Positions 1 to 64,000 of a DNA stretch of 64,000 bases are shown here, in pieces. Source of the stretch: Sphingobacterium micropteri (GTDB taxonomy: Bacteria > Bacteroidota > Bacteroidia > Sphingobacteriales > Sphingobacteriaceae); assembly GCF_014692515.1 (NCBI RefSeq), contig NZ_JACOIK010000009.1:124001-188000 (forward strand), in the 5' to 3' direction. The notes below the pieces were generated by a model, which saw only the letters and a program-made list of their open reading frames with translations, was not told the origin of the DNA and did no database searches. Position 1 is the stretch's first letter. Each line of letters opens with the position of its first letter. Position numbers and translations under genes: made by a program.

Positions 1-158
1 ACCATATCCTTGGCGATGGGCAGTCCTTCTGTATATTCTGCGAAATTGGAAAACAAATAATAGACTTGTAATAAATATTCGGGCTTGGGATACAATACAT
101 CATCGATTTCAAAAACATAAACCGATTTATTAAAAGCGTGCGTTCCGTTATTCATCAT
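1..158 (-). CDS. HAD-superfamily hydrolase, N-terminal fragment
   Basis: Partial gene; it runs off the left edge of the window. The visible N-terminus contains VYVFEIDDVLYP, which matches HAD motif I (hhhhDxDxTL) in position and shape, but the first Asp is replaced by Glu and the Thr by Val. The catalytic nucleophile may therefore be altered, or this is a divergent pyrimidine-nucleotidase-like member. The start (ATG at 158 or 155) lies directly after the stop of the upstream gene, so the two are probably one transcript with lolD. The fragment is too short to suggest a substrate. Confidence 0.55.
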   Translation of the reverse strand, partial: MMNNGTHAFNKSVYVFEIDDVLYPKPEYLLQVYYLFSNFAEYTEGLPIAKDM

Positions 159-632
159 TTAAACCAAACATAATATCGGCTCATCACCCGAATCAGCCAA
201 TATGCCTGCTCCTGAAAAATGATCCCCACATAATTGGTCACCTGTTAGTATATCTATTCCGGATTTCAAGACATGAATCTCTCCTGAGGGGTTTTCGAGC
301 ATAAAGCATTCTTCCAAATCATGGGGTAATAAAACCACTATTCCATATTCTTCTAACAAAATCCGGGCTTCGTTTATAGGTTGCAATTCCATCTCACCTA
401 AAGGAAGTATCATTTGGCAGCCCTTATCCAAACACAGCTTCAATATCTCATGTGCGAACGTAGGGTTTACCCCTGTAGGAATCCGATGATAGTTCTGTTT
501 TAGCAATAAATCCGGAAACGGTTCCGAACTGGCATAAACCACTTCGTAACGTGCTGACAACAATCTGCTTACACGCTGTGCAAAAGGCCGTGTGCCATAC
601 GTGATTAAAATAGTATCTATCATTTTTTTCAA
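159..632 (-). CDS. Conserved hypothetical, pre-ATP-grasp-like N-terminal domain
   Basis: 157 aa, no signal peptide. It opens with [18 protein letters not shown], which resembles the first strand and helix of the Rossmann-like preATP-grasp domain found ahead of carbamoyl-phosphate-synthase-like ligases. The stretch [17 protein letters not shown] fits the next alpha/beta unit. The protein ends before any ATP-grasp domain, so it is a stand-alone or truncated version, and no catalytic function can be given. Its ATG overlaps the lolD stop by 4 bases, and its stop abuts the HAD gene, which indicates a tight operon. Confidence 0.5.
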
Positions 633-1282
633 AGAATCTGTCCGTCACGCATATGAATTGTTCTATCGGAGATATTAGCCAACTCTTCATTGTGCGTAAC
701 AATGATAAAGGTCTGTCCCAAGGACGCACGCAGCTCAAAAAACAACTGGTGTAATGAAGCTGCATTCTCGGAGTCGAGGTTACCGGAGGGTTCATCTGCC
801 AGGATGAGTGCCGGTTGGTTGATCAATGCCCTCGCCACAGACACTCTTTGTTGTTCTCCTCCCGACATCTCCGATGGTTTGTGTTGCGCACGATGTCGTA
901 CACCCAAGCGATCCAAAAGATCCATACCACGTGCTTCTGCTTCTTTTTTTCCTACCTGACTGATAAAGGCAGGAATACAAACATTTTCGAGCGCCGTAAA
1001 CTCTGGCAACAAATGATGAAACTGAAAAACAAAACCAATATGCTTATTGCGGAATAAACTCATCTTCTTTTCACTCAGCGCCTTTACATCGGTACCATTA
1101 ATGACTATCCGACCACTATCCGGCCTGTCCAATGTACCTATAATATGCAATAACGTACTCTTTCCTGCTCCTGATGCGCCAACGATCGAAACAATTTCCC
1201 CTCTCTCTACCGATAGATCTACACCACGCAAAATCGGCAGTTGACCGAAAGACTTATATATTTGGTTTGCTTCCAATATCAT
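629..1282 (-). CDS. lolD: ABC transporter ATP-binding protein, LolD/MacB type
   Basis: 217 aa cytoplasmic ATPase of the lipoprotein-release / MacB family. Walker A is GASGAGKST, the Q-loop region is [18 protein letters not shown], the ABC signature is [15 protein letters not shown], Walker B is [13 protein letters not shown], and the switch His is in [10 protein letters not shown]. The [10 protein letters not shown] block is typical of LolD, which powers extraction of lipoproteins from the inner membrane with LolC/E-type permeases; no permease gene is in the window. I chose ATG at 1282 ([13 protein letters not shown]) because family proteins begin there; the longer reading adds eight unconserved residues. 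Confidence 0.85.
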
Positions 1283-1402
1283 AATGCGAAGGTAAGAAAC
1301 CGCCATGATTTTCGAAAATCACGTTGCATTATATTTAAATCACGGCAGCTTCATCACCCTGTAAGAAAAAACAATTAGATGAAAAAACGAGGAAAAGATT
1401 AC

Positions 1403-1433
1403 TTGTCCTTTCCATTTAAAAATCATAATTTTA
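1403..1433 (+). promoter_or_regulatory. Putative sucC promoter (Bacteroidota sigma-A type)
   Basis: A TTG at 1403-1405 and TAATTTTA at 1426-1433 are separated by 20 bp. This fits the Bacteroidota pattern of TTTG (-33) and TAnnTTTG (-7). Predicted transcription start is near 1440, just ahead of the sucC ATG at 1450. Confidence 0.45.
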
Positions 1434-1449
1434 CGACAAATTTTTTAAG

Positions 1450-2643
1450 ATGAACATTCACGAATATCAAGCAAAAGAAATACTTAAAAGTTTTGGCGTA
1501 AGAGTTCAAGAAGGAATCCTTGCAGAAACTCCCGAACAGGCTGTTGAAGCCGCACAGACATTAAAACAAGATTTTAACTCGGACTGGGTGGTTGTAAAAG
1601 CACAAATCCATGCAGGTGGCCGTGGTAAAGGTGGTGGTGTGAAATTGGCAAAAAACCATGATGAGGTATTGCAACGTGCAACAGACATCATCGGCATGCA
1701 ATTGGTTACCCCTCAAACGGGACCGGAAGGGAAAAAAGTAAACAAAGTTTTGGTAGCACAGGATGTATATTATCCTGGAGAGAGTGAAATCAAAGAATTT
1801 TATGTTTCCGTTTTATTAGATCGCGCAACAGGACGTAACATCATCATGTATTCTACCGAAGGAGGTATGGATATTGAAGAAGTCGCTGAGAAAACACCGC
1901 ATTTAATTTTCAAAGAAGAAATCGACCCTAAAGCTGGGTTACAAGGCTTCCAAGCACGTAAAATTGCTTTCAATCTAGGTCTTTCTGGTGCAGCACAGAA
2001 AGAAATGGTGAAGTTTATCGCTGCTTTGTATAAAGCATACGATTCTATTGATGCATCGTTGTTTGAGATCAATCCGGTATTAAAAACGTCTGATGATAAA
2101 ATCCTGGCTGTCGATGCGAAAGTTAATTTTGACGAAAACGCGTTATACCGCCACACGGATTATGCCGCTTTGCGCGACTTAGCAGAAGAAGATCCTACGG
2201 AAGTAGAAGCTGGAGAATCCAACTTGAACTATGTGAAATTGGATGGTAACGTAGGCTGTATGGTGAATGGCGCTGGCTTAGCGATGGCAACCATGGACAT
2301 CATTAAACTTGCCGGTGGTGAACCAGCAAACTTCTTGGATGTCGGTGGTACCGCGAATGCGGAGACCGTAAAAGCTGGTTTCAATATTATCTTAAAAGAT
2401 CCAAACGTAAAGGCTATCTTAATTAATATTTTCGGTGGTATCGTTCGTTGTGACCGCGTTGCGCAAGGGGTAATAGATGCGTACCAGGAAATTGGGAACA
2501 TCCCTGTGCCTATCATCGTTCGTCTTCAAGGAACAAACGCTGAGGAAGCCAAAAAATTAATTGATGATTCTGGCTTGCAAGTTTACTCTGCTATCTTATT
2601 GAAAGAAGCTGCAGAATTAGTGACGAAAGTACTGAAAGGATAA
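1450..2643 (+). CDS. sucC: Succinyl-CoA synthetase beta subunit
   Basis: 397 aa, the usual length of SucC. The N-terminal ATP-grasp domain begins MNIHEYQAKEILKSFGV and carries the glycine-rich stretch AGGRGKGGGVKLAK. The C-terminal CoA-ligase-like domain has NGAGLAMATMDIIKLAGGEPANF and the GGIVRCDRVA loop of the TCA-cycle enzyme. With the alpha subunit SucD (not in the window) it makes ATP or GTP from succinyl-CoA. It stands alone, with its own promoter and a strong terminator, so sucD must be elsewhere. Start and family assignment are secure. Confidence 0.97.
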   Translation: MNIHEYQAKEILKSFGVRVQEGILAETPEQAVEAAQTLKQDFNSDWVVVKAQIHAGGRGKGGGVKLAKNHDEVLQRATDIIGMQLVTPQTGPEGKKVNKVLVAQDVYYPGESEIKEFYVSVLLDRATGRNIIMYSTEGGMDIEEVAEKTPHLIFKEEIDPKAGLQGFQARKIAFNLGLSGAAQKEMVKFIAALYKAYDSIDASLFEINPVLKTSDDKILAVDAKVNFDENALYRHTDYAALRDLAEEDPTEVEAGESNLNYVKLDGNVGCMVNGAGLAMATMDIIKLAGGEPANFLDVGGTANAETVKAGFNIILKDPNVKAILINIFGGIVRCDRVAQGVIDAYQEIGNIPVPIIVRLQGTNAEEAKKLIDDSGLQVYSAILLKEAAELVTKVLKG

Positions 2644-2660
2644 TAAAGACAATGTCATAA

Positions 2661-2694
2661 AAAGCCGGTTTCCTTTCGAAAACCGGCTTTTTTT
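2661..2694 (+). terminator. Intrinsic terminator of sucC
   Basis: AAAGCCGGTTT at 2661-2671 pairs with AAACCGGCTTT at 2680-2690, followed by a T-run to 2694. It lies 18 bases after the sucC stop. Confidence 0.9.
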
Positions 2695-2744
2695 AGTAAA
2701 ATATTATTTATGTTCTTTTATCCATGAGTGTTTATTTATAATTG

Positions 2745-2960
2745 TATGGATGAGCACTTCGTGGTTTTCCCGTAAAAAAGAACCAAAACCGGAACGAAGT
2801 GGAGCTCACCGAAGGTAAACCTCGTCGCTGAAAAATTTTGAAAGAGTTGTTAGTGCAAAAATGATATTGGTACAAATTTCAAAATTTTTGAGGCGACATG
2901 AAGTGTTAATTAGGGATCGTGCAATGCGTACTGAAAGACAAACTGGTCGCGTATATTGGT
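2745..2960. repeat. Dispersed intergenic repeat, copy 1 (diverged)
   Basis: The segment contains CCCGTAAAAAAGAACCAAAACC, then CCTCGTCGCTGAAAAATTTTG, and later CAAAATTTTTGAGGCGACATGAAG and GGGATCGTGCAATGC. The same blocks recur near 9240-9560 and 63858-64000. No convincing gene is present between 2695 and 3192. Confidence 0.5.
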
Positions 2961-3040
2961 AAATAAATGCGATCAGTAAAGGTAAGTGATGACGCGGGCT
3001 ATAACGGCCTTGTATTTTTTCGCGGCCAGCTTTACGTAGA

Positions 3041-3101
3041 CTATTCCGTTAAAAACAGAATGTTGTTTGAGCGAAGCGAGTTCCATTCTGTTTAGGAATA
3101 G
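3041..3101. repeat. Long imperfect hairpin upstream of asnS
   Basis: CTATTCC (3041-3047) pairs with GGAATAG (3095-3101), and inside it AAACAGAATG (3053-3062) pairs with CATTCTGTTT (3084-3093). No T-run follows, so it is not a simple terminator. It could be a 5' leader structure of asnS or a repetitive palindrome. Confidence 0.5.
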
Positions 3102-3192
3102 ACAAGTAAAGGTAGCGAAAACATACTCAGCCTTGATTTTTTTGCTTCGTTTTTTTATCAAGAAAAAAATGAAGAGAAATAATATTATTAAA

Positions 3193-4638
3193 ATGGAACA
3201 CACACGTATAAAAGAGTTATTGAAGTCAGAAGAATTTGGCAAGGAAGTCATTGTAAAAGGTTGGGTACGGACATTCCGAAACAATCAATTTATCGCGATT
3301 AATGACGGTTCGTCCATCAACAATATACAGGCTGTCGTCGATTTTGAGCGTACGGATGAGGTCTTGCTCAAAAGAGTAACAACAGGTGCTGCTGTACGCG
3401 TAAAGGGGCAACTGGTGGAATCTTTGGGAAAAGGACAGCGCGTAGAAATTAAAGTCAATGAACTGACTATTTTGGGCGATTCAGATCCCGAAAAATATCC
3501 GTTACAACCGAAAAAGCACAGTTTGGAATTTTTACGAGAAATAGCGCATTTGCGCTTTCGTACAGGCACATTTAGCGCCATATTCAAGATCCGTAATGCA
3601 CTAGCGTTTGCTGTACATAAATTCTTCAACGAGCGGGACTTTGTATATATGCATACCCCCATTATTACAGGTTCTGATGCAGAAGGTGCCGGTGAGATGT
3701 TTCAAGTAACAACGTTGGATTTAAGCAATCCTCCCCGCACTGACTCGGGCGAAATAGACTTTAAGGAAGATTTTTTCGGTAAACCGACAAACTTGACCGT
3801 ATCGGGTCAATTAGAAGGTGAACTCGCAGCAATGGCATTGGGCAACATTTACACATTCGGTCCTACGTTTCGGGCAGAAAACTCCAATACAACGCGTCAC
3901 CTAGCCGAGTTTTGGATGATAGAGCCTGAAATGGCCTTCTATGAGCTCGATGATAACATGGATTTGGCAGAGGATTTATTGAAATATGTTATCAAATATG
4001 CGCTAGATACCTGTCCAGAAGAAATCGAGCTATTAAACAACCGCGTACTGGAAGAAGAGAAATCAAAACCGCAGAACCAGCGTTCTGAAATGAGCTTGAT
4101 TGAAAAATTGAACTTTATTATCGAAAACGATTTTGAACGTGTAACGTATACAGAAGCTATTGAAATCCTAAAACGAAGCAAGCCCAATCAGAAGAAGCAA
4201 TTCAAATACCTTATCGAAGAATGGGGTGCGGATTTGCAATCGGAGCACGAGCGCTATCTCGTAGAAAAACACTATAAAAAACCGGTGATTCTTACGGATT
4301 ACCCACGTGAAATAAAATCGTTTTACATGAAACAAAATGAACCCGATGCACAAGGTCGTCATACGGTACGTGCCATGGATATTTTGTTTCCGGGAATCGG
4401 TGAAATGGTGGGCGGTTCACAACGGGAAGAAAATCTAGACAAGCTGCTCACACGCATGGCAGAAGTTGGTATCCCCGAAGAAGAAATGGATTGGTTTTTA
4501 GACACACGTCGTTTTGGATCTGCCCCACATTCGGGTTTTGGAGTAGGTTTTGAACGTTTGGTATTATTTGTAACCGGGATGACCAACATACGAGATGTTA
4601 TTCCGTTTCCAAGAACACCAAAAAATGCAGAATTTTAA
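3193..4638 (+). CDS. asnS: Asparaginyl-tRNA synthetase
   Basis: 481 aa class II synthetase. The OB-fold anticodon-binding domain ([25 protein letters not shown]) comes first. Catalytic motif 2 is [22 protein letters not shown] and motif 3 is [22 protein letters not shown]. The C-terminal [10 protein letters not shown] is the usual AsnRS end. It charges tRNA-Asn with asparagine. The start at 3193 ([16 protein letters not shown]) gives the normal family length; the open frame extends 42 codons upstream, but that part reads through a hairpin-rich leader and is not conserved in kind. A terminator follows directly. Confidence 0.97.
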
Positions 4639-4647
4639 CAAAAGGAT

Positions 4648-4687
4648 AAAACCGCTGAACTTTTTCAACTTTCAGCGGTTTTATTTT
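4648..4687 (+). terminator. Intrinsic terminator of asnS
   Basis: AAAACCGCTGAA (4648-4659) and TTCAGCGGTTTT (4671-4682) form a perfect 12-bp stem, followed by ATTTTT. It separates asnS from yciO. Confidence 0.9.
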
Positions 4688-4710
4688 TAGCGTCTTATTT
4701 ATTTTATCAA

Positions 4711-5331
4711 ATGCTTTTAAGAATACACGAAGAAAATCCGAATCCGAAATTTATCGAGCAGGCCGTAGATATCCTTAAAAAAGGAGGAGTCATCATATAC
4801 CCTACGGATACGGTATATGGTATCGGTTGTGATATCACAAATCAGAAAGCGATCGAACGCGTATGCAAGATAAGAGGCCTTAAGCCTGAAAAATCGAATT
4901 TATCTTTTATATGCTACGATTTGACCGATATCTCCCAATACACCAAACCTTTTGATACGGTGGTATTTCGTGTACTAAAAAAGGCATTACCCGGTCCATT
5001 TACTTTTATTTTTAACGCAAGCGGGCAAGTTCCCAAACTGCTAAGCACCAAAAAGAAAACGGTGGGTATTCGTGTTCCCGATAATAATATTGTGCGGGAA
5101 ATCGTCAAAGAACTCGGTAATCCGATTGTTACCTCTTCTATTCGTGATGAAGATGATATCATTGAATATTCTACCGATCCGGAACTCATTCACGAAAAGT
5201 ATGAAGAGCTCGTTGATCTAGTGATTGATGGCGGATACGGCGATAATGTTGCCTCTACAGTTGTTGATGTAACGTCTGGCGATTTTGAAATTATACGGGA
5301 AGGAAAAGGAAATTTGGACGAGTATTTATAA
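4711..5331 (+). CDS. yciO: YciO-type Sua5/YrdC family protein
   Basis: 206 aa YrdC-fold protein. GGVIIYPTDTVYGIGCD is the Sua5/YrdC signature, followed by the KIRGLKPEKSN lysine/arginine region and KKTVGIRVPDN. The overall layout, including the C-terminal VIDGGYGD..TVVDVT..REGKG, follows the YciO subgroup rather than the shorter TsaC. Members bind ATP and threonylcarbamoyl-AMP-like ligands. True TsaC makes threonylcarbamoyl-AMP for tRNA t6A37; the YciO role is less certain. Its stop overlaps the convergent DUF721 gene by 6 bases. Confidence 0.88.
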   Translation: MLLRIHEENPNPKFIEQAVDILKKGGVIIYPTDTVYGIGCDITNQKAIERVCKIRGLKPEKSNLSFICYDLTDISQYTKPFDTVVFRVLKKALPGPFTFIFNASGQVPKLLSTKKKTVGIRVPDNNIVREIVKELGNPIVTSSIRDEDDIIEYSTDPELIHEKYEELVDLVIDGGYGDNVASTVVDVTSGDFEIIREGKGNLDEYL

Positions 5332-5640
5332 AATAATAAATTCTTCCACGACCACGTGTCCGACGTATTCGTTCACACGTCCTATAATCTGACGGCGCAT
5401 CATCGCCAGTTCATTCTTGATCACCGCTGATTCGACCTTGACAAACAATTTTTTATCGTGAATATAAATCTGCTGCGTACGATTGGCAATAGCTTTCCCA
5501 ATAATATCCGGCCAAGCATTCACGATTGATGACTCATCGTACTTGGAGCGCAGCCGATACGTCTCAATCCACTTCTCAATAACCTCTTTAATACCTACAT
5601 CATCTTTGGTGTGGATTTCATCCAGTTTTTTCTTATACAT
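5326..5640 (-). CDS. DUF721 (DciA-related) protein
   Basis: 104 aa, no signal peptide. The pattern VIEKWIETYRLRSKYDESSIVNAWPDIIGKAIANRT..IYIHDKKLFVKVESAVIKNELAMMRRQIIGRVNEYVG is characteristic of DUF721, where the W-P-I-G-A-T block and VxSxxxxxEL are conserved. DUF721 is related to DciA, which helps replicative helicase loading in many bacteria (family knowledge). It lies immediately after recF and overlaps it by 8 bases, which supports a replication or repair link. Confidence 0.85.
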   Translation of the reverse strand: MYKKKLDEIHTKDDVGIKEVIEKWIETYRLRSKYDESSIVNAWPDIIGKAIANRTQQIYIHDKKLFVKVESAVIKNELAMMRRQIIGRVNEYVGHVVVEEFIIL

Positions 5641-6736
5641 TTATAGCGCCCCCTTTCACTTCAAAAATACGAATTGGTTGCGCTATTTCATCGAAAATAT
5701 CTTTTATTCTTCCGGCATCTGTATCCGTAATAAATATCTGTCCAAATTCATCCTCTGAAACCAGCTGCATCAATTTTTTTGTCCGTCTGTCGTCCAGTTT
5801 ATCAAAAATATCATCCAATAACAGCAGCGGCTTATCCTTTTTCTTATTCCTAAGGAAACTGTATTGTGCTAACTTCAATGCTATCAAAAACGATTTTTGC
5901 TGCCCCTGTGAACCAAACTTCTTTAGGGGCATCTCCTCATGAATAGTAAACAAAAGATCGTCTTTATGAATTCCTTGTGAAGTTCGCTCTAATACACGGT
6001 CTTTCTCTAAACTGCTTCGTAACAATGTTTCAAAATCAGTCTTCATTAATGGTGATTCATAAACTAACGAAACTTTCTCTGCCCCTTCTGTTAAGAAGGC
6101 ATAATATCGTTCGAATTCTGGAAGAAATTCGTCCATAAACTGCTTTCTTCTTTCGAATATTCGCTCCCCCACTTCAGTCAGCTGGAGATTCAAAACCTCC
6201 AATACGCCCAAATCCAACACTCCCTTTTCCCTTACCTGTTTAAGCAATATATTGCGTTGCAAAAGAATTTTATTGTATTGGATAAGGATATCCAGGTAAT
6301 GATTATCGGTTTGGGAGATCACATTGTCCATGAATTTACGCCGTTCTTCACTTCCTTCTGTTACGATAACCGTGTCATTAGGTGAGATCATGACCAACGG
6401 GAATAAACCGATATGGTCTGCCAGACGTTGGTAATCTTTTTTATTACGTTTGAACTGCTTTTTCTGATTTCTTTTTAAACTACAAGAAATGACGTCGGGC
6501 ACCTGATCACGCTCGAACTCACCCTGCACAATAAACCAGTCAAAACCTTTTTTGATATGCTGTGAATCTATCGGGTTGAAATAGGATTTGCATAAAGCAA
6601 GATAATGGATGGCATCCAATAAGTTGGTTTTTCCCGTACCGTTTGCTCCTGCAAAAGCATTTATCTGGGGCAAAAACTCTAAAGAGGATTCGGTATAGTT
6701 CTTAAAATTGAAAACAGAAAGTTGCTTCAACCACAT
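5633..6736 (-). CDS. recF: DNA replication and repair protein RecF
   Basis: 367 aa SMC-like ATPase. It has the N-terminal LKQLSVFNFKNYTES, Walker A GANGTGKTN, the signature region FGSQGQQKSFLIALKLAQ and Walker B LLLLDDIFDKLDDRR. RecF loads RecA at gaps with RecO and RecR. The start MWLKQLSVFNFKNY is the family start. It is followed by DUF721 and preceded by a DUF4834 gene on the same strand, which suggests a transcript running from about 7118 to 5326. Confidence 0.97.
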   Translation of the reverse strand: MWLKQLSVFNFKNYTESSLEFLPQINAFAGANGTGKTNLLDAIHYLALCKSYFNPIDSQHIKKGFDWFIVQGEFERDQVPDVISCSLKRNQKKQFKRNKKDYQRLADHIGLFPLVMISPNDTVIVTEGSEERRKFMDNVISQTDNHYLDILIQYNKILLQRNILLKQVREKGVLDLGVLEVLNLQLTEVGERIFERRKQFMDEFLPEFERYYAFLTEGAEKVSLVYESPLMKTDFETLLRSSLEKDRVLERTSQGIHKDDLLFTIHEEMPLKKFGSQGQQKSFLIALKLAQYSFLRNKKKDKPLLLLDDIFDKLDDRRTKKLMQLVSEDEFGQIFITDTDAGRIKDIFDEIAQPIRIFEVKGGAINV

Positions 6737-6794
6737 TTCGAAATGTTAATATATTAAAAAATTAGCGGGTTGAAAAGTGAAAGCGTTAATCGAA

Positions 6795-7118
6795 TTATTT
6801 AATTTCTTCGAAGTCAATAAACTCACCTGCAGTTTGTGTCCCTTTCTTCGCTTTAGCTTCGTCTTGTGGTACATAGTCTACACGCAGCTCTCCCTCCTTT
6901 TTGGGTGGCGTTTGTTGTTTAAATTGATCAAAGGGACTCCCTCCGGTAGTATAATCATATCTTGTTCCACGCCCCCCTCCTGCGGCTTGTTGTTGCTGGG
7001 CTTTATTCATAAGGCGTTCCGTCATTTTGCGCAAGGCAAAAGGCATCAGCAGACGAAACAAATATTTCAATCCATAAAAAACAAGCAAAAATATAGCGAG
7101 TATTTTAAGTAGTTCCAT
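6795..7118 (-). CDS. DUF4834 family small membrane protein
   Basis: 107 aa. One N-terminal membrane helix (LLKILAIFLLVFYGLKYLFRLLMPFAL) is followed by a basic, Gln-rich cytoplasmic segment and a C-terminal VDYVPQDEAKAKK...GEFIDFEEIK. This helix plus GEFIDFEEI tail is the layout of Bacteroidota DUF4834. Function is unknown. It sits 58 bases upstream of recF on the same strand. Confidence 0.75.
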   Translation of the reverse strand: MELLKILAIFLLVFYGLKYLFRLLMPFALRKMTERLMNKAQQQQAAGGGRGTRYDYTTGGSPFDQFKQQTPPKKEGELRVDYVPQDEAKAKKGTQTAGEFIDFEEIK

Positions 7119-7204
7119 TCTTTTTTTACGTTTTCACCAAATTTAGTAATTTAATTCTTTTTTCACCGTCAACAGAATGTCAGCATCAAAACCCTTAACA
7201 AAAT

Positions 7205-7696
7205 TTAAGTATTTAGCTTTCGCTTTGCTTCCATAACCGCCCGTGCCAATTCCTCTGCTTTATGCGAACCAATAATATACCTTAATCCTTCTTTATCCGT
7301 CAGCCACACGGCATCTTTCCCGCCCGAATAAAAACGAATTTTCCCCCCTTTGTGCAAATTATAAACGGGATTATTGAAGATAAAAGAACTATATGGTTTC
7401 AATTCTACTTTCGCGATATTATAGAGATCGATTTTAACCAGTTTAGACGACCACAGTCCACTCAAAATTAGAAACTTCCCTTCTACGGTTGTTTTATAAT
7501 GCACCATGTAAATCATGATGATCGAGACGATAATCACGCCCGTACCGACAATAAAAAACAATTGTCTGGAAGGCAAGTTCTCTATATTTAAATAATAGGC
7601 GACAAAACAAAATAAAGCCAAAATCATCCGTACACTAATCCACGTAGCATCCCGCCCCAAATATTGCTTTTCCTGAAAAAGATATTGTTCGCTCAT
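7205..7696 (-). CDS. Two-TM protein with PH-like (YdbS/DUF304-type) domain
   Basis: 163 aa. Two adjacent membrane helices (about residues 21-38 and 45-66) are followed by a soluble domain: TTVEGKFLILSGLWSSKLVKIDLYNIAKVEL...RFYSGGKDAVWLTDKEGLRYIIGSHKAEELA. The beta-rich 'turn-on-membrane' arrangement resembles bacterial PH-like domains. No function can be assigned. It lies between tilS and DUF4834 on the same strand. Confidence 0.6.
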   Translation of the reverse strand: MSEQYLFQEKQYLGRDATWISVRMILALFCFVAYYLNIENLPSRQLFFIVGTGVIIVSIIMIYMVHYKTTVEGKFLILSGLWSSKLVKIDLYNIAKVELKPYSSFIFNNPVYNLHKGGKIRFYSGGKDAVWLTDKEGLRYIIGSHKAEELARAVMEAKRKLNT

Positions 7697-7703
7697 AGCT
7701 TAT

Positions 7704-7866
7704 AGAGCCTGTTTAAAATTTACCTAATTATTTTTTTATGCCTCTTTTTGGCTGCGTCTTCGTTAAATTTTCTGAAGATAGCTTCCGGCTATCTCCAGAA
7801 AATTTGCCTCGTCTCGCTCATAAATAGCCTATAAAAATTCTTATAATACAAATTTAAACAGGCTCT
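7704..7866. mobile_element. MITE-like element with 16-bp terminal inverted repeats
   Basis: The left end AGAGCCTGTTTAAAATT (from 7704) is mirrored by the right end AATTTAAACAGGCTCT (7851-7866). TAT flanks both sides and may be a target duplication. Inside is a second inverted repeat, AAATTTTCTG (7765-7774) against CAGAAAATTT (7796-7805), with AGATAGC/GCTATCT nearer the loop. There is no open reading frame. The right end overlaps the last base of the tilS stop codon, so it may also serve as transcript end. Confidence 0.6.
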
Positions 7867-9200
7867 TATTTACAAACTAATGTAAAGACTTTTTTTGTAC
7901 TTTTCGTTATCCTATACCGATTATCTGCACGATAATCCACAATCCACACAATATCCCCATTCCCATTGACTAAAATAGGAACTGTTTGTTTCTCATACCG
8001 TCCTATTTTCTTTTGTACAAAGTAATCGCTAAGTTTTTTCCGTTTTCCGCCCATACCTATTGGATAAAAATAATCTCCCTCCTCCCAAAAACGTAACATC
8101 AACGGAAACCGTAAACTATCGAAATCTACCTGTAATACATTTTCTGATGCGCGTATAGCCGTATCTTCTCCTATTGATCCTTCAAACAGCTTACCTCCAA
8201 AAGAAAAAACGGAACTATCGGCTGGTATTTCTAATGTATTGTGCGGATAAAACTCTTCTACCTTCGCTTTCAACCAAAGGTCGTCTCTATCCAACAACAA
8301 TTCATAATGTGGTGCATGGAAAATTTTACCCGACTCACTGTACCAACTTGCTTGCACATCAGCCAAAATATTTTTGGAAAAACCATATGGTTTAAACAAT
8401 TCGAATAATAAGGGCAATCGATGAAGATAAGGCTGCAATTTCAATTTGTTAATTCGGATCAAGTTACCTTCTGCTACAAACAACTCCGCTCGGATCGGGA
8501 AAATAAACGATTGGAGCAGATCGTGTGCTTCTTGAAAATGAACAATGTTCGCCTGCATGATAGTGTCAAATTCCGGACTAATTTCCCGAAACTTGGGCAT
8601 AATTTCCAAGCGTACTTTGTTTCTTGCATATTTTGTAGAGAAATTAGATTGGTCATCCCGAAAAGGAATCTGTAATTGTTGTACACAGGCCGTAATTTCT
8701 GCCGATGATAAAAACAAGAGGGGCCTAATTATTTTTCCTCGTTTAGGAAGGATGCCCTGCAAGCCCTGCAATCCTGTTCCTCGCGTCAAGTTAAGCAACA
8801 CCGTTTCGATATGGTCGTCTTGATGTTGTGCGATAGCGACCCATTTTGCATTTTGTTGTATACGTAGTTCTTCAAACCAAGCATAGCGCAATTCACGTGC
8901 TGCCATTTGGGTAGATAGACCATATTCCTGTGCATAGTCGTTGGTTTGGAAATGCCGGATAAAACAAGGTACGTTATGCTGCTCTGCAAACTCCCTTACC
9001 AACTGTTCATCTAAATCAGCATCTCCCTCGCGCAAATGAAAATTACAATGGGCGATTATACAGGAATAGCCACTCCTTAAAAAAAGGTGCGTCATCAACA
9101 TCGAATCACGCCCACCGCTAACCGCCAGCAACACGTTATCATCTACACTTATATCCAGTGTTTCTTGCATATATTGTTGAAAACGGCGAACTAGATTCAT
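7866..9200 (-). CDS. tilS: tRNA(Ile)-lysidine synthase
   Basis: 444 aa. The PP-loop SGGRDS in NVLLAVSGGRDSMLMTHLF binds ATP, and AHCNFHLREGDADLDE and ATQMAAREL-type blocks (LSTQMAARELRYAWFEEL) follow as in TilS. The C-terminal part ends with the TilS domain (LRFWEEGDYFYPIGMGGKRKKLSDYFVQKKIG). It converts C34 of tRNA-Ile(CAU) to lysidine and is normally essential. The stop codon is partly formed by the end of the MITE-like element. Confidence 0.96.
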   Translation of the reverse strand: MNLVRRFQQYMQETLDISVDDNVLLAVSGGRDSMLMTHLFLRSGYSCIIAHCNFHLREGDADLDEQLVREFAEQHNVPCFIRHFQTNDYAQEYGLSTQMAARELRYAWFEELRIQQNAKWVAIAQHQDDHIETVLLNLTRGTGLQGLQGILPKRGKIIRPLLFLSSAEITACVQQLQIPFRDDQSNFSTKYARNKVRLEIMPKFREISPEFDTIMQANIVHFQEAHDLLQSFIFPIRAELFVAEGNLIRINKLKLQPYLHRLPLLFELFKPYGFSKNILADVQASWYSESGKIFHAPHYELLLDRDDLWLKAKVEEFYPHNTLEIPADSSVFSFGGKLFEGSIGEDTAIRASENVLQVDFDSLRFPLMLRFWEEGDYFYPIGMGGKRKKLSDYFVQKKIGRYEKQTVPILVNGNGDIVWIVDYRADNRYRITKSTKKVFTLVCK

Positions 9201-9239
9201 AAATCAAAGTTAAGTTTTTCTTAAACAACTTTTTTTAGA

Positions 9240-9560
9240 AAAAAGTTGTGCAAAAAATCGTCCTTCGAATCTTTGAGGAGAGGGGATAGTACTAAGGATA
9301 AATTTCTACATGCCTCAAAAATTCGCATGGACATCAGAGGCTAATAAGGGATAATACAGTTGCTGCATCCATAAATTTCTACAGTTTCCAAAGTTTTTGA
9401 GGCAACATGAGTTTTTAATGAAGGGGTAATACAATTGCATGAACCCTCCGTTAACACTGAAATGCCGCATCCGCATGTTTTACAACTGCACAAACTCATC
9501 CTTAGTACTATTCCAAATGTAAAACATTCGAAGCGGCGAGGTTTTTGCTTCTTTTTCACG
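9240..9560. repeat. Dispersed intergenic repeat, copy 2 (two modules, partly inverted)
   Basis: CTTCGAATCTTTGAGGAGAGG, TAGTACTAAGGAT and CCTCAAAAATTCGCATGGACAT match the element at 63890-63965. At the right end, CATCCTTAGTACTATTCC and CATTCGAAGCGGCGAGGTTTTTGCTTC are the same words in inverse orientation, so the copy has inverted ends. A minus-strand Cys-rich reading frame inside is a by-product of the repeat. No other gene is visible in 9201-9594. Confidence 0.55.
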
Positions 9561-9594
9561 GGGAAAAAGAAGATAATTACCTATTTTTGCCTTC

Positions 9595-12123
9595 GTGAAA
9601 TACTGTTTTACGCTTATTTTAAACCTCCTCTGGCTCACATCATTGTTTGCTCAGGAAGAACTACGCCTTATCTCTTCGAGGTACAGTACGATTATCGATC
9701 AACAAGGGTTCAGCAGTATTCAACCCGTCTATGCACACAAAGGAAATACGCTATCCGCCGACAGTGGCATTATCTACGAGGATGAGGTTGGCCGGCAGTT
9801 CTTTGAAGCATTTGGAAACGTCGTGATTACGCAGCCATCCGGCACAATTATTTATTCCGACCGACTACATTATGACGCCGCTCCGCAGATTGCGACGCTG
9901 ACGAACAATGTCCGCATGGTCGATGCCAATTCCGTATTGACTACAAATCACCTCATCTATAAGATGCGTGATAAAATAGGCAACTACACCGGGGGAGGAA
10001 GAATTATTTCTAAAGGGGATACCATTACTTCGCGAACGGCTTATTACTTCGAAAATACAGAAGATGCCTATTTTCGGAATCAGGTTGTTGTACGGACACC
10101 TGATGTAAAGATTTATACGGATACGATGCGCTACAATTCTAATCAGCGCATGACCTATTTCTTTGGACCGACGAATATCAAAGGAAATAGCGGCGAAAAC
10201 CTATATACCGAGAAAGGAAACTATAACACAGAGACGGGTGTTGCTAATTTCTCCAAAAACAATCTATATACCGAAGGAACACGTTTTTTAAAGGGCGACA
10301 GTCTTTACTACGATAGAGCGACCGGCGTAGGAAAAGCGTATAGAAACGTTGTATTTGTCGACACCTTGGATAAATTCTATGCATATGGTGGCTACGGTTT
10401 ATATGATCAAGCGGACGAATCTATTACGATGACCGACAAACCGTTAATCACGATGGTGGTGGAAAATGATTCCACCAGCTCAGCACCGGTGGATAGCCTC
10501 GCTATAACTCCCGCGGATTCTATGGAAACAGATTCCACAGACATAAAGAAGGATACCGTCGCGCAAGCGGAGATAACGCAAACAGAGGAACCCGATGTAA
10601 CTGCTGACAACGAGATCATTACCACAACGGATTCTACACAGATGACACTCCCCCGTGATACAGCAAAGGTAGATTCTGTTTATATGACTGCCGATACACT
10701 CTATTCGCGCATGATTATGCTACGTGATTACAAAGCATTAGATTTTAAACTGGATCGAAGTGGTGGAGAAATTGAAACCGACGAGGACGTTAATTACGGA
10801 GACGAGGGCGACTATGGAGCGGATAATACGGACATAGAAACAGAAAATCTGACACCGTTATCCGACTCAATTAAGACGATTGTCGATAGTGTCTCGATGG
10901 ACAGTATTTCTGTTGATGGGATCATGGACAGTATACTTATAGATAGCACAGCGATTCATAGGGAGATGGATAGCTTAAAGACCATCGTGACGGAAAAAGC
11001 GGAAGAAAAGTTAACAATAGAAAAGCCGCAAGAAATCAAAAAAGCAGTTCCGGTGGACTCGGCTAAACGAGCAACAATTATTAAGGAGGCGGCTAGAGCG
11101 GACATCTCTAGAAGCATGCGACAGGATTCGATATTACGGCAACAAGCAGTGATTCCAGAAGAAGCCACTGCGGACAGCCTAATTAATCAAGCGATAGCTA
11201 CCGCCCAAACGCCGGATAAAACCTTCAAAGACACCACGAATGAAGCTTATCTTGATACGGCTCGAACACGGATTGTCAAGGCTTATTACAATGTCCGAAT
11301 GTTCAAATCGGATTTGCAGGCGGTAGCTGATTCTGTTTATTACGGCATGGCTGACTCTATGTTTCGGTTCATGGGGAGGCCTATGATTTGGGCGGAGGGA
11401 TCGCAAATTTCGTCCGACACCATCTATATGCAGATTCAGAACCAGCGCATGGATAACGCCTTACTAATTAATAATGCCTTTATGGTAAATGCGGTAATGG
11501 ACACGGTCAAGTTCAATCAGCTCAAAGGTCGAAAGATTACCGCTTTCTTTGCCAATAACTCTATTGACCGAATGTATGTAGACGGAAATGCAGAGAATTT
11601 AAGTTTTGCCACGAATGATAAAACCCACCGGATAACGGAGATGTTCCACGACCGAGGCGCGCGTATTAAAATCAAAATGGAGGGTAAAAAAATCATTGAC
11701 TACATTACGATACGAAAAGTAGACCAAAAGCTTTATCCTTTTAAGCAAGTAACGCAAGAAAATGAAGTCTTACCTGGATTCGTTTGGCGACCACAGGACC
11801 GGCCCAAATCGAAAGAGGATATGATGAACCGGAAACGGGAGATCGAAAAACCGGAAGCTCCTGCGGGAAGCCCACAGGATGAAAATACGCTCGGAACGCC
11901 CGATGAAATGATGGAAATTGATGAACTGACAGAAACATCTGAAGAGCCGGTAACACAACAGGAGAAAGAAGAAACGCCAGCCCAAGCGGAAGAAGAGCCG
12001 GAAACACCGATAACTGGAGAAGAAGAGGCTTCAAAAGCAGCATCAACTGAAGAAAAATCGGTGGAGAAGGAGGTGGAACCCGTGAAGCCCACTGAAGAAG
12101 AAAATGGTTCCGATATCGAATAA
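9595..12123 (+). CDS. OstA/LptA-like envelope protein with long acidic extension
   Basis: 842 aa. GTG start followed by a signal peptide (YCFTLILNLLWLTSLFAQ, cleavage after Ala-Gln). Residues about 20-240 contain the repeated beta-strand units of the OstA/LptA fold (YAHKGNTLSADSGIIYEDE, ALTNNVRMVDANSVLTTNHLIY, TDTMRYNSN). Residues about 290-540 are low-complexity and rich in Asp, Ser and Thr (DSTDIKKDT, DSVSMDSISVDG). A second OstA-like block follows at about 545-735. The tail is Glu/Pro/Thr-rich. LptA-type proteins carry lipopolysaccharide across the periplasm; Bacteroidota homologues of this size are common, but their exact step is unproved. Confidence 0.8.
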   Translation: MKYCFTLILNLLWLTSLFAQEELRLISSRYSTIIDQQGFSSIQPVYAHKGNTLSADSGIIYEDEVGRQFFEAFGNVVITQPSGTIIYSDRLHYDAAPQIATLTNNVRMVDANSVLTTNHLIYKMRDKIGNYTGGGRIISKGDTITSRTAYYFENTEDAYFRNQVVVRTPDVKIYTDTMRYNSNQRMTYFFGPTNIKGNSGENLYTEKGNYNTETGVANFSKNNLYTEGTRFLKGDSLYYDRATGVGKAYRNVVFVDTLDKFYAYGGYGLYDQADESITMTDKPLITMVVENDSTSSAPVDSLAITPADSMETDSTDIKKDTVAQAEITQTEEPDVTADNEIITTTDSTQMTLPRDTAKVDSVYMTADTLYSRMIMLRDYKALDFKLDRSGGEIETDEDVNYGDEGDYGADNTDIETENLTPLSDSIKTIVDSVSMDSISVDGIMDSILIDSTAIHREMDSLKTIVTEKAEEKLTIEKPQEIKKAVPVDSAKRATIIKEAARADISRSMRQDSILRQQAVIPEEATADSLINQAIATAQTPDKTFKDTTNEAYLDTARTRIVKAYYNVRMFKSDLQAVADSVYYGMADSMFRFMGRPMIWAEGSQISSDTIYMQIQNQRMDNALLINNAFMVNAVMDTVKFNQLKGRKITAFFANNSIDRMYVDGNAENLSFATNDKTHRITEMFHDRGARIKIKMEGKKIIDYITIRKVDQKLYPFKQVTQENEVLPGFVWRPQDRPKSKEDMMNRKREIEKPEAPAGSPQDENTLGTPDEMMEIDELTETSEEPVTQQEKEETPAQAEEEPETPITGEEEASKAASTEEKSVEKEVEPVKPTEEENGSDIE

Positions 12124-12149
12124 CTGTTAAGGGTACCTCGCTGTATCGT

Positions 12150-12569
12150 GTGGTTTCTTTCCAAAAAGATGTTCCTGTTTTAACAGCGAATGTACTTGTT
12201 TTCCCCTAAGACGTAGTTGATTTGGTAGATCATGTCGTTTGTTTAGCGGAGAATGAAGTTTATCTGCCGACGGATGTACCTGTTTTTCTAAAAGATGTCG
12301 TTGTTTTCGTATAAGAAGTAGTTAGCTAAGTAGATCATGTAGTTGTTTTAGCTGCGGATAAAGCTAATCTGTCTGCGGATGTAGCTACTTTTCTAAAAGC
12401 TGTAGTTAGTTTAGCAGATTATGTCGTTGGTTTTCCAAAAGATATAGCTATTTTCTCAAAAGGAGTAGTTCGTTTAGCCTTTCATGTAGTTGTTTTCTCA
12501 AAAGATGTAGTTAGTTTAGCAAACCATGTAGTTGTTTTCCCAAAAGATGTAACTGTTTTATCCCGCCTG
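12150..12569. repeat. Twenty tandem 21-bp degenerate repeats
   Basis: Starting at 12150 there are exactly twenty contiguous 21-mers with no indels; the consensus is close to GTAGTTGTTTTCTCAAAAGAT. In the 3' half two types alternate, one ending CAAAAGAT and one with AGTTTAGCA...CAT, so the higher-order period is 42 bp. Read in register on the plus strand, the units translate to heptapeptides such as VVVFSKD and VVSLANH, but units 3, 8 and 9 contain in-frame TAA. No start codon is seen. The rest of 12124-12730 holds no gene. Confidence 0.85.
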
Positions 12570-12730
12570 TTTTCAAAATTACAACTCTAAAAAACTGCAA
12601 TTATTGCATTTAAACCTCGATTTTCATTCGTTTTATCGCTCAAATAGCGTCTAAAAAGGTTCATATTTTCGCCAATTTCACCTTATACTTTGAGGCATAC
12701 CTATGGTTAACAACACCGAACTAACGCCAA

Positions 12731-13309
12731 TCAGCGATTATCTTCTTTCAAAAACGCTGCTAATTTTCCTACCGCAATCGCCCGATGACTGATTTCGTTT
12801 TTCTCTTCGGAAGTCATTTCGGCAAACGTTTTATTATACCCTTCGGGGATAAAAATAGGATCATAACCAAAACCTCCTGAACCTCTACGCTCGTCAATGA
12901 TACTTCCTTCGATACTTCCCTCAAAGAAATATTGCTGTTCATTTAGAAAAAGCGAAATCACTGTGCGAAATCGAGCAATACGGTTTTGGCTGTCTCCTAA
13001 TTTGGAGAATACCAAATCAATATTCTTTTCCATATCACGTGAGCCGGAATAGCGGGCGGAATAAATACCTGGCTCTCCGTTAAGAGCATCTATCTCCAAT
13101 CCGGAGTCGTCGCCGAAACAATCCAGCCTGTATTTATGGAAAAGATAGTCCGTTTTCTGTTTTGCATTCTCCTCAAAGGTCACACCGGTTTCGGGAATAT
13201 CATCCGAACAACCAATATCCGTTAAAGATTTTATACTGAATTTATCCCCAATAATAGCTTGTACTTCTTCAAGCTTATGGGCGTTGTTCGTTGCAAATAC
13301 TAATTCCAT
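12731..13309 (-). CDS. rdgB: Non-canonical purine NTP pyrophosphatase (RdgB/HAM1)
   Basis: 192 aa. It starts with ELVFATNNAHKLEEVQ, the HAM1 signature. FGDDSGLEIDALNGEPGIYSARYSG, GGFGYDPIFIPEGYNKTFAEM and SHRAIA are the other conserved blocks. It hydrolyses ITP, dITP and XTP to monophosphates, keeping damaged purines out of nucleic acids. I chose ATG at 13309 because the conserved N-terminus begins there; the open frame extends 40 codons further without homology signal. Confidence 0.95.
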   Translation of the reverse strand: MELVFATNNAHKLEEVQAIIGDKFSIKSLTDIGCSDDIPETGVTFEENAKQKTDYLFHKYRLDCFGDDSGLEIDALNGEPGIYSARYSGSRDMEKNIDLVFSKLGDSQNRIARFRTVISLFLNEQQYFFEGSIEGSIIDERRGSGGFGYDPIFIPEGYNKTFAEMTSEEKNEISHRAIAVGKLAAFLKEDNR

Positions 13310-13355
13310 TTTTTTGTTGTTAGACAAGGTTAAGAGGTTAGAAATTTTTAGCTCC

Positions 13356-13886
13356 TTACGTCCCAATAAACACTTTAAACTCATTCCAGAATAGTCTCTT
13401 CTTTTGCACATCGGCAAACATCTCCTCAAAGCTGAACGTATTGAATACCGTTGCTACACGACCTTTCATATACGAATTATGTGCGATTTCGGGAAGTTTG
13501 AGCGATATAGGCTCTACACCGAGCAAGGTAATCTTAGTCGGTTGAAAAAACTGCATGATCCGCTTGAAATCATTGGGATTATGCGGATTTGCTAAGTTGA
13601 CGACCGCAACATTTTCAAACGACAGATTGAGCGCGCTCAACGTTTTCAAAAACGCATCCTCGGCCTGTGGTGAAAAATACGGAAAATCGGGGTAGCGTAA
13701 GATAAAGAGGACACCTGTAGATTTATCGCCTTGGTATATAAATTCTTCTACTTCTTTTCCACTTGCATCATCCTCTACATTTCCGACAGATGAAACCATT
13801 GCCTCCTCTTTCTCCTTTGGAAGGAAAAGAGTTTCCGATAGAAGAGCTTGAAGTGCGATAGGGTTATCTGTTATTAGTTGGCTCAT
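13356..13886 (-). CDS. Conserved hypothetical protein upstream of rdgB
   Basis: 176 aa, soluble, not recognised. The N-terminus (MSQLITDNPIALQALLSETLFLP) is helical. The middle has alternating strands and helices (GVLFILRYPDFPYFSPQAEDAFLKTLSALNL, VAVVNLANP, ITLLGVEPISLKLP), which suggests an alpha/beta fold. It ends with a YADVQKK-like helix (EEMFADVQKKRLFWNEFKVFI). It precedes rdgB by 46 bases on the same strand. A relation to DNA polymerase III psi-type subunits was considered but cannot be supported by any motif. Confidence 0.6.
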   Translation of the reverse strand: MSQLITDNPIALQALLSETLFLPKEKEEAMVSSVGNVEDDASGKEVEEFIYQGDKSTGVLFILRYPDFPYFSPQAEDAFLKTLSALNLSFENVAVVNLANPHNPNDFKRIMQFFQPTKITLLGVEPISLKLPEIAHNSYMKGRVATVFNTFSFEEMFADVQKKRLFWNEFKVFIGT

Positions 13887-13923
13887 TGATTTTTATAAAA
13901 GTTAGAAAGTTAAAATGGTTAGA

Positions 13924-13966
13924 AAGTTAGAGGGTTTCAAACACGAACTTCTTAACCCTCTAACTT
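13924..13966. repeat. Inverted repeat between the deoxyhypusine-synthase-like gene and the 13356 gene
   Basis: AAGTTAGAGGGTT (13924-13936) and AACCCTCTAACTT (13954-13966) are perfect 13-bp arms with a 17-base loop. The surrounding bases are also built of GTTAGAAA-like words. It could act as a bidirectional transcript end. Confidence 0.55.
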
Positions 13967-13987
13967 CTTAACGTTCTAACTCCTTAA

Positions 13988-14968
13988 TTAATGCCCTAAA
14001 ATATAAGAGAAAATCAACGGTGCTACGATCGTAGCATCAGACTCCACCACAAACTTCGGTGTGTCTATATCTAATTTACCCCATGTGATTTTCTCATTAG
14101 GAACAGCACCCGAATACGAGCCATAAGAAGTCGTTGAATCTGATATCTGACAGAAATAGGACCAAAAAGGCACATCTTCCCATTCCAAATCTTGGTACAT
14201 CATCGGTACGACACAAATAGGAAAATCACCCGATATACCACCTGCAATCTGGAAGAACCCCACACCTTTACCTTCTGAATTGGCACGGTACCATTCCGTT
14301 AAATAGATCATATATTCAATACCTGACTTCACCGTGCTGGCCTTTAAGTTACCTTTAATCACATTGGCCGCAAAGATATTTCCGGTTGTCGAATCTTCCC
14401 AACCCGGACATACGATCGGTAGATTTTTCTCTGCTGCAGCCACAATCCACGAGTTCTTCGGATCAATTTCATAGTATTGCTCCAATACACCCGAATTTAC
14501 CACTTGGTACAAAAATTCGTGCGGCAGATAACGTTCACCTTTTTCCTCTGCGGCATGCCAAACATCTTCCAAGTGCTTCTGTAAACGACGAAAGGCTTCT
14601 TCTTCCGGAATACAGGTATCCGTTACGCGGTTATAATGTTGGTCTAACAATTCGCGCTCTTGCTCCGGCGTCAGATCACGATAATTGGGTACACGCTTAT
14701 AATGTGAATGCGCCACCAGATTCATCACATCTTCCTCCAGATTCGCACCAGTACAAGAAATAATATGGACTTTATCTTGACGGATCATTTCCGCCAGTGA
14801 AATTCCTAATTCGGCTGTACTCATCGCACCGCCCAACGAGATTAACATCTTTCCACCTTCCAATAGGTGCGTTTCGTATCCCTTCGCTGCATCTACCAAA
14901 GCAGCTGCATTGAAATGCAAGTAGTTTTTCTCGATGAATTGAGAAATAGGACCTTTTTGTGTACGCAT
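13988..14968 (-). CDS. Deoxyhypusine-synthase-like protein
   Basis: 326 aa, full length for the family. GGKMLISLGGAMSTAELGISLAEMIRQDKVHIISCTGANLEEDVMNLVAH is the NAD-binding core, and GIEYMIYLTEWYRANS...GVGFFQIAGGISGDFPICVVPMMYQDL holds the later active-site region. Archaeal and eukaryotic enzymes transfer aminobutyl from spermidine to eIF5A; bacterial members have no eIF5A target and at least some act in polyamine metabolism, such as homospermidine formation (family knowledge). The substrate here is unknown. It stands alone with a 5' spacer of about 90 bases. Confidence 0.85.
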   Translation of the reverse strand: MRTQKGPISQFIEKNYLHFNAAALVDAAKGYETHLLEGGKMLISLGGAMSTAELGISLAEMIRQDKVHIISCTGANLEEDVMNLVAHSHYKRVPNYRDLTPEQERELLDQHYNRVTDTCIPEEEAFRRLQKHLEDVWHAAEEKGERYLPHEFLYQVVNSGVLEQYYEIDPKNSWIVAAAEKNLPIVCPGWEDSTTGNIFAANVIKGNLKASTVKSGIEYMIYLTEWYRANSEGKGVGFFQIAGGISGDFPICVVPMMYQDLEWEDVPFWSYFCQISDSTTSYGSYSGAVPNEKITWGKLDIDTPKFVVESDATIVAPLIFSYILGH

Positions 14969-15060
14969 AGTTTCAAATTTTCTGTTCTACTCGCAAAGGT
15001 ACAATAAAAAGAACGATTTCTTTTGTCGCTTTTAAGAGCAAAAGTAGTTAATGTGTCGAG

Positions 15061-16950
15061 CTACTGCCTTTCTATTTTATAGAAAAAATCTTCTGAATGA
15101 CCGTATCCATCACGATCTTCCGGATCCACTTCAATGAATACCTTACCATGTAAAGATTCAACTTTGAAATCTGCTCTAACACTATTAAACCAAGTGAACC
15201 CCACGGAGAACAATCTCAATACACCATCTCTATAGAGCAAGCGATGGTCTGCAGCATCATCCCATCTTATCCATTCAGATTTATCAAGGCTATATCGCTG
15301 TACAGCAGTACTATTCCCCTGTGCGTCGAATCTAAATCGGTATCCATTATACCCGATAGCATGAGACAACTCACCGGTCTGACTATCATAACTTCGCACA
15401 ACCCACCAAGTGCCTGTATAATCCATCAGCTGTTCCTTCTTCACTTCCACCGGTACACCTCCTTCAAACGAACTTATGTCATCTTTATATACATAATTCA
15501 ATGTACCGCGTAGACTTTCCTCATCGGCACTAACGATCTTCACCTTAATATTCAGCTCACCCGCTTCCGTCAAAGAGATGTCCTCCAATTCGATGTTTTG
15601 ATGGTCTATACTAAAAGAGAGATAGTCTAGGATATCCGATGGCGCGCCGACATTGAGCATCTGGCTATTGGTAGGCAAGGTCTCGATCGGCAACAGGCTG
15701 AAATTAGCAAAAGGAATATTTTTGTTGCACCAAGATAATGCATCATTGATTTTCGTTTTCATGCTGACAAGCTCCTGCAGATCCCTGAAGAAAGTCTGTA
15801 GCTCTGCCGAAGAGCTGTTTACATCACCCTTCTCCAAACGACGCCCTTCCAAATGGAAAGGCAATGGCGTATATTCGTCGTGGTACAACAATAAGGCATC
15901 CATATTATCGTTGGCCGCGGCTTTCAGTCCCGGAACCGTCCCTCTTGCTGACAACCGAGATTGTCTCGATGAAAAACTACCAACTAACCGATCAAATTTG
16001 AGTGTGATATTATGCCAGATAATATCCGTAATCTCTTGAAATGTGGCTCGTGCCTCATATGCACATGCTACCGCAACGCCCCCCAGAACCACAGTATGCC
16101 AAGCATAAGGTTTTCCATAAACCGCCACAACACCGGACACGCCCATCGTGATGATATATCGCGAAAACTTACCGAACAGCAATAAATTCCCAATGCGTCC
16201 ACCTACAGTGGATCGTCCTGTATTGGAACTCAGGCTCACTTGATGGGCAGACATCAAGTTTGGTCGGTCTGCGGACATACGAAAACCATCGCCCGCTTCC
16301 TGTACAACCACTGATCCGGCCATCATATTCCGGCGCTCAGTCCTACTCCTCCTCATATCATCCAGTTCTGCAAAGACCTCCTCAAACATCGACTTATTGG
16401 CCTGATAGGTCATTGCCATGATACGCCGCTGTTCGGTTGTAGCATTTTCATATATTTCCACAACATTATACAAACTCTGCAATACCAACCCATTGGATGT
16501 CGTATCGTCACTACGCTCCTGGGCAAAACGTGTAAATCCTGTCAGCAGAGGTGCAATCGTTGCATCGGCTGACTGCGACAGCACGGGATCCCTCAGGGTA
16601 TAAGTAATCTTTAGGTTGCCCAATTCCGGAATAACCAGTTCCTGTTCGCCATCCGGCACATCTTCCAACAGTATAAAGGCTAGTTCTTTTTCTCCGGCTT
16701 TTGCCAGCAGGATATCAACATCGCCGATTTTGCCTTTGTACTCCTCTTTTTGTAAGGAGAGATCTCCAACATCGATGACCTTCAACCCATAGCGGACAAT
16801 ATCCCCGCCATTGATATGTTTTGCCTCCTTGTCATCTTCTTTGTTTGGCAAGGCACTGTCTTTCTTACAAGCCGTTAAAAAAAGGAGAAAGAAAAAAAAA
16901 TAAGCGATTCTGGTAAGTACCCACTTGATCTTATCGTTTTGATTATTCAT
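15061..16950 (-). CDS. Large lipoprotein of unknown function, palindrome-controlled
   Basis: 629 aa. The signal peptide ends in a lipobox (FFFFLLFLTAC), so the mature protein is anchored through Cys, followed by KKDSALPNKEDD. A hydrophobic, glycine-containing stretch lies around residues 255-295 (FSRYIITMGVSGVVAVYGKPY, VVLGGVAVACAYEARATF). The C-terminal 120 residues look lipocalin- or META-like: YTGTWWVVRSYDSQTGELSHAIGYNGYRFRF. It is transcribed divergently from the 17377 operon, with palindrome site A about 90 bp upstream. No family was recognised. Confidence 0.7.
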   Translation of the reverse strand: MNNQNDKIKWVLTRIAYFFFFLLFLTACKKDSALPNKEDDKEAKHINGGDIVRYGLKVIDVGDLSLQKEEYKGKIGDVDILLAKAGEKELAFILLEDVPDGEQELVIPELGNLKITYTLRDPVLSQSADATIAPLLTGFTRFAQERSDDTTSNGLVLQSLYNVVEIYENATTEQRRIMAMTYQANKSMFEEVFAELDDMRRSRTERRNMMAGSVVVQEAGDGFRMSADRPNLMSAHQVSLSSNTGRSTVGGRIGNLLLFGKFSRYIITMGVSGVVAVYGKPYAWHTVVLGGVAVACAYEARATFQEITDIIWHNITLKFDRLVGSFSSRQSRLSARGTVPGLKAAANDNMDALLLYHDEYTPLPFHLEGRRLEKGDVNSSSAELQTFFRDLQELVSMKTKINDALSWCNKNIPFANFSLLPIETLPTNSQMLNVGAPSDILDYLSFSIDHQNIELEDISLTEAGELNIKVKIVSADEESLRGTLNYVYKDDISSFEGGVPVEVKKEQLMDYTGTWWVVRSYDSQTGELSHAIGYNGYRFRFDAQGNSTAVQRYSLDKSEWIRWDDAADHRLLYRDGVLRLFSVGFTWFNSVRADFKVESLHGKVFIEVDPEDRDGYGHSEDFFYKIERQ

Positions 16951-17012
16951 ATCTTTGACTAATACGTTTGGTATTTATTTTATTTCATAGATGGTTTGCC
17001 TACCATCCTCTA

Positions 17013-17062
17013 CAAAGAAATAGACATATTCTTTGATTTAAAATACCCACTAGTGGGTATTT
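17013..17062 (-). promoter_or_regulatory. Regulatory palindrome A and -7-like box for the 15061 lipoprotein gene
   Basis: A perfect 22-bp palindrome at 17041-17062 has the core TACCCACTAGTGGGTA. On the minus strand, TTTCTTTG lies at 17020-17013, exactly 21 bp from the palindrome edge, the same spacing as at sites B, C and E. On the plus strand a TACCTTTG at 17068-17075 lies only 6 bp away, so this site may affect a second, rightward promoter. Confidence 0.7.
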
Positions 17063-17078
17063 TAGTATACCTTTGGAT

Positions 17079-17192
17079 ATGTACACACTGACATGGACAA
17101 TAGGTCGGGAGGAAATTATTATTCTTTCCATTCTTATTTTTATATTGTTTTTCTTTTGGTTTGTTTTCAGCCGCTTATTACGGAGAAAGTAA
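17079..17192 (+). CDS. Possible small membrane protein (37 aa)
   Basis: Short frame between palindromes A and B: MYTLTWTIGREE, then a 20-residue hydrophobic helix (IIILSILIFILFFFWFVF), then a basic end SRLLRRK. The helix plus positive tail is plausible for a small inner-membrane protein. A TACCTTTG box lies just upstream (17068-17075), which would give a very short leader. No homologue was recognised and it may be chance. Confidence 0.4.
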   Translation: MYTLTWTIGREEIIILSILIFILFFFWFVFSRLLRRK

Positions 17193-17259
17193 TCATATCC
17201 ACTTCATTACGAGCTAGTAACAAAAATACCCCTTCAACCCATTAACCTTAACTAAGTAA

Positions 17260-17309
17260 AAATACCCATTAGTGGGTATTTACAAGCATGAAAACCTGTT
17301 GTAGGTTTG
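17260..17309 (+). promoter_or_regulatory. Regulatory palindrome B and promoter of the envelope operon
   Basis: The palindrome at 17260-17281 has core TACCCATTAGTGGGTA (one central mismatch). TAGGTTTG at 17302-17309 starts 21 bp after its edge and fits the TAnnTTTG -7 box. The predicted start of transcription is near 17315, about 60 bases before the 17377 gene. The palindrome occupies the -33 region, as expected for a class II activator. Confidence 0.75.
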
Positions 17310-17376
17310 CAAAGACAAAAATGCCGATTAAAGTACATAAAAGAATAATTCAACTAACGTTTTATTTTTATCAACA

Positions 17377-18174
17377 ATGAAAAGTAATTTATTAACCGTC
17401 ATACTGCTTGCATTTTCAATTACACCATTCGTCGCAAATGCACAAATGGCATCTTCTTTAAAAAAAGAAGGCCAAAACATGGTCAAGTTTAACATCCTTC
17501 CTCTTTTGGGCGGAAAATTCGCCTTTGAATATGAACGCCTATTGACCGACCGCATCAGCGTGGGGGCAGCAATAAGTCTGCGCCCCAAAAAGGGAATACC
17601 CTTCGGTTCTACGGTAAAAGATATCGTGGATGACGAAGAGTTGAACGATCTCATCGATAACTTCAAGAGCTCCAATTTCTCTATCACGCCCGAGGCACGT
17701 TTCTATGTTTCCAAACGAGGGACATTTCGAGGTTTTTACATCGCTCCTTATCTGAAATACGCTAGCTATAGTGCCACACTTCCTTTCGATTTTGATGTCG
17801 ATATAGATGATGCGAATACAGATATTTATAGCCGTACAGAAACCATCCCCCTGAATGGAAGTATACAGTCGTTTACCGCCGGACTTTCATTGGGAACCCA
17901 TTTCAAACTATCCAAAAACATCTACTTAGATTGGCGAATTATAGGGCCAGGGTACGGAAGTGCCAAGGGAAACGTAACCGGAAAGATGGAACTCGATAGC
18001 GAAGAACAGGCATCCTTGCGTGAAAGCCTGGACGAACTCAAAGTAGATCTGGAAGATTTACCGGTAGGTATCAAGATCGAATCAGAAGTGCGTGCCGATG
18101 GTGCAGATATTAACATCTTACGCAGTCCTTGGGCAGGTATTCGAACAGGGCTATCCATCGGCTACCGTTTTTAA
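17377..18174 (+). CDS. Outer-membrane beta-barrel protein
   Basis: 265 aa. Signal peptide KSNLLTVILLAFSITPFVANAQ. The mature part alternates amphipathic strands: VKFNILPLLGGKFAFEYERLLTDRISVGAAISL, GFYIAPYLKYASYS, FTAGLSLGTHFKLSKNIYLDWRIIGPGYG, WAGIRTGLSIGYRF. The final Phe is typical for insertion by the Bam complex. A charged insert (LDSEEQASLRESLDELKVDLEDL) would be an extracellular or periplasmic loop. It is the first gene of a five-gene run behind palindrome B. It resembles DUF3575-type barrels in layout only. Confidence 0.75.
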   Translation: MKSNLLTVILLAFSITPFVANAQMASSLKKEGQNMVKFNILPLLGGKFAFEYERLLTDRISVGAAISLRPKKGIPFGSTVKDIVDDEELNDLIDNFKSSNFSITPEARFYVSKRGTFRGFYIAPYLKYASYSATLPFDFDVDIDDANTDIYSRTETIPLNGSIQSFTAGLSLGTHFKLSKNIYLDWRIIGPGYGSAKGNVTGKMELDSEEQASLRESLDELKVDLEDLPVGIKIESEVRADGADINILRSPWAGIRTGLSIGYRF

Positions 18175-18218
18175 CAAAAAGTAAACATATATAGTATTAA
18201 CCCCTAAAATAAAGCAAG

Positions 18219-19130
18219 ATGAAATTCATTTTTTTTACCAGATTACTGTTTATAATAGCAACCTTTTCCTTGTTATCAATTTCCTGTTCAAAGGATGGAG
18301 ACGACAATGGCGACACCACTGATCCAACAGAAGAACAACTACCTACCGGCAAGCAGGATGCCGAAACGAAAATCCAAGGCAAGTGGAATGTTAATGCCTC
18401 AGGCGAAGTCCGTAGCCTGGAATTTCTGGACGGAGACACCTACGTATTGGAAGTCGCCAGTTCCTCATCATTGGCGTCGCGCAAAGCTATCCTGTCCGCC
18501 CGAGCCGCACACGCTGGCCTCAACGGTGGCTTTAAATCTGAAACAGGAGGCAACAACTCTACCGAGAAAATATCCGGCAAATTCACTGTCAGCGCAGACG
18601 GCAAGACAATTACTTTAGGCGATATCGCGCGTATCACCATCAGCGGCATCTCGGAGAACAGCTTTTCATTTACCATCACCTTTATCGAAAGTAACCGTGA
18701 ACAAAGCGTATCCGCGACCATCGTTGCACCTGTAGCGACCTCGCAAAAGACGCAATTACTAGTCGGCAACTGGGGATCCTCAAGCTGGATGTATTATGAA
18801 GCAGCGGACGTACGGGTTTTAGAAGGCAAAGGGTTCAAACCGCAAGATGAAGGATTTATGTTTACCGCGACGGGAACAATGATTATGCGGTATATAAATT
18901 ATGAGCAAAGCAGCTCCGTTGATCCCGAAACCGGCCTACCCAGCGAAGTTATCACCAACGTAAGCTTAGATACTGATATCTATTCCTGGGAATGGAAAGA
19001 CAGCCAGCAAACGGTTGTTAAGGTAAGTAGGAATGGAGATACGTTCGAAATAACTATCGAGAATTTGACGCAATCGCGTCTGACAGCACGTCTTGAAAAC
19101 GGCAATAATTGGGTATTGGAATCATTGTAA
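18219..19130 (+). CDS. Lipoprotein with two lipocalin-like units
   Basis: 303 aa. Signal peptide with lipobox FSLLSISC, then a linker of Asp, Gly and Thr. Two similar beta-rich halves start with KIQGKWNVNASGEVRSLEFLDG (about residue 50) and LLVGNWGSSSWMYYEAADVRVLEGKG (about residue 180). The GKW/GNW openings are typical of small lipocalin-like domains in Bacteroidota lipoproteins. The ligand is unknown. It is the second gene of the palindrome-B operon, 44 bases after the barrel gene. Confidence 0.7.
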   Translation: MKFIFFTRLLFIIATFSLLSISCSKDGDDNGDTTDPTEEQLPTGKQDAETKIQGKWNVNASGEVRSLEFLDGDTYVLEVASSSSLASRKAILSARAAHAGLNGGFKSETGGNNSTEKISGKFTVSADGKTITLGDIARITISGISENSFSFTITFIESNREQSVSATIVAPVATSQKTQLLVGNWGSSSWMYYEAADVRVLEGKGFKPQDEGFMFTATGTMIMRYINYEQSSSVDPETGLPSEVITNVSLDTDIYSWEWKDSQQTVVKVSRNGDTFEITIENLTQSRLTARLENGNNWVLESL

Positions 19131-19160
19131 AATAATACCAAACCATTCAATAACATAAAA

Positions 19161-19772
19161 ATGAAAAAAATGAAAAAAAATCCTATTGTATACCTCGGCC
19201 TCGCCGTGCTGCTTGCAGCAAGCTCCTGTAAGACACCCCATGTACAACGTATGTCGGAAAATTCGGTCACCGATCTCAGCGGACGGTGGAACGAAACAGA
19301 CTCTCGAATCACGGCTGAAGAAATATCAGCAGAATTGGCGTCCCACCCTTGGTACAACACCTTCTCGTCTACGAATCAAGGGAAGAAACCCGTTATCATC
19401 GTCGGCATGATCACGAATAAATCACACGAACATATACCTACAGAAACGTTCTCCTTAGATATCGAAAAAAGCATGATCAATTCTGGAAGAATCTCTGTGG
19501 TACAAGGTGGAGGCAAACGGGAAGAGATACGTGCTGAACGTGCAGATCAGCAGAACTACTCCTCAGAAGCAACCATGAAGAGTTTCGGCCTAGAGAAAGG
19601 TGCTGACTTTATGCTTCAGGGAACCATCAATTCTATCGTAGATCAATATGGAAAAGAAAAGACAATTTACTACCAGATTAACTTAGAGCTTACCCATTTA
19701 GAGAGCAACGAGAAGGTGTGGATCGGCGACAAGAAAATCAAAAAATACCTCGGCAACAAACGCATGAGATAA
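19161..19772 (+). CDS. LpoB-like (penicillin-binding-protein activator family) lipoprotein
   Basis: 203 aa. Lipobox LLAASSCK. The block DLSGRWNETDSRITAEEISAEL followed by KPVIIVGMITNKSHEHIPTETFSLDIEKSMINSGRI is the hallmark of the LpoB/YcfM family. GADFMLQGTINSIVDQYGKEKTIYYQINLELTHLESNEKVW is the matching C-terminal half. E. coli LpoB reaches from the outer membrane through peptidoglycan to stimulate PBP1B (established for that protein). In Bacteroidota the partner is unknown, but the link to envelope assembly is reasonable. It is followed by its common genomic partner, a COG3014-like protein. Confidence 0.85.
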   Translation: MKKMKKNPIVYLGLAVLLAASSCKTPHVQRMSENSVTDLSGRWNETDSRITAEEISAELASHPWYNTFSSTNQGKKPVIIVGMITNKSHEHIPTETFSLDIEKSMINSGRISVVQGGGKREEIRAERADQQNYSSEATMKSFGLEKGADFMLQGTINSIVDQYGKEKTIYYQINLELTHLESNEKVWIGDKKIKKYLGNKRMR

Positions 19773-19853
19773 GACAATTATACACCGCCATACCGTTCAG
19801 TAACAGCTTTCTAGGAGCTGTATGGTGGTGTATTGCCCTAACCTTAATCTAAA

Positions 19854-21992
19854 ATGGACATGAAAACATTATTGACCCCCACCCTGCCATTATTGGCCGC
19901 ACTTCTCCTAGTTTCCTCCTGTGCTACCACCGGAAGGTATCAGGATAAAGCCAGTGAAGTATTCGAAAATATCGAGTTTGCCGACTTTGATCAGGCATCT
20001 ACGAAGATTGATCAAATCAGCTTCTACCAGAAAGACCGCAACAGGCTGCTCTATCTACTGGAAAAAGCAAAGGTCGAGCATATGCGCGGAAATTACAGGA
20101 GCAGCAACAGCTATTTCGAACAAGCCTATATCCTGCTGGATGACGGCATCAAAAACTCCGTAGGCCAGATTGCCCTTTCCAACCTTTCCAACCCCATGAT
20201 GACCAAATACAAGGGGGAAGATTTTGAAAAGGTCATGCTCCACTATTACAAAGCTTTGAACTATTACTATCTGGGCATTCCCGATACCGCACTGATCGAA
20301 GCACGGCGCATCAACATCAAACTCAACGAGCTGAATGACCGTTATGAAGACCATAAAAACAAATATCAGTATGATGCCTTTGCCCAAATCCTGCAAGCCA
20401 GTATCTACGAATCTACCGGGCAACTGAACGATGCCTTCATTGCCTATCGGAATGCAGAAAAAATCTACGATGACCATGATGGTGTCTATCTAGATGTATC
20501 CATGCCCGAACAGCTGAAAAAAGATCTGCTGCGCACCACAAAAGCACTCGGCTTTGGCGAAGAATATGCACATTACAAAAAGAAATATGCGACTGTCCCG
20601 GAAGATGAACATACCGCCGCGGCCATTGTCTTCTGGGAAAACGGAACCGGTCCTAAAAAGAGCCAGATGATGATGACGGCCAACAGCTTCGAAGGCGTGT
20701 TCGTCGGAACATACAGTGATGACCAAACGCAGATTGTTATCCCCATTCCCGCTGGCGTTAATATAGGCTTCAATGCTGTAGCCTTCCCCGAATACATCAG
20801 GGGAAAGAACTACTTCCATCGCGCCAGTGTCACCGTCGACGGACAGCAGAAATACTTTGAACTGGCAGAGGATTTCAATGCCATCGCCAAACAGACCTTA
20901 AAAGACCGAGCGATGCGTGAGGTAGTCTCCACGGTAGTCCGACTGGCCACCAAAAAAGCAGCCGGTAAAGGCCTCAAAATGCTCGCAAACCATTTTGGCG
21001 GAGGTTTGGCAGGCGACGTCACCGGCATGGTAACTGATGCCGTAGGCGCAGCGGTTGAAAAAGCCGACACCCGCAACTGGCAGAGCCTACCCTCGCAGAT
21101 CTGCTATGTGCGCGTGCCCCTGCCCACAGAAGGAGAGCAGAAAGTAGTGATGACGAAATATGCGGAAAATGGCAATGTAGCCGATACACTGACTTTGAAA
21201 GCAGGCAAGAACAGCCACCTGATCAGTCTCTTTGACATGTCCAATTCCGGCTATTACGGGCAGCAGGCTGTTACATCCCCAAATCCTCCGGTCAATGATT
21301 ATGCAATGGCAGGGGCTGAACAGACGGTAGCGGCCATAACGAGTAGACAAGCTCCCGCCGCACCCCCCAAAGTAAAAGAACCGAAAGTGATACCCGAGAA
21401 TGTGATCGACTATACTAGCTTCGGTATCGCTGCATCGATTGGCTCAGGATCATTTACTGAAGAAGGAGCAATCGCCGACGCATTGGAATTCATTGGAAAA
21501 ACAACCTGGCAGGCAGAAGCGCTGTTAGGATTCAACAAAGGAACAAAAAGATCTGTTTTTGGTGTATCGTTAGGTATTGCCAATTACGTTGATCCCTGGA
21601 GCTTTGATGAAGAAGCTCCGGATAAAACCACCGATTTAAGCCTCGGATTTCTCGGCAAGTTCTACGTTGCACCTACCAAAGGATATTACTTGACCGGATT
21701 CAATTTCTTTTTTCAGCCGTCAGTCCGCTACAGTATCTCCAACAACCTCAAATATTCATTCGAAGATTATGATGATGATTATGGATACACTACGGAAACA
21801 TACGATCACAGCAAGCCTTTTGACATTGGTATTAAAACGGGCGTCGGATATACGTTCCCGATGAGCCCGGATAAAATGAGCAGATTGGGCGTATCCATTT
21901 TCGGGGACGCCGGATTTTTAGAAAGAAGTGACTGGGGCTATAAAACCGGATTCTTTGGCCTTCAACTTTCTTATGATTTTGGAATAAAATAA
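19854..21992 (+). CDS. COG3014-like TPR lipoprotein fused to a C-terminal beta-barrel
   Basis: 712 aa. Lipobox LLLVSSCAT. Residues about 25-250 contain helical, TPR-like repeats (KAKVEHMRGNYRSSNSYFEQAYILLDD, LHYYKALNYYYLGIPDTALIEARRINIKLNEL, ASIYESTGQLNDAFIAYRNAEKIYDD). A beta-rich middle follows, with a Gly-rich helix at about 365-400. From about residue 520 the protein reads as a membrane barrel: YTSFGIAASIGSGSF, KRSVFGVSLGIANYV, YYLTGFNFFFQPSVRYSIS, and it ends FGLQLSYDFGIK. COG3014 proteins are lipoproteins found beside LpoB; the barrel fusion is unusual. It is the fourth gene of the operon. ATG at 19860 is an alternative start. Confidence 0.75.
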   Translation: MDMKTLLTPTLPLLAALLLVSSCATTGRYQDKASEVFENIEFADFDQASTKIDQISFYQKDRNRLLYLLEKAKVEHMRGNYRSSNSYFEQAYILLDDGIKNSVGQIALSNLSNPMMTKYKGEDFEKVMLHYYKALNYYYLGIPDTALIEARRINIKLNELNDRYEDHKNKYQYDAFAQILQASIYESTGQLNDAFIAYRNAEKIYDDHDGVYLDVSMPEQLKKDLLRTTKALGFGEEYAHYKKKYATVPEDEHTAAAIVFWENGTGPKKSQMMMTANSFEGVFVGTYSDDQTQIVIPIPAGVNIGFNAVAFPEYIRGKNYFHRASVTVDGQQKYFELAEDFNAIAKQTLKDRAMREVVSTVVRLATKKAAGKGLKMLANHFGGGLAGDVTGMVTDAVGAAVEKADTRNWQSLPSQICYVRVPLPTEGEQKVVMTKYAENGNVADTLTLKAGKNSHLISLFDMSNSGYYGQQAVTSPNPPVNDYAMAGAEQTVAAITSRQAPAAPPKVKEPKVIPENVIDYTSFGIAASIGSGSFTEEGAIADALEFIGKTTWQAEALLGFNKGTKRSVFGVSLGIANYVDPWSFDEEAPDKTTDLSLGFLGKFYVAPTKGYYLTGFNFFFQPSVRYSISNNLKYSFEDYDDDYGYTTETYDHSKPFDIGIKTGVGYTFPMSPDKMSRLGVSIFGDAGFLERSDWGYKTGFFGLQLSYDFGIK

Positions 21993-21998
21993 GCACAT

Positions 21999-22382
21999 AT
22001 GAAAACCTTACTGACGTTATATATGATCATCTGCTCCCTCAGCAGTACCGTACAGGCGGAATGGAGCAACTGGAAGAAAAGCCCCTGTTATGACAAGGTC
22101 GAATATCGATATAGACATGTGCGTGCACATGGCACTCGTCAGATTTTTGAAATACAGTTCAAAAATCGATACGGGCGAACGATTTACTTCGACTATGCAT
22201 TGGCAGGTTCCAAACAGAACGAAGACATTCATCACGCCCGGCGAACAAGCTTACCGGCCAATCGAGAATCAAAACCCATACCGCTGTTTACTAATTCGGA
22301 AGAGTTTCTCATAGAGATCGGGCAACTGAACTTCTCCCCTTATGACACGGAATATGAAGAATGTGATCAGGAAGCAGCGTAA
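21999..22382 (+). CDS. Small secreted protein
   Basis: 127 aa. Signal peptide KTLLTLYMIICSLSSTVQA. The mature part (EWSNWKKSPCYDKVEYRYRHVRAHGTRQIFEIQFKNRYGRTIYFDY) has two Cys, in SPCYDK and YEECDQ, that could form one disulfide. No family was recognised. It begins 6 bases after the stop of the COG3014-like gene, so it is surely in the same transcript, which ends here. Confidence 0.65.
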   Translation: MKTLLTLYMIICSLSSTVQAEWSNWKKSPCYDKVEYRYRHVRAHGTRQIFEIQFKNRYGRTIYFDYALAGSKQNEDIHHARRTSLPANRESKPIPLFTNSEEFLIEIGQLNFSPYDTEYEECDQEAA

Positions 22383-22562
22383 ATAGCCGTCACGGCTAAA
22401 CGTGTGGCGAGCATTCCACCCGAAGATAATATATAATGATCGTAACCTAGTTATGCATCAACCTCTCTAACCAGATAGCTCCGGTTAGGGAAGTATTATA
22501 AAAAAAGGACAACAAATACCGGCATTTTCCATAACTTTATGGTTCTATCTAACTATAGCGTT

Positions 22563-23327
22563 ATGGAAATTCTCAGTTTTAACAAAGCAAAAGAAATATG
22601 GCAACGTATAGTAAAGTCTGATGATGACGAGGGGTTTGTCTTTGAACTGGAAATGCATCGCCGGTTACTGGACCTTTTTCACGTAGGCCCACATTATTAC
22701 TATATATTTAATTGCGGGACCGGCGAATTTGAGGTTTTAGATGAACGAGCATCGGCAGTAACTGGATATCCGTTAGAACATATTTCTCCAAGATTTTTAG
22801 TGGACAAGCTGCATCCGGAAGATGTATCCTACTTTTTAAATTTTGAAAATACCATTACGGATTTTTACGTCAACTTACCTATCGAAAAGATACTACATTA
22901 TAAAACTTCCTACGATGTCCGCTTTCGCGCGAGTAACGGAAAATATATGCGTATATTGCAACAAGTTACACCTATTCAAACAAGTGAAAAGGGTTCTATT
23001 TTCCGTACGCTTGGTGTACACACGGACATCTCCCATATGAAACCGGAAGGTAAGCCCGTGTTAAACATCATCGGGCTAAACGATCACCCCTCTTACTACA
23101 ATGTACAGCCGGATGTTGTTTTTGAACCGGCCAAACCAATCCTAACCAAACGCGAACAAGAAGTCCTAAACTTAATCATCGAGGGAAAAATGTCAACCGA
23201 AATTGCCGATTCGCTTTGTATCAGCCCCGAAACCGTAAAAACCCATCGCAAAAACATTATACGTAAAAGCGGCAGCAAAAATGTTGCGGAGTTGGTGTCA
23301 CTAGCAGTGGACAAGGGATTGTTGTAG
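22563..23327 (+). CDS. PAS-domain LuxR-type transcriptional regulator
   Basis: 254 aa. Residues about 35-165 form a PAS-like sensor (YYYIFNCGTGEFEVLDERASAVTGY, FRASNGKYMRILQQVTPIQ, RTLGVHTDISHMK). The C-terminus is a LuxR/NarL HTH: LTKREQEVLNLIIEGKMSTEIADSLCISPETVKTHRKNIIRKSGSKNVAELVSLA. I prefer ATG at 22563 because a -7-like TAACTTTA (22532-22539) would put the transcript start downstream of the ATG at 22539. It has no receiver domain, so the PAS ligand is the likely input. It is flanked by operons carrying NarL-like 7-2-7 palindromes and is the best candidate to bind them. Confidence 0.85.
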   Translation: MEILSFNKAKEIWQRIVKSDDDEGFVFELEMHRRLLDLFHVGPHYYYIFNCGTGEFEVLDERASAVTGYPLEHISPRFLVDKLHPEDVSYFLNFENTITDFYVNLPIEKILHYKTSYDVRFRASNGKYMRILQQVTPIQTSEKGSIFRTLGVHTDISHMKPEGKPVLNIIGLNDHPSYYNVQPDVVFEPAKPILTKREQEVLNLIIEGKMSTEIADSLCISPETVKTHRKNIIRKSGSKNVAELVSLAVDKGLL

Positions 23328-23345
23328 ATGCTTATATAAAATGAA

Positions 23346-23395
23346 AAATACCCACTAGTGGGTATTTCAGCATATAGAAAAAGCCTTTAATTTTA
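23346..23395 (+). promoter_or_regulatory. Regulatory palindrome C and promoter of the Hsp70 operon leader
   Basis: A perfect 22-bp palindrome at 23346-23367, the same sequence as site A, is followed 21 bp later by TAATTTTA at 23388-23395. The predicted transcript start is near 23401, 275 bases before the first gene, with a hairpin-T structure in between. Confidence 0.72.
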
Positions 23396-23400
23396 GTCCT

Positions 23401-23494
23401 ATAAAATAAATGCAAAAAATAGAAGTAGTATAAACAACGATAGCATAACCAAAAAGCTGAATATGAACATATAATTCTATTCAGCTTTTTGTGT
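23401..23494 (+). ncRNA. Possible short leader RNA ending at an intrinsic terminator
   Basis: The segment from the predicted site-C start to the hairpin-T end is about 90 bases, AT-rich, with no reading frame of note. It could be an attenuated 5' leader of the Hsp70 operon or a free small RNA. The call rests only on the positions of promoter and terminator. Confidence 0.35.
23451..23494 (+). terminator. Intrinsic terminator or attenuator inside the Hsp70 operon leader
   Basis: AAAAAGCTGAAT (23451-23462) pairs perfectly with ATTCAGCTTTTT (23479-23490), ending in a T-run. It stands between promoter C and the operon start at 23676. The remaining 23495-23675 is AT-rich with no gene seen. Confidence 0.75.
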
Positions 23495-23675
23495 TAATTA
23501 ATAATTTAATATATTTAAAAAAAATGATTATCCATAACCTATAGACATTAAACCATGTAACAATACAGACGTCCATTATACATAACTAGCTAGCAGTTCA
23601 TGGACATAACAGAAAATAATTAACCAATAAAGTTCTTCAACGTAAAATTGGAGACTTTATGAAAAGAAGAAAAGT

Positions 23676-24464
23676 ATGAGTAGTTTACCCCTATCAAAAA
23701 AGTTGAATGAAGACAACCTTTTCAATCAGCTGAATCTGCCACTATCCAGTAAGTGGCCGGAAATCCAAAAAGCCTATGAGCAGCAATCCAAGACATTAAA
23801 ATCGGCTATTGCGTTATCAAAAGACAGTGCCCAGAAGGCACAGCAAGAACAAAAGCTACGGTGTCTGGACACTGCCTATCAAGCATTCTCCCAGCGACTG
23901 AGCGAAGAGAACGCCAATGTACACCAGACCAAAGAAGCCCTGAAATCCGTCGGACTTAACGAAACGGCAGACTGGGACAAAGTCAACAAGCGCTTTGACG
24001 AGATCCGCCAGCGCGAACCAGAACAGGCATCCTTCCTACAGCCACAGATGGATCTGCTGCAGAAGAACAAAGCCTACCTGGAGCCCAATCCGATGCTCGG
24101 GAAACGCACCCTTCTTACCGGTGCGCTGATCCTCGGTGCCGCAGGCATATCCTGGGCAGCGTACAACCACCTCAGCTCGGAAGAAAAAGGCGAAATGCTA
24201 CAGGCCGTCACACAAAACCCGGCTGCTGCTCCGCAGGAAGCCGATGCAGCAGTTCCAGAGGCTGCTGTCGACGGTGCACTGGCCGATGTGCCGATGGAAT
24301 CGCTGCAATATATAGACGATGCCGAGCTCGAGCAGTACATCTTGGACAACACCACTTTTGAAGACGAGATCCTATCGCTGCTGGGCCTGTTGCCCTCACC
24401 GCAGCTATCCCTCGCCCTACAGTACAAGATACAGGTATTCTCCTCACTGGTCAAATCAATATAA
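23676..24464 (+). CDS. Divergent J-like membrane protein, first gene of Hsp70 operon
   Basis: 262 aa. Two J-domain-like helical units occur in tandem: residues about 11-75 (NLFNQLNLPLSSKWPEIQKAYEQQ ... LRCLDTAYQAFSQRL) and about 85-145 (EALKSVGLNETADWDKVNKRFDEIRQ ... LLQKNKAYLEPN). Neither has an HPD motif. A membrane helix follows (TLLTGALILGAAGISWAAYNHL, about 148-168), preceded by KR, which suggests a cytosolic N-terminus. After it comes an Ala/Pro linker and an acidic C-terminal helical segment. The layout parallels the J-like family at 29169-54154, but the sequence is much more diverged. The partner is inferred to be the Hsp70 three genes downstream. Confidence 0.65.
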   Translation: MSSLPLSKKLNEDNLFNQLNLPLSSKWPEIQKAYEQQSKTLKSAIALSKDSAQKAQQEQKLRCLDTAYQAFSQRLSEENANVHQTKEALKSVGLNETADWDKVNKRFDEIRQREPEQASFLQPQMDLLQKNKAYLEPNPMLGKRTLLTGALILGAAGISWAAYNHLSSEEKGEMLQAVTQNPAAAPQEADAAVPEAAVDGALADVPMESLQYIDDAELEQYILDNTTFEDEILSLLGLLPSPQLSLALQYKIQVFSSLVKSI

Positions 24465-24514
24465 GAACTAATTAACCCACTCAATAGTATATACACCCAT
24501 AAAAAAAGAGTATC

Positions 24515-25579
24515 ATGGACTACACAGCAGATCAATTGAACGACATTCTCTCCACTGCCGGAGGCACATTGGACGAGCTAATCGAAAAATCCTCTACCAC
24601 ACAGGGATTAACAGAAGAAATCACGGCCCACCACCAACAGGTGCAGGAAACAGCCCAACAGGTTGAAAGCTATGCCTCAGAAGCACAACAGAGCCAGGCA
24701 CAGGCCGCTTCCCTACGCGACGAAACTTCCAGCCTCCGCGACGAAACAGCTGCATTGCAGGAAGAAACCTCCGCACTACGCGATGAATCGACCGCTTTAA
24801 GAGATGAATCCACAGCTTTGCGCGATGAGAACACGACCCTACGCGATGAATCGACCGCTTTAAGAGACGAATCCACAGCTTTGCGCGACGAGAGCACCGC
24901 ACTACGTGATGAGTCAACAGCCTTAAGAGACGAATCCACAGCTTTGCGCGATGAGAGCACCGCACTACGCGACGAGTCAACAGCCTTAAGAGACGAGTCC
25001 ACAGCATTGAGAGATGAGAACATTGCCCTACGTGATGAGTCAACAACCCTACGGGACGAATCGACCGCCTTGCGCGACGAAAGCACTGCCCTTCGTGACG
25101 AATCTACGGCATTGAGAGATGAGTCTGTCGCCCTGCGTGATGAATCCACACAACTGCGTGACGAGAGCAGCAGCTTGCGCGATGAGTCGACTTCCTTACG
25201 CGATGAGTCTATCCAGCTTCGTGATGAAAACATCTCTTTGCGCGATGAATCGACCGCACTGAAAGACGAGTCTACCGCCCTGCGCGACGAGAGCACCTCG
25301 CTTCGGGATGAAAACCAAGCCCTACGCGACGAGTCGGATTCACTGAAACAGGAAATCGAAACCCTCAGACAAGATGCCGACAGCTTAAAAAGCGAGATCG
25401 AGCGCATGCAGAGTGAAGCAGAAAGCCTCGTATCGGAGATCAACAGCAGCAAGAGCGAAGCCGAGAGCGTGAAGAGCGAAGTAGAATCTATCCGTTCGGA
25501 AGCACAGAGCATCCTTTCCGAGATTGAGTCGATCCGTTCGTCGGCAGCATCTTCCGGCGGCGGTAGTTTTATGTTTTAA
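24515..25579 (+). CDS. Heptad-repeat (LRDESTA) coiled-coil protein
   Basis: 354 aa, no signal peptide or TM. A short helical head (MDYTADQLNDILSTAGGTLDELIEKSSTTQG) is followed by more than thirty consecutive seven-residue units with consensus ALRDEST (about residues 68-290). These give way to SLKSEIE- and SVKSEVE-type heptads and a flexible tail GGGSFMF. Leu at one position and Ala/Ser/Thr at the others predict one very long, rigid, acidic coiled coil, more than 40 nm if fully helical (inference). At the DNA level the units form 21-bp repeats with a 63-bp higher order. It is the second gene of the Hsp70 operon. A membrane-anchored mini-version occurs at 52430. Confidence 0.8.
   Translation: MDYTADQLNDILSTAGGTLDELIEKSSTTQGLTEEITAHHQQVQETAQQVESYASEAQQSQAQAASLRDETSSLRDETAALQEETSALRDESTALRDESTALRDENTTLRDESTALRDESTALRDESTALRDESTALRDESTALRDESTALRDESTALRDESTALRDENIALRDESTTLRDESTALRDESTALRDESTALRDESVALRDESTQLRDESSSLRDESTSLRDESIQLRDENISLRDESTALKDESTALRDESTSLRDENQALRDESDSLKQEIETLRQDADSLKSEIERMQSEAESLVSEINSSKSEAESVKSEVESIRSEAQSILSEIESIRSSAASSGGGSFMF
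24715..25350 (+). repeat. 21-bp / 63-bp coding tandem repeats
   Basis: About thirty 21-bp units encode ALRDEST-type heptads. In the centre (about 24847-25035) three-unit blocks of 63 bp repeat nearly exactly, with alternating Ser codons TCC, AGC and TCA marking each position in the block. This points to recent block expansion. The long antisense reading frame here is a by-product. Confidence 0.8.
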
Positions 25580-25598
25580 TTGAAATAACCACAACGTT

Positions 25599-27356
25599 TT
25601 GGCTGTATCTATTAATTTTTCAGATCGCTTTCACAAAGAAACGCAGAAAATGCAGAGTCTGATGCAAAGCTATCCGGGCATGGAGATGGGTCATCATTTG
25701 AATGACCATCTCCAGCTTCTGGAAGCACAGGCATCACCTCATGCAGAATACCCCATCGAAGTTCTTTTGCTCGATATGCCGAAGGAAGAACAGCTCTTTC
25801 GGCTATTGGACTTTCTACAGATCACGCCCGAGGAGGGCAAGAACCTCCCGTTGCAGCTCAATGATGCAGCACATCGTTACCAGTGCCACCATATTATCCG
25901 CAGCGGCACGGCAACCTATCGCATCACGCTCTACAACTCGGCACATATCCCGGTACGGAGCACCTCCAACCTGGCGCCTTGCTTCAAACTGGTCTGCTGG
26001 TTTGCCTCCGAGCCGCCTACCGAAGACGAAATCGAACCGATCCTTCTCCGTTTGGATGCCGAAAGCGGTATCGTTTTCTTCCTCAACTATGCCGCGGTCA
26101 ATTTCATGGATGGTGCACCGCAACTGCGCATGCACGCTCTTCCGCCCGATCAGTTGCCCGAAAACCTAACGGTACTGCTGGAATCCGATGCCCTCAAAAA
26201 GATCCTGCCCCTTGCGCACGCCTCACGCTTGCTACAAGGACTGGAAAAAGTGTCGGCGTCTTTCTCCCAGTATATCGCACAGCAAGAAAAAGACATCAAG
26301 ACGAAGAAGTTCCAGAATCAGCAGGAGAAACACAGCTTCGAGCAGGAAGGCAAGCTCAACCTACAAGATCTGTACAAACAGCTGAAGGGCGGGCTACAAC
26401 GTGACTTCTCCGAGTGCGAGCGCGGCATACAGGATCGCCTCGTCCGGCTAGGCCAACGCCACAGCCCCAATTCTCTGATGGCACAGATAGAAAACCGCAT
26501 CCAGCAGGTAGATCATCTCCAGGAGGAGAATTTTGCCGGCAACATCCGCATGACCCTGCCCGCCGGCACACAGGATACCTTGGTGCGCACGGTCTTTCAA
26601 GGACTGCGCATGCAGATCGATCAGGATATCTTTGCCTTCAAGGAATTCATCAAACAGGAATGTGGCGATCTGGATAAAAAAATGACCGAACACCATTTGG
26701 CATTTTCCTACTCCCCACAGCTACAGATCAACCTGTCGCGCATCGAAGCCAATATTGCCGAGTACGTACAGTTTACGCAGAAGTATGAGACGGAGAAGAA
26801 ACAGCTGCATTTTGGCGACTATCTTCGTGCTGCACTAGGCCCCATTATGGCTGTAGGGGGCTTATTTATGGTAATGAGCCTGTTGGGCATTCCACTTAGA
26901 GCCATCATTTCCGGAACCAATAAATTCATCACCGTTCCGATCATCTTGGGTATCTGTGGTTACAGTCTATACCAGTTTACCAGGCACAATAAAGCCCGGA
27001 ACATACACGAATACGACGCCGAGCTGAACCGTATGCGCGAAAATTTGCTCACCGAGACCAGAGGCATGATCCGCAAGGTAACGGACGAATGGCAACGGGA
27101 GATCATCGGAGCCTTGCGCGAGGAGCTCAACCAGATGGTCAATACCCTCGAAAACCTTTTTGCCCATGCGGCCGCGGAGCACAAAGAAAATATACAGCGT
27201 GCGCAGCGATCTGTACAGCGCCGGGAAAATGCCTTAGGCCAGCGAGAGAGCACCCACCTGAGTGTCTTGAAAAACAAAGAAAACTACGATCGCTTACTCG
27301 CCCAACTTAGCGGGGAGCTGATGAACCAGTACCAACAACAGCTACAGCAACTATGA
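25599..27356 (+). CDS. Two-TM protein with flanking coiled coils, Hsp70 operon
   Basis: 585 aa. Residues about 1-190 are a globular, mixed alpha/beta domain of unknown type (HHIIRSGTATYRITLYNSAHIPV, FKLVCWFAS, IVFFLNYAAVNFMD). Helical coiled coil follows to about 405. Two adjacent membrane helices lie at about 413-433 and 443-460 (PIMAVGGLFMVMSLLGIP, ITVPIILGICGYSLYQF), then a C-terminal coiled coil to the end. The helical-hairpin topology recalls the stalk and paddle of bacterial dynamin-like proteins, but no GTPase motifs exist. The start is uncertain: TTG at 25599 or ATG at 25650. It overlaps the Hsp70 ATG by 4 bases. Confidence 0.7.
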   Translation: MAVSINFSDRFHKETQKMQSLMQSYPGMEMGHHLNDHLQLLEAQASPHAEYPIEVLLLDMPKEEQLFRLLDFLQITPEEGKNLPLQLNDAAHRYQCHHIIRSGTATYRITLYNSAHIPVRSTSNLAPCFKLVCWFASEPPTEDEIEPILLRLDAESGIVFFLNYAAVNFMDGAPQLRMHALPPDQLPENLTVLLESDALKKILPLAHASRLLQGLEKVSASFSQYIAQQEKDIKTKKFQNQQEKHSFEQEGKLNLQDLYKQLKGGLQRDFSECERGIQDRLVRLGQRHSPNSLMAQIENRIQQVDHLQEENFAGNIRMTLPAGTQDTLVRTVFQGLRMQIDQDIFAFKEFIKQECGDLDKKMTEHHLAFSYSPQLQINLSRIEANIAEYVQFTQKYETEKKQLHFGDYLRAALGPIMAVGGLFMVMSLLGIPLRAIISGTNKFITVPIILGICGYSLYQFTRHNKARNIHEYDAELNRMRENLLTETRGMIRKVTDEWQREIIGALREELNQMVNTLENLFAHAAAEHKENIQRAQRSVQRRENALGQRESTHLSVLKNKENYDRLLAQLSGELMNQYQQQLQQL

Positions 27357-28882
27357 TTATCGGAATAGATTTAGGAACGACTTACTCGCTGGGTGCGACG
27401 CTCAACGTAGATCACCAGCCCATATTATTGCCGGACAATACGGACAAGAACGGGCTATATACGCCCAGCGTGCTGCACATCAACGGCAACAACGCCTTTG
27501 TAGGGCAGTCTGTGATGCACATGCTGGAACAAAATCCCGACCTGAGCGTAATCCGTTTTTTCAAGCGAAGCCTCGGTGAGAACAAGCCCTTGCACATGGA
27601 TGGACAGGGCGACGTGTGGTATGCCGAAAGCGTGGCTGCCCTTGTACTCAAAAAAATCAAGTACGATGCCGAGATCTACGCCTCCAACACGGTAGAAGGT
27701 GCCGTGATCACCATCCCTGCCCATTTTAGCGATGCCCAGCGCAAATCGGTGCTACACGCTGCAAAAATGATCGACCTGTCCGTGCTCGGACTGGTGGAGG
27801 AACCCGTAGCGGCTGCCATGCACTACGGCATCAGCAACAAAGCCTCCGACCAGAATATCCTGGTCTACGACCTTGGTGGCGGTACCTTTGATGCTACCGT
27901 GCTCAGCATGAGCGACCGCGCATTCAAAGTACTCAGCAAAGACGGACTGACCGACCTCGGGGGAAAGGAATTTGATGAAGCCATTGCCGGTATTGTGTAC
28001 CAACAGTTTGAAAAATCATTGGGAAGGCCGGTCGAGTTTTCCGGACGCAAGGCACAGCAGCTCCGCGTTTTCTCCGAGGAGGTCAAGATCGAGCTGTCCA
28101 GTCCGGGCACACAATACGTCAGCAGGATGTGCCTATTGGGTGATGACAACATCGAGGTGTTTATCTCCCGTAAGGAATTTGAGCGTGCCATCACCTCCCA
28201 CGTGGAGCGTACCCTCAAGATCCTGCGCCGATGTATTGCCTCGGCCAACTTGCAGGAAGAAGACATCGATGTGCTGCTCTTGGTGGGCGGTTCCTCCATG
28301 GTGCCTTTTATCCAGCAGCATATCAAGGCCACCATGCCGAAGCTGGCCGACAAAATCCGCTTCCAAGACCCGATGAAGGCCGTCGTATACGGTGCAGCTA
28401 TCTACGCCCGGATGCTCTCGGGCAAAGATCAGCCCGGCAATAACATGGATATTCCATCCGAGCTCAAAGGCGTAACGGGATACAACCTGGCGGTACGCGC
28501 CATCGACTCAGAAAGCGGGCGCACCATTCTGGATATCATCATTCCGAAAAACCGGCCGATCCCGCTCAAAGTGAAAAAGACCTATTACACCGGCCCCAAC
28601 AACGATGGCAAAATGCGCATCGAGCTGGTGCAGTTTATCGAAGACAACGACGTGAAAACAATGGGGATACTCAACGTAGGGCCATTACCGACCCACGAAG
28701 CCAACTACCCCATCGAGATCACCCTCGAATATACAGAAGACAGCGTGGTGGTGCTTCAGGCCTACGACCCGAAAACCGGCCGCGAACTGGAGAAAACGTT
28801 CGGCAAGGAAGGCATGGGCGCCAATTACCTCGCCACACAGAAAAAACTGGTACAGAAAGCGTTTATTAACAATGTGATATAA
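27353..28882 (+). CDS. Hsp70 (DnaK-like) chaperone lacking the lid
   Basis: 509 aa. Nucleotide-binding motifs are intact: phosphate-1 IGIDLGTTYSLGA (residues 3-15), Lys71 in RFFKRSLG at the DnaK Lys70 position, phosphate-2 ILVYDLGGGTFDATVL (169-184) and adenosine motif LLLVGGSSMVPF (308-319). The substrate-binding beta domain follows (about 385-490). The protein stops where the alpha-helical lid would begin, so it is about 130 residues shorter than DnaK. There is no EEVD-like tail. It is the last gene of the four-gene operon and lies directly before the array of J-like genes. No grpE is in the window. Confidence 0.93.
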   Translation: MIIGIDLGTTYSLGATLNVDHQPILLPDNTDKNGLYTPSVLHINGNNAFVGQSVMHMLEQNPDLSVIRFFKRSLGENKPLHMDGQGDVWYAESVAALVLKKIKYDAEIYASNTVEGAVITIPAHFSDAQRKSVLHAAKMIDLSVLGLVEEPVAAAMHYGISNKASDQNILVYDLGGGTFDATVLSMSDRAFKVLSKDGLTDLGGKEFDEAIAGIVYQQFEKSLGRPVEFSGRKAQQLRVFSEEVKIELSSPGTQYVSRMCLLGDDNIEVFISRKEFERAITSHVERTLKILRRCIASANLQEEDIDVLLLVGGSSMVPFIQQHIKATMPKLADKIRFQDPMKAVVYGAAIYARMLSGKDQPGNNMDIPSELKGVTGYNLAVRAIDSESGRTILDIIIPKNRPIPLKVKKTYYTGPNNDGKMRIELVQFIEDNDVKTMGILNVGPLPTHEANYPIEITLEYTEDSVVVLQAYDPKTGRELEKTFGKEGMGANYLATQKKLVQKAFINNVI

Positions 28883-29168
28883 TGGTTAATTGTCAATGGT
28901 TAATTGTTGATGGTTAATTGTCAATGGTTAATGGTTAATTGTTGATGGTTAATGTAGGGGTCGATTGCATCGACCCTCTTAAACACATCGGCGCATAGGA
29001 AGGGATTGAATGACAAAAGGAAAGAGATGCTCCTACGAAGAATAACAAACTATACAGAAACGAACCCCGAAGGGCTCAACGAAGTTAATAACGAAAAAAT
29101 AACAAACTATACAGGCACTGATTACTGACTACTGATCACTGACAACTGACAACTGACAACTGACTACT
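28883..29168. repeat. Spacer of heptanucleotide repeats and dispersed intergenic words
   Basis: 28883-28955 is built of GGTTAAT/TGTCAAT/TGTTGAT heptamers. GGGTCGATTGCATCGACCC (28958-28976) is an 8-bp hairpin that recurs in later spacers. AATAACAAACTATACAG occurs twice, GAACCCCGAAGGGCTCAACG once, and 29105-29168 is ACTGACA/ACTGATC heptamers running into the next ATG. No gene is seen. Confidence 0.75.
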
Positions 29169-31097
29169 ATGACCAAAGAACAAGCATACGAAAAACTCGA
29201 ACTGCCCATAGGCACCGACCTGCAGGTGGTACGGCAGAAATTCAACCAGATGCACAATGAATTTCTGATGCAGATCGACGGGGTTTCTTTCAATCCGGCC
29301 ATGAAGCAAAAGAAAGAGCAACAGCTTGAAGAGCTGAAAGAGGCTTATGCCGTACTGAACGAAAGCAAGGGTATGGATGATTCGGCTTCCTTACCGCATA
29401 CAGAAAGAACCTTTGACCACGGTGGAACCGAAACCCGGAGCAGCTCTTCAGAGCCAGAGCCAAGCAAGCCCAAGGGGCAACAGGCCCCTCCACCTCCCCC
29501 ACCGCCGCGTGAGGAAACATACCAACCAAGAGAGCAGGCGCCTCCGGTGTACAGCGCTCCTCCGGAAAAGAAAAAAAGCAATGCCGGATTGTTTGTGGGT
29601 ATTGCTGCAGGTGCTATCATCGTGTTGGCCGGCGCTTACTTCATGGCGAACCGCTCGGGAGATGCGGGTAATTTATCAGCTTCAGCAGACGGAAAGCTAG
29701 ATTCCATTGCTTGGGAATCCGCCTTGGCCGGAGGCAACGAAGCGGCGTATACCCATTACATCAAACAGCATCCGAACGGCATCTTTATGGACGCCGCGAT
29801 AGATTCGCTCACCAAGCTCAAAGGCGCAGATTATGCTACAACTGTAGTGGAACAGGCACAAGAGCAAGCGGCGGCTAACACGCCTACTACAGCCACTGCT
29901 CTGTCAGCCCAAAGTGCCGCACCTGTGCAAAGCACGTCTGCCGAAACCGTCACGCCTGTAGCAACCACCACCAAGAATGCCGATGCTTTTTATAAAGAGG
30001 CAGATGATCTTCATAATAAGAAACGGTATAAAGAGGCTTTCGCATTATATCGGCGAGCCGCAGATTTGGGTGATGCCCGTGCAAAATACGATTTGGGAAT
30101 GTATTACAAAAACGGTACTGGAGTGAGTGCAAACCAATCGACATCTAACAACTGGTTTAAACAAGCTTTACAAGAACTTCCTAATATGGCTAATCAAGGT
30201 GATATAATAGCTCAACTTTATCTTGGACATATCTACTATTTAGGATACGGTACTTCCCAAAAGCATACCGAAGCAGTGAAGTGGTACAAAAAAGCAGCCG
30301 ATCAGGGACAAAGGGCTGCTCAAAACAACCTTGGAAATATGTATAGATATGGTCAAGGTGGTGTCACCAAGGACGAATCCGAAGCTGTCAAATGGTATCT
30401 GAAAGCGGCTAATCAAGGCCTAGTAAATGCGCAAGACAATCTCGGAGATATGTATAGAGATGGTAAAGGTGTCGCTAAAAATGAAGCCGAAGCCGTCAAA
30501 TGGTACCGCAAAGCTGCCGCACAAGGAAATACAAGCGCACAAGCTAGTATGGGAAGGGCGTATCATTATGGACTAGGGGTTGATAAAGATTTTCAACAAG
30601 CAGAAAATTTTTATACGCAAGCAGCTAAAAGTGGTAATAATTGGGCATGTGAACGTCTGACTGATTTGGGCTATGATATCGAAAAAGAAACAAAAGACTA
30701 TTGCAGAGCAAAAGAACTTTATCAAAAAGGAATCGATTTAGGACAGGATGGATATGCGTACTATAGGCTCGGAACCCTCCATTATTTTGCCGGTAGATGT
30801 GGCGGCGGCGGCTACGCAGAAGCAAAAAGATTATGGCTAATCGCCTTTGATAAAAAAGAGAGATCTGCTGCCGCTAATTTGGGTTTTATGTATTATGGCG
30901 GCTTTGGTGTCGATATCGATTATATACAAGCCGAAAAGTATCTATTAAAATCTCTTGAATTTGGTCTGAAGGACGGTTTCCCGGAATATCGATTAGGCCA
31001 GATTTACCAAAAAGGTGGTCATGGTGTTACACAAGACACCGAAAAAGCAAATGAATATTTTGCTATAGCGAAGAAGAAAGGGTACACAGGGTCTTAA
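29169..31097 (+). CDS. J-like / TM / SEL1-repeat protein
   Basis: 642 aa. Residues 1-67 are the array's common J-like domain (MTKEQAYEKLELPIGTDL...QMHNEF...LEELKEAYAVLNES), with HNE in place of HPD. A Pro-rich cytosolic linker (QQAPPPPPPPREE) leads to KKKSNAGLFVGIAAGAIIVLAGAYFMA, one TM helix with positive residues on the N side, so the C-terminus should be periplasmic. After it comes the W..A....Y..YI...P.GIF module (about 180-215) and then about eight SEL1 repeats (for example AAQNNLGNMYRYGQGGVTKDESEAVKWYLKAANQG). SEL1 repeats bind partner proteins. The ligand is unknown. Confidence 0.85.
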   Translation: MTKEQAYEKLELPIGTDLQVVRQKFNQMHNEFLMQIDGVSFNPAMKQKKEQQLEELKEAYAVLNESKGMDDSASLPHTERTFDHGGTETRSSSSEPEPSKPKGQQAPPPPPPPREETYQPREQAPPVYSAPPEKKKSNAGLFVGIAAGAIIVLAGAYFMANRSGDAGNLSASADGKLDSIAWESALAGGNEAAYTHYIKQHPNGIFMDAAIDSLTKLKGADYATTVVEQAQEQAAANTPTTATALSAQSAAPVQSTSAETVTPVATTTKNADAFYKEADDLHNKKRYKEAFALYRRAADLGDARAKYDLGMYYKNGTGVSANQSTSNNWFKQALQELPNMANQGDIIAQLYLGHIYYLGYGTSQKHTEAVKWYKKAADQGQRAAQNNLGNMYRYGQGGVTKDESEAVKWYLKAANQGLVNAQDNLGDMYRDGKGVAKNEAEAVKWYRKAAAQGNTSAQASMGRAYHYGLGVDKDFQQAENFYTQAAKSGNNWACERLTDLGYDIEKETKDYCRAKELYQKGIDLGQDGYAYYRLGTLHYFAGRCGGGGYAEAKRLWLIAFDKKERSAAANLGFMYYGGFGVDIDYIQAEKYLLKSLEFGLKDGFPEYRLGQIYQKGGHGVTQDTEKANEYFAIAKKKGYTGS

Positions 31098-31167
31098 ACA
31101 AAAAGAAATTAGAGTATAGGTGTGTTGGACACGCCTATACAAATCACGAACAAGCAATCACAAGGGA

Positions 31168-32625
31168 ATGACAAAAGAACAAGCATACGAAAAACTCGAA
31201 CTACCGGTAGGCACCGACCTGCAGGTGGTACGGCAGAAATTCAACCAGATGCACAACGAATTTCTGATGCAGATCGATGGGGTTTCTTTCAACCCGGCCA
31301 TGAAGCAGCGGAAGGAGCAGCAGCTGGAGGAGTTGAAAGAAGCCTATAAACTCCTAAACGAAAGCGATTCCATTGACGATTCCGCTTCACGGCCGTACAC
31401 CGGAAAAACCTTTGACCACGGTGGAACCGAAACCCGGAGCAGCTCTTCAGAGCCAAGCAAGCCCAAGGGGCAACAGGCCCCTCCACCTCCCCCACCGCCG
31501 CGTGAGGAAACATACCAACCAAGAGAACAGGCGCCTCCGGTGTACAGCGCTCCTCCGGAAAAGAAAAAAAGCAATGCCGGATTGTTTGTGGGTATTGCTG
31601 CAGGTGCTATCATCGTGTTGGCCGGCGCTTACTTCATGGCGAACCGATCAGATATTGGAAACCCATCAGCTTCTGAGACAAATAATACCGAAGCCTCTCG
31701 TGATTCTGCTACTTGGGAAACCGTGCTATTTGCTAATGACTCCACTACTTATCAGCATTATATAGACAATTTTCCCAACGGCATCTTTGCACAGGCTGCA
31801 AAGGATTCGATAGCACGGCTACAAACAGCGACAGTCGATGATACACCGATAGCCACGGCACCAAGTCAAGACAACGAAATAACCCAACAGTTTGCGGCAC
31901 AGCAGGAGCGAATCAAGCAGTTGGAGCAAGATAAAAAAGAGCAGGCAGAGGCACTAGCCCGACAACGAGAAGCACGAGAGCGACAAGAGGCGATCCGTAA
32001 CAAGCAGGAAACCACACCTAAAGTTGATGTCAATTGGGAAGCGAATTATGAGGAGGTCGGCCCCGTTTATGGGGATCGTCGTAAAGTAATAAAAAATGGA
32101 AAACAAGGATATGTATCTCTTGATGGCCAAGTCATTATACCACCCATTTACGACGGATTCTTCAATTCATCTTCACATGTAAATCGTCTACCAGCCAAGA
32201 AAGGAGAGCTAGCGGGGCTTATCGACACAAAGACCGGAAAAGAATTGACCCCTTTTATTTACGACCATATACAGGTTTTTAATGAAGGACTCGCAACATT
32301 TAGGTTGCCCACCAGTAGTGGAGGTGGAACTGGTTATATGGATATCAATGGTAACGAAGTGATTCCTGCGGTATATTCTAACGCCTGGAGTTTTTATGAC
32401 GGGCTTGCTATTGTTGATAAAGGCCGAAGATATGGCGTCATCAATAAAAATCAAAACGAAATAATCCCTTTCGGAAAATATACGATTATTCATAACCTAC
32501 ATGGTGGACGTTTAAATAATACTATTCCAAATCGCTTTAAAGCACTAACAAAAGACGGAAACTGGATATTGATCAACGAGAAAGATGAATTCTTGAAAAA
32601 TATTGACGTACACTATCAGGAATAG
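31168..32625 (+). CDS. J-like / TM / WG-repeat protein
   Basis: 485 aa. The first 150 residues and the TM helix are nearly identical to the 29169 protein, including the PPPPPP linker. The W..V....Y.HYIDNFPNGIF module follows, then a Gln/Arg-rich helix (ERIKQLEQDKKEQAEALARQREA). The C-terminus differs: degenerate WG-type beta repeats (GKQGYVSLDGQVIIPPIYDGFFN, GTGYMDINGNEVIPAVYSNAWSFYDGLAIV, RYGVINKNQNEIIPFGKY). ATG at 31168 is chosen because it aligns with MTKEQ of the paralogues; the frame runs 16 codons further upstream. A 12-bp hairpin (31115-31141) precedes it. Confidence 0.82.
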   Translation: MTKEQAYEKLELPVGTDLQVVRQKFNQMHNEFLMQIDGVSFNPAMKQRKEQQLEELKEAYKLLNESDSIDDSASRPYTGKTFDHGGTETRSSSSEPSKPKGQQAPPPPPPPREETYQPREQAPPVYSAPPEKKKSNAGLFVGIAAGAIIVLAGAYFMANRSDIGNPSASETNNTEASRDSATWETVLFANDSTTYQHYIDNFPNGIFAQAAKDSIARLQTATVDDTPIATAPSQDNEITQQFAAQQERIKQLEQDKKEQAEALARQREARERQEAIRNKQETTPKVDVNWEANYEEVGPVYGDRRKVIKNGKQGYVSLDGQVIIPPIYDGFFNSSSHVNRLPAKKGELAGLIDTKTGKELTPFIYDHIQVFNEGLATFRLPTSSGGGTGYMDINGNEVIPAVYSNAWSFYDGLAIVDKGRRYGVINKNQNEIIPFGKYTIIHNLHGGRLNNTIPNRFKALTKDGNWILINEKDEFLKNIDVHYQE

Positions 32626-32659
32626 CTGTCTACATTTCCAGTCCAAAATATCTAAAAGT

Positions 32660-33205
32660 ATGAAAACACCGTTCCTCATTCTCCTCCAAACCCTATGGCT
32701 AATCTTTGCGCTTGCCGGCACCCCGGTACCGACGACCATGCAGATTATCCCTGATACAGCAAAAAAAGCAAAGCAATACTTCTTTGTTGACCTGACCGAC
32801 GAAGTGAAAACAACAAAGGATACCTTGCGGAAAGCAGACGAAAAATTGCTGAAAGAAGCTTTTGAAAAGTATTTTGCGAAAGATGAAAGCACGATACACA
32901 CACAAGTCAATATCAGTCCTTGCCAAACGACAATCATCGAGACATACAGCTATTACGGCAATCCGCATATCCGCTTATGGACATTCTATACCGATTTATT
33001 CACCATCGGCCCCGGACTAAATGGCAAAATCCGAATCGACATATATCGCGGTACCGTATATGACAGCCGTATAAAAAGCATATCCAAATTTGGGGAAATC
33101 GATCTGACAGGAATCCCGGGGAATACCATGGAATATCGGGATAGATTAGAAAGAGCTTGGTACCGATATAAAGAACATTGTAACGAACCGCCGGAAGCAT
33201 ATTAA
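32660..33205 (+). CDS. Secreted protein of unknown function
   Basis: 181 aa. Signal peptide KTPFLILLQTLWLIFALAGTPVP. The mature part has a helical start (DTAKKAKQYFFVDLTDEVKTTKDTLRKADEKLLKEAFEKYF) and a beta-rich end with TYSYYGNPHIRLWTFYTDLF. There are two Cys, in SPCQTT and EHCNEP. No family was recognised. The ATG at 32660 starts the signal peptide; the open frame is longer. It sits 34 bases after a J-like gene and 42 before an OmpA-like gene, so the three may be co-transcribed. Confidence 0.6.
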   Translation: MKTPFLILLQTLWLIFALAGTPVPTTMQIIPDTAKKAKQYFFVDLTDEVKTTKDTLRKADEKLLKEAFEKYFAKDESTIHTQVNISPCQTTIIETYSYYGNPHIRLWTFYTDLFTIGPGLNGKIRIDIYRGTVYDSRIKSISKFGEIDLTGIPGNTMEYRDRLERAWYRYKEHCNEPPEAY

Positions 33206-33247
33206 GCCCTATATAGACTTTTATTATTCAATAAAAACAAAAAGAGG

Positions 33248-34147
33248 ATGAAAAGCAAAACATACAAATCAACAAGAAAATCCTTCACGCTATGCAGTTA
33301 TCTGCTATTTGCCGTATTGTTTTTCAGTAGCACGGTTGTCACAAAAAGCAGTCCTTCGTCCCGCCCGCATGGAAGCACGGCAGCGGAAAACTTACCGGAA
33401 CCCGATCCGAGGCTACAGGAACTCCGCGAAAAGCTAAACCATTTTGCCGAGGGCGTTCGCTTTCAATACGACAGTACTGTCCTGCCTACAAAATCTATCC
33501 TTGCCTTAGACAGTATACTGCGCCTGATGAACGAACAGCCAGAAGCGTATCAATACCTGATCCGCGTACACAGTTACGAAGACGGGAAATCCGCGGACTA
33601 CATGCTGGAATATTCCAAAAGCCGCGCCACCGCTATCCGTAGATATTTGGCCATGCAAGGAATTTCATCCAAAGCCCTGCTTGGACAAGGCATGGGAAGC
33701 AGTGACTTAAAGTGTTTTGACCAGAAAGAACCGGATTGCTACCATCGAAATAACCGGCTGGAAATAGACCTCCGTAAATGGGATGACGAGGAAGGTTCCG
33801 GGGAACTCTCTTCAGAACTCACACTGCTTGCCTCACGCTTACGATTCAGCACACATGGCGCCCTGTTTCATGAGAACGATGCCATCATCAAAGAGATGGC
33901 AGATTATATGAAACAATCGAACAACAGCTACAATTTGATCGTTCATGCCTACGATCCTATCGCTCCCGAGTATTTTAATGTCGCTTTATGCGAGACCAAA
34001 GGCGAAACTTTAGAGTATTTTTTACAGTTGAATGATATTGCAGTAGAACGATTAAATGTCATCCCCAAAGGAAATGCGCAGTACCAATGGACAGGAAAGT
34101 ATACACAGTTTCTACTAGAAATTGAGGAGATAACAAACTATGATTAA
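33248..34147 (+). CDS. Exported OmpA-like protein with two OmpA-type domains
   Basis: 299 aa. N-terminal export helix (SFTLCSYLLFAVLFFSSTVVT). The first OmpA-like domain (about 55-178) has VRFQYDSTVLPTKSILALDSILRLM, YLIRVHSYEDGKSADYMLEYSKSRATAIRRYLAMQGIS and NNRLEIDL, the positions that grip peptidoglycan in OmpA. The second half (about 190-299) repeats the plan in weak form (LASRLRFSTHGALFHENDAIIKEMADYM). The last residues EITNYD are encoded by the cassette-boundary repeat AACAAACTATGATTAATGG, so the original end may have been replaced. Confidence 0.8.
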   Translation: MKSKTYKSTRKSFTLCSYLLFAVLFFSSTVVTKSSPSSRPHGSTAAENLPEPDPRLQELREKLNHFAEGVRFQYDSTVLPTKSILALDSILRLMNEQPEAYQYLIRVHSYEDGKSADYMLEYSKSRATAIRRYLAMQGISSKALLGQGMGSSDLKCFDQKEPDCYHRNNRLEIDLRKWDDEEGSGELSSELTLLASRLRFSTHGALFHENDAIIKEMADYMKQSNNSYNLIVHAYDPIAPEYFNVALCETKGETLEYFLQLNDIAVERLNVIPKGNAQYQWTGKYTQFLLEIEEITNYD

Positions 34148-34332
34148 TGGTTAATGATTAATGGTTAATGTAGGGGTCGATTGCATCGACCCTCTTAACC
34201 ACATCGGAAGGGAAAGGATTGAGAAACGAACAGATCCCTGCCTACCGGCAGGATGACAAAAGAAAAAGGAAAAATAACAAACGATACAGAAACGAACCCC
34301 GAAAGGTTCAACGAAGTTAATAACGAAAAAAA
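34148..34332. repeat. Cassette spacer with shared intergenic words
   Basis: GGTTAAT heptamers, GGGTCGATTGCATCGACCC (34174-34192), CACATCGGAAGGGAAAGGATTGAG, GCCTACCGGCAGG, AATAACAAACGATACAG and GAACCCCGAAAGGTTCAACG. The same words in the same order occur at 47840-48060. No gene is seen. Confidence 0.7.
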
Positions 34333-35678
34333 ATGAAAACAGTGTTTACTACTTTGCTATTATGTTGGTTAGCGGTGTCGCCGGCAGTAGCACAGAACCA
34401 AAATGATTTTACTGGCTTTTTGGAGGGCGCGGTAACAGCGGCCAAGCTGGGTGCCGAAAAGACCTTTCACACGCGGATTCGCTATTTCGCCACCGCCATC
34501 GAACGCAACAACATCACGCCGCAAAACCTCAACGAGGCCAACCAAGACCTCTATCGACAGGCTATGTATGAAGGAGCTATCCGGAAGTTTAACCTTTCCG
34601 AGCAGCAATATGAGCAACTGTTATCCTTTCTGGCCTACAAAATTGAAGACAATCCGCCGAATATGACGAGTATGGGCGTTTTATATCAATATGGCTACGG
34701 TGTAGAGCAGAATGATATTGAGGCTGTGAAGTGGTACAGAAAGGCTGCCGAAAGGGAGACGCATGGGGACAGGCCAATCTCAGCAACATGTATTTTGATG
34801 GACAAGGCGTAGAGCAAAGTGATACAGAGACCTTAAGATGGTGCCGAGAATCGGCAGATCAAGGGTTTGCCCGAGGCCAATATAGTCTTGGCTGGCTGTA
34901 CCATAACGGTCGTGGAGTTGGACAAGACTATGTCGAGGCTGTTAAATGGTATCGAAAAGCCGCTGAACAGGGATTGACGGAAGCAGAGAACAGCTTGGGC
35001 ACCATGTATTACAATGGCTTGGGTGTAGCACAAGACGATGTTGAAGCCGTAAAATGGTACAAAAAAGCCGCCGAATGGGGAAACGTACACGCACAACGTA
35101 ACTTGGGAGGGATGTACCGAAACGGTCGTGGAGTTGCACAAGACGATACCGAAGCCGCAAAATGGTATCTAAAAGCTGCCGAACAGGGGAACTCAGATGC
35201 ACAGAACAGTATAGGTTGGCAATACGCCACCGGTCGTGGAGTGGACAAAAGTCTATCGGAGGCTATCCACTGGTACACAAAAGCCATAAAGCAAAAAAAC
35301 GCGTATGCGATGTATAATGTAGCAGAGTTATATTTTGCCGGAGATGAGGGCTTTGATCAAGATTATAAAGAAGCAAAATCTTGGTATGAATTAGCAGCAC
35401 ACCATGACCACAATGGCGCTATGTATCGATTAGGCCAGATGTATGAAAACGGCAACGGGGTAGAGCAAGACCATACCGAAGCTGTTACATGGTACCAACA
35501 AGGAGCTTTGGCAGGAAACTCTGATGCACAAACCAGCTTAGGATACATGTATTATCACGGTTATGGAATAACCAAAGACGAAGCCGAAGCCATTAAATGG
35601 TTCAAAAAAGCGGCTGCCGAAGGCCACCAAACAGCCATCAACAACTTAAAAAACTTAGGGGTAACCGGGTATGATTAA
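34333..35678 (+). pseudogene. Frameshifted secreted SEL1-repeat gene
   Basis: Two overlapping frames make one protein: 34333-34812 encodes signal peptide KTVFTTLLLCWLAVSPAVAQ, a helical domain and the first SEL1 unit, and 34731-35678 continues with eight more SEL1 units. They join near 34753-34757, where GCCGAAAGGGAGAC needs one extra base to read A-A-E-x-G-D. The paralogue at 37487 is intact across this point. If restored, the product would be about 448 aa and periplasmic. A sequencing error or programmed shift at A-AAG-GGA is possible. It ends GYD, with the stop inside the TATGATTAATGG boundary repeat. Confidence 0.75.
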
Positions 35679-35810
35679 TGGTTAATGGTTAATTGTTGAT
35701 GGTTAATGGTTAATGTAAAGACAAGGTCACCGCGTCTCCAAATAAACGAACAAATAACAAACGATACAGGAAGTCTAAATACTAATATCCAAATACTAAC
35801 GACTAGTAAG
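35679..35810. repeat. Cassette spacer
   Basis: GGTTAAT/TGTTGAT heptamers, then GTAAAGACAAGGTCACCGCGTCTCC, AATAACAAACGATACAGG and TCTAAATACTAATATCCAAATACTAACGACTAGTAAG, the last also present before the 39400 gene and in part before 50144. No gene is seen. Confidence 0.65.
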
Positions 35811-37469
35811 ATGACAAAAGAACAAGCATACGAAAAATTTGAACTACCCGTAGACACCGATCTACAGGTGGTACACCAGAAATTCCGCCAGATGCACAAC
35901 GAATTTCTGATGCAGATTGATGGCATTTCCTTCAATCAGACCATGAAGCAACGGAAAGAGCAACAGCTCGAAGAGCTGAAGGAGGCTTATGCTTTAATAA
36001 CCGGGGATAATCTTGATTTTTCGATATCCGGCCCCCATACAGGGCCAACCCTTGATGGCGTTGGAGGAAAGGGAGTACAAGGTACGGTTTCGGAATCACA
36101 GCATACCGAAGGCACGGATACCCCCGAAACATTTGAACAATCCTTAATGTTTTTTGGTTTAACCATCAATAGCGATGAACACACCTGCAATAATATAATA
36201 AATCAGCACATAGGAGATTTGCAAAAGCAATACCAAACGGCAAATATCCTTGCTATCAAACAACTCTATCAGCAAGAAATAGACAAGGCCGAAAAAGCGA
36301 AGCAACACATCATTACTCGCTGGGAAAAGGTACATCGGGATCAAGAAAAAGAGCGTTTACGTTTAGAAGCCGAGGAACAGCAACGCCTAGATGCCCAACG
36401 TAGACAAGAAGAAGAACGTAAACTTCGGGAAGAGCAGGAAAAATTGGCTGCCGAACGACGGAGATTCGAAGAGGAACGGGAAGAAAAACTCAAGCTGGAG
36501 CAAGAGCGTTTGCGTTTAGAGGCTGAGGAACAACAACGTATAGATGCTCAACGCAGACAAGAAGAAGAGCGCAGACTTCGTGAAGAGCAGGAGAAGTTGG
36601 CTGCCGAACGACAAAAATTCGAAGAGGAACGACAGAAAGCTGAGGAAGAAAAACGCAAGCAGGAACAAGAGCGTTTGCATTTAGAGGCTCAACGCAAGCA
36701 AGAAGAAGAACACAGGCTCCGTGAAGAGCAAGAGAAGTTGGCTGCCGAACCACAAAAATTTGAGGAGGGACAAGAGCAGCACAATACGAAACGGGATAAA
36801 ACTCAAGACCCAGAAGAAGAAAAGCAGGAAGAAAATATAGCCGCCGAAGCGCCTAAAGGGTTCCGGAATCAGGCCGCCACAGAATATGATGATGATAAAG
36901 AATCAATTCTACCACCCACAAAAAAACGCAGAGGTATAGCCCTACCCTTGATTTTGCAGTTGCTGCTCTTAGGAGGAGGAGCGTATTATTTTATGACGCG
37001 CAATCCTGCTGATGAGCCTCCGATATCCATCAACGATTCGAGTGTAGAAAACACGGAAGCCATCCGCGACTCTGCTGCATGGCAGACTGCCAATGCCGCG
37101 CATAACATCGCTGCCTATCAGCACTACCTCACGACACATCGTGAAGGGATCTTTCGGGATGAAGCGCAGCAGGCTATTACGGCTCTCGAAGAAGAAAATA
37201 AGCAAAAAGCCGCCGCCGATGAAGAAGCTCGTAAAAAACAGCAGGCGGCTGCCGCCAAAGCAGCACAGCAAGAGGCCACATCCCAACAAGCTATGAAACA
37301 ATACAACGAGGATGTCGCTTGGGCAAGGAATATGATAGCTGTAGACGGATGTGCCGGTTGTAAACAAGAGCCTTTATGCCGTGATGAGGTTATAAAAAGA
37401 TTGCGTAATGCTCTGAAGCATCACCCGACTGGTACTGAAGCTAGGGAATTATTGAATTGTGTGGAATAG
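35811..37469 (+). CDS. J-like / coiled-coil / TM protein
   Basis: 552 aa. J-like domain 1-67 (here FELPVDTDLQVVHQKFRQMHNEF). A second, HPD-less J-like unit lies at about 110-180 (TFEQSLMFFGLTINSDEH...QLYQQEIDKAEKAKQHIITRW). A long charged coiled coil with two or three 45-residue repeats (RLRLEAEEQQR..AQRRQEEER.LREEQEKLAAER) spans about 185-350. One TM helix (GIALPLILQLLLLGGGAYYFM) follows, after KKRR. Outside it are the W..A....Y.HYLTTHREGIF module, an Ala-rich helix and a C-terminal part with four Cys (VDGCAGCKQEPLCRDEV...LLNCVE). The start aligns with MTKEQ of the paralogues. Confidence 0.8.
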   Translation: MTKEQAYEKFELPVDTDLQVVHQKFRQMHNEFLMQIDGISFNQTMKQRKEQQLEELKEAYALITGDNLDFSISGPHTGPTLDGVGGKGVQGTVSESQHTEGTDTPETFEQSLMFFGLTINSDEHTCNNIINQHIGDLQKQYQTANILAIKQLYQQEIDKAEKAKQHIITRWEKVHRDQEKERLRLEAEEQQRLDAQRRQEEERKLREEQEKLAAERRRFEEEREEKLKLEQERLRLEAEEQQRIDAQRRQEEERRLREEQEKLAAERQKFEEERQKAEEEKRKQEQERLHLEAQRKQEEEHRLREEQEKLAAEPQKFEEGQEQHNTKRDKTQDPEEEKQEENIAAEAPKGFRNQAATEYDDDKESILPPTKKRRGIALPLILQLLLLGGGAYYFMTRNPADEPPISINDSSVENTEAIRDSAAWQTANAAHNIAAYQHYLTTHREGIFRDEAQQAITALEEENKQKAAADEEARKKQQAAAAKAAQQEATSQQAMKQYNEDVAWARNMIAVDGCAGCKQEPLCRDEVIKRLRNALKHHPTGTEARELLNCVE

Positions 37470-37486
37470 ATTAAACCGTTAGAAAA

Positions 37487-39250
37487 ATGAAACCGCTATA
37501 TACTACTTTACTATTATGTTGGCTCGCGCTGTCGGTAGGCGCGCAGAGCCAAAGTGACTATACTGGATTTTTAGAAGGAGCACTGTCTGCGGCCAAACAG
37601 GGCGACGAAAAGGCTTTTCAAACCCGGCTTCGTTATTTTGCCACGGCTATTGAGCGTAGCAATATCGCACCACAAAACCTGAACAAGGCCAATCAGGATC
37701 TTTACCGTGAGGCTATGTACGAGGCAGCGGTCAAGGAGTTTGAACTATCAGAACAGCAATCCAAGCAATTATTGGCTTTCCTGATGCACAATATCGAGGA
37801 TAGCCCGGCGAATATGGCGAGTCTGGGATTTGTTTATAACAACGGTTATGGTGTAGCGAAAAATTTGCAAGAAGCCATGCGCTGGTATCGGAAAGCTGCA
37901 GACTTGGGTAATCCGCGAGCACAGACGAATCTTGGCCTTTCCTATCGAAATGGTGAAGGAGTGGCACAAGATTACACGGAAGCTTTAAGATTATTTCACT
38001 TGGCTGCAGCTCAGGGCTATGCAAACGGACAAAACAGCTTGGGCACCATGTATGAATACGGTTATGGTGTTTCCCAAGATTATAAAGAAGCTGTCCGTCT
38101 GTATCTCATATCCGCCAATCAAGGGAACGAATATGCACAAAACAACTTGGGGAACATGTATTATAATGGAAGGGGAGTCTCACAAGATTATGAAGAAGCC
38201 ATTAAATGGTATCTCAAAGCTGCAGCGCAAGGGCATACAGCTGGGATCAATAACGTAGGACTGGCATATCGTAAAGGGCATGGAGTTACTCAAGATTACA
38301 GCGAAGCGATGCGTTGGTACCTAAAATCGGTTGATTTGGGGAATACCTCTGCTATGGTTACCATTGGGTACATGTATAATGTAGGTGAAGGCGTTACCAA
38401 AAATGATGTCGAAGCCGTAAAATGGTATCGTAAAGCTGCCGAATTGGGTGATGAAACAGCACAAACCAACTTAGGGATCATGTATGATAACGGTGATGGG
38501 GTAGAGAAAGACCAAAGAGAAGCTCATAGATGGTATCTGAAGGCCGCAAACCAGGGACATGCTGGCGCACAGTATAGCGTAGCGTACAACTATGATGAAG
38601 GTTTTGGTGTAGATGCCATTAATTGGGAAACTGCGGTAGAATGGTATAGAAAATCCACTGAAAACGGTCATACTGTAGCTAAACGGAAATTAGGCGAGTT
38701 TTATATGTTTGGTGTAGGAGGCCTTGCTCAGGATCAACAAAGGGCAGAACGTTTGTTCAAAGAAGCTGCCGACGAAGGGGATAAGCTATCGGCAAGTTAT
38801 CTGGAGGTTATCCGCGATATCAAAAACCGGAAGTACTACACGATTAACCAATCCACAAAAGGAAATAAGCTCTTTATGACAGCCGAACACATGGAAAACC
38901 ACTGCAAAGAACAACCTTGGGGCATCACCAAACACGGTAGCAGCTGGACAGTCGGCATCAGTTACGAAGCACGGGCAGAAAATTCCAGTGTACAGATTTG
39001 GCCGGCAGAAAGAGCAAACTTGGACGACCCAACGGTCATCGATGCTATTCGTTTTACCAATTATACCGCTTGCTCGCCCATGCAGGAAAAGACAGCTTAT
39101 CATGCTACAGGGGTATCGATGGGAAAAGAATACGGCTACCGAGCTATTGCCTATATGTATGTCAATGGTTATTTCAAGGGAGATTATCCCGAAACACTGA
39201 CTATCAAAGTGCCCTATATCGTTTGCTGGAAACCTCAAAATGAGTATTAA
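37487..39250 (+). CDS. Secreted SEL1-repeat protein with unique C-terminal domain
   Basis: 587 aa. Signal peptide KPLYTTLLLCWLALSVGAQ. A helical head (YTGFLEGALSAAKQGDEKAFQTRLRYFATAIERSN) is shared with the 34333 pseudogene. Nine SEL1 repeats follow (about 100-430; for example AQNNLGNMYYNGRGVSQDYEEAIKWYLKAAAQG). The last 140 residues form a separate domain (YTINQSTKGNKLFMTAEHMENHCKEQ...GSSWTVGISYEARAENSSVQIWP) with three Cys. Periplasmic location is expected. It starts 17 bases after a J-like gene, so the membrane-anchored and the free SEL1/J-like products are likely made together. Confidence 0.82.
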   Translation: MKPLYTTLLLCWLALSVGAQSQSDYTGFLEGALSAAKQGDEKAFQTRLRYFATAIERSNIAPQNLNKANQDLYREAMYEAAVKEFELSEQQSKQLLAFLMHNIEDSPANMASLGFVYNNGYGVAKNLQEAMRWYRKAADLGNPRAQTNLGLSYRNGEGVAQDYTEALRLFHLAAAQGYANGQNSLGTMYEYGYGVSQDYKEAVRLYLISANQGNEYAQNNLGNMYYNGRGVSQDYEEAIKWYLKAAAQGHTAGINNVGLAYRKGHGVTQDYSEAMRWYLKSVDLGNTSAMVTIGYMYNVGEGVTKNDVEAVKWYRKAAELGDETAQTNLGIMYDNGDGVEKDQREAHRWYLKAANQGHAGAQYSVAYNYDEGFGVDAINWETAVEWYRKSTENGHTVAKRKLGEFYMFGVGGLAQDQQRAERLFKEAADEGDKLSASYLEVIRDIKNRKYYTINQSTKGNKLFMTAEHMENHCKEQPWGITKHGSSWTVGISYEARAENSSVQIWPAERANLDDPTVIDAIRFTNYTACSPMQEKTAYHATGVSMGKEYGYRAIAYMYVNGYFKGDYPETLTIKVPYIVCWKPQNEY

Positions 39251-39399
39251 TTGTAATGGTTAATAAAAATAACAAACTATACAGAAACTCACTCGTCCTC
39301 GTTTGCCTGCCTGACGGCAGTCAGGTAACGAGGATGCAAAGAATAACAAACTATACAGGAAGTCTAAATACTAATATCTAAATACTAACGACTAGTAAG
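39251..39399. repeat. Cassette spacer
   Basis: Contains AATAACAAACTATACAG twice, a GCCTGACGGCAGTCAGG palindromic word, and the TCTAAATACTAATATC...GACTAGTAAG leader also found before 35811. No gene is seen. Confidence 0.6.
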
Positions 39400-40359
39400 A
39401 TGACCAAAGAACAAGCATACGAAAAACTCGAACTACCGGTAGGCACCAACCTGCAGGTGGTACGGCAGAAATTCAACCAGATGCACAACGAATTTCTGAT
39501 GCAGATCGATGGGGTTTCTTTCAGCCCGGCCATGAAGCAACGGATGGAACAACAACTGGAGGAGTTGAAAGATGCATACACGCTATTGAACGAGAGCGAG
39601 AGCGTGAATGATATCATTTTCGTTAACCCCGCTCCTCCACCCCTTTCTCCATCCAGATACTCGTTGGAGGAACTTCTGGCATCCTTACCCAAAAACATAC
39701 ACGTCGCGAACGAGGCAGACCGTATTATTTTGATCATGAACCATAACAATTGGAAAGAAGGAAAGTCCACCCTCATCTATGGTCTTGTGGCGGCAGTTGT
39801 GGTAGGTTTCTTTCTGAACGGTTTTGTAAGTCTCTTAGCGGATGTTTTTCATGCCCCTCATGTCGAGATATCGCGCTCGACTATTTTAAAAATAATAGGA
39901 TTCGCTTCTTTATCTTTTATCTTTTGCAATTTAATGTTCGCCCTACTGTTTTCTGGATTGACTAATATTATCGGAAAAACCATCTTTAGCATATCTTATG
40001 ACTCCGTGAACATACAAAGTAAATTAATGGGATTTATGTTGCATGAAGCATCGGTGATTTGGACAGAAATCAAGCTAATTGAGAAGCAGGAAAAACCTCC
40101 CGGTATAAATTTCCACCTACAAAATGGAGAAATCATCGAAATGGATAGTCGGGCTCAAGACCGCGATTTATCGGAGTTAAAGGTTATACTAAAACAGTAT
40201 AAATATAAGTATGAGTATGAAAAATGTATACCGACTACACCAGCATACACGAACACATCCAATAAGAAAGAAGGCAAGATGTTTTCCATCCAATTTATCT
40301 ATCTGCTATCGGCAGTGCTGATTATCGGCACAGGAATATATGTTGCCATTCATCAATAA
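39400..40359 (+). CDS. J-like protein with three membrane helices
   Basis: 319 aa. J-like domain 1-67, with Asn in TNLQVV where the others have Asp. A Pro-rich link (NPAPPPLSPSRYSLEELL) leads to membrane helices at about 125-150 (LIYGLVAAVVVGFFLNGFVSLLADVF), 165-190 (FASLSFIFCNLMFALLFSGL) and 292-313 (IQFIYLLSAVLIIGTGIYVAI). Between helices 2 and 3 is a soluble stretch with a PH-like flavour (GKTIFSISYDSVNIQSKLMGFMLHEASVIWTEIKLIEKQE...FHLQNGEIIEMDSR). A near-identical copy lies at 46242. An OmpA-like gene follows 45 bases later. Confidence 0.8.
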   Translation: MTKEQAYEKLELPVGTNLQVVRQKFNQMHNEFLMQIDGVSFSPAMKQRMEQQLEELKDAYTLLNESESVNDIIFVNPAPPPLSPSRYSLEELLASLPKNIHVANEADRIILIMNHNNWKEGKSTLIYGLVAAVVVGFFLNGFVSLLADVFHAPHVEISRSTILKIIGFASLSFIFCNLMFALLFSGLTNIIGKTIFSISYDSVNIQSKLMGFMLHEASVIWTEIKLIEKQEKPPGINFHLQNGEIIEMDSRAQDRDLSELKVILKQYKYKYEYEKCIPTTPAYTNTSNKKEGKMFSIQFIYLLSAVLIIGTGIYVAIHQ

Positions 40360-40404
40360 AAAATACGAACAAACCATATACACACGGACAACAACAATAA
40401 AGTT

Positions 40405-40938
40405 ATGAAAAACACACGCTACTATTTTATCCTTCTGGTCTGCGGGATCTTTTTCTCTACCGGCACCACCATGGCAAAAAGCCACGCGACCATACCCTTT
40501 CTTCAGGACACCATCGACGCACCGATGGTCGTATACGTTCCGGATATAAAAGACATCCGCGAAGAGCTCCACGAGCTAGCAAAGGATGTCCGCTTCCAAT
40601 ACGACAGCTCCGTTCTACCTGCCCGATCGATAGCTATATTGGATAGAGTCAGACAGCTCATTTTGGAGCAGGGCGATGCCTATCAGTTTATCATCCGTGT
40701 GCACAGCCATGAGCCGGGACAATCGGCCGAACAGGCTCTTCGATATTCCGGTATGCGAGCAGATGCCCTACGCCGGTACCTGATCAATCAGGGCGTATCG
40801 TCCCAAGTACTGCTGACACAGGCTATGGGCAGCAGCAAGCGGAAATGTCCGGACGAAGACATGGAAACCGATGTAGATTGCTATCACAAGAACAACCGCA
40901 TCGATATTTTGGTACAACCCGCAATGGAGGAGGAATAA
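40405..40938 (+). CDS. Exported OmpA-like domain protein
   Basis: 177 aa. Signal peptide MKNTRYYFILLVCGIFFSTGTTMA. The single OmpA-like domain has VRFQYDSSVLPARSIAILDRVRQLI, FIIRVHSHEPGQSAEQALRYSGMRADALRRYLINQGVSSQ and NNRIDILVQ. It keeps the Arg in the final NNR motif. A role in binding peptidoglycan is inferred from the family. It is paired with the three-TM J-like gene, and the pair is duplicated at 46242-47780, where it has mutated. Confidence 0.82.
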   Translation: MKNTRYYFILLVCGIFFSTGTTMAKSHATIPFLQDTIDAPMVVYVPDIKDIREELHELAKDVRFQYDSSVLPARSIAILDRVRQLILEQGDAYQFIIRVHSHEPGQSAEQALRYSGMRADALRRYLINQGVSSQVLLTQAMGSSKRKCPDEDMETDVDCYHKNNRIDILVQPAMEEE

Positions 40939-41055
40939 CAAACTATGATTAATGGTTGATTGTAAATGGTTAATGATCGTGAAAACAAAAAAACAACAAA
41001 CTATACAGGCACTAATCACTGACAACTTACCACTGATCACTGACAACTGACTACT
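40939..41055. repeat. Cassette spacer
   Basis: Starts with AACAAACTATGATTAATGGTTGATTG and ends with AACAAACTATACAGGCACTAATCACTGACAACTT...ACTGACTACT running into ATG. The ACTGAYNA words are heptanucleotide repeats. Confidence 0.65.
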
Positions 41056-42618
41056 ATGACAAAGGAACAAGCATACGAAAAACTCGAACTACCCATAGGC
41101 ACCGACCTACAGGTGGTACGGCAGAAATTCAACCAGATGCACAATGAATTTCTGATGCAGATCGACGGGGTTTCTTTCAATCCCGCCATGAAGCAAAAGA
41201 AAGAGCAACAACTGGAGGAGCTGAAGGAGGCATACACACTATTAAACCAGAGTGAAGGCATGGATGATTCAGCTTCCCTACCGCGTACGGAAAGAACCTT
41301 TGAGCAAGGCAGCGATAGGGCGACAGAAAGTGCATCGGCAGCACAGCCCGCACCCTCCCTAAAGGAGGCACTTGCTCTCTTTGGGCTCACCGCACTGCAG
41401 GATACGGAGGAGATACAACAAACAATCCAACAACGCCTCGACCAGCTCACCCAACAGTACCAGACCATCGATATCCCCGTAGCTAAAGAAGCCTACAAAA
41501 AGGAAATCGACAAGGCCAACGAAGCCAAGCAGGTTATCGACAAATGGATCGCCGAACGCCAGGCCTCCGAAAAACAAGCCGAGCAAGCGCAGCAACGACA
41601 AGCTCCTCCAACCACACCGCCACTACCTGCAAAGAAAAGTAAGGCTTGGGTATATGTATTGCCTGTACTGTTGGTGGTGGGAGCGATGGCATATTTTGTG
41701 AGCCAACAATCCGGCAAAACCACCCCCGAACCTCAGCCCCAAACAGATATAACAGCGGCTAAAGACTCTACAGCGTGGAAAACTGCTATTGCTGTTCATA
41801 TGCAAAACGCTTACCAACACTATTTATCTGAATTTCCCGAAGGGATTTTTGCGCAGGCGGCCAAGGATTCCATAGCACAGCTACAAGGAACGATAGCTAA
41901 TGATACGCAGATAGCTACAGCACCACCCACCCAAGACAACAAAACCACCCAACAGCTTGCAGCACAGCAGGAACGTATCAAGCAGTTGGAGCAAGAAGCT
42001 GCAAGAAAAAAGGAAGCGGAAAGTAAACCTACCACCACCGATATAAACTCACTGGTTAAGCAAGCAAAAACTCTGTTTGATAATAAAAACTATACAGAAG
42101 CCGCTAAACTACATCGACCGGCTGCTGACCAAGGGAATGCAGAAGCACAAAATCAGTTAGGATACATGTATCTTCACGGCAAGGGGGTAACCAAGAGCGA
42201 TGTCGAAGCCGTTAAATTGTTTCAAAAGGCTGCCGAGCAAGGAAACTCCGACGCATATACGAATTTGGGGTACTGCTACGCCAATGGTCGTGGCGTAGGG
42301 AGAGATAACGCTGAAGCGGTTAAATGGTATCGAAAAGCAGTTAACCTAGGAGATGCTACTGCGATAAATAATTTAGGTTATATGTATAAGCACGGGTTAG
42401 GTGTTCCAAAAGACGTGGCAGAGGCGCTCAAATTGTATTTACAAGCCGCCAATCAAGGTGATAAATTTGGACAGTATAATTTAGGATTTAGCTATGAGAA
42501 AGGAGATATCGTGGAAAAAGATATAGACGAAGCTATCAAGTGGTACAAAAAAGCCGCTAAGCAAGGAGATCAAGATGCTATCAACAAATTGAAAAACTTA
42601 GGAATCACAGAATATTAA
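41056..42618 (+). CDS. J-like / second J-like / TM / SEL1 protein
   Basis: 520 aa. J-like domain 1-67. The second helical unit (about 100-170) is SLKEALALFGLTALQDTEEIQQTIQQRL...VAKEAYKKEIDKANEAKQVIDKW. A TM helix (AWVYVLPVLLVVGAMAYFVS) follows KKSK. The outside part has the W..A....Y.HYLSEFPEGIF module (about 235-270), a Gln-rich helix (ERIKQLEQEAARKKEAE), a TPR-like unit and four SEL1 repeats (AEAQNQLGYMYLHGKGVTKSDVEAVKLFQKAAEQG). It ends INKLKNLGITEY, the usual SEL1-cassette end. It is followed by two secreted genes 20 and 8 bases apart. Confidence 0.83.
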   Translation: MTKEQAYEKLELPIGTDLQVVRQKFNQMHNEFLMQIDGVSFNPAMKQKKEQQLEELKEAYTLLNQSEGMDDSASLPRTERTFEQGSDRATESASAAQPAPSLKEALALFGLTALQDTEEIQQTIQQRLDQLTQQYQTIDIPVAKEAYKKEIDKANEAKQVIDKWIAERQASEKQAEQAQQRQAPPTTPPLPAKKSKAWVYVLPVLLVVGAMAYFVSQQSGKTTPEPQPQTDITAAKDSTAWKTAIAVHMQNAYQHYLSEFPEGIFAQAAKDSIAQLQGTIANDTQIATAPPTQDNKTTQQLAAQQERIKQLEQEAARKKEAESKPTTTDINSLVKQAKTLFDNKNYTEAAKLHRPAADQGNAEAQNQLGYMYLHGKGVTKSDVEAVKLFQKAAEQGNSDAYTNLGYCYANGRGVGRDNAEAVKWYRKAVNLGDATAINNLGYMYKHGLGVPKDVAEALKLYLQAANQGDKFGQYNLGFSYEKGDIVEKDIDEAIKWYKKAAKQGDQDAINKLKNLGITEY

Positions 42619-42637
42619 CCATTAAAAAAAGACGATT

Positions 42638-43102
42638 ATGAAAAGGTTTTTAACAAACATCGTAATTCTATGGGCAGTGGTTTTGCTGCCCACGGGGGTG
42701 TGGGGGCAGGAGGGGAAAACCCCTAATAAATCAGGCGGTACTGCTCAAACCACTGAAACGAGTAAAAAAGACAGTCTCACAACAAAGTTAGATGCCGTAC
42801 AAATCGCTGCCGTACGTTGGGATGCACGGGTTGCCAATCAGAAAGGCAAAGCAAGCAAAGTGAAATTGCAATTAGATACCAGTGCGGTATATTTTGGCAC
42901 GAATGAAAAAATGCCTTGGCGCTTAATCAATGAGGTCTATCATAAAAAAGGACTGGTTTACGTGATTGGCAGAAGCAAAGATGATGATATAGAAAATTAT
43001 CAGCGACTTGCCATTAAGCTGGTAGATGCCAAAGCGTCTGAAAATCGGCAATTTGCCAAACTGATGAATGAGTATGCAGCAGAAGTGAAAAAACCAAAAT
43101 AA
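42638..43102 (+). CDS. Small secreted protein
   Basis: 154 aa. Signal peptide KRFLTNIVILWAVVLLPTGVWGQ. After a Ser/Thr/Lys-rich linker comes a compact region: AAVRWDARVANQKGKASKVKLQLDTSAVYFGTNEKMPWRLINEVYHKKGLVYVIGRSKDDDIENYQRLAIKLVD. No Cys and no recognised family. It lies 7 bases before the vWA-barrel gene, so a shared transcript and a functional link to it are likely. Confidence 0.6.
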   Translation: MKRFLTNIVILWAVVLLPTGVWGQEGKTPNKSGGTAQTTETSKKDSLTTKLDAVQIAAVRWDARVANQKGKASKVKLQLDTSAVYFGTNEKMPWRLINEVYHKKGLVYVIGRSKDDDIENYQRLAIKLVDAKASENRQFAKLMNEYAAEVKKPK

Positions 43103-43109
43103 ATACGCC

Positions 43110-45869
43110 ATGAAAAAGTTATATCCCATACTGTTCGTTGCTTGTTTTTTGGTTGCACTTTCTGCTCAAGCACAGACGTCTGATGTCATCAAGTTTTATA
43201 TTGCCTATGACCAGTCCGGCAGTATCGGAAATCATGACCATACCGCCAATCTGAAAAATATGGTAAATCGTTTGTTGAACATCAATCCAAACGCTAAAAA
43301 CCTGACCTCTGATGTTGTTTTCGAGTTTTATGGCTACGGCAGTGCGCTGGACACACTGACATTCAATCCAACAAAAGATAATAATAATAAGCTGAACGAT
43401 TTTCTTAACAAAACCAAAGGCAGCAGAAGCCAGCAGTTTACCTATATGCACACCGCATTGGATAGCATACGGGAGAAAATTTCCAAAGAATCATCCAATC
43501 AAACAGCAGGCGTATTTGTCTTTACAGACGGTCTGTTGAAGGCCGGAGATATTGATACTGTTACAGTACCTCAAACATTCGATACAGCAGATACAAGGAC
43601 AGTGACCATTGATAATGTAGCAGACTATGACAATTATCTTACCCGCCTGATCCAGGCTATTCAAGTACGAACTGGCAATAACTTGTACGTGGTGCAAACT
43701 TCGATCGAATATGACAACGACATCTCTCAATTAAAGGAGCTTCGTGGTCCTAAAATGGTGGATGAAAATTTTGCGAGTTCCAGTCATTTTTTCTGGATAA
43801 AATCCAATGAAAATAGTTTTGAAACCGAAGCGGTGCAGTCGGCGTTCGATAAATTTGTTCAGAATGCCACTGTATCTATGCTGTCTGCGGTTATGCCGGA
43901 CAAACTAAATGAGCGTGTAGAAGTCGCTTTGATGATTCAGCAGATGAAAAGTATGTATAGCTTAACGGATGTTTTGAAAGAGGATGGTAAAGAACCTAAA
44001 AATATCATTGAATATCTTAGCGAGGTAAAAAATGGTAAAGATTCCTTAAATGAAGAGGTAATCAATGACCTAATAGCTGTATTTAAAATTTTAGCAAAGG
44101 AAAAAGTAACATCTAACGACTCTCAAGAAATAAGAGAACTCGTTGATAAGTTACAAAAGCATAGCGAGCAGCTGGTAGAAATCTCCGCAAAAATACAAGC
44201 AAAAGCCATATCAGATACAGAAGAACAAAACAAAACAATATCGGTTACCAACTTTTCAAATACGTTTTTAAACAAAGCTTTTACAAGTCCTAACCACATT
44301 TCGCTAACGGAAACCACCAAGCAACAGGCGACACTAAACTTAGAGGAAGATTTGATTTTAGGCTTTACCGACTATATCATTGACCGCGCCAAACAAGAAG
44401 CCGTATATGCCTTTTTTGAAAATATGCACGAACATATTTTCGCAGATATAGATTGCGATGACGAAGCCGAAAATTACTTTTGTTTTTTCAAAGATGTATT
44501 ATTTGCGGAAGTCGGCGGATTGATGGACGATCGGCATGATTTTCCCGATATGGCGATGCTCAAAGCGGCTTTTCAAAAAGACCTGAAACGCATGCCTACT
44601 TCCTTGCAGCATTATTTTGGCGAGGAAAGTACCAAAGCAGCATCCGAAGGCATTTATACCCTTATTTCGTTTATGTACCTCTTTGATGAACTGATGGAAA
44701 CCGGAAGTTTAGAAACCGCTTTCAGCAAATTAAATAATTGGATAGGTCAGGACAAAAGACGGTTCTTCAATATTGACAGAGAGGAGGACAAATTCAGTAT
44801 CCAACAAGCGCTCTCGTTTACCACACAACTTATCAGCCATTTGCAAAAGCACGATTTAGCTTCGGTCTATCACGATGCAGAAGCCTTAGAAACACTGTCT
44901 ACACTTTTGATTCACTTCTCGATTGAAAAAGATCTGGTCGGTGAGATCAATATGCAAAAAGCAACCGATAATGTTAAAAAAGTATACCGGAGTTATCGTC
45001 TGGCCGAACAGCAGATAGACAAACTTCAAAAATTGATGAACACCCCGCCACAATCCGATTATCAGGGCTATCGGGTGTATCAGCGAGAGCTTTTCAATGA
45101 TGTGATTCATCAAGTCTCGGAACTACTGCTCGTCGGAGACGAAATTTTGTACAACCTCAAACTAACCCAAGTAGCAGAAGACGAAAGTATGTCATCGTAT
45201 AACTACAAGATGCAAATCAATAAACTAACCCGAACTGCCCAAAATAGTGTGGATACTTGGTTTATGCTGAAAGAAGGGGCTTATGTACAAGCCATGCTTT
45301 TTATCGCACCCGAATTGATGAAAATAATGCAAAGCCACGAAGATTATTTTGATGACCGAACCATCAATATGGCCAACAACCTCCTGTATATCGCTGGTGA
45401 AGTGTCCGTAGCCCAAAACTCCTCTGATGTGAAAGCCATCATCGCCAACTACGCCATGCCCGTCGCCAGCTACAAGACCAAGCGAAATACTTCCCAGTCA
45501 TGGATGCTAACCACTTATGCCGGAGTTGGGGGAGTTTGGTATCCATCGGGCGGAGGGAAAAATTTTATCCCAGTTATCCTTGCACCTACAGGCTTTGAAT
45601 ATACTTGGAGTGTCCGTGGAAAAAAATCACTGTCAGCAATGGTAAGCATTATTGATATTGGTAATATCATACAATACCGTCTGTCTGATAGTGCAGCAGA
45701 TTCTACTAAAATAAACTTCAATCGGATTTTTTCTCCGGGAGTCCATCTGAGTTATGGAATTTCCAGCAAACTCCCATTGGCTTTAACTGCCGGTTATCAA
45801 TTCAATCCACAAAGAGTTTCGGTTGGTGTGTGTTTAGATTTACCGTTGATTACATTATGGAAAAAATAG
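43110..45869 (+). CDS. Secreted von Willebrand factor A-like protein with C-terminal barrel
   Basis: 919 aa. Signal peptide KKLYPILFVACFLVALSAQAQ. Residues about 27-240 form a vWA-like domain with MIDAS motif DQSGSIG, a later Thr in QFTYMHTAL and GVFVFTDGLL. A long helical middle follows (about 250-770). The last 120 residues look like an outer-membrane barrel (WMLTTYAGVGGVWYPSG, FEYTWSVRGKKSLSAMVSII, VHLSYGISSKLPLALTAGYQF, VSVGVCLDLPLITLW). A metal-dependent binding domain tied to an outer-membrane anchor is inferred. The stop TAG abuts a WG-repeat gene fragment, which suggests a recombination joint. Confidence 0.75.
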   Translation: MKKLYPILFVACFLVALSAQAQTSDVIKFYIAYDQSGSIGNHDHTANLKNMVNRLLNINPNAKNLTSDVVFEFYGYGSALDTLTFNPTKDNNNKLNDFLNKTKGSRSQQFTYMHTALDSIREKISKESSNQTAGVFVFTDGLLKAGDIDTVTVPQTFDTADTRTVTIDNVADYDNYLTRLIQAIQVRTGNNLYVVQTSIEYDNDISQLKELRGPKMVDENFASSSHFFWIKSNENSFETEAVQSAFDKFVQNATVSMLSAVMPDKLNERVEVALMIQQMKSMYSLTDVLKEDGKEPKNIIEYLSEVKNGKDSLNEEVINDLIAVFKILAKEKVTSNDSQEIRELVDKLQKHSEQLVEISAKIQAKAISDTEEQNKTISVTNFSNTFLNKAFTSPNHISLTETTKQQATLNLEEDLILGFTDYIIDRAKQEAVYAFFENMHEHIFADIDCDDEAENYFCFFKDVLFAEVGGLMDDRHDFPDMAMLKAAFQKDLKRMPTSLQHYFGEESTKAASEGIYTLISFMYLFDELMETGSLETAFSKLNNWIGQDKRRFFNIDREEDKFSIQQALSFTTQLISHLQKHDLASVYHDAEALETLSTLLIHFSIEKDLVGEINMQKATDNVKKVYRSYRLAEQQIDKLQKLMNTPPQSDYQGYRVYQRELFNDVIHQVSELLLVGDEILYNLKLTQVAEDESMSSYNYKMQINKLTRTAQNSVDTWFMLKEGAYVQAMLFIAPELMKIMQSHEDYFDDRTINMANNLLYIAGEVSVAQNSSDVKAIIANYAMPVASYKTKRNTSQSWMLTTYAGVGGVWYPSGGGKNFIPVILAPTGFEYTWSVRGKKSLSAMVSIIDIGNIIQYRLSDSAADSTKINFNRIFSPGVHLSYGISSKLPLALTAGYQFNPQRVSVGVCLDLPLITLWKK

Positions 45870-46029
45870 TTACAGCCTTGATGCAGAAACCGCTTCCGTA
45901 AAGAAAGGCGAATACTGGGGATATATTGATAAGAGAGGCAGTGTCTGTATGCCGTTTGTGTATAACGAGCCGGTGTTTTTCAGTGAAGGAAGAGTGAGAG
46001 TGGGGGAATTGTCGATGGTTAATTGTTAA
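45870..46029 (+). pseudogene. Remnant of a WG-repeat gene
   Basis: The fragment reads YSLDAETASVKKGEYWGYIDKRGSVCMPFVYNEPVFFSEGR, almost identical at DNA level to the end of the intact WG gene (51025-51164). It begins at the vWA-barrel stop and runs into heptanucleotide repeat. It has no start codon. Confidence 0.85.
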
Positions 46030-46241
46030 TGGTTAATATAGGGTCGATTGCGTCGATCCTCTTAACCGCATCGGAAGGGAAAGGATTGAGAAACAAAAGA
46101 AAAAAGGCAAGGGATGCCCCTACAAAGAATAACAAATGATACAAAAACGAACCCCGAAGGGCTCAACGAAGTTAATAACAGAAAACAAAAAAACAACAAA
46201 CTATACAGGCACTGATCACTGATTACTTACCACTGATTACT
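46030..46241. repeat. Cassette spacer
   Basis: GGTTAAT words, GGGTCGATTGCGTCGATCC (46041-46059; the stem is kept by a G-U pair), CGGAAGGGAAAGGATTGAG, AATAACAAATGATAC, GAACCCCGAAGGGCTCAACG, AACAAACTATACAGG, then ACTGATC/ACTGATT heptamers up to the ATG. Confidence 0.65.
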
Positions 46242-47723
46242 ATGACGAAGGAACAAGCATACGAAAAACTCGAACTCCCCGTAGGCACGGATTTACAAGT
46301 GGTACGGCAAAAGTTCCAGCAGATGCACAACGAATTTCTGATGCAGATCGAGGGCGTTGCGTTCAATCCAGCCATGAAGCAACGGATGGAACAACAACTG
46401 GAGGAGTTGAAAGATGCATACACGCTATTGAACGAGAGCGAGAGCGTAAATGATATCATTTTCGTTACCCCCGGTCCTCCACCCCTTCCACCATCCAGAT
46501 ACTCGTTGGAGGAACTTCTGGCATCCTTACCCAAAAACATACACGTCGCGAACGAGGCAGACCGTATTATTTTGACCATGAACCATAACAATTGGGAAGA
46601 AGGAAAGTCCACCCTCATCTATGGTCTTGTGGCGGCAGTTGTGGTAGGTTTCTTTCTGAACGGTTTTGTAAGTCTCTTAGCGGATGTTTTTCATGCCCCT
46701 CATGTCGAGATATCGCGCTCGACTATTTTAAAAATATTAGGATTCGCTTCTTTAGCTTTTATCTTTTGCAATTTAATGTTCGCCCTACTGTTTTCTGGAT
46801 TGACTAATATTATCGGAAAAACCATCTTTAGCATATCTTATGACTCCGTGAACATACAAAGTAAATTAATGGGATTTATGTTGCATGAAGCATCGGTGAT
46901 TTGGACAGAAACCAAGCTAATTGAGAAGCAGGAAAAACCTCCCGGTATAAATTTCCACCTACAAAATGGAGAAATCATCGAAATGGAAAGTCGGGCTCAA
47001 GACCGTGATTTATCGGAGTTAAAGGTTATACTAAAACAGTATCAATATAAGTATGAGTATGAAAAATGTATACCGACTACACCAGCATACACCAATACAT
47101 CCTATAAGAAAGAAGGCAAGATATTTTCCATCCAATTTATCTATCTGCTATCCGCAATGCTGATTATCGGCACAGGAGTATATGTTGCCATTCATCAATC
47201 AAAAATGCGAACAAACCATATACACACCGACAACAACAATAACGTTATGAAAAACACACGCTACTATTTTATCCTTCTGGTCTGCGGGATCTTTTTCTCT
47301 ACCGGCACCACCATGGCAAAAAGCCACCCGACCATACCCTTTCTTCAGGACACCATCGATGCACCGATGGTCGTATACGTTCCGGATATCCAAGACATCC
47401 GCGAAGAGCTTCACGAGCTGGCAAAGGATGTCCGCTTCCAATACGACAGTTCCGTTCTGCCTACTCGATCGATAGCTATATTGGATAGAGTCAGACAGCT
47501 CATTTTGGAGCAGGGCGATGCCTATCAGTTTATCATCCGTGTGCACAGCCATGAGTCGGGACAATCGGCCGAACAGGCTGTTCGATATTCCGGTATGCGG
47601 GCAGATGCCTTACGCCGGTACCTGATCAATCAAGGGATATCGTCCCAAGTACTGTTGACGCAAGCTATGGGCAGCAGCAAGCGGAAATGTCCGGACGAAG
47701 ACATGGAAACAGATGTAGATTGA
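46242..47723 (+). CDS. Fused J-like / three-TM / OmpA-like protein, truncated at 3' end
   Basis: 493 aa. It is a copy of the 39400-40938 gene pair. At the place where the first gene ends (TAA in copy 1), this copy has TCA, so the frame continues through SKMRTNHIHTDNNNNV into the signal peptide and OmpA-like domain of the second gene. The frame then ends early: TGC in copy 1 (DVDCYHK) is TGA here, which removes NNRIDILVQ, part of the ligand site. If translated, the former signal peptide would act as a fourth TM helix. It could be a new fusion or a decaying duplicate; the OmpA part may still start on its own at 47247. Confidence 0.7.
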   Translation: MTKEQAYEKLELPVGTDLQVVRQKFQQMHNEFLMQIEGVAFNPAMKQRMEQQLEELKDAYTLLNESESVNDIIFVTPGPPPLPPSRYSLEELLASLPKNIHVANEADRIILTMNHNNWEEGKSTLIYGLVAAVVVGFFLNGFVSLLADVFHAPHVEISRSTILKILGFASLAFIFCNLMFALLFSGLTNIIGKTIFSISYDSVNIQSKLMGFMLHEASVIWTETKLIEKQEKPPGINFHLQNGEIIEMESRAQDRDLSELKVILKQYQYKYEYEKCIPTTPAYTNTSYKKEGKIFSIQFIYLLSAMLIIGTGVYVAIHQSKMRTNHIHTDNNNNVMKNTRYYFILLVCGIFFSTGTTMAKSHPTIPFLQDTIDAPMVVYVPDIQDIREELHELAKDVRFQYDSSVLPTRSIAILDRVRQLILEQGDAYQFIIRVHSHESGQSAEQAVRYSGMRADALRRYLINQGISSQVLLTQAMGSSKRKCPDEDMETDVD

Positions 47724-47780
47724 TATCACAAGAACAACCGCATCGATATTTTAGTACAACCCGCAATGGAGGAGGAATAA
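47724..47780 (+). pseudogene. Untranslated 3' remnant of the OmpA-like duplicate
   Basis: The bases after the TGA still encode, in frame, YHKNNRIDILVQPAMEEE and a TAA, as at 40882-40938. Only a single C-to-A change separates it from the intact gene. Confidence 0.85.
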
Positions 47781-48091
47781 CAAACTATGATTAATGGTTG
47801 ATTGTGAATGGTTAATTGTTAATGATCGTGAAGACAAATGTAGGGGTCGATTGCATCGACCCTCTTAACCACATCGGAAGGGAAAGGATTGAGAAACGAA
47901 CAGATCCCTGCCTACCGGCCAGGCAGGCTTCCTTTCGTCAGGATGACAAAAGAAAAAAGGCAAACGAGGATACATAGGATAGCAAATGATACAGAATCGA
48001 ACCCCGAAGGGCTCAACGAAGTTAATAACAGAAAGCAAAAAAATAACAAACTATACAGGCACTGATCACTGATTACTTACCACTGACTACT
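47781..48091. repeat. Long cassette spacer
   Basis: TATGATTAATGGTTGATTG, GGGTCGATTGCATCGACCC (47844-47862), CACATCGGAAGGGAAAGGATTGAGAAACG, CCTGCCTACCGGCCAGGCAGG palindrome, GAACCCCGAAGGGCTCAACG, AATAACAAACTATACAGG and ACTGATCACTGATTAC heptamers. It is the fullest example of the spacer. No gene is seen. Confidence 0.7.
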
Positions 48092-49987
48092 ATGACAAAG
48101 GAACAAGCATACGAAAAACTCGAACTACCGGTAGGCACCGACCTACAGGTGGTACGGCAGAAATTCAACCAGATGCACAACGAATTTCTGATGCAGATCG
48201 ATGGGGTTTCTTTCAATCCGGCCATGAAGCAAAAAAAAGAGCAACAGCTTGAAGAGCTGAAGGAGGCATACACACTATTAAACGAGAGCGAGGGTATGGA
48301 TGATTCGGCTTCCCTGCCGCGTACGGAACGAACCTTTGACCACGGTGAACCATCCACTCATGGACAAACCACAGAGGAGTTGTCGCTCGAAGATGCTTTT
48401 GCTCTTTTCAGATTGACCGAACAGCAGGATACAACGAAAGTCCAACAGGCTATACAAAGCCGGCTTGAAAAATTAAACCAACAATACGACACTATCGATA
48501 TCGCTGTAGCTAAGGAAGCCATTCGTGTAGAAATAGAAAAGGCCGGAAAAGCAAAAGTAATCATAGATAACTGGCAAGAAAATCTCGCAAAAAAACAAGA
48601 ACAGCAAAAAGAGCAAGCCTCACCGTCAAAGGCAGAAAGCCGTCAAGCTCTTACAAAAAGGAAATATTGGATGGTTATCTTAGCGGTCATGATTCTAGTA
48701 AGTCTGGGCTATGGTATTTGGAGATCCACTCATAAATCATCTATTGATTTGGAGGAGCAGCAAAAAATAGCGTTAACCTGGATCCCTACCCACCGTGTGT
48801 CGGAAGAAGGGAAAGATGGGGTATATGTGCGAAACAGGGAACTTACCAAAGAAGAACAGGGTCGAATCAATACCGATGCTAAACTCAATGCAGAAACCTA
48901 TGTAAATATGCTCCATGAAAATGACAGTCTTATGGTCCTACAAGAAACGGAGTTGTCGTATGTGATTCAGCTCAAAGATAAGGAAGAATTAGTGTATTTG
49001 CCCAAAGACAGTAAGAGCTATATTTTCAAAATCGGTCAATCTACCGAGGCTGAACAGACCAAAGAAATAGATCAGGAAAATCCAACAGAAGCACAGCAGA
49101 CCGATGTAGACTGGAGAAAAAGGTATCATGCCATTGAAGACTTTCACGAGGGTCGTGCGGTGGTTTTTTATAATCAAAAATATGGATATGTTGACTTAGA
49201 TGGAAATGTTGTCATTCCATTGAAATATTGGACAGCTGATCCATTCAAAGATGGGCTTGCACGAGTAGGCATCAACCATAAATATGGGTTTTTAGATAAA
49301 AATGGTCGTACTGTTATACCTCTAAAATATGATATGGTACAAGAATTTAGGGAAGGACTTACTCTTGTAAAGCTGAATGAAAAAGTAGGGTTTTTAGATG
49401 AAATTGGAAAAGAGGTTGTCCCTTTAAGATATGATGACGCAAACAGTTTTTTTGGAGGAATTGCTCTTGTGAAATTAAATAAAAAATACGGATATGTAGA
49501 CAAAACCGGAAAGGAAATTACGGCAATAAATTACGATTATGGAGGGATTAATTCTAATCTAGAAGGAGTGATTGTAGTAAAGAAAGATAAGAAGTATGGA
49601 TATATAGGTATAACAGGAAATGAGGTCATTCCATTAAAATATGATTTCGCAAACCCTTTCGAGGAAGGATTGGCAAGCGTAAAATTGAATGGAAAACATG
49701 GATTTATAGATAAAACAGGGCAAGAGGTAATCCCTTTGAAATATGAATATACAAGTAGTTTTTCGCATGGACTTGCAGCTGTAAAGCTAAACAACAAATG
49801 GGGGTATGTAGACAAATTTGGGCGTGTTGTTATTGATTTTAAATATGATAAGGCTTATGATGCCGCAAATATTGCAAAACATGGCGGGATTAGTATGCAT
49901 GTGGTAGTCAATGATAAAACGTTTTATATCAATAGTCAGGGTAAGTGTATCGAATGGTGTGAAAATGCACCTGAGGGTCACCCCTAA
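48092..49987 (+). CDS. J-like / second J-like / TM / WG-repeat protein
   Basis: 631 aa. J-like domain 1-67, then a second helical unit at about 100-170 (SLEDAFALFRLTEQQDTTKVQQAIQSRLEKLNQQYDTIDIAVAKEAIRVEIEKAGKAKVIIDNW). One TM helix (YWMVILAVMILVSLGYGIW) follows KRK. After a small domain (about 220-320) come about six WG-type repeats, such as YGYVDLDGNVVIPLKYW, YGFLDKNGRTVIPLKYDMVQEFREGLTLVKLN and WGYVDKFGRVVIDFKYD. Lysine-rich loops separate them. WG repeats are beta-type binding modules. A fossil SEL1 end follows directly, which indicates that the C-terminal half was swapped in. Confidence 0.83.
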   Translation: MTKEQAYEKLELPVGTDLQVVRQKFNQMHNEFLMQIDGVSFNPAMKQKKEQQLEELKEAYTLLNESEGMDDSASLPRTERTFDHGEPSTHGQTTEELSLEDAFALFRLTEQQDTTKVQQAIQSRLEKLNQQYDTIDIAVAKEAIRVEIEKAGKAKVIIDNWQENLAKKQEQQKEQASPSKAESRQALTKRKYWMVILAVMILVSLGYGIWRSTHKSSIDLEEQQKIALTWIPTHRVSEEGKDGVYVRNRELTKEEQGRINTDAKLNAETYVNMLHENDSLMVLQETELSYVIQLKDKEELVYLPKDSKSYIFKIGQSTEAEQTKEIDQENPTEAQQTDVDWRKRYHAIEDFHEGRAVVFYNQKYGYVDLDGNVVIPLKYWTADPFKDGLARVGINHKYGFLDKNGRTVIPLKYDMVQEFREGLTLVKLNEKVGFLDEIGKEVVPLRYDDANSFFGGIALVKLNKKYGYVDKTGKEITAINYDYGGINSNLEGVIVVKKDKKYGYIGITGNEVIPLKYDFANPFEEGLASVKLNGKHGFIDKTGQEVIPLKYEYTSSFSHGLAAVKLNNKWGYVDKFGRVVIDFKYDKAYDAANIAKHGGISMHVVVNDKTFYINSQGKCIEWCENAPEGHP

Positions 49988-50034
49988 ATGCTATTAACAA
50001 TTTAAAAAGTTTAGGAATAACAAAGTATGATTAA
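49987..50034 (+). pseudogene. Fossil 3' end of a SEL1 cassette
   Basis: In the frame after the WG gene stop, the DNA encodes NAINNLKSLGITKYD and a TAA, matching the ends of the SEL1 genes at 35678 (INNLKNLGVTGYD) and 42618 (INKLKNLGITEY). The boundary repeat TATGATTAATGG overlaps its stop. Confidence 0.8.
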
Positions 50035-50143
50035 TGGTCAATAGTTAATGTAGGGGTCGATTGCATCGACGCTCTTAACCACATCGGAAGGGCCGCACGG
50101 ATTAACAAACAATACAAAAGTCTAAATACTAGCGACTAGTAAA
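50035..50143. repeat. Cassette spacer
   Basis: GGTCAAT/AGTTAAT heptamers, GGGTCGATTGCATCGACGC (50054-50072; one stem base changed), CACATCGGAAGGG, TTAACAAACAATAC and TCTAAATACTAGCGACTAGTAAA up to the ATG. No gene is seen. Confidence 0.6.
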
Positions 50144-51250
50144 ATGAAAACATACGGTTACATAAACACCAAAAATGAAATGATCATCCAATCCCGTTAC
50201 CACGAGGCAGGAGCATTTTGCGAAGGCATGTCCGTCGTGGGCATTGACGGGAAATACGGGTTGATCGACCAGTGGGGAACAGAAGTCCTGCCCTTGCAAT
50301 ATGATGCTGTGCGCATGATGTCGGACGGGATAGCTGCCGTACAGCAGGGTGAAAAATGGGGGTTTGTCGATCGGCAAGGAAAAATCTTCATCAGTCCACA
50401 ATTTGACAATGTCGGTGAGTTTGCCGAAGGTCTAGCAGCGGTTTGCGTCGATGAGAGCTGGGGTTTTGTAGATCGGTTTGGCACCTTACGCATCCCCTGC
50501 CACTACGACGACGCCTTTTCTTTCGAACAAGGTATGGCGATGGTCGCCAAAGACAAATGCTATGGTTTCATTGACAATGCCGGCTCAGAGGTCATTCCGA
50601 TCCGGTATGAGAATATCCTTCCATTAAACGATGGACTCGCTCCTATATGCGTAGACGATCGCTGGGGCTGTATCGACAGTAGCGGCACAACCGTCATTAA
50701 ACCTTGCTATGAAGACATCGGTCTACATCAACAAGGATTATTGACCGTCAAACAGGACAACAAGTGGGGATGCGTAGACATCTACGGCAAGACGGTCATT
50801 CCCTTCCAATACGAGGAAGCTATCCATTTTAAGGAAGGGTTGGCTCCCTTAGTACAGGAGGGCAAATATGGTTTTCTGCGCAGAAACGGAAATTGGGCAA
50901 TAGCGCCTGTCTTCGATTATGCAGATCACTTTATAGCCGGATTGGCCCTCGTAGAACGTGACGGCAAATACGGCTTTATAGACCATACCGGCACCATGGT
51001 GATACCCTTGGACTACGACGACGGTTACAGCTTTGATGCAGAAACCGCTTCCGTAAAGAAAGGCGAATACTGGGGGTGTATTGATAAGAGAGGTAGTGTC
51101 TGTGTGCCGTTTGTGTATAACGAGCCGGTGTTTTTCAGTGAAGGAAGAGCGAGAGTGGGGGAATGGATTGGTAAAGGAACCCCGAAGGGCTCAACGAAGT
51201 TAATAACAGAAAGCAAAAAAATAACAAACGATACAAGCACTGACAACTGA
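50144..51250 (+). CDS. Cytosolic WG-repeat protein with repeat-derived tail
   Basis: 368 aa, no signal peptide or TM. It consists of about nine WG-type beta repeats of 36-37 residues (YGLIDQWGTEVLPLQYDAVRMMSDGIAAVQQGEK, WGFVDRQGKIFISPQFDNVGEFAEGLAAV, WGCVDIYGKTVIPFQYEEAIHFKEGLAPL). It lacks the J-like head. The last 25 residues (from about GKGTPKGSTKLITESKK) are encoded by the dispersed spacer words GAACCCCGAAGGGCTCAACG and GTTAATAACAGAAA, so the natural end has been replaced. A partial copy of its 3' end lies at 45870. Confidence 0.82.
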   Translation: MKTYGYINTKNEMIIQSRYHEAGAFCEGMSVVGIDGKYGLIDQWGTEVLPLQYDAVRMMSDGIAAVQQGEKWGFVDRQGKIFISPQFDNVGEFAEGLAAVCVDESWGFVDRFGTLRIPCHYDDAFSFEQGMAMVAKDKCYGFIDNAGSEVIPIRYENILPLNDGLAPICVDDRWGCIDSSGTTVIKPCYEDIGLHQQGLLTVKQDNKWGCVDIYGKTVIPFQYEEAIHFKEGLAPLVQEGKYGFLRRNGNWAIAPVFDYADHFIAGLALVERDGKYGFIDHTGTMVIPLDYDDGYSFDAETASVKKGEYWGCIDKRGSVCVPFVYNEPVFFSEGRARVGEWIGKGTPKGSTKLITESKKITNDTSTDN

Positions 51251-51269
51251 TTACTGATCACTGACTACT

Positions 51270-52280
51270 ATGACGAAGGAACAAGCATACGAAAAACTCG
51301 AACTACCGGTAGGCACCGACCTGCAGGTGGTACGACGGAAATTCAACCAGATGTACAACGAATTTCTGATGCATATCGACGGAGTTTCCTTCAGTCCGAC
51401 GATGAAGCAACGGATGGAACAACAGCTGGAGGATCTGAAAGTGGCATTCGCAATACTGAATGAAAGCAAGGGTGTGGACGATTCGGCATCGTTGCCATAT
51501 ACGGAAAAAACTTTTTTCCAAGAGGAAAGTTTCCAAAAAGCAGCTTATACAATCCCGCCACCACCGGTGCCGCCTATACCTTCGCAGATGCCGGAACAAC
51601 AGTATATGGCGTATACGGAACGTCATGCTAGTCCGATCCGCGAGCCAAAATGGTGGTATGTCGTGATCACGATACCCATGCTGATCGCCTGTGCCCTGCT
51701 GATCGCTGAGCTAGCAACCGCAGGAGGGTATACACGCGGATTATTTGGTCAGGCATTCTGTTGGGTCATCGGAACCATTATCGGAAACAGTATCTTGCTC
51801 AACCACTTCTCCCCTACCTTGGTACCTCCATATTTAAGAGGTTCTTGGTTTCAGGGAATCCGCGGAGGCATCACTCTATTCACTATCCTCGCATTAACAG
51901 GCTATCTGGTGTATATGCTATACACGACCGGGGCCAACAGTACAAAAATATATGGTATACGGTGGAGCCATTACAAGGAGTACGCAGGCAGTGGCATCGT
52001 CATCTTACAGTTCGGATGGCTTCTATTTATGGGACTGATGTTCATTATCGGTCTGGCCAACCCCCGCACACTCTACTTCCAAGAGAGAGGCAGCATAGTC
52101 GGGGCCTTAGCAGCTTTGGTCGGCTATCAGATGATCTTGATCTTTTGCCTGTTCATGACAGTACCCTCCGATGAGCGGTTACGAAACATCTCGGACGGGT
52201 CGTATTACGGAAATCCGGATTGGTATAATGAAGAGCTACCAGATGAGGAATACGAGTATGAAACGGACAGCGTACAATAA
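51270..52280 (+). CDS. J-like protein with about five membrane helices
   Basis: 336 aa. J-like domain 1-67, slightly diverged (VRRKFNQMYNEFLMHIDGVSF: the His of HNE is Tyr here). A Pro-rich linker leads to five hydrophobic helices: about 130-152 (WWYVVITIPMLIACALLIAELA), 162-182, 200-222, 240-262 and 275-298. The C-terminal tail is acidic (YNEELPDEEYEYETDSVQ). The membrane part was not recognised. It follows the WG gene with only 19 bases between, within which the heptamer repeat is compressed. Confidence 0.78.
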   Translation: MTKEQAYEKLELPVGTDLQVVRRKFNQMYNEFLMHIDGVSFSPTMKQRMEQQLEDLKVAFAILNESKGVDDSASLPYTEKTFFQEESFQKAAYTIPPPPVPPIPSQMPEQQYMAYTERHASPIREPKWWYVVITIPMLIACALLIAELATAGGYTRGLFGQAFCWVIGTIIGNSILLNHFSPTLVPPYLRGSWFQGIRGGITLFTILALTGYLVYMLYTTGANSTKIYGIRWSHYKEYAGSGIVILQFGWLLFMGLMFIIGLANPRTLYFQERGSIVGALAALVGYQMILIFCLFMTVPSDERLRNISDGSYYGNPDWYNEELPDEEYEYETDSVQ

Positions 52281-52429
52281 AATAAAGCTATGGGCTTTAG
52301 GCAGTAGGCTATACTGCAATCTCACAAGTTGAAAACTTGCGAGAGCTGAGTACAATAAAAGGAAGATAAATTGTAGAGACACAGTGCCTGCGTCTCCGAA
52401 TAACAAAGAAAACATTAAAAAGCAAAAAC
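52281..52429. repeat. Intergenic palindromic words
   Basis: CTCACAAGTTGAAAACTTGCGAG (52320-52342) is an imperfect hairpin, and TGTAGAGACACAGTGCCTGCGTCTCC (52371-52396) is a GAGAC...GTCTC palindrome related to the word at 35711. Both look like dispersed elements. No gene is seen. Confidence 0.5.
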
Positions 52430-52648
52430 ATGAGCAATCAACAAAAAACAAAAGAACGAGTGGTGCCGTATTTAACAATCGTCTGCGCAATCCTATTGCT
52501 GATCAATCTCTTTATTCTGTTTAGAAACCAAGCGCTGCTAGCAGAATGCACGGCTTTGCGCGATGAAGCCGAAGCATTACGGGATGAGGCAACTACCTTA
52601 AGAGATGAATCCGCAGCTCTACGAGATGAAACAATACAAGGGAATTAA
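52430..52648 (+). CDS. Small TM protein with LRDE heptads
   Basis: 72 aa. Basic N-terminus (SNQQKTKERVV), one TM helix (PYLTIVCAILLLINLFILF), then ECTALRDEAEALRDEATTLRDESAALRDETIQGN: four heptads of the same kind as in the long coiled coil at 24515. It is probably a membrane anchor that could pair with the long coiled coil through matching heptads. If the N-in rule holds the heptads would lie outside; the charge bias is modest, so topology is unsure. Confidence 0.7.
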   Translation: MSNQQKTKERVVPYLTIVCAILLLINLFILFRNQALLAECTALRDEAEALRDEATTLRDESAALRDETIQGN

Positions 52649-52774
52649 CCCATTACCAAATATGGAATACCATGAAGACAAAAAAGGACAATATAATGAT
52701 TGATTGTTAATGGATACAGAGACTGATTACTGACAACTTACTACTGATAACTTACTACTTACTACTCAAAGAAA
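52649..52774. repeat. Cassette spacer
   Basis: GATTGATTGTTAATGG followed by ACTGATTACTGACAACTTACTACTGATAACTTACTACTTACTACT heptamers up to the next ATG. No gene is seen. Confidence 0.55.
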
Positions 52775-54154
52775 ATGACAAAAGAACAAGCTCTCCAAAA
52801 CCTTTCCCTGCCGGCAGATGCCGACATGGAAACCGTCCGTATGCGTTTTGCCGCTCGCTATACGCTGAGCGATGCACAATACGACCACACACTCACCGAC
52901 GGTATGAAAGCTGTACACGAGCAGCACCTTCGGGAACTCGAGCAGGCCTATAAGGTCATTACCGACAACCCTGTTATTGACGATATGGGCGCCTTGCTCT
53001 CCTTGGGCAAAGGCTACGTAGAGGAAGACGGGGATACGATCCGTACGGACAGCGTCATCCCGTCTGATGAGGCATTGGCTTTCTTTGCGCTATACCCGCA
53101 CGACAGCCCCGTACTTGCCGAACAGCGCTATACACAATATGTTTCGGAACTGGAGGTCGCCATAGAACAGGTAGGGCTAGAAGCGTCAAAAGAACCGTAT
53201 AGAAAGGAGATTGCCCATGCAGAGGCCTGCCTGAATGTGGTCATCAATTACCTCTTGGCTAGCCAGATGCTGGCCTTCCAACAGGAAGAAGCTATAGAGG
53301 TCGCAGAACAGCAGGAATCTATCCCCGAACCGGAGTGGGACAAGATGGACAGACCGATTGATGCCGTACCTGCAGCGTCCAGGCCGTTCAACAAACGTAT
53401 ATATGGTCTGATAGCTATAGTAGCCATGATGTTGCTCGCTATAGGGGTCTGGATAGGCAAGCGTTCGGGCGCAGATAAAGACGATAAGCCCAATCCGGAG
53501 ATGCAGGCTCTTACCGAAGCAGAAACCACCCGAGCTCATATGCCGAATACGCAAAGCAGCGCCGCCGCGCCTGAAGTAGCGAAACCATCGGTACCAGTTG
53601 CGCACGAGGTAGATGAAGCACGGCTGGACCAACAGCTGGATCCATCGCCAACGACTATCGTAGCATCACTATTAGAGCAATACATCTCGGGATATAAGGT
53701 CACCGTCTCCGATGGGCTGATACTATTGGAAGGAAATCAAACCTATCGGCTACCCATTCGGAATATCGATCATATAAACGATGAAGGAGCGTTCGTTAGC
53801 GTATTTGGCAGCTCGCTTTATGTCGATAATCAACCCAAAAGAACCAGCGAAGGCCTACAGCTTACCCGTGTATCCCGGGAAGACCGCGACCGTTTGCTGA
53901 AAGCAATCCGCAGGATAGCGCCTGCGCGCAAAGCCGCCGAAAAAACAATAGCTTCTCCTTCTACGAAACCCACAACGGAAACGGCAGATCCTGTATCTTC
54001 AACTGGGGAGCATACAGCGGGGCCTGCCAGCAGTAAGCCAACGACAGACAAAAACAATAGTACTCGGCAGGATAACACGGAGCAGAAAAAATCGCCCGAC
54101 ACGAAACCGACAGAAAAAACGACACCCTCCGAAAACGAAATAGCAAAAAGTTAA
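52775..54154 (+). CDS. Divergent J-like / TM protein
   Basis: 459 aa. The J-like head keeps MTKEQA and the helix pattern (LQNLSLPADADMETVRMRFAARYT...LRELEQAYKVITDN) but has no His-x-x motif. The second helical unit is at about 90-165 (PSDEALAFFALYPHDSPVLAEQRYTQYVSEL...SKEPYRKEIAHAEACLNVVINYL). A TM helix (IYGLIAIVAMMLLAIGVWIG) lies at about 208-230. Outside it is a domain with TVSDGLILLEGNQTYRLPIRNIDHI (about 310-375) and a Thr/Lys/Ser-rich tail. The head is more like an ancestor of, or an outgroup to, the eight near-identical heads upstream. Confidence 0.75.
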   Translation: MTKEQALQNLSLPADADMETVRMRFAARYTLSDAQYDHTLTDGMKAVHEQHLRELEQAYKVITDNPVIDDMGALLSLGKGYVEEDGDTIRTDSVIPSDEALAFFALYPHDSPVLAEQRYTQYVSELEVAIEQVGLEASKEPYRKEIAHAEACLNVVINYLLASQMLAFQQEEAIEVAEQQESIPEPEWDKMDRPIDAVPAASRPFNKRIYGLIAIVAMMLLAIGVWIGKRSGADKDDKPNPEMQALTEAETTRAHMPNTQSSAAAPEVAKPSVPVAHEVDEARLDQQLDPSPTTIVASLLEQYISGYKVTVSDGLILLEGNQTYRLPIRNIDHINDEGAFVSVFGSSLYVDNQPKRTSEGLQLTRVSREDRDRLLKAIRRIAPARKAAEKTIASPSTKPTTETADPVSSTGEHTAGPASSKPTTDKNNSTRQDNTEQKKSPDTKPTEKTTPSENEIAKS

Positions 54155-54158
54155 AGTA

Positions 54159-54474
54159 CAGATATTGATCAATTTACCTAACCAAGAAACATAAAAAACA
54201 TCTACATGATTATGGTTATGCTAACATTACTTGTTACAACATCCGGGATAATCTTAAACGAATACAATATGAACAAAGTGGCTATATTGATGGGCAGGGA
54301 GCCGTACGTGTTATGCATGTCATCGAAGCAAACAACCACTTCGAAAAGCTCACTAACAATATCCGCTTTGCTTACGACACCTCCGTATTGCCCTCGGAAA
54401 GCTATGCTGCGCTGGACAGCGTTATTTCTGTCATCAAAACATACGAACAAGAAGGTTTTCGTTACATTTTCCGT
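54159..54474 (+). pseudogene. Broken OmpA-like gene copy
   Basis: Copy of 55749-56068. The start codon is lost (ATA for ATG), one T is missing in ATCTTAAACGA (intact ATCTTTAAACGA), and homology stops sharply at 54474 inside the domain, where the toxin-antitoxin module begins. The recognisable part encodes NNIRFAYDTSVLPSESYAALDSVI. Confidence 0.85.
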
Positions 54475-54505
54475 GGCGTTCCGAATTTAAACAAAAAACT
54501 TTTTG

Positions 54506-54525
54506 TATTTTTGATAGAAAGGAGG
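54506..54525 (+). promoter_or_regulatory. Promoter box and strong ribosome-binding site of the TA module
   Basis: TATTTTTG (54506-54513) matches the TAnnTTTG -7 box. AAAGGAGG (54518-54525) is 8 bases from the ATG at 54534. Such a strong Shine-Dalgarno is exceptional among the genes of this window. Confidence 0.6.
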
Positions 54526-54533
54526 TATTCATT

Positions 54534-54764
54534 ATGAGTACAATAGAACTAAAAAAACACATTAAAAATTATATTGATACCGCTGATGAGCGTATGTTGA
54601 GAATATTTAATGCTATTATTGAAAGCGAATCAGAAAACGACTTAGTTTTCAGAGATCATAAAGAAGAATTAGACCTCCGCTTACACCTGCACGAAGAAAA
54701 TCCTACAGCAGGAAAAGAATGGTCGGCGGTAAAAGATTCGCTTCAGAAAAAATATGGCATATAA
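54534..54764 (+). CDS. Antitoxin of a RelE/ParE-type module
   Basis: 76 aa. Helical and acidic: MSTIELKKHIKNYIDTADERMLRIFNAIIESESENDLVF. This opening is common to small Bacteroidota antitoxins that wrap the paired RelE/ParE toxin. It ends AVKDSLQKKYGI and overlaps the toxin ATG by 11 bases, the usual TA coupling. It probably also represses the module, although no DNA-binding motif is clear. Confidence 0.8.
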   Translation: MSTIELKKHIKNYIDTADERMLRIFNAIIESESENDLVFRDHKEELDLRLHLHEENPTAGKEWSAVKDSLQKKYGI

Positions 54765-55050
54765 ACTGGTCATAAAGTCTTTGGCCGAGAATGATATTCA
54801 ACAGGCTATAGAATGGTATCTCGAAAACAGTCCGCCTTACGCTTCTGCCCTTTTAAAAAAGATTGACCAAACACTTCAACGAATAAAACAGAACCCTCAG
54901 CATTATCAGAAACGATATAAAAAGCTACAACTAGCATTGACCGACAAGTTTCCATATGGACTTTACTACACAACTGAGGGAGATACGGTTTATGTCCATG
55001 CCGTTTTACATACGAAACAAAATCCCGAACAGGGTGTAAAAAGAGTATAG
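54754..55050 (+). CDS. RelE/ParE-family toxin
   Basis: 98 aa. YKLVIKSLAENDIQQAIEWYLENSPPYASALLKKIDQTLQRIKQNPQHYQKRYKKLQLALTDKFPYGLYYTTEGDTVYVHAVLHTKQNP follows the RelE/ParE plan: helical hairpin, then a four-strand sheet with FPYGLYY and VHAVLHTKQNP. RelE members cut mRNA on the ribosome and ParE members poison gyrase; this one could be either. The module sits exactly at the break of an OmpA-like pseudogene. Confidence 0.85.
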   Translation: MAYKLVIKSLAENDIQQAIEWYLENSPPYASALLKKIDQTLQRIKQNPQHYQKRYKKLQLALTDKFPYGLYYTTEGDTVYVHAVLHTKQNPEQGVKRV

Positions 55051-55090
55051 CATTCGCAACCTTCCGAAGGAACCACCCCCTCTACATTAA

Positions 55091-55139
55091 AAATACCCAT
55101 TAATGGGTATTTTTAATCAAATTACAACTCTTACCTTTA
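55091..55139 (+). promoter_or_regulatory. Regulatory palindrome D and promoter of the 55145 operon
   Basis: A perfect palindrome at 55091-55112 has core TACCCATTAATGGGTA, an exact fit to TACYYMT-2-AKRRGTA. TACCTTTA at 55132-55139 begins 20 bp after the edge. The ATG at 55145 follows at once, so the transcript would be leaderless or nearly so. Confidence 0.7.
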
Positions 55140-55144
55140 GAGAC

Positions 55145-55771
55145 ATGCATACCATCACCCGAAAACAAGTATTTGAAGCATACCCCATTATCGCATCGCT
55201 GATTACCGATTTTCAGCAGCAATCCTTCGATCCCGAATACAACGACGCTGACGATCCGCTGTATGATGCACTGCACTACCACACTAGCGGGGACACACAG
55301 CATCACGGTAACTTTATCGCCATGCTGCCGCATGATGATATACAACACTACCCGAAGGATCTGGCCATGCATCTCCGCGCATTGTTGCATGATCTGACAT
55401 GTACCCAACTTATTATCCTGTCATTTATCAAAACAGACCTTTTTGGCAATGCTCAGCATCAGGACAGCAGACTGCTACAGGCACGCCAGCTTCTCAACCG
55501 ATATACTGGAGATGCAGCTTATGATGAAGCGTTACGGACGGATCCCGATCATTTGGACGACTTGCTATATGCTTTCTTTTGGCTATCCAGACTAGACGGC
55601 GAACTGTCTGAATATATCTTTTGGGTAGACGAAAAGCAGCGTTTTTGCTTTTTCATTTGCAACCGGGGAAATATTCATTGGTTATCGCTTTCAAGCAGCA
55701 GTAGCCTGTCCGAACAGCTTTTGAAAAAACACGGCTTCGTGGTCGGACCAGATATTGATCAATTTAGCTAA
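55145..55771 (+). CDS. Hypothetical cytosolic protein
   Basis: 208 aa, soluble, not recognised. An N-terminal HTITRKQVFEAYPIIASLITDFQQQSF is followed by DLAMHLRALLHDLTCTQLIILSFIKTDLF and a beta-rich C-terminal part (EYIFWVDEKQRFCFFICNRGNIHWLSL). I chose ATG at 55145; the frame reaches back into palindrome D, which would be promoter DNA. It begins the operon with the OmpA-like and serpin-like genes. The end of this gene (from 55749) is duplicated at 54159. Confidence 0.6.
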   Translation: MHTITRKQVFEAYPIIASLITDFQQQSFDPEYNDADDPLYDALHYHTSGDTQHHGNFIAMLPHDDIQHYPKDLAMHLRALLHDLTCTQLIILSFIKTDLFGNAQHQDSRLLQARQLLNRYTGDAAYDEALRTDPDHLDDLLYAFFWLSRLDGELSEYIFWVDEKQRFCFFICNRGNIHWLSLSSSSSLSEQLLKKHGFVVGPDIDQFS

Positions 55772-55781
55772 ACCGGGAAAC

Positions 55782-56279
55782 ATGAAAAAGATCTACATGA
55801 TTATGATTATGCTAACATTACTTGTTACAGCTTCCGGTATAATCTTTAAACGAATACAATATGAACAAAGTGGCTATATTGACGGACAGGCAGCCGTACG
55901 TGTGATGTACACCATTGAAGCCAACAACCATTTGGAAAAACTCACTAACAATATCCGCTTTGCTTACGACACCTCCGTATTGCCCTCGGAAAGCTATGCC
56001 GCGCTGGACAGCGTTATTGCTGTCATCAAAACATACGAACAGGAAGGCTTTCGTTACATTTTCCGTATACATAGCCACCAACAAAACCGCAGCGATACAC
56101 AAGAAACTGCCTATGCACAAGCAGTAGCCGCAGCTATCAAACAATATGTGGTGAATGCCGGCATTTCAGGCGATATCATCGACGCAGTCGGTGTTGGACG
56201 GAAAAATCGGCTCTGCCTGGACGAAACCGAACCCGATTGTTTCCACCAAAACAACCGATTGGAAATCCACGTTGATTAA
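55782..56279 (+). CDS. Membrane-anchored or exported OmpA-like protein
   Basis: 165 aa. N-terminal helix KKIYMIMIMLTLLVTASGIIF followed by KR, so it is either a signal peptide without an obvious cleavage site or an anchor. The OmpA-like domain has NNIRFAYDTSVLPSESYAALDSVIAVI, FRYIFRIHSHQQNRSDTQETAYAQAVAAAIKQYVVNAGIS and NNRLEIHV. It starts 10 bases after the previous gene. A broken copy lies at 54159-54474. Confidence 0.8.
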   Translation: MKKIYMIMIMLTLLVTASGIIFKRIQYEQSGYIDGQAAVRVMYTIEANNHLEKLTNNIRFAYDTSVLPSESYAALDSVIAVIKTYEQEGFRYIFRIHSHQQNRSDTQETAYAQAVAAAIKQYVVNAGISGDIIDAVGVGRKNRLCLDETEPDCFHQNNRLEIHVD

Positions 56280-56291
56280 CTATATTTGATC

Positions 56292-57314
56292 ATGCACGCT
56301 ATATTACGTCCTATTTTCTTTCTTTGCTTATGCTTTTTAACCGCATCCTGCGGAATTACGTCCAAAAGCCGGCTCCAACAGCTGCCCACTGCATTGCCTC
56401 CGGCGAGTTATCCCAAAACGCACTGGCTTCCGACCATGGAACAAGCCATAACGTTCGATAAAAATGCTGTATATGCCAGCCTGCCCCTCCTCTGGTCTGC
56501 TTTGCAGGAACAGCTTGGAAAAACTATCCAAGCTAACGAGCAGTCGCAGGCTTTGCAACAGCTTGCTCATGCTGCGGTGGACAAAAATAGTGTCAATGAA
56601 AAGCAATTTCAGGCAGCTGTCGTGCGTGACGAAAACACGATTTCCTTAACCGCAACATTAGATGCCACGATCCTATTCGAGCCGTATTTCGAACACATGG
56701 CTTCCGGCACGACGTTTAACGGCGTACCGGTGGATGCCTTTGGCATGAGCGAAAATTCCTTTGACCAGCTACATAAGCAAATGGAGATCCACCGCTATCG
56801 TGACGATGATCATTTCATTATTGGTTTGCTGCCAACCGACCGGAAACAGCAGGTTTTAATCTACAAAACCGACAAGAAGTACCCGACATTCGCCGCTATG
56901 TATGCCGATCTGCAAGAAGAAATTCAGCACGGCCGCGCGGACATGACCATTCCGGATCGTTTATGGCGTTACAGCTGGACACCTTATGACCGCGTGGTCA
57001 TTCCTCGGGTAGCACTGGGTGTTCAAGGGGAATATCCGCAGCTATCCGGCAGTGTGCTACACAATGGAAATGAGCAGCTGACATTGGCTAGCGTACAACA
57101 TAAAGTAGCTTTTCTGCTGAACGAAACAGGCACCAAACTGGCAGTCGAAATGAACATGGGCGTGGATATGGACGGCCTGCCCCGAGGAGGCCCCAAACCG
57201 AAAAACATGGTATTAGATAAGCCCTTTTATATCATCGTCAAAAAACGGAACGATCATATTTCGCCGTACCTGGTACTATGGATCAACAATACCGAGCTGC
57301 TAGATATCGAATAG
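56292..57314 (+). CDS. Serpin-like lipoprotein
   Basis: 340 aa. Lipobox CFLTASCG. The order of blocks follows the serpin fold: TTFNGVPVDAFGM (serpin F..g..v.VpmM), YRDDDHFIIGLLPTDRKQ (lsmlilLP), YDRVVIPRVAL (vxlPkf), LTLASVQHKVAFLLNETGTKLAVEM (vsxvxHkaflevNEeGteAaAaT) and LDKPFYIIVKKRNDHISPYLVLWINN (DrPFlfxIrxxxtgxiLFmG). The hinge after ETGT is LAVEM rather than small Ala residues, so protease inhibition by loop insertion is doubtful. A diverged paralogue is at 59303. The assignment is by eye. Confidence 0.6.
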   Translation: MHAILRPIFFLCLCFLTASCGITSKSRLQQLPTALPPASYPKTHWLPTMEQAITFDKNAVYASLPLLWSALQEQLGKTIQANEQSQALQQLAHAAVDKNSVNEKQFQAAVVRDENTISLTATLDATILFEPYFEHMASGTTFNGVPVDAFGMSENSFDQLHKQMEIHRYRDDDHFIIGLLPTDRKQQVLIYKTDKKYPTFAAMYADLQEEIQHGRADMTIPDRLWRYSWTPYDRVVIPRVALGVQGEYPQLSGSVLHNGNEQLTLASVQHKVAFLLNETGTKLAVEMNMGVDMDGLPRGGPKPKNMVLDKPFYIIVKKRNDHISPYLVLWINNTELLDIE

Positions 57315-57327
57315 CAAGATTTCTGTT

Positions 57328-57384
57328 TTTTGTCTTGCCTACAAGACAAAAATAATGTATTTTTATCTTATCTATAAGACAAAA
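57328..57384. promoter_or_regulatory. Two direct copies of a 24-bp palindrome before the AAA_14 gene
   Basis: TTTTGTCTTG(4)CAAGACAAAA at 57328-57351 is perfect, and TTTTATCTTA(4)TAAGACAAAA at 57361-57384 is a near copy. The centres are 33 bp apart, and the second ends on the A of the start codon. This looks like an operator pair or a leader hairpin pair. Confidence 0.6.
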
Positions 57385-58658
57385 TGAAGAAAACAGATAA
57401 AGAAACAATAAAGAATGTATTGGCTGACTTCCGCGAAGAGATCCCTAATTTCGATGTGAATCCACGTGATTTTACATTTGAGGAATTTGGCAACTATGTG
57501 TTTGTCGGTATACGCAGGGCAGGAAAATCATTTCTGCTTTATCAGCGCATGCAGCAACTTTTGGAACAGGGCGTGTCAGCAGATGAACTGCTATACATCA
57601 ACTTTGAAGATGAACGTCTCATGGGTATGACAGTTCAGGACCTCAATCTTCTTTTGGAGATACATCTTGAATTATATGGCAAAAAACCTATACTTTTTCT
57701 GGACGAAATTCAAAATATCAATGGTTGGGAGAAGTTTGCCCGCAGGCTGGCAGACACGAAACACCGAGTTTACATTACAGGAAGCAATGCAAAAATGTTA
57801 AGCAAGGACATTCAGACCACCCTTGGGGGGCGATATATCGCTGTGGAAGTTTACCCTTACAGTTTCAGGGAGTTTTTAACGGCAAATGGTATCGATTTTT
57901 CTCAGAAAACATTGACTTCTACAGCCGGTAAGGCCGAAATATTAAGAAAATTCAATGATTACTTTTATTTCGGTGGTTTTCCTGAAGGAGCTACACTCGC
58001 CGCAAAAAGGGACTACCTAACAAGTGTCTATCAGAAAATTTACTTAGGCGATATTGCAGTCCGATATTCCGTCGACAATACTTTTGCTTTGCGGATAATG
58101 ATCAAGAAGCTGGCAGAGAGTGTAAAACAGCCGATTTCATTTAATCGTATAGGTAATATTGTTTCATCAACAGGAGCAAAAATTGGAACAAGTACGGTAA
58201 TCAATTATATAGACTATGCAAAAGATGCCTGGTTGATTACTCCCATACAGAACATCACCGATAAATTGGTTGAAAAAGAGACCAAACCAAAATACTATTT
58301 TATTGATAACGGGCTTTTAAATCTATTCTTAATTGATGGCAATACTGCATTGTTAGAAAATCTAGTTGCCATCACCTTATTACGAAAATTGGGACGGGAA
58401 GATGCCGTTTTTTTCTATCACAAAAACGTGGAAGTCGATTTTTATATTCCCGAATCTGAAACAGCGATACAAGTATGCTACGATCTGGATAGCAGCCCAG
58501 ACACCTTTGATCGAGAAGTCAATGCATTAGTGAAGCTGACCAAAGTTCTGACGTGTCAAAAGTTACTTATCATTACCCGGGACACCGAAAAAACACTGCA
58601 GATCAACGACAAATCCATAGATGTTATACCTATTTGGAAATGGTTATTGGAAAACTAA
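57384..58658 (+). CDS. AAA_14 / DUF4143 ATPase
   Basis: 424 aa. Walker A is VGIRRAGKSFLL, Walker B is PILFLDEIQNINGWEKFARRL, and sensor-1 is YITGSNAKML. YSFREFL..NG marks the AAA_14 class. The C-terminal DUF4143 part (AITLLRKLGREDAVFFYHKNVEVDFYIPESETAIQVCYDL) has a PD-(D/E)xK-like pattern: E..VDF..P...AIQVC. Such ATPases are widespread, mobile and of uncertain function. It splits the serpin-like/OmpA-like set from the 58701 genes and has its own palindromic control region, so it is probably a later insertion. Confidence 0.88.
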   Translation: MKKTDKETIKNVLADFREEIPNFDVNPRDFTFEEFGNYVFVGIRRAGKSFLLYQRMQQLLEQGVSADELLYINFEDERLMGMTVQDLNLLLEIHLELYGKKPILFLDEIQNINGWEKFARRLADTKHRVYITGSNAKMLSKDIQTTLGGRYIAVEVYPYSFREFLTANGIDFSQKTLTSTAGKAEILRKFNDYFYFGGFPEGATLAAKRDYLTSVYQKIYLGDIAVRYSVDNTFALRIMIKKLAESVKQPISFNRIGNIVSSTGAKIGTSTVINYIDYAKDAWLITPIQNITDKLVEKETKPKYYFIDNGLLNLFLIDGNTALLENLVAITLLRKLGREDAVFFYHKNVEVDFYIPESETAIQVCYDLDSSPDTFDREVNALVKLTKVLTCQKLLIITRDTEKTLQINDKSIDVIPIWKWLLEN

Positions 58659-58700
58659 TTTGGACAACTAGCGTATAGCTGTAAAAAATTTGCTTAAAAC

Positions 58701-59306
58701 ATGGAACACGACAAACGTACACAGCTAGCGCAAAAACGCGAGCAACTACAGATCAAGCTAAAAGCAGAGACCTACATCGAAAGGTATATAACACCTGTAC
58801 AGGAAATTTTCGACTATCTGTGTCAACAGGGGGCTGCGTACCAAATCGCCGGACTCTTGAATATACCTACGGAATATCACCCTTATATAAAACAAGCCCT
58901 TGCTCGAACACCCTACGATGTCTACGGATTTCAACCCGATCATCTGCAAAAGCCTCGTTTGAAGCAGCTAATTGATACGGTATTCGACCGATTTCCGTCT
59001 ACGAACGAGCTGCGCTATGTACCGGATTTACCAGAATATGCAAATTACAACGGCATCCCCTCAGAAGACGGGACCCGCGATGCGATACAACAAGTAATAC
59101 AAGCACTTGGTCTGCAAGATCAGTCGGTATATGTATATTACCTCAATTATGGTCTCGTACTGCAGCTATCCCTTGCCGCGCTTTCCGACCACGAACACGA
59201 GGACTTGTTCAACACCTGGCATGGCGATGTCATGGTTTTCCCCGAAAGCCTAGATTGGCTCATCGCTTTTTCACTGGAAGAAGAATGGTTTGGAGGACGA
59301 AAATGA
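58701..59306 (+). CDS. Hypothetical cytosolic protein
   Basis: 201 aa, soluble, not recognised. The basic helical N-terminus (KRTQLAQKREQLQIKLKAETYIERY) is followed by LLNIPTEYHPYIKQALARTPYDVYGFQPDHLQKPRLKQLIDTVFDRF. The end is VYYLNYGLVLQLSLAALSDHEHEDLFNTWHGDVMVFPESLDWLIAFSLEEEWF, whose H-x-D-x-x-x-x-P--L-D-W-L-I-x-F pattern looks like a conserved protein-binding or immunity-like tail. It overlaps the next serpin-like gene by 4 bases. Confidence 0.6.
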   Translation: MEHDKRTQLAQKREQLQIKLKAETYIERYITPVQEIFDYLCQQGAAYQIAGLLNIPTEYHPYIKQALARTPYDVYGFQPDHLQKPRLKQLIDTVFDRFPSTNELRYVPDLPEYANYNGIPSEDGTRDAIQQVIQALGLQDQSVYVYYLNYGLVLQLSLAALSDHEHEDLFNTWHGDVMVFPESLDWLIAFSLEEEWFGGRK

Positions 59307-60319
59307 AAACACCATTACATATGAACACGGCAATGTGGGTATTGCTCTGCTTTCTCATCAGCACGTTCGTCCATGCCTGTCAGTCACCACGGATTAACCA
59401 GACAACTTATGACGTCACATTGGACACCGGTAGCCTCTACTTCGCACCGACCATGCAGCAGGAGCTTCCCATGGGTAAAAACGCCGTATATGCCGTGAGC
59501 TTCCCCCTTGCCTGGCAAGTCGTGCGAAAGGAACTTAACATATCCGGACAGGTAAATACCGAATCTGCCGACCTGCACAAACTAGACGGTAGCAAGTCCA
59601 TAAAAAAGGCGCTGGATGAAGACGATTACGAACGGAAAATTGTACGGGAAGGACGAATGCTCAGCGTGACCACCAAACAGGAAGTCAACCTCCATTTTGT
59701 GCCCGCATTCGTAGACTTTCCCAACGGCATAACCTTCGATGGCAAAACTGTGAATGCTTTTGGCACCAGCGGGTTTCAGAACGCGGAATATATGAACCGG
59801 CTCCATATCGCCGCCTACCGCGACGATGATCACTTTATTTTGCAGCTCTTGCCCAAAGAGCAAGACCACGAATTGTTCTTATTCAAAACAGATACGGTAT
59901 ATAGCACCTTTGAGCAGATGTATGCCGACTTACTAGCTGCTTGCCGACATGAGCGCGGTCAACATCAGCTGACCGACTTGGACGTGGTATATATCCCCAA
60001 AATTGAATTCGATGAACGCCATCAATTCCACCAGTTTTTAAAAAAAATATTCTTTGTAAAAAAGAAAGATTATAGCATAACCGGCGCGCAGCAACAGATT
60101 ACGTTTGGTTTGAACCAACATGGGGTCAGCATGAAAACCGAGGCAGAGATCATCATCAATGACGGTGCCTATCCAATGGATGATCCGCCGGTACCGAAGC
60201 AACTCGTATTTGACAAGCCATTCTATATCCTCATGCGAAAGACCGACATGGAAAATCCATATATGGCACTTTATGTAACCAATGCTGATATACTGGAAAA
60301 AGAAAAAACGCGAAAATAA
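59303..60319 (+). CDS. Second serpin-like lipoprotein
   Basis: 338 aa. Signal peptide with lipobox ISTFVHACQ. It shares the serpin-like block order with the 56292 gene: ITFDGKTVNAFGT, YRDDDHFILQLLPKEQDH, VVYIPKIEFDERHQFHQFL, YSITGAQQQITFGLNQHGVSMKTEAE and LVFDKPFYILMRKTDMENPYMALYVTN. The hinge here (QHGVSMKTEAEI) is even less like inhibitory serpins. ATG at 59303 starts the signal peptide; the frame is longer. It probably arose by duplication of the same unit as 56292, with an upstream soluble gene in each case. Confidence 0.58.
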   Translation: MKTPLHMNTAMWVLLCFLISTFVHACQSPRINQTTYDVTLDTGSLYFAPTMQQELPMGKNAVYAVSFPLAWQVVRKELNISGQVNTESADLHKLDGSKSIKKALDEDDYERKIVREGRMLSVTTKQEVNLHFVPAFVDFPNGITFDGKTVNAFGTSGFQNAEYMNRLHIAAYRDDDHFILQLLPKEQDHELFLFKTDTVYSTFEQMYADLLAACRHERGQHQLTDLDVVYIPKIEFDERHQFHQFLKKIFFVKKKDYSITGAQQQITFGLNQHGVSMKTEAEIIINDGAYPMDDPPVPKQLVFDKPFYILMRKTDMENPYMALYVTNADILEKEKTRK

Positions 60320-60333
60320 GAACCGGCACTATC

Positions 60334-61359
60334 ATGAAATTTATACTATCCTGCCTCCTATTTTACGTAGCTTACACCACCACACTAGCCCAGCCAACAA
60401 GTGCGGCGCGATCCTTCTTGGAAACTCGATTTACACAATCCATCGGTCCGTCTGATTACACACAGTTTTTACGTTTCGCGGATGCTTTCCAACCGGATGG
60501 TTTTTCTTACAGCGTGATGGAAGGAAGCCATTATGCGGTGTATAACGTGAAGCTCCAACAGATCAAAGCGATAGATATCGTATCACCGCAGAGGGACACG
60601 GCTATAAAGCTTGTACTGACGTTCCGACAGCCAGTGGAAATAGCTATATGCGATAACTTGCACGGAAATAAGGTCGCAACCGAAAACCGCCAGACACTGG
60701 CATTACCGCTTCGCAACTACCGGGAAGCCTTGCATGTGCAACAGGCGTTATCGAATATGGACACGATGCTCGATTTCCGTATTCGCAAGCAGCATGCCGA
60801 CAAAAGCTATCCAGAGATGATGCCTATGCCGGAAATCAAAGCCCGTCTGGTTTGGCTGGGCAAATACCCGGTTACCGTGCAGCAGTACCGCACCTACTGC
60901 CAGGCGCAACAAATCCCGATGCCGCCAGCACCAGCCTGGGGTTGGCATGCCGATCATCCAATGGTGGGTATCACCTGGCAGGAAGCTAAGGACTATACGT
61001 TATGGCTCAGCCAGAAAACAGGTCAGTGGTTTGATCTGCCTGCAAAACAGGTTTGGCAGTATGCCGCGCTGGACAACTTGGAGGAACGAGTGATCGATGA
61101 CGTCGCCTGGTGGGGTGAAAATGCAGCGGAAAGCACGCAACCTGTCGGACAAAAGCTACCGAATGGCTTTGGGCTTTACGATATGCAGGGCAACGTATGG
61201 GAATGGTTGGACGAACCAGAAGATAATAAACAGCGCACCGCGGCAGGAGGCAGCTGGGACAGTCATTTTGCGCAATGTCAGTGGAACAGTCTAACACAAT
61301 TGTATCCCAACGGACGGGATTTCAGTACAGGTTTCCGCATCGTACGATACCAACGCTGA
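60334..61359 (+). CDS. Secreted SUMF1 / formylglycine-generating-enzyme-like protein
   Basis: 341 aa. Signal peptide KFILSCLLFYVAYTTTLAQ. Residues about 20-160 are an unrecognised domain. The C-terminal half is a SUMF1 fold: WLGKYPVTVQQYRTYCQAQ, HPMVGITWQEAKDYTLWLSQKTGQWFDLPAKQVWQYAA, FGLYDMQGNVWEWL, AAGGSWDSHFAQCQW and STGFRIVR. The active-site Cys pair of true FGE is not evident, so binding or scaffolding is more likely than sulfatase maturation. It ends the 58701-61359 run. Confidence 0.82.
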   Translation: MKFILSCLLFYVAYTTTLAQPTSAARSFLETRFTQSIGPSDYTQFLRFADAFQPDGFSYSVMEGSHYAVYNVKLQQIKAIDIVSPQRDTAIKLVLTFRQPVEIAICDNLHGNKVATENRQTLALPLRNYREALHVQQALSNMDTMLDFRIRKQHADKSYPEMMPMPEIKARLVWLGKYPVTVQQYRTYCQAQQIPMPPAPAWGWHADHPMVGITWQEAKDYTLWLSQKTGQWFDLPAKQVWQYAALDNLEERVIDDVAWWGENAAESTQPVGQKLPNGFGLYDMQGNVWEWLDEPEDNKQRTAAGGSWDSHFAQCQWNSLTQLYPNGRDFSTGFRIVRYQR

Positions 61360-61450
61360 AAACATAAACCTCCGTAAATGGAGCACATATATCAATTCCG
61401 GTTTATCAAAGAGCCTTGCGCGTGCAACAGCATGTCGACAAGAATTTTCA

Positions 61451-61500
61451 AAATACCCCTTACTGGGTATTCCATTACTTGGCAATCACGTGTATCTTTA
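61451..61500 (+). promoter_or_regulatory. Regulatory palindrome E and promoter of the 61535 gene
   Basis: Palindrome at 61451-61472, core TACCCCTTACTGGGTA; the left heptamer fits TACYYMT and the right has one change. TATCTTTA at 61493-61500 begins 21 bp after the edge. The gene starts 35 bases later. Confidence 0.65.
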
Positions 61501-61534
61501 CCAACTCATTACACGATAAAAACATATTATTAAC

Positions 61535-62167
61535 ATGAAGAAAAACTTACAATTATTGGTCATCTGCATATGTCTATGCGGCATGGCACACGCCCAGCCC
61601 GGAAAAACAATGTACGGCATTAAAGGAGGTTTAAATCTCCCCAATATAAAAGGTCTGCATGAAGAATCCATGACATTGACTACATTTCATGGTGGTCTGT
61701 TTTACAATTTCGCGTTCGCCCCCCAATCTAGAGGCCGTGCACAGTTTGAGTTGTTGTATTCTGCGCAAGGGGCAGACCTACGTGACAATAAGCAAGAGAT
61801 ACGGCTGAATTATCTTGCCCTCCCGATCTCCTTACAACTCGGATTGGGAAGGAGCGACCGACCATTTTTGGATAACGTGTATCTAGAAGGCGGAATGCAG
61901 TTCGGTTATTTGTCCACTGCTAAAATGAAAAATACAGAAACCAAAGAGAGCGTAGACCTCCAAGATTATTACACCACTAAAAATCCAGATGCAAAATTAT
62001 CTAAAATAGACGCTGCTGTTTTTGGCGGAATCGGCATTAATTTATCTTACACTTATCAAATCAGTTGTCGATATTTATATGGGCTAAATTCTTTTGTAAA
62101 CTCTTCTAGTACGGAATACGATTTTTCAAATAGCGTTTTTCAGTTATCAATGGCCTTTGCTTTTTAG
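61535..62167 (+). CDS. PorT-like outer-membrane beta-barrel protein
   Basis: 210 aa. Signal peptide KKNLQLLVICICLCGMAHAQ. The barrel strands run MYGIKGGLNLPNIKGL, TFHGGLFYNFAFAPQSRGRAQFELLYSAQG, IRLNYLALPISLQLGLG, VYLEGGMQFGYLSTAKMK, DAAVFGGIGINLSYTYQISCRYLYGLN and SVFQLSMAFAF, ending on Phe. The GIKGGLN opening and LNYLALPI are typical of PorT-type barrels. It is the last gene with a 7-2-7 site, placing it in the proposed regulon. Confidence 0.82.
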   Translation: MKKNLQLLVICICLCGMAHAQPGKTMYGIKGGLNLPNIKGLHEESMTLTTFHGGLFYNFAFAPQSRGRAQFELLYSAQGADLRDNKQEIRLNYLALPISLQLGLGRSDRPFLDNVYLEGGMQFGYLSTAKMKNTETKESVDLQDYYTTKNPDAKLSKIDAAVFGGIGINLSYTYQISCRYLYGLNSFVNSSSTEYDFSNSVFQLSMAFAF

Positions 62168-62283
62168 ATCATATTCCTGCTTATCTTGTAACGTAGAACA
62201 ATGATGCGGAGTTGTTGGATATATTTTAAAATCCAAACTTAGATTGTATATTTGTTTGTTAAGGTTACAAATTCTTGGAAGAT

Positions 62284-62619
62284 ATGCCGTACAAAGAACG
62301 TGAAATAAACAAGCTATACTATACCATGGGTGAAGTGACCGCCATGTTTGGTGTAAACGCATCACAAATACGCTTTTATGAGCGGGAGTTTGATATTATA
62401 CAACCCAAAAAGAACAAAAAGGGGAATCGCCTTTTCACGCAAGACGACATCGCTAATCTAAAAATTATCTTCAATCTGGTAAAAGATAAGGGATATACAT
62501 TGCAGGGAGCAAGAGATTATATCCGCTCCAATAAAAATGAAGTAAAAGAGAACCAGCGGGTTATTGATTCGTTGGAACGATTAAAAAAGTTCTTACTAGA
62601 GGTTCGGGACAGCCTGTAA
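62284..62619 (+). CDS. MerR-family transcriptional regulator
   Basis: 111 aa from ATG 62284 (a TTG at 62275 is possible). The MerR HTH and wing read YYTMGEVTAMFGVNASQIRFYEREFDIIQPKKNKKGNRLFTQDDIANLKIIFNLVKDKGYTLQGARDYIRSN. A short C-terminal coiled coil (RVIDSLERLKKFLLEVRDSL) serves for dimer formation; no Cys or ligand domain follows. A TATATTTG box at 62247-62254 is a likely -7. It converges on the phosphoesterase gene with 10 bases between. Confidence 0.88.
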   Translation: MPYKEREINKLYYTMGEVTAMFGVNASQIRFYEREFDIIQPKKNKKGNRLFTQDDIANLKIIFNLVKDKGYTLQGARDYIRSNKNEVKENQRVIDSLERLKKFLLEVRDSL

Positions 62620-62629
62620 GTTTTACGAA

Positions 62630-63124
62630 TTATCGTATGCCCAATTCAATCACTTCTAGGTTTTCTATTTTATCGCCGTTGATATCAAAACGCATCAACG
62701 TACGTACCTTATGCCAGCCTTGTTTACCGGCGGCACCAGGGTTAAGGTGCAACAAACTCAGTTTTGGATCAAACTGTACCTTTAGGATATGAGAATGGCC
62801 ACAGATAAAAAGTTTTGGCGGATGAAGAACAATTTCCGGCTTTACCTGCACGGCGTATCGCCCCGGATAACCGCCGATATGCGTCATCCATACATCTACC
62901 TCTTCGCAATAGAAACGTTGATGCTCTGGGCATACTGCACGTACATCCTTTCCATCAATATTACCCCACACCCCCTTAAAAGGCTTAAAAGCGGCTAGTG
63001 TATCGACGATGGCGACCGATCCAAAATCACCTGCATGCCATATCTCGTCACACGGTTCGAAATATTTAAAAACGGCGTCATCTAAAAGACCGTGGGTATC
63101 CGATATAAGTCCAATCTTTGTCAT
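62630..63124 (-). CDS. YfcE/MJ0936-type metallophosphoesterase
   Basis: 164 aa. All five metal-binding blocks are visible: IGLISDTHG (D-x-H), EIWHAGDFG (GD), VWGNIDGKD (GN-D), WMTHIGGYPG (H) and FICGHSHI (GH-H), ending LHLNPGAAGKQG. Members are di-metal phosphodiesterases acting on small substrates in vitro; the natural substrate is unknown. The next gene upstream on the strand begins with 1 base between, so they are co-transcribed. Confidence 0.9.
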   Translation of the reverse strand: MTKIGLISDTHGLLDDAVFKYFEPCDEIWHAGDFGSVAIVDTLAAFKPFKGVWGNIDGKDVRAVCPEHQRFYCEEVDVWMTHIGGYPGRYAVQVKPEIVLHPPKLFICGHSHILKVQFDPKLSLLHLNPGAAGKQGWHKVRTLMRFDINGDKIENLEVIELGIR

Positions 63125-63125
63125 G

Positions 63126-63833
63126 TCAGAATGCTAAAAAATAAGGCTTTAATAATGTTTTATAGTCGGTAGAATAAATGCCTCTTTCTGCATAAATATG
63201 AAAAGCCTGTGTTTCCAAGAGTACTTCTTTCTTTCCAATCCCCCATATTTTCCGGATCGGCAATTCCTTCGAAAAAGACGATATGGTTATTTCATCCTGC
63301 ACATACAATTTATAGTCAGCAAGTATAGGCGCAATTTCTTCGTCTGCCAACGCGACCGGAATAATCAGTTTGAATTGCCCGTTGTCTGTTAAGTAACGCG
63401 ATACAAAAGACAACAGTTTTTCAAAAAACAACATGTCCGTATGTTTTGCTAGACGTTTTCGCATATCGGGATTATGAAGTGAATTCGTATAAAACGGTGG
63501 ATTCGATACGATCAAATCATAAGCTAATTCCGGTTGGAGATCAGCAAATGAACCTGAAAACACCTGTAGACGTTCTGCAAAATCTGATTTTTGAAAATTA
63601 ATATTGGCTTGCTGACAAGCATCTTCTTCAATTTCGACAGCATCGATAAGGGTATGCGGATGACTTTGTGCGAGCATCAATGCAATAACACCAGTACCCG
63701 TTCCGACATCCAATATGCGTTTCGCTTCCGGAAAATAGGTGGAGCCCCCCAACAACACACCATCTGTGTTGATTTTCATCGCACAATTGCCTTGATCTAT
63801 CTCAAACTGTTTAAAACGAAAAATTGAACGCAT
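63126..63833 (-). CDS. trmN6: tRNA1(Val) adenine-37 N6-methyltransferase (TrmN6/YfiC-like)
   Basis: 235 aa Rossmann methyltransferase. SAM-binding motif I is RILDVGTGTGVIALMLAQ, the acidic motif II is AVEIEEDACQQA, and the catalytic NPPFY sits in YDLIVSNPPFYTNSLHNPD. FRFKQFEIDQGNCAMKINTDGVLLGG is the conserved N-terminus of the family, so ATG at 63833 is preferred over the ATG 21 codons upstream. It modifies A37 of tRNA1-Val in E. coli; the same is expected here. Confidence 0.88.
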   Translation of the reverse strand: MRSIFRFKQFEIDQGNCAMKINTDGVLLGGSTYFPEAKRILDVGTGTGVIALMLAQSHPHTLIDAVEIEEDACQQANINFQKSDFAERLQVFSGSFADLQPELAYDLIVSNPPFYTNSLHNPDMRKRLAKHTDMLFFEKLLSFVSRYLTDNGQFKLIIPVALADEEIAPILADYKLYVQDEITISSFSKELPIRKIWGIGKKEVLLETQAFHIYAERGIYSTDYKTLLKPYFLAF

Positions 63834-63857
63834 ATTGCAAAGGTAATTTTTTAACTT

Positions 63858-64000
63858 CTTTTTCCCGTAAAAAGAAGCAAAACCTCGTCGCTTCAAATCT
63901 TTGAGGAAAGGGATCGTACTAAGGATGGGGTTCTACAACCTCAAAAATTTGCATGCGACATTCAAGGTTAAGAATGGGACAATGCATTAATGTACAAACC
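63858..64000. repeat. Dispersed intergenic repeat, copy 3
   Basis: CCCGTAAAAAGAAGCAAAACC, CCTCGTCGCTTCAAATCTTTGAGG, GATCGTACTAAGGATGGGGTTCTACA and CCTCAAAAATTTGCATGCGACATTC match the words in copies at 9240-9560 and, in part, 2745-2960. It runs off the right edge of the window. Confidence 0.6.

Follow-up and report, generated by a model that had tools for sequence, protein, structure and literature searches.

What holds together an Hsp70 and a series of membrane proteins with J-like N-terminal heads when neither partner carries the residues by which a J-domain normally acts on Hsp70? This question is raised by a Sphingobacterium locus in a 64-kb stretch of NZ_JACOIK010000009.1 (the window), which belongs to a 4.85-Mb genome. 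The original prediction covered 23676-54154; the locus extends to about 61359. All genes described below are on the plus strand and are named by their start positions. No description of this locus type was found in the open-access literature.

The core operon

As read from sequence, the core of the locus consists of a lidless Hsp70 and a pseudo-dynamin; the latter lacks GTPase motifs and has a region with a transmembrane (TM) hairpin. The Hsp70 (27353-28882, 509 residues) matches Pfam HSP70 (PF00012) with an E-value of 8e-78, the best stretch being residues 84-483, and retains the ATPase motifs GIDLGTT, DLGGGTFD and GGS. As predicted originally, it lacks the lid: compared with the DnaK of the same genome, it ends after SBD-beta. 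Its orthologs are 93, 78 and 74% identical. In the alignment with DnaK, the family has lost R167 (replaced by G), N170, Q378 (replaced by Y or H) and the linker VLLLD. R167, Q378 and linker residue L391 of DnaK are documented contacts of the HPD motif (PMC8215388).

The end of the preceding gene, 25599 (25599-27356), overlaps the start of the Hsp70 gene. In the AlphaFold model its product has a degenerate G-domain-like N-terminal part, a helical stalk, a TM hairpin region and a long C-terminal helix. This predicted model matched the bacterial dynamins 5owv (E 2.6e-5), BDLP (4.6e-5) and IniA (7.8e-4), with low TM-scores of 0.2-0.3. The P-loop GxxxxGK[ST] and the N/TKxD motif are both absent in 7/7 members of the family. 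On the model, 25599 is a pseudo-dynamin, that is, a dynamin-like fold without GTPase motifs.

Two further proteins, one J-like and one coiled-coil, belong to the core in Sphingobacterium-type loci. The product of 23676 (23676-24464) had been described as a pair of J-like units. Its N-terminal unit is indeed head-like, matching the profile of the heads described below (E 2.7e-5, probability 74%), and a possible second unit follows; a borderline TM segment (best 19-residue hydropathy 1.45) and a conserved C-tail are also present. Its orthologs in three genomes (73, 41 and 37%) keep the same operon position. An ActJ hit of 23676 at E 0.02 is no more than a hint. The product of 24515 (24515-25579) is a heptad-repeat coiled coil, (LRDESTA)n, with conserved ends; it is encoded by tandem repeats of 21, 42 and 63 bp and has orthologs at the matching position (83, 54 and 47%).

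The heads and their HPD site

Coupling between Hsp70 and J-proteins is held to be defined by the HPD motif and to be impossible without it. A genome search bore out the eight near-identical heads and the one divergent head of the original prediction: those at 29169, 31168, 35811, 39400, 41056, 46242, 48092 and 51270 are 85-98% identical to the query, and that at 52775 is 38% identical. No further heads were found elsewhere in the genome, and the head has no significant match among the named families of Pfam, NCBIfam and PADLOC.

Several lines indicate that the head is derived from a J-domain, a point on which the original prediction depended. A profile built from HPD-less heads retrieves genuine HPD-containing J-domains, DnaJ included, from other genomes, and matches DnaJ2 in the PDB over positions 3-64 (E 0.0033). 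The hhalign comparison of the head with the J-domain gave a probability of 97.9%. The AlphaFold model has three helices, with helix II (18-38) running through the place of the HPD loop. J-domains led the Foldseek list (6rzy, TM-score 0.70 normalised to the target, rmsd 2.2 A), with a best E-value of 0.39 for this small head, which alone is not significant. The model searched spans two units (residues 1-171 of 48092), and a flexible linker between them is the probable reason why no Foldseek match fell under E 0.001. The second unit found in some adaptors matches the head profile (probability 92.6%) but not true J-domains directly (9.5%); it was therefore rejected as a proven J-domain and is named J-like only.

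It had been proposed that HNE replaces HPD. In the ungapped register with DnaJ, offset 0 was the best in 9/9 heads, and the hhalign register agrees with it. In this register the HPD site, head positions 33-35, is LMQ, or elsewhere QVQ, RMR or QLR, and HNE lies at positions 29-31, one helical turn before the site. HNE as a new HPD is thus ruled out by both registers, and no HPD motif was found in the helix II-III loop of the heads by the DnaJ register and the model. By alignment, the loss is reciprocal, since the heads have lost HPD and the Hsp70 has lost the contacts of HPD. Ordinary stimulation of the ATPase is therefore not expected.

Adaptors, exported partners and distribution

On sequence features, the adaptors share the J-derived head without the HPD loop and carry different domains past at least one TM helix. 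The predicted order was correct: behind the heads come TM helices, flanked on their N side by 1-5 K/R. Topology signals also agree with an outside location of the variable parts, and TonB_C, FGE-sulfatase and similar domains are located past the TM helix. The tails comprise Sel1, WG, FGE-sulfatase, TonB_C and LRR types. In the window, a Pro-rich linker and a TM helix connect the head to Sel1 repeats in 29169-31097 and to WG repeats in 31168-32625. The listed ORF of the latter begins at GTG 31120, and the ATG of the head is at 31168. The adaptors with a second J-like unit are 35811-37469 (charged coiled coil, TM and a Cys-rich conserved C-tail, which is also present in Arachidicoccus L026:13325), 41056-42618 (TM and Sel1 repeats), 48092-49987 (TM and WG repeats) and 52775-54154 (TM), the last head gene, which has the divergent head and is conserved in three genomes. 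Those at 39400-40359 and 51270-52280 have three and four TM helices, respectively, after the head. Some tails in the window are multi-TM without a clear external domain.

The interleaved Sel1, OmpA-like and vWA-barrel genes noted originally are present, together with WG genes. Exported OmpA-like proteins are encoded at 33248-34147 (OmpA E 4.8e-14), whose ortholog adjoins heads in FBM7-1, and at 40405-40938, which is 42% identical to the OmpA gene of FBM7-1. An exported Sel1 protein is encoded at 37487-39250 and is found in Arachidicoccus too, directly after its head gene. Another at 34333-35678 is one gene split by a frameshift into two ORFs (34333 and 34731), which the 37487 protein matches in two frames. 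The small exported protein of 42638-43102 pairs with 43110-45869, an exported vWA protein with a C-terminal barrel-like region (VWA_2 E 5.6e-6; FBM7-1 ortholog 50%), and the ortholog pair lies behind a head gene in FBM7-1. Such pairs of adaptor and exported-partner genes are maintained across genomes. A WG-repeat protein without a head is encoded at 50144-51250. The ORF at 46242-47723 (OmpA E 6e-10) is a duplicate of 39400-40974 (95.6% identity across 1575 nt). Head gene and following OmpA gene here form a single ORF, which is truncated at its C-terminal end and probably decaying. Downstream, 55103-61359 is conserved with FBM7-1 and contains 55103, 55755 (OmpA), 56286 and 59255 (both weakly serpin-like) and 60334 (FGE-sulfatase).

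The heads are homogenised within one genome. The head, linker and TM of 29169 share 77-86% of third positions with paralogs in the window and 47-52% with the FBM7-1 ortholog, whereas the end of its tail is orthologous to that of FBM7-1 (92% of amino acids, 66% of third positions).

Among 395 Bacteroidia genomes, the Hsp70 and the pseudo-dynamin occur in the identical 6/395, and all six have heads. Strong heads were found in 8 genomes, of which 6/8 carry the Hsp70. Neither refuting condition of the original prediction, a head without the J fold or heads mainly away from the Hsp70, was thus borne out. This Hsp70 was not found in head-bearing G316, G181 and G608 or in the incomplete G222; the weak head matches of G608 and G181 may be other J-like proteins. 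Within the genus, just one other genome of the sample carries the locus, and partner genes differ in distant loci. In G316 the heads adjoin SrfB (E 6e-169) and Virul_Fac (E 6e-51). Among 11 genomes tested, SrfB was found in G316 only, and neither the window genome nor the other head genomes have it; it was rejected as a general partner. The original prediction missed the pseudo-dynamin, this SrfB/SrfC variant and the wider distribution. It had also named PAS-LuxR for a co-occurrence survey. LuxR-type regulators lie upstream of the locus both here and in Parapedobacter, but FBM7-1 has none, so PAS-LuxR was rejected as a conserved part.

A putative envelope-facing hub

With moderate confidence, we take the Hsp70 and the pseudo-dynamin to form a membrane-associated hub that faces the envelope and is joined by adaptors docking through a J-fold. 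The heads would do this docking in the cytosol, linking every adaptor to the hub on either a rewired face of the Hsp70 or the head-like units of core proteins. The ATPase state of the Hsp70, not GTP hydrolysis, would decide whether the pseudo-dynamin complex in the membrane assembles or opens. In the periplasm, the variable tails may read or contact the envelope alongside the co-encoded exported partners, and accessory envelope sensing or conflict response would be a likely use. Since both chaperone partners lack the usual firing residues, this appears to be a so far undescribed means of linking many envelope proteins to one Hsp70. More tentatively, the locus could represent an Hsp70 class without the HPD-R167 relay on both sides, in which J-folds dock by other means than HPD, the ATPase drives a GTPase-dead inner-membrane dynamin, and many interchangeable envelope sensors share one nucleotide-driven membrane switch; we regard this as less likely than not.

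An appreciable minority possibility is that the heads are homotypic coupling modules that dock on 23676 or on each other, with the Hsp70 acting only on the assembled complex. Effector-associated domains (EADs) follow this grammar, one copy being on the core component and more on variable effectors (PMC7159879). The head-like unit of 23676, the additional copies on variable proteins, the greatest likeness among copies of the same genome and the loss of HPD contacts on both sides all fit it; however, in the distant loci L036 and L038 heads lie beside the Hsp70 and pseudo-dynamin genes, and no separate 23676-type gene was seen. Rather unlikely is a housekeeping role without conflict, in which adaptors recruit the Hsp70 to build or anchor the Sel1, WG and OmpA proteins of the locus. 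The interleaved exported genes and their conserved pairing with adaptors speak for such a role, but the sporadic distribution, the fast change of tails and the duplication of adaptors are unlike housekeeping.

Ordinary co-chaperones, stimulating the Hsp70 through HNE or another HPD substitute, would explain the J fold and the strict co-occurrence with an Hsp70 retaining its ATPase motifs. This is improbable, because HNE is off the HPD site, the Hsp70 lacks R167, Q378 and the linker, and replacement of H or D of HPD abolished stimulation in every tested system (PMC8215388). Slightly less probable still is a Srf-like operon of secreted or injected effectors: the G316 arrangement points that way, but the core proteins of the window show cytosolic or inner-membrane features and SrfB is missing from all other head genomes examined.

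The hub proposed here shares with DnaK, HscA and HscC and their J co-chaperones (including DjlB/DjlC-HscC) an Hsp70 ATPase and J-fold proteins, some membrane-bound, in dedicated pairing. It differs in its heads without the HPD loop, in its Hsp70 without R167, Q378, linker motif and lid, in its many paralogous adaptors with differing external domains, and in its co-encoded pseudo-dynamin. In this gene family both sides of the HPD contact are gone and the pair is still genetically linked over several bacterial families. The locus makes it testable whether a J-fold can serve for docking alone and whether a dynamin-like membrane protein can be driven by an Hsp70.

In its logic the hub resembles the conflict systems that Kaur et al. 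described in 2020 (PMC7159879), which include iSTAND/VMAP ternary systems, DO-GTPase systems with HSP70/GrpE/DnaJ, and EADs. These likewise combine a constant core and variable effectors, a small helical coupling domain on both, TM-linked Sel1, OmpA, PEGA and FGS domains and, in some, HSP70. The core differs: the putative coupling domain here is J-derived, the core is the Hsp70 with the pseudo-dynamin, and Pfam gave no match to a MoxR-vWA pair, DO-GTPase or GAP1 in the core genes, the sole vWA protein being exported. The Hsp70/pseudo-dynamin core would be an addition to the known core-plus-variable-effector systems.

In SrfABC, SrfB (PF07520) is an actin/Hsp70-fold ATPase, and G316 has window-type heads adjoining SrfB and SrfC (Virul_Fac, PF10139). 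SrfC is a P-loop GTPase retaining GGSQVGKS, whereas 25599 has no P-loop. The model fold of 25599 is like LeoABC, Campylobacter DLP1/DLP2, BDLP and IniA, with the TM segment region between helical parts; unlike these dynamins, its family lacks GTP-binding motifs and its partner is an Hsp70, not a second dynamin. PADLOC gave a weak LeoBC match for 25599.

Heads homologous to J-domains but lacking HPD

All nine J-like heads (N-terminal modules of about 67 residues) named in the original prediction are real, and a genome search found no further ones. A profile built from HPD-less heads alone retrieved true HPD J-domains, DnaJ included, at E-values of 1e-6 to 1e-3. In the PDB, the profile matched DnaJ2 (E 0.0033, positions 3-64), and most other matches were J-domains. 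The profile-profile comparison of heads with J-domains gave 97.9%, which is partly circular since these J-domains had been fetched by the head profile itself; the PDB result is independent. The AlphaFold model of the head has helices at 3-9, 18-38 and 43-66, and J-domain proteins mostly made up the top of its Foldseek list, with weak E-values. Judged from sequence, the head is a J-domain homologue.

HNE had been proposed to replace HPD. However, HNE occupies positions 29-31, within helix II, and not the HPD site at 33-35. The head and DnaJ align without gaps (Y7/Y7, L10/L10, R22/K22, F25/Y25 and F32/Y32), and offset 0 was the best register in 9/9 heads. Positions 33-35 read LMQ in the window, QVQ in Sphingobacterium sp. 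FBM7-1, RMR in Parapedobacter and Arachidicoccus, and QLR, QIR or ETK in more distant heads. Helix II is predicted to extend across the absent HPD loop.

Core genes and the Hsp70 contact site

The Hsp70 at 27353 has a Pfam match, and alignment with the genome's own DnaK confirmed that its beta domain is followed by no lid. Its family retains GIDLGTT and DLGGGTFD. In DnaK, the HPD residue D35 forms bonds with R167 and Q378, and the linker residue L391 is contacted by H33 (PMC8215388). In the Hsp70 family, VKRIINEP is changed to VLGLVEEP (R167 to G, N170 to E), Q378 to Y or H, and the linker VLLLDV to ELKGVTGY or similar; the copy in genome G161 ends at a contig end, past the linker. Thus, head and Hsp70 alike have lost the standard relay. 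This fits co-loss after rewiring, and is not in itself proof of persisting binding between head and Hsp70.

A third putative partner, 25599, had been overlooked; it overlaps the start of the Hsp70 gene by four bases. AlphaFold models it with an alpha/beta domain at the N-terminus, a helical stalk, a hairpin region that is hydrophobic, and a long helix at the C-terminus. The best structural matches are bacterial dynamins (5owv ranks first at E 2.6e-5, ahead of BDLP and IniA), with low TM-scores. A weak LeoBC profile match is consistent with the dynamin-like model; the bacterial dynamins include LeoA, LeoB and LeoC (PMC4159319). Since the P-loop and the N/TKxD motif are absent from every family member checked, 25599 is a pseudo-dynamin.

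The order 23676 (J-like protein)-24515 (coiled coil)-25599-27353-heads is common to FBM7-1, Parapedobacter composti and Arachidicoccus ginsenosidivorans, with Hsp70 identities of 93%, 78% and 74%, respectively. Within the genus, a single further genome among those sampled has the locus. Tandem 21/63-bp repeats at 24771-25119 give 24515 a long run of LRDESTA heptads; the distant loci L036 and L075 have a coiled-coil protein with different, HEQAASKFMDQAEQ-like repeats.

Distribution and a possible hub

We surveyed 395 class-level genomes for the pseudo-dynamin (E <= 1e-3), the Hsp70 (E <= 1e-90) and strong heads (E <= 1e-12). The pseudo-dynamin and the Hsp70 co-occur in the identical six genomes, from four families, and all six have heads. 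The hypergeometric probability of this overlap is near 5e-12 if genomes are independent; three of the six belong to one genus, so its real weight is less. Strong heads occur in eight genomes, the two beyond the Hsp70 set being G222 (incomplete, 78%) and G316. Weak head matches were found in G181 and G608, where the Hsp70 is absent. In G181 (L072), a head fused to an FHA domain adjoins a PP2C-like gene and a Ser/Thr kinase whose tail is FGE-sulfatase, and the neighbourhood is possibly type VI secretion-like.

The heads of G316 adjoin SrfB and SrfC-type genes, and their tails are GYF/DUF805-like (by eye) or Fib_succ_major; SrfB was found in no other head genome tested. In this cluster (L070:14944-L071:7770), head proteins are neighbours of SrfB/SrfC-type genes and of a DO-GTPase1-like gene that scores below cut-off; it may link Srf systems with Hsp70 hub systems.

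Homology, losses, linkage and topology signals are directly supported. From them we infer, as the most likely reading, that the heads would be docking modules of a single hub and the Hsp70 its nucleotide switch, replacing the one that the pseudo-dynamin no longer has. Because presence is sporadic and tails change, an accessory sensing or conflict role is favoured. The core-plus-effector logic and EADs of the systems of Kaur et al. (PMC7159879) resemble this hub, and TM-linked Sel1, OmpA and PEGA domains occur there too. However, the core families differ, so the locus is not classed with them.

Adaptors and their exported neighbours

Each head is followed by at least one TM helix, in most cases with 2-5 K/R on the N side. 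The tails include Sel1, WG, FGE-sulfatase, TonB_C and LRR; TonB_C is a periplasmic domain and therefore supports a topology in which the head would be cytosolic. Some adaptors keep their neighbours: 35811 with the exported Sel1 protein 37487 in Arachidicoccus, and 41056 with the small exported protein 42638 and the exported vWA protein 43110 in FBM7-1.

At third positions, the head, linker and TM of 29169 are 77-86% identical to paralogs in the same genome, against 47-52% to the FBM7-1 ortholog, so this region has been homogenised within the genome; the last 190 residues share 92% protein identity with that ortholog (66% at third positions). The pattern points to gene conversion or an exchange of modules that may preserve one shared interface.

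A recent 1.6-kb duplication (95.6%) relates 39400-40974 to 46242-47816, the second copy being truncated and carrying head protein and OmpA in a single ORF. A Sel1 gene at 34333-35678, to which the 37487 protein aligns in two frames, is split by a frameshift that could be decay or assembly error. Short repeats of 7-bp period (ACTGACA/ACTGACTACT) lie immediately upstream of head genes (29116-29168, 41010-41056, 52722-52766) and other gene starts, with a possible role in recombination or regulation. An AAA_14/DUF4143 gene at 57384, with none seen at the FBM7-1 counterpart, lies beside two serpin-like proteins (56286-57314 and 59255-60319; E 3e-4 and 8e-4, under the Pfam cut-off), and this pair is conserved at the same place in FBM7-1.
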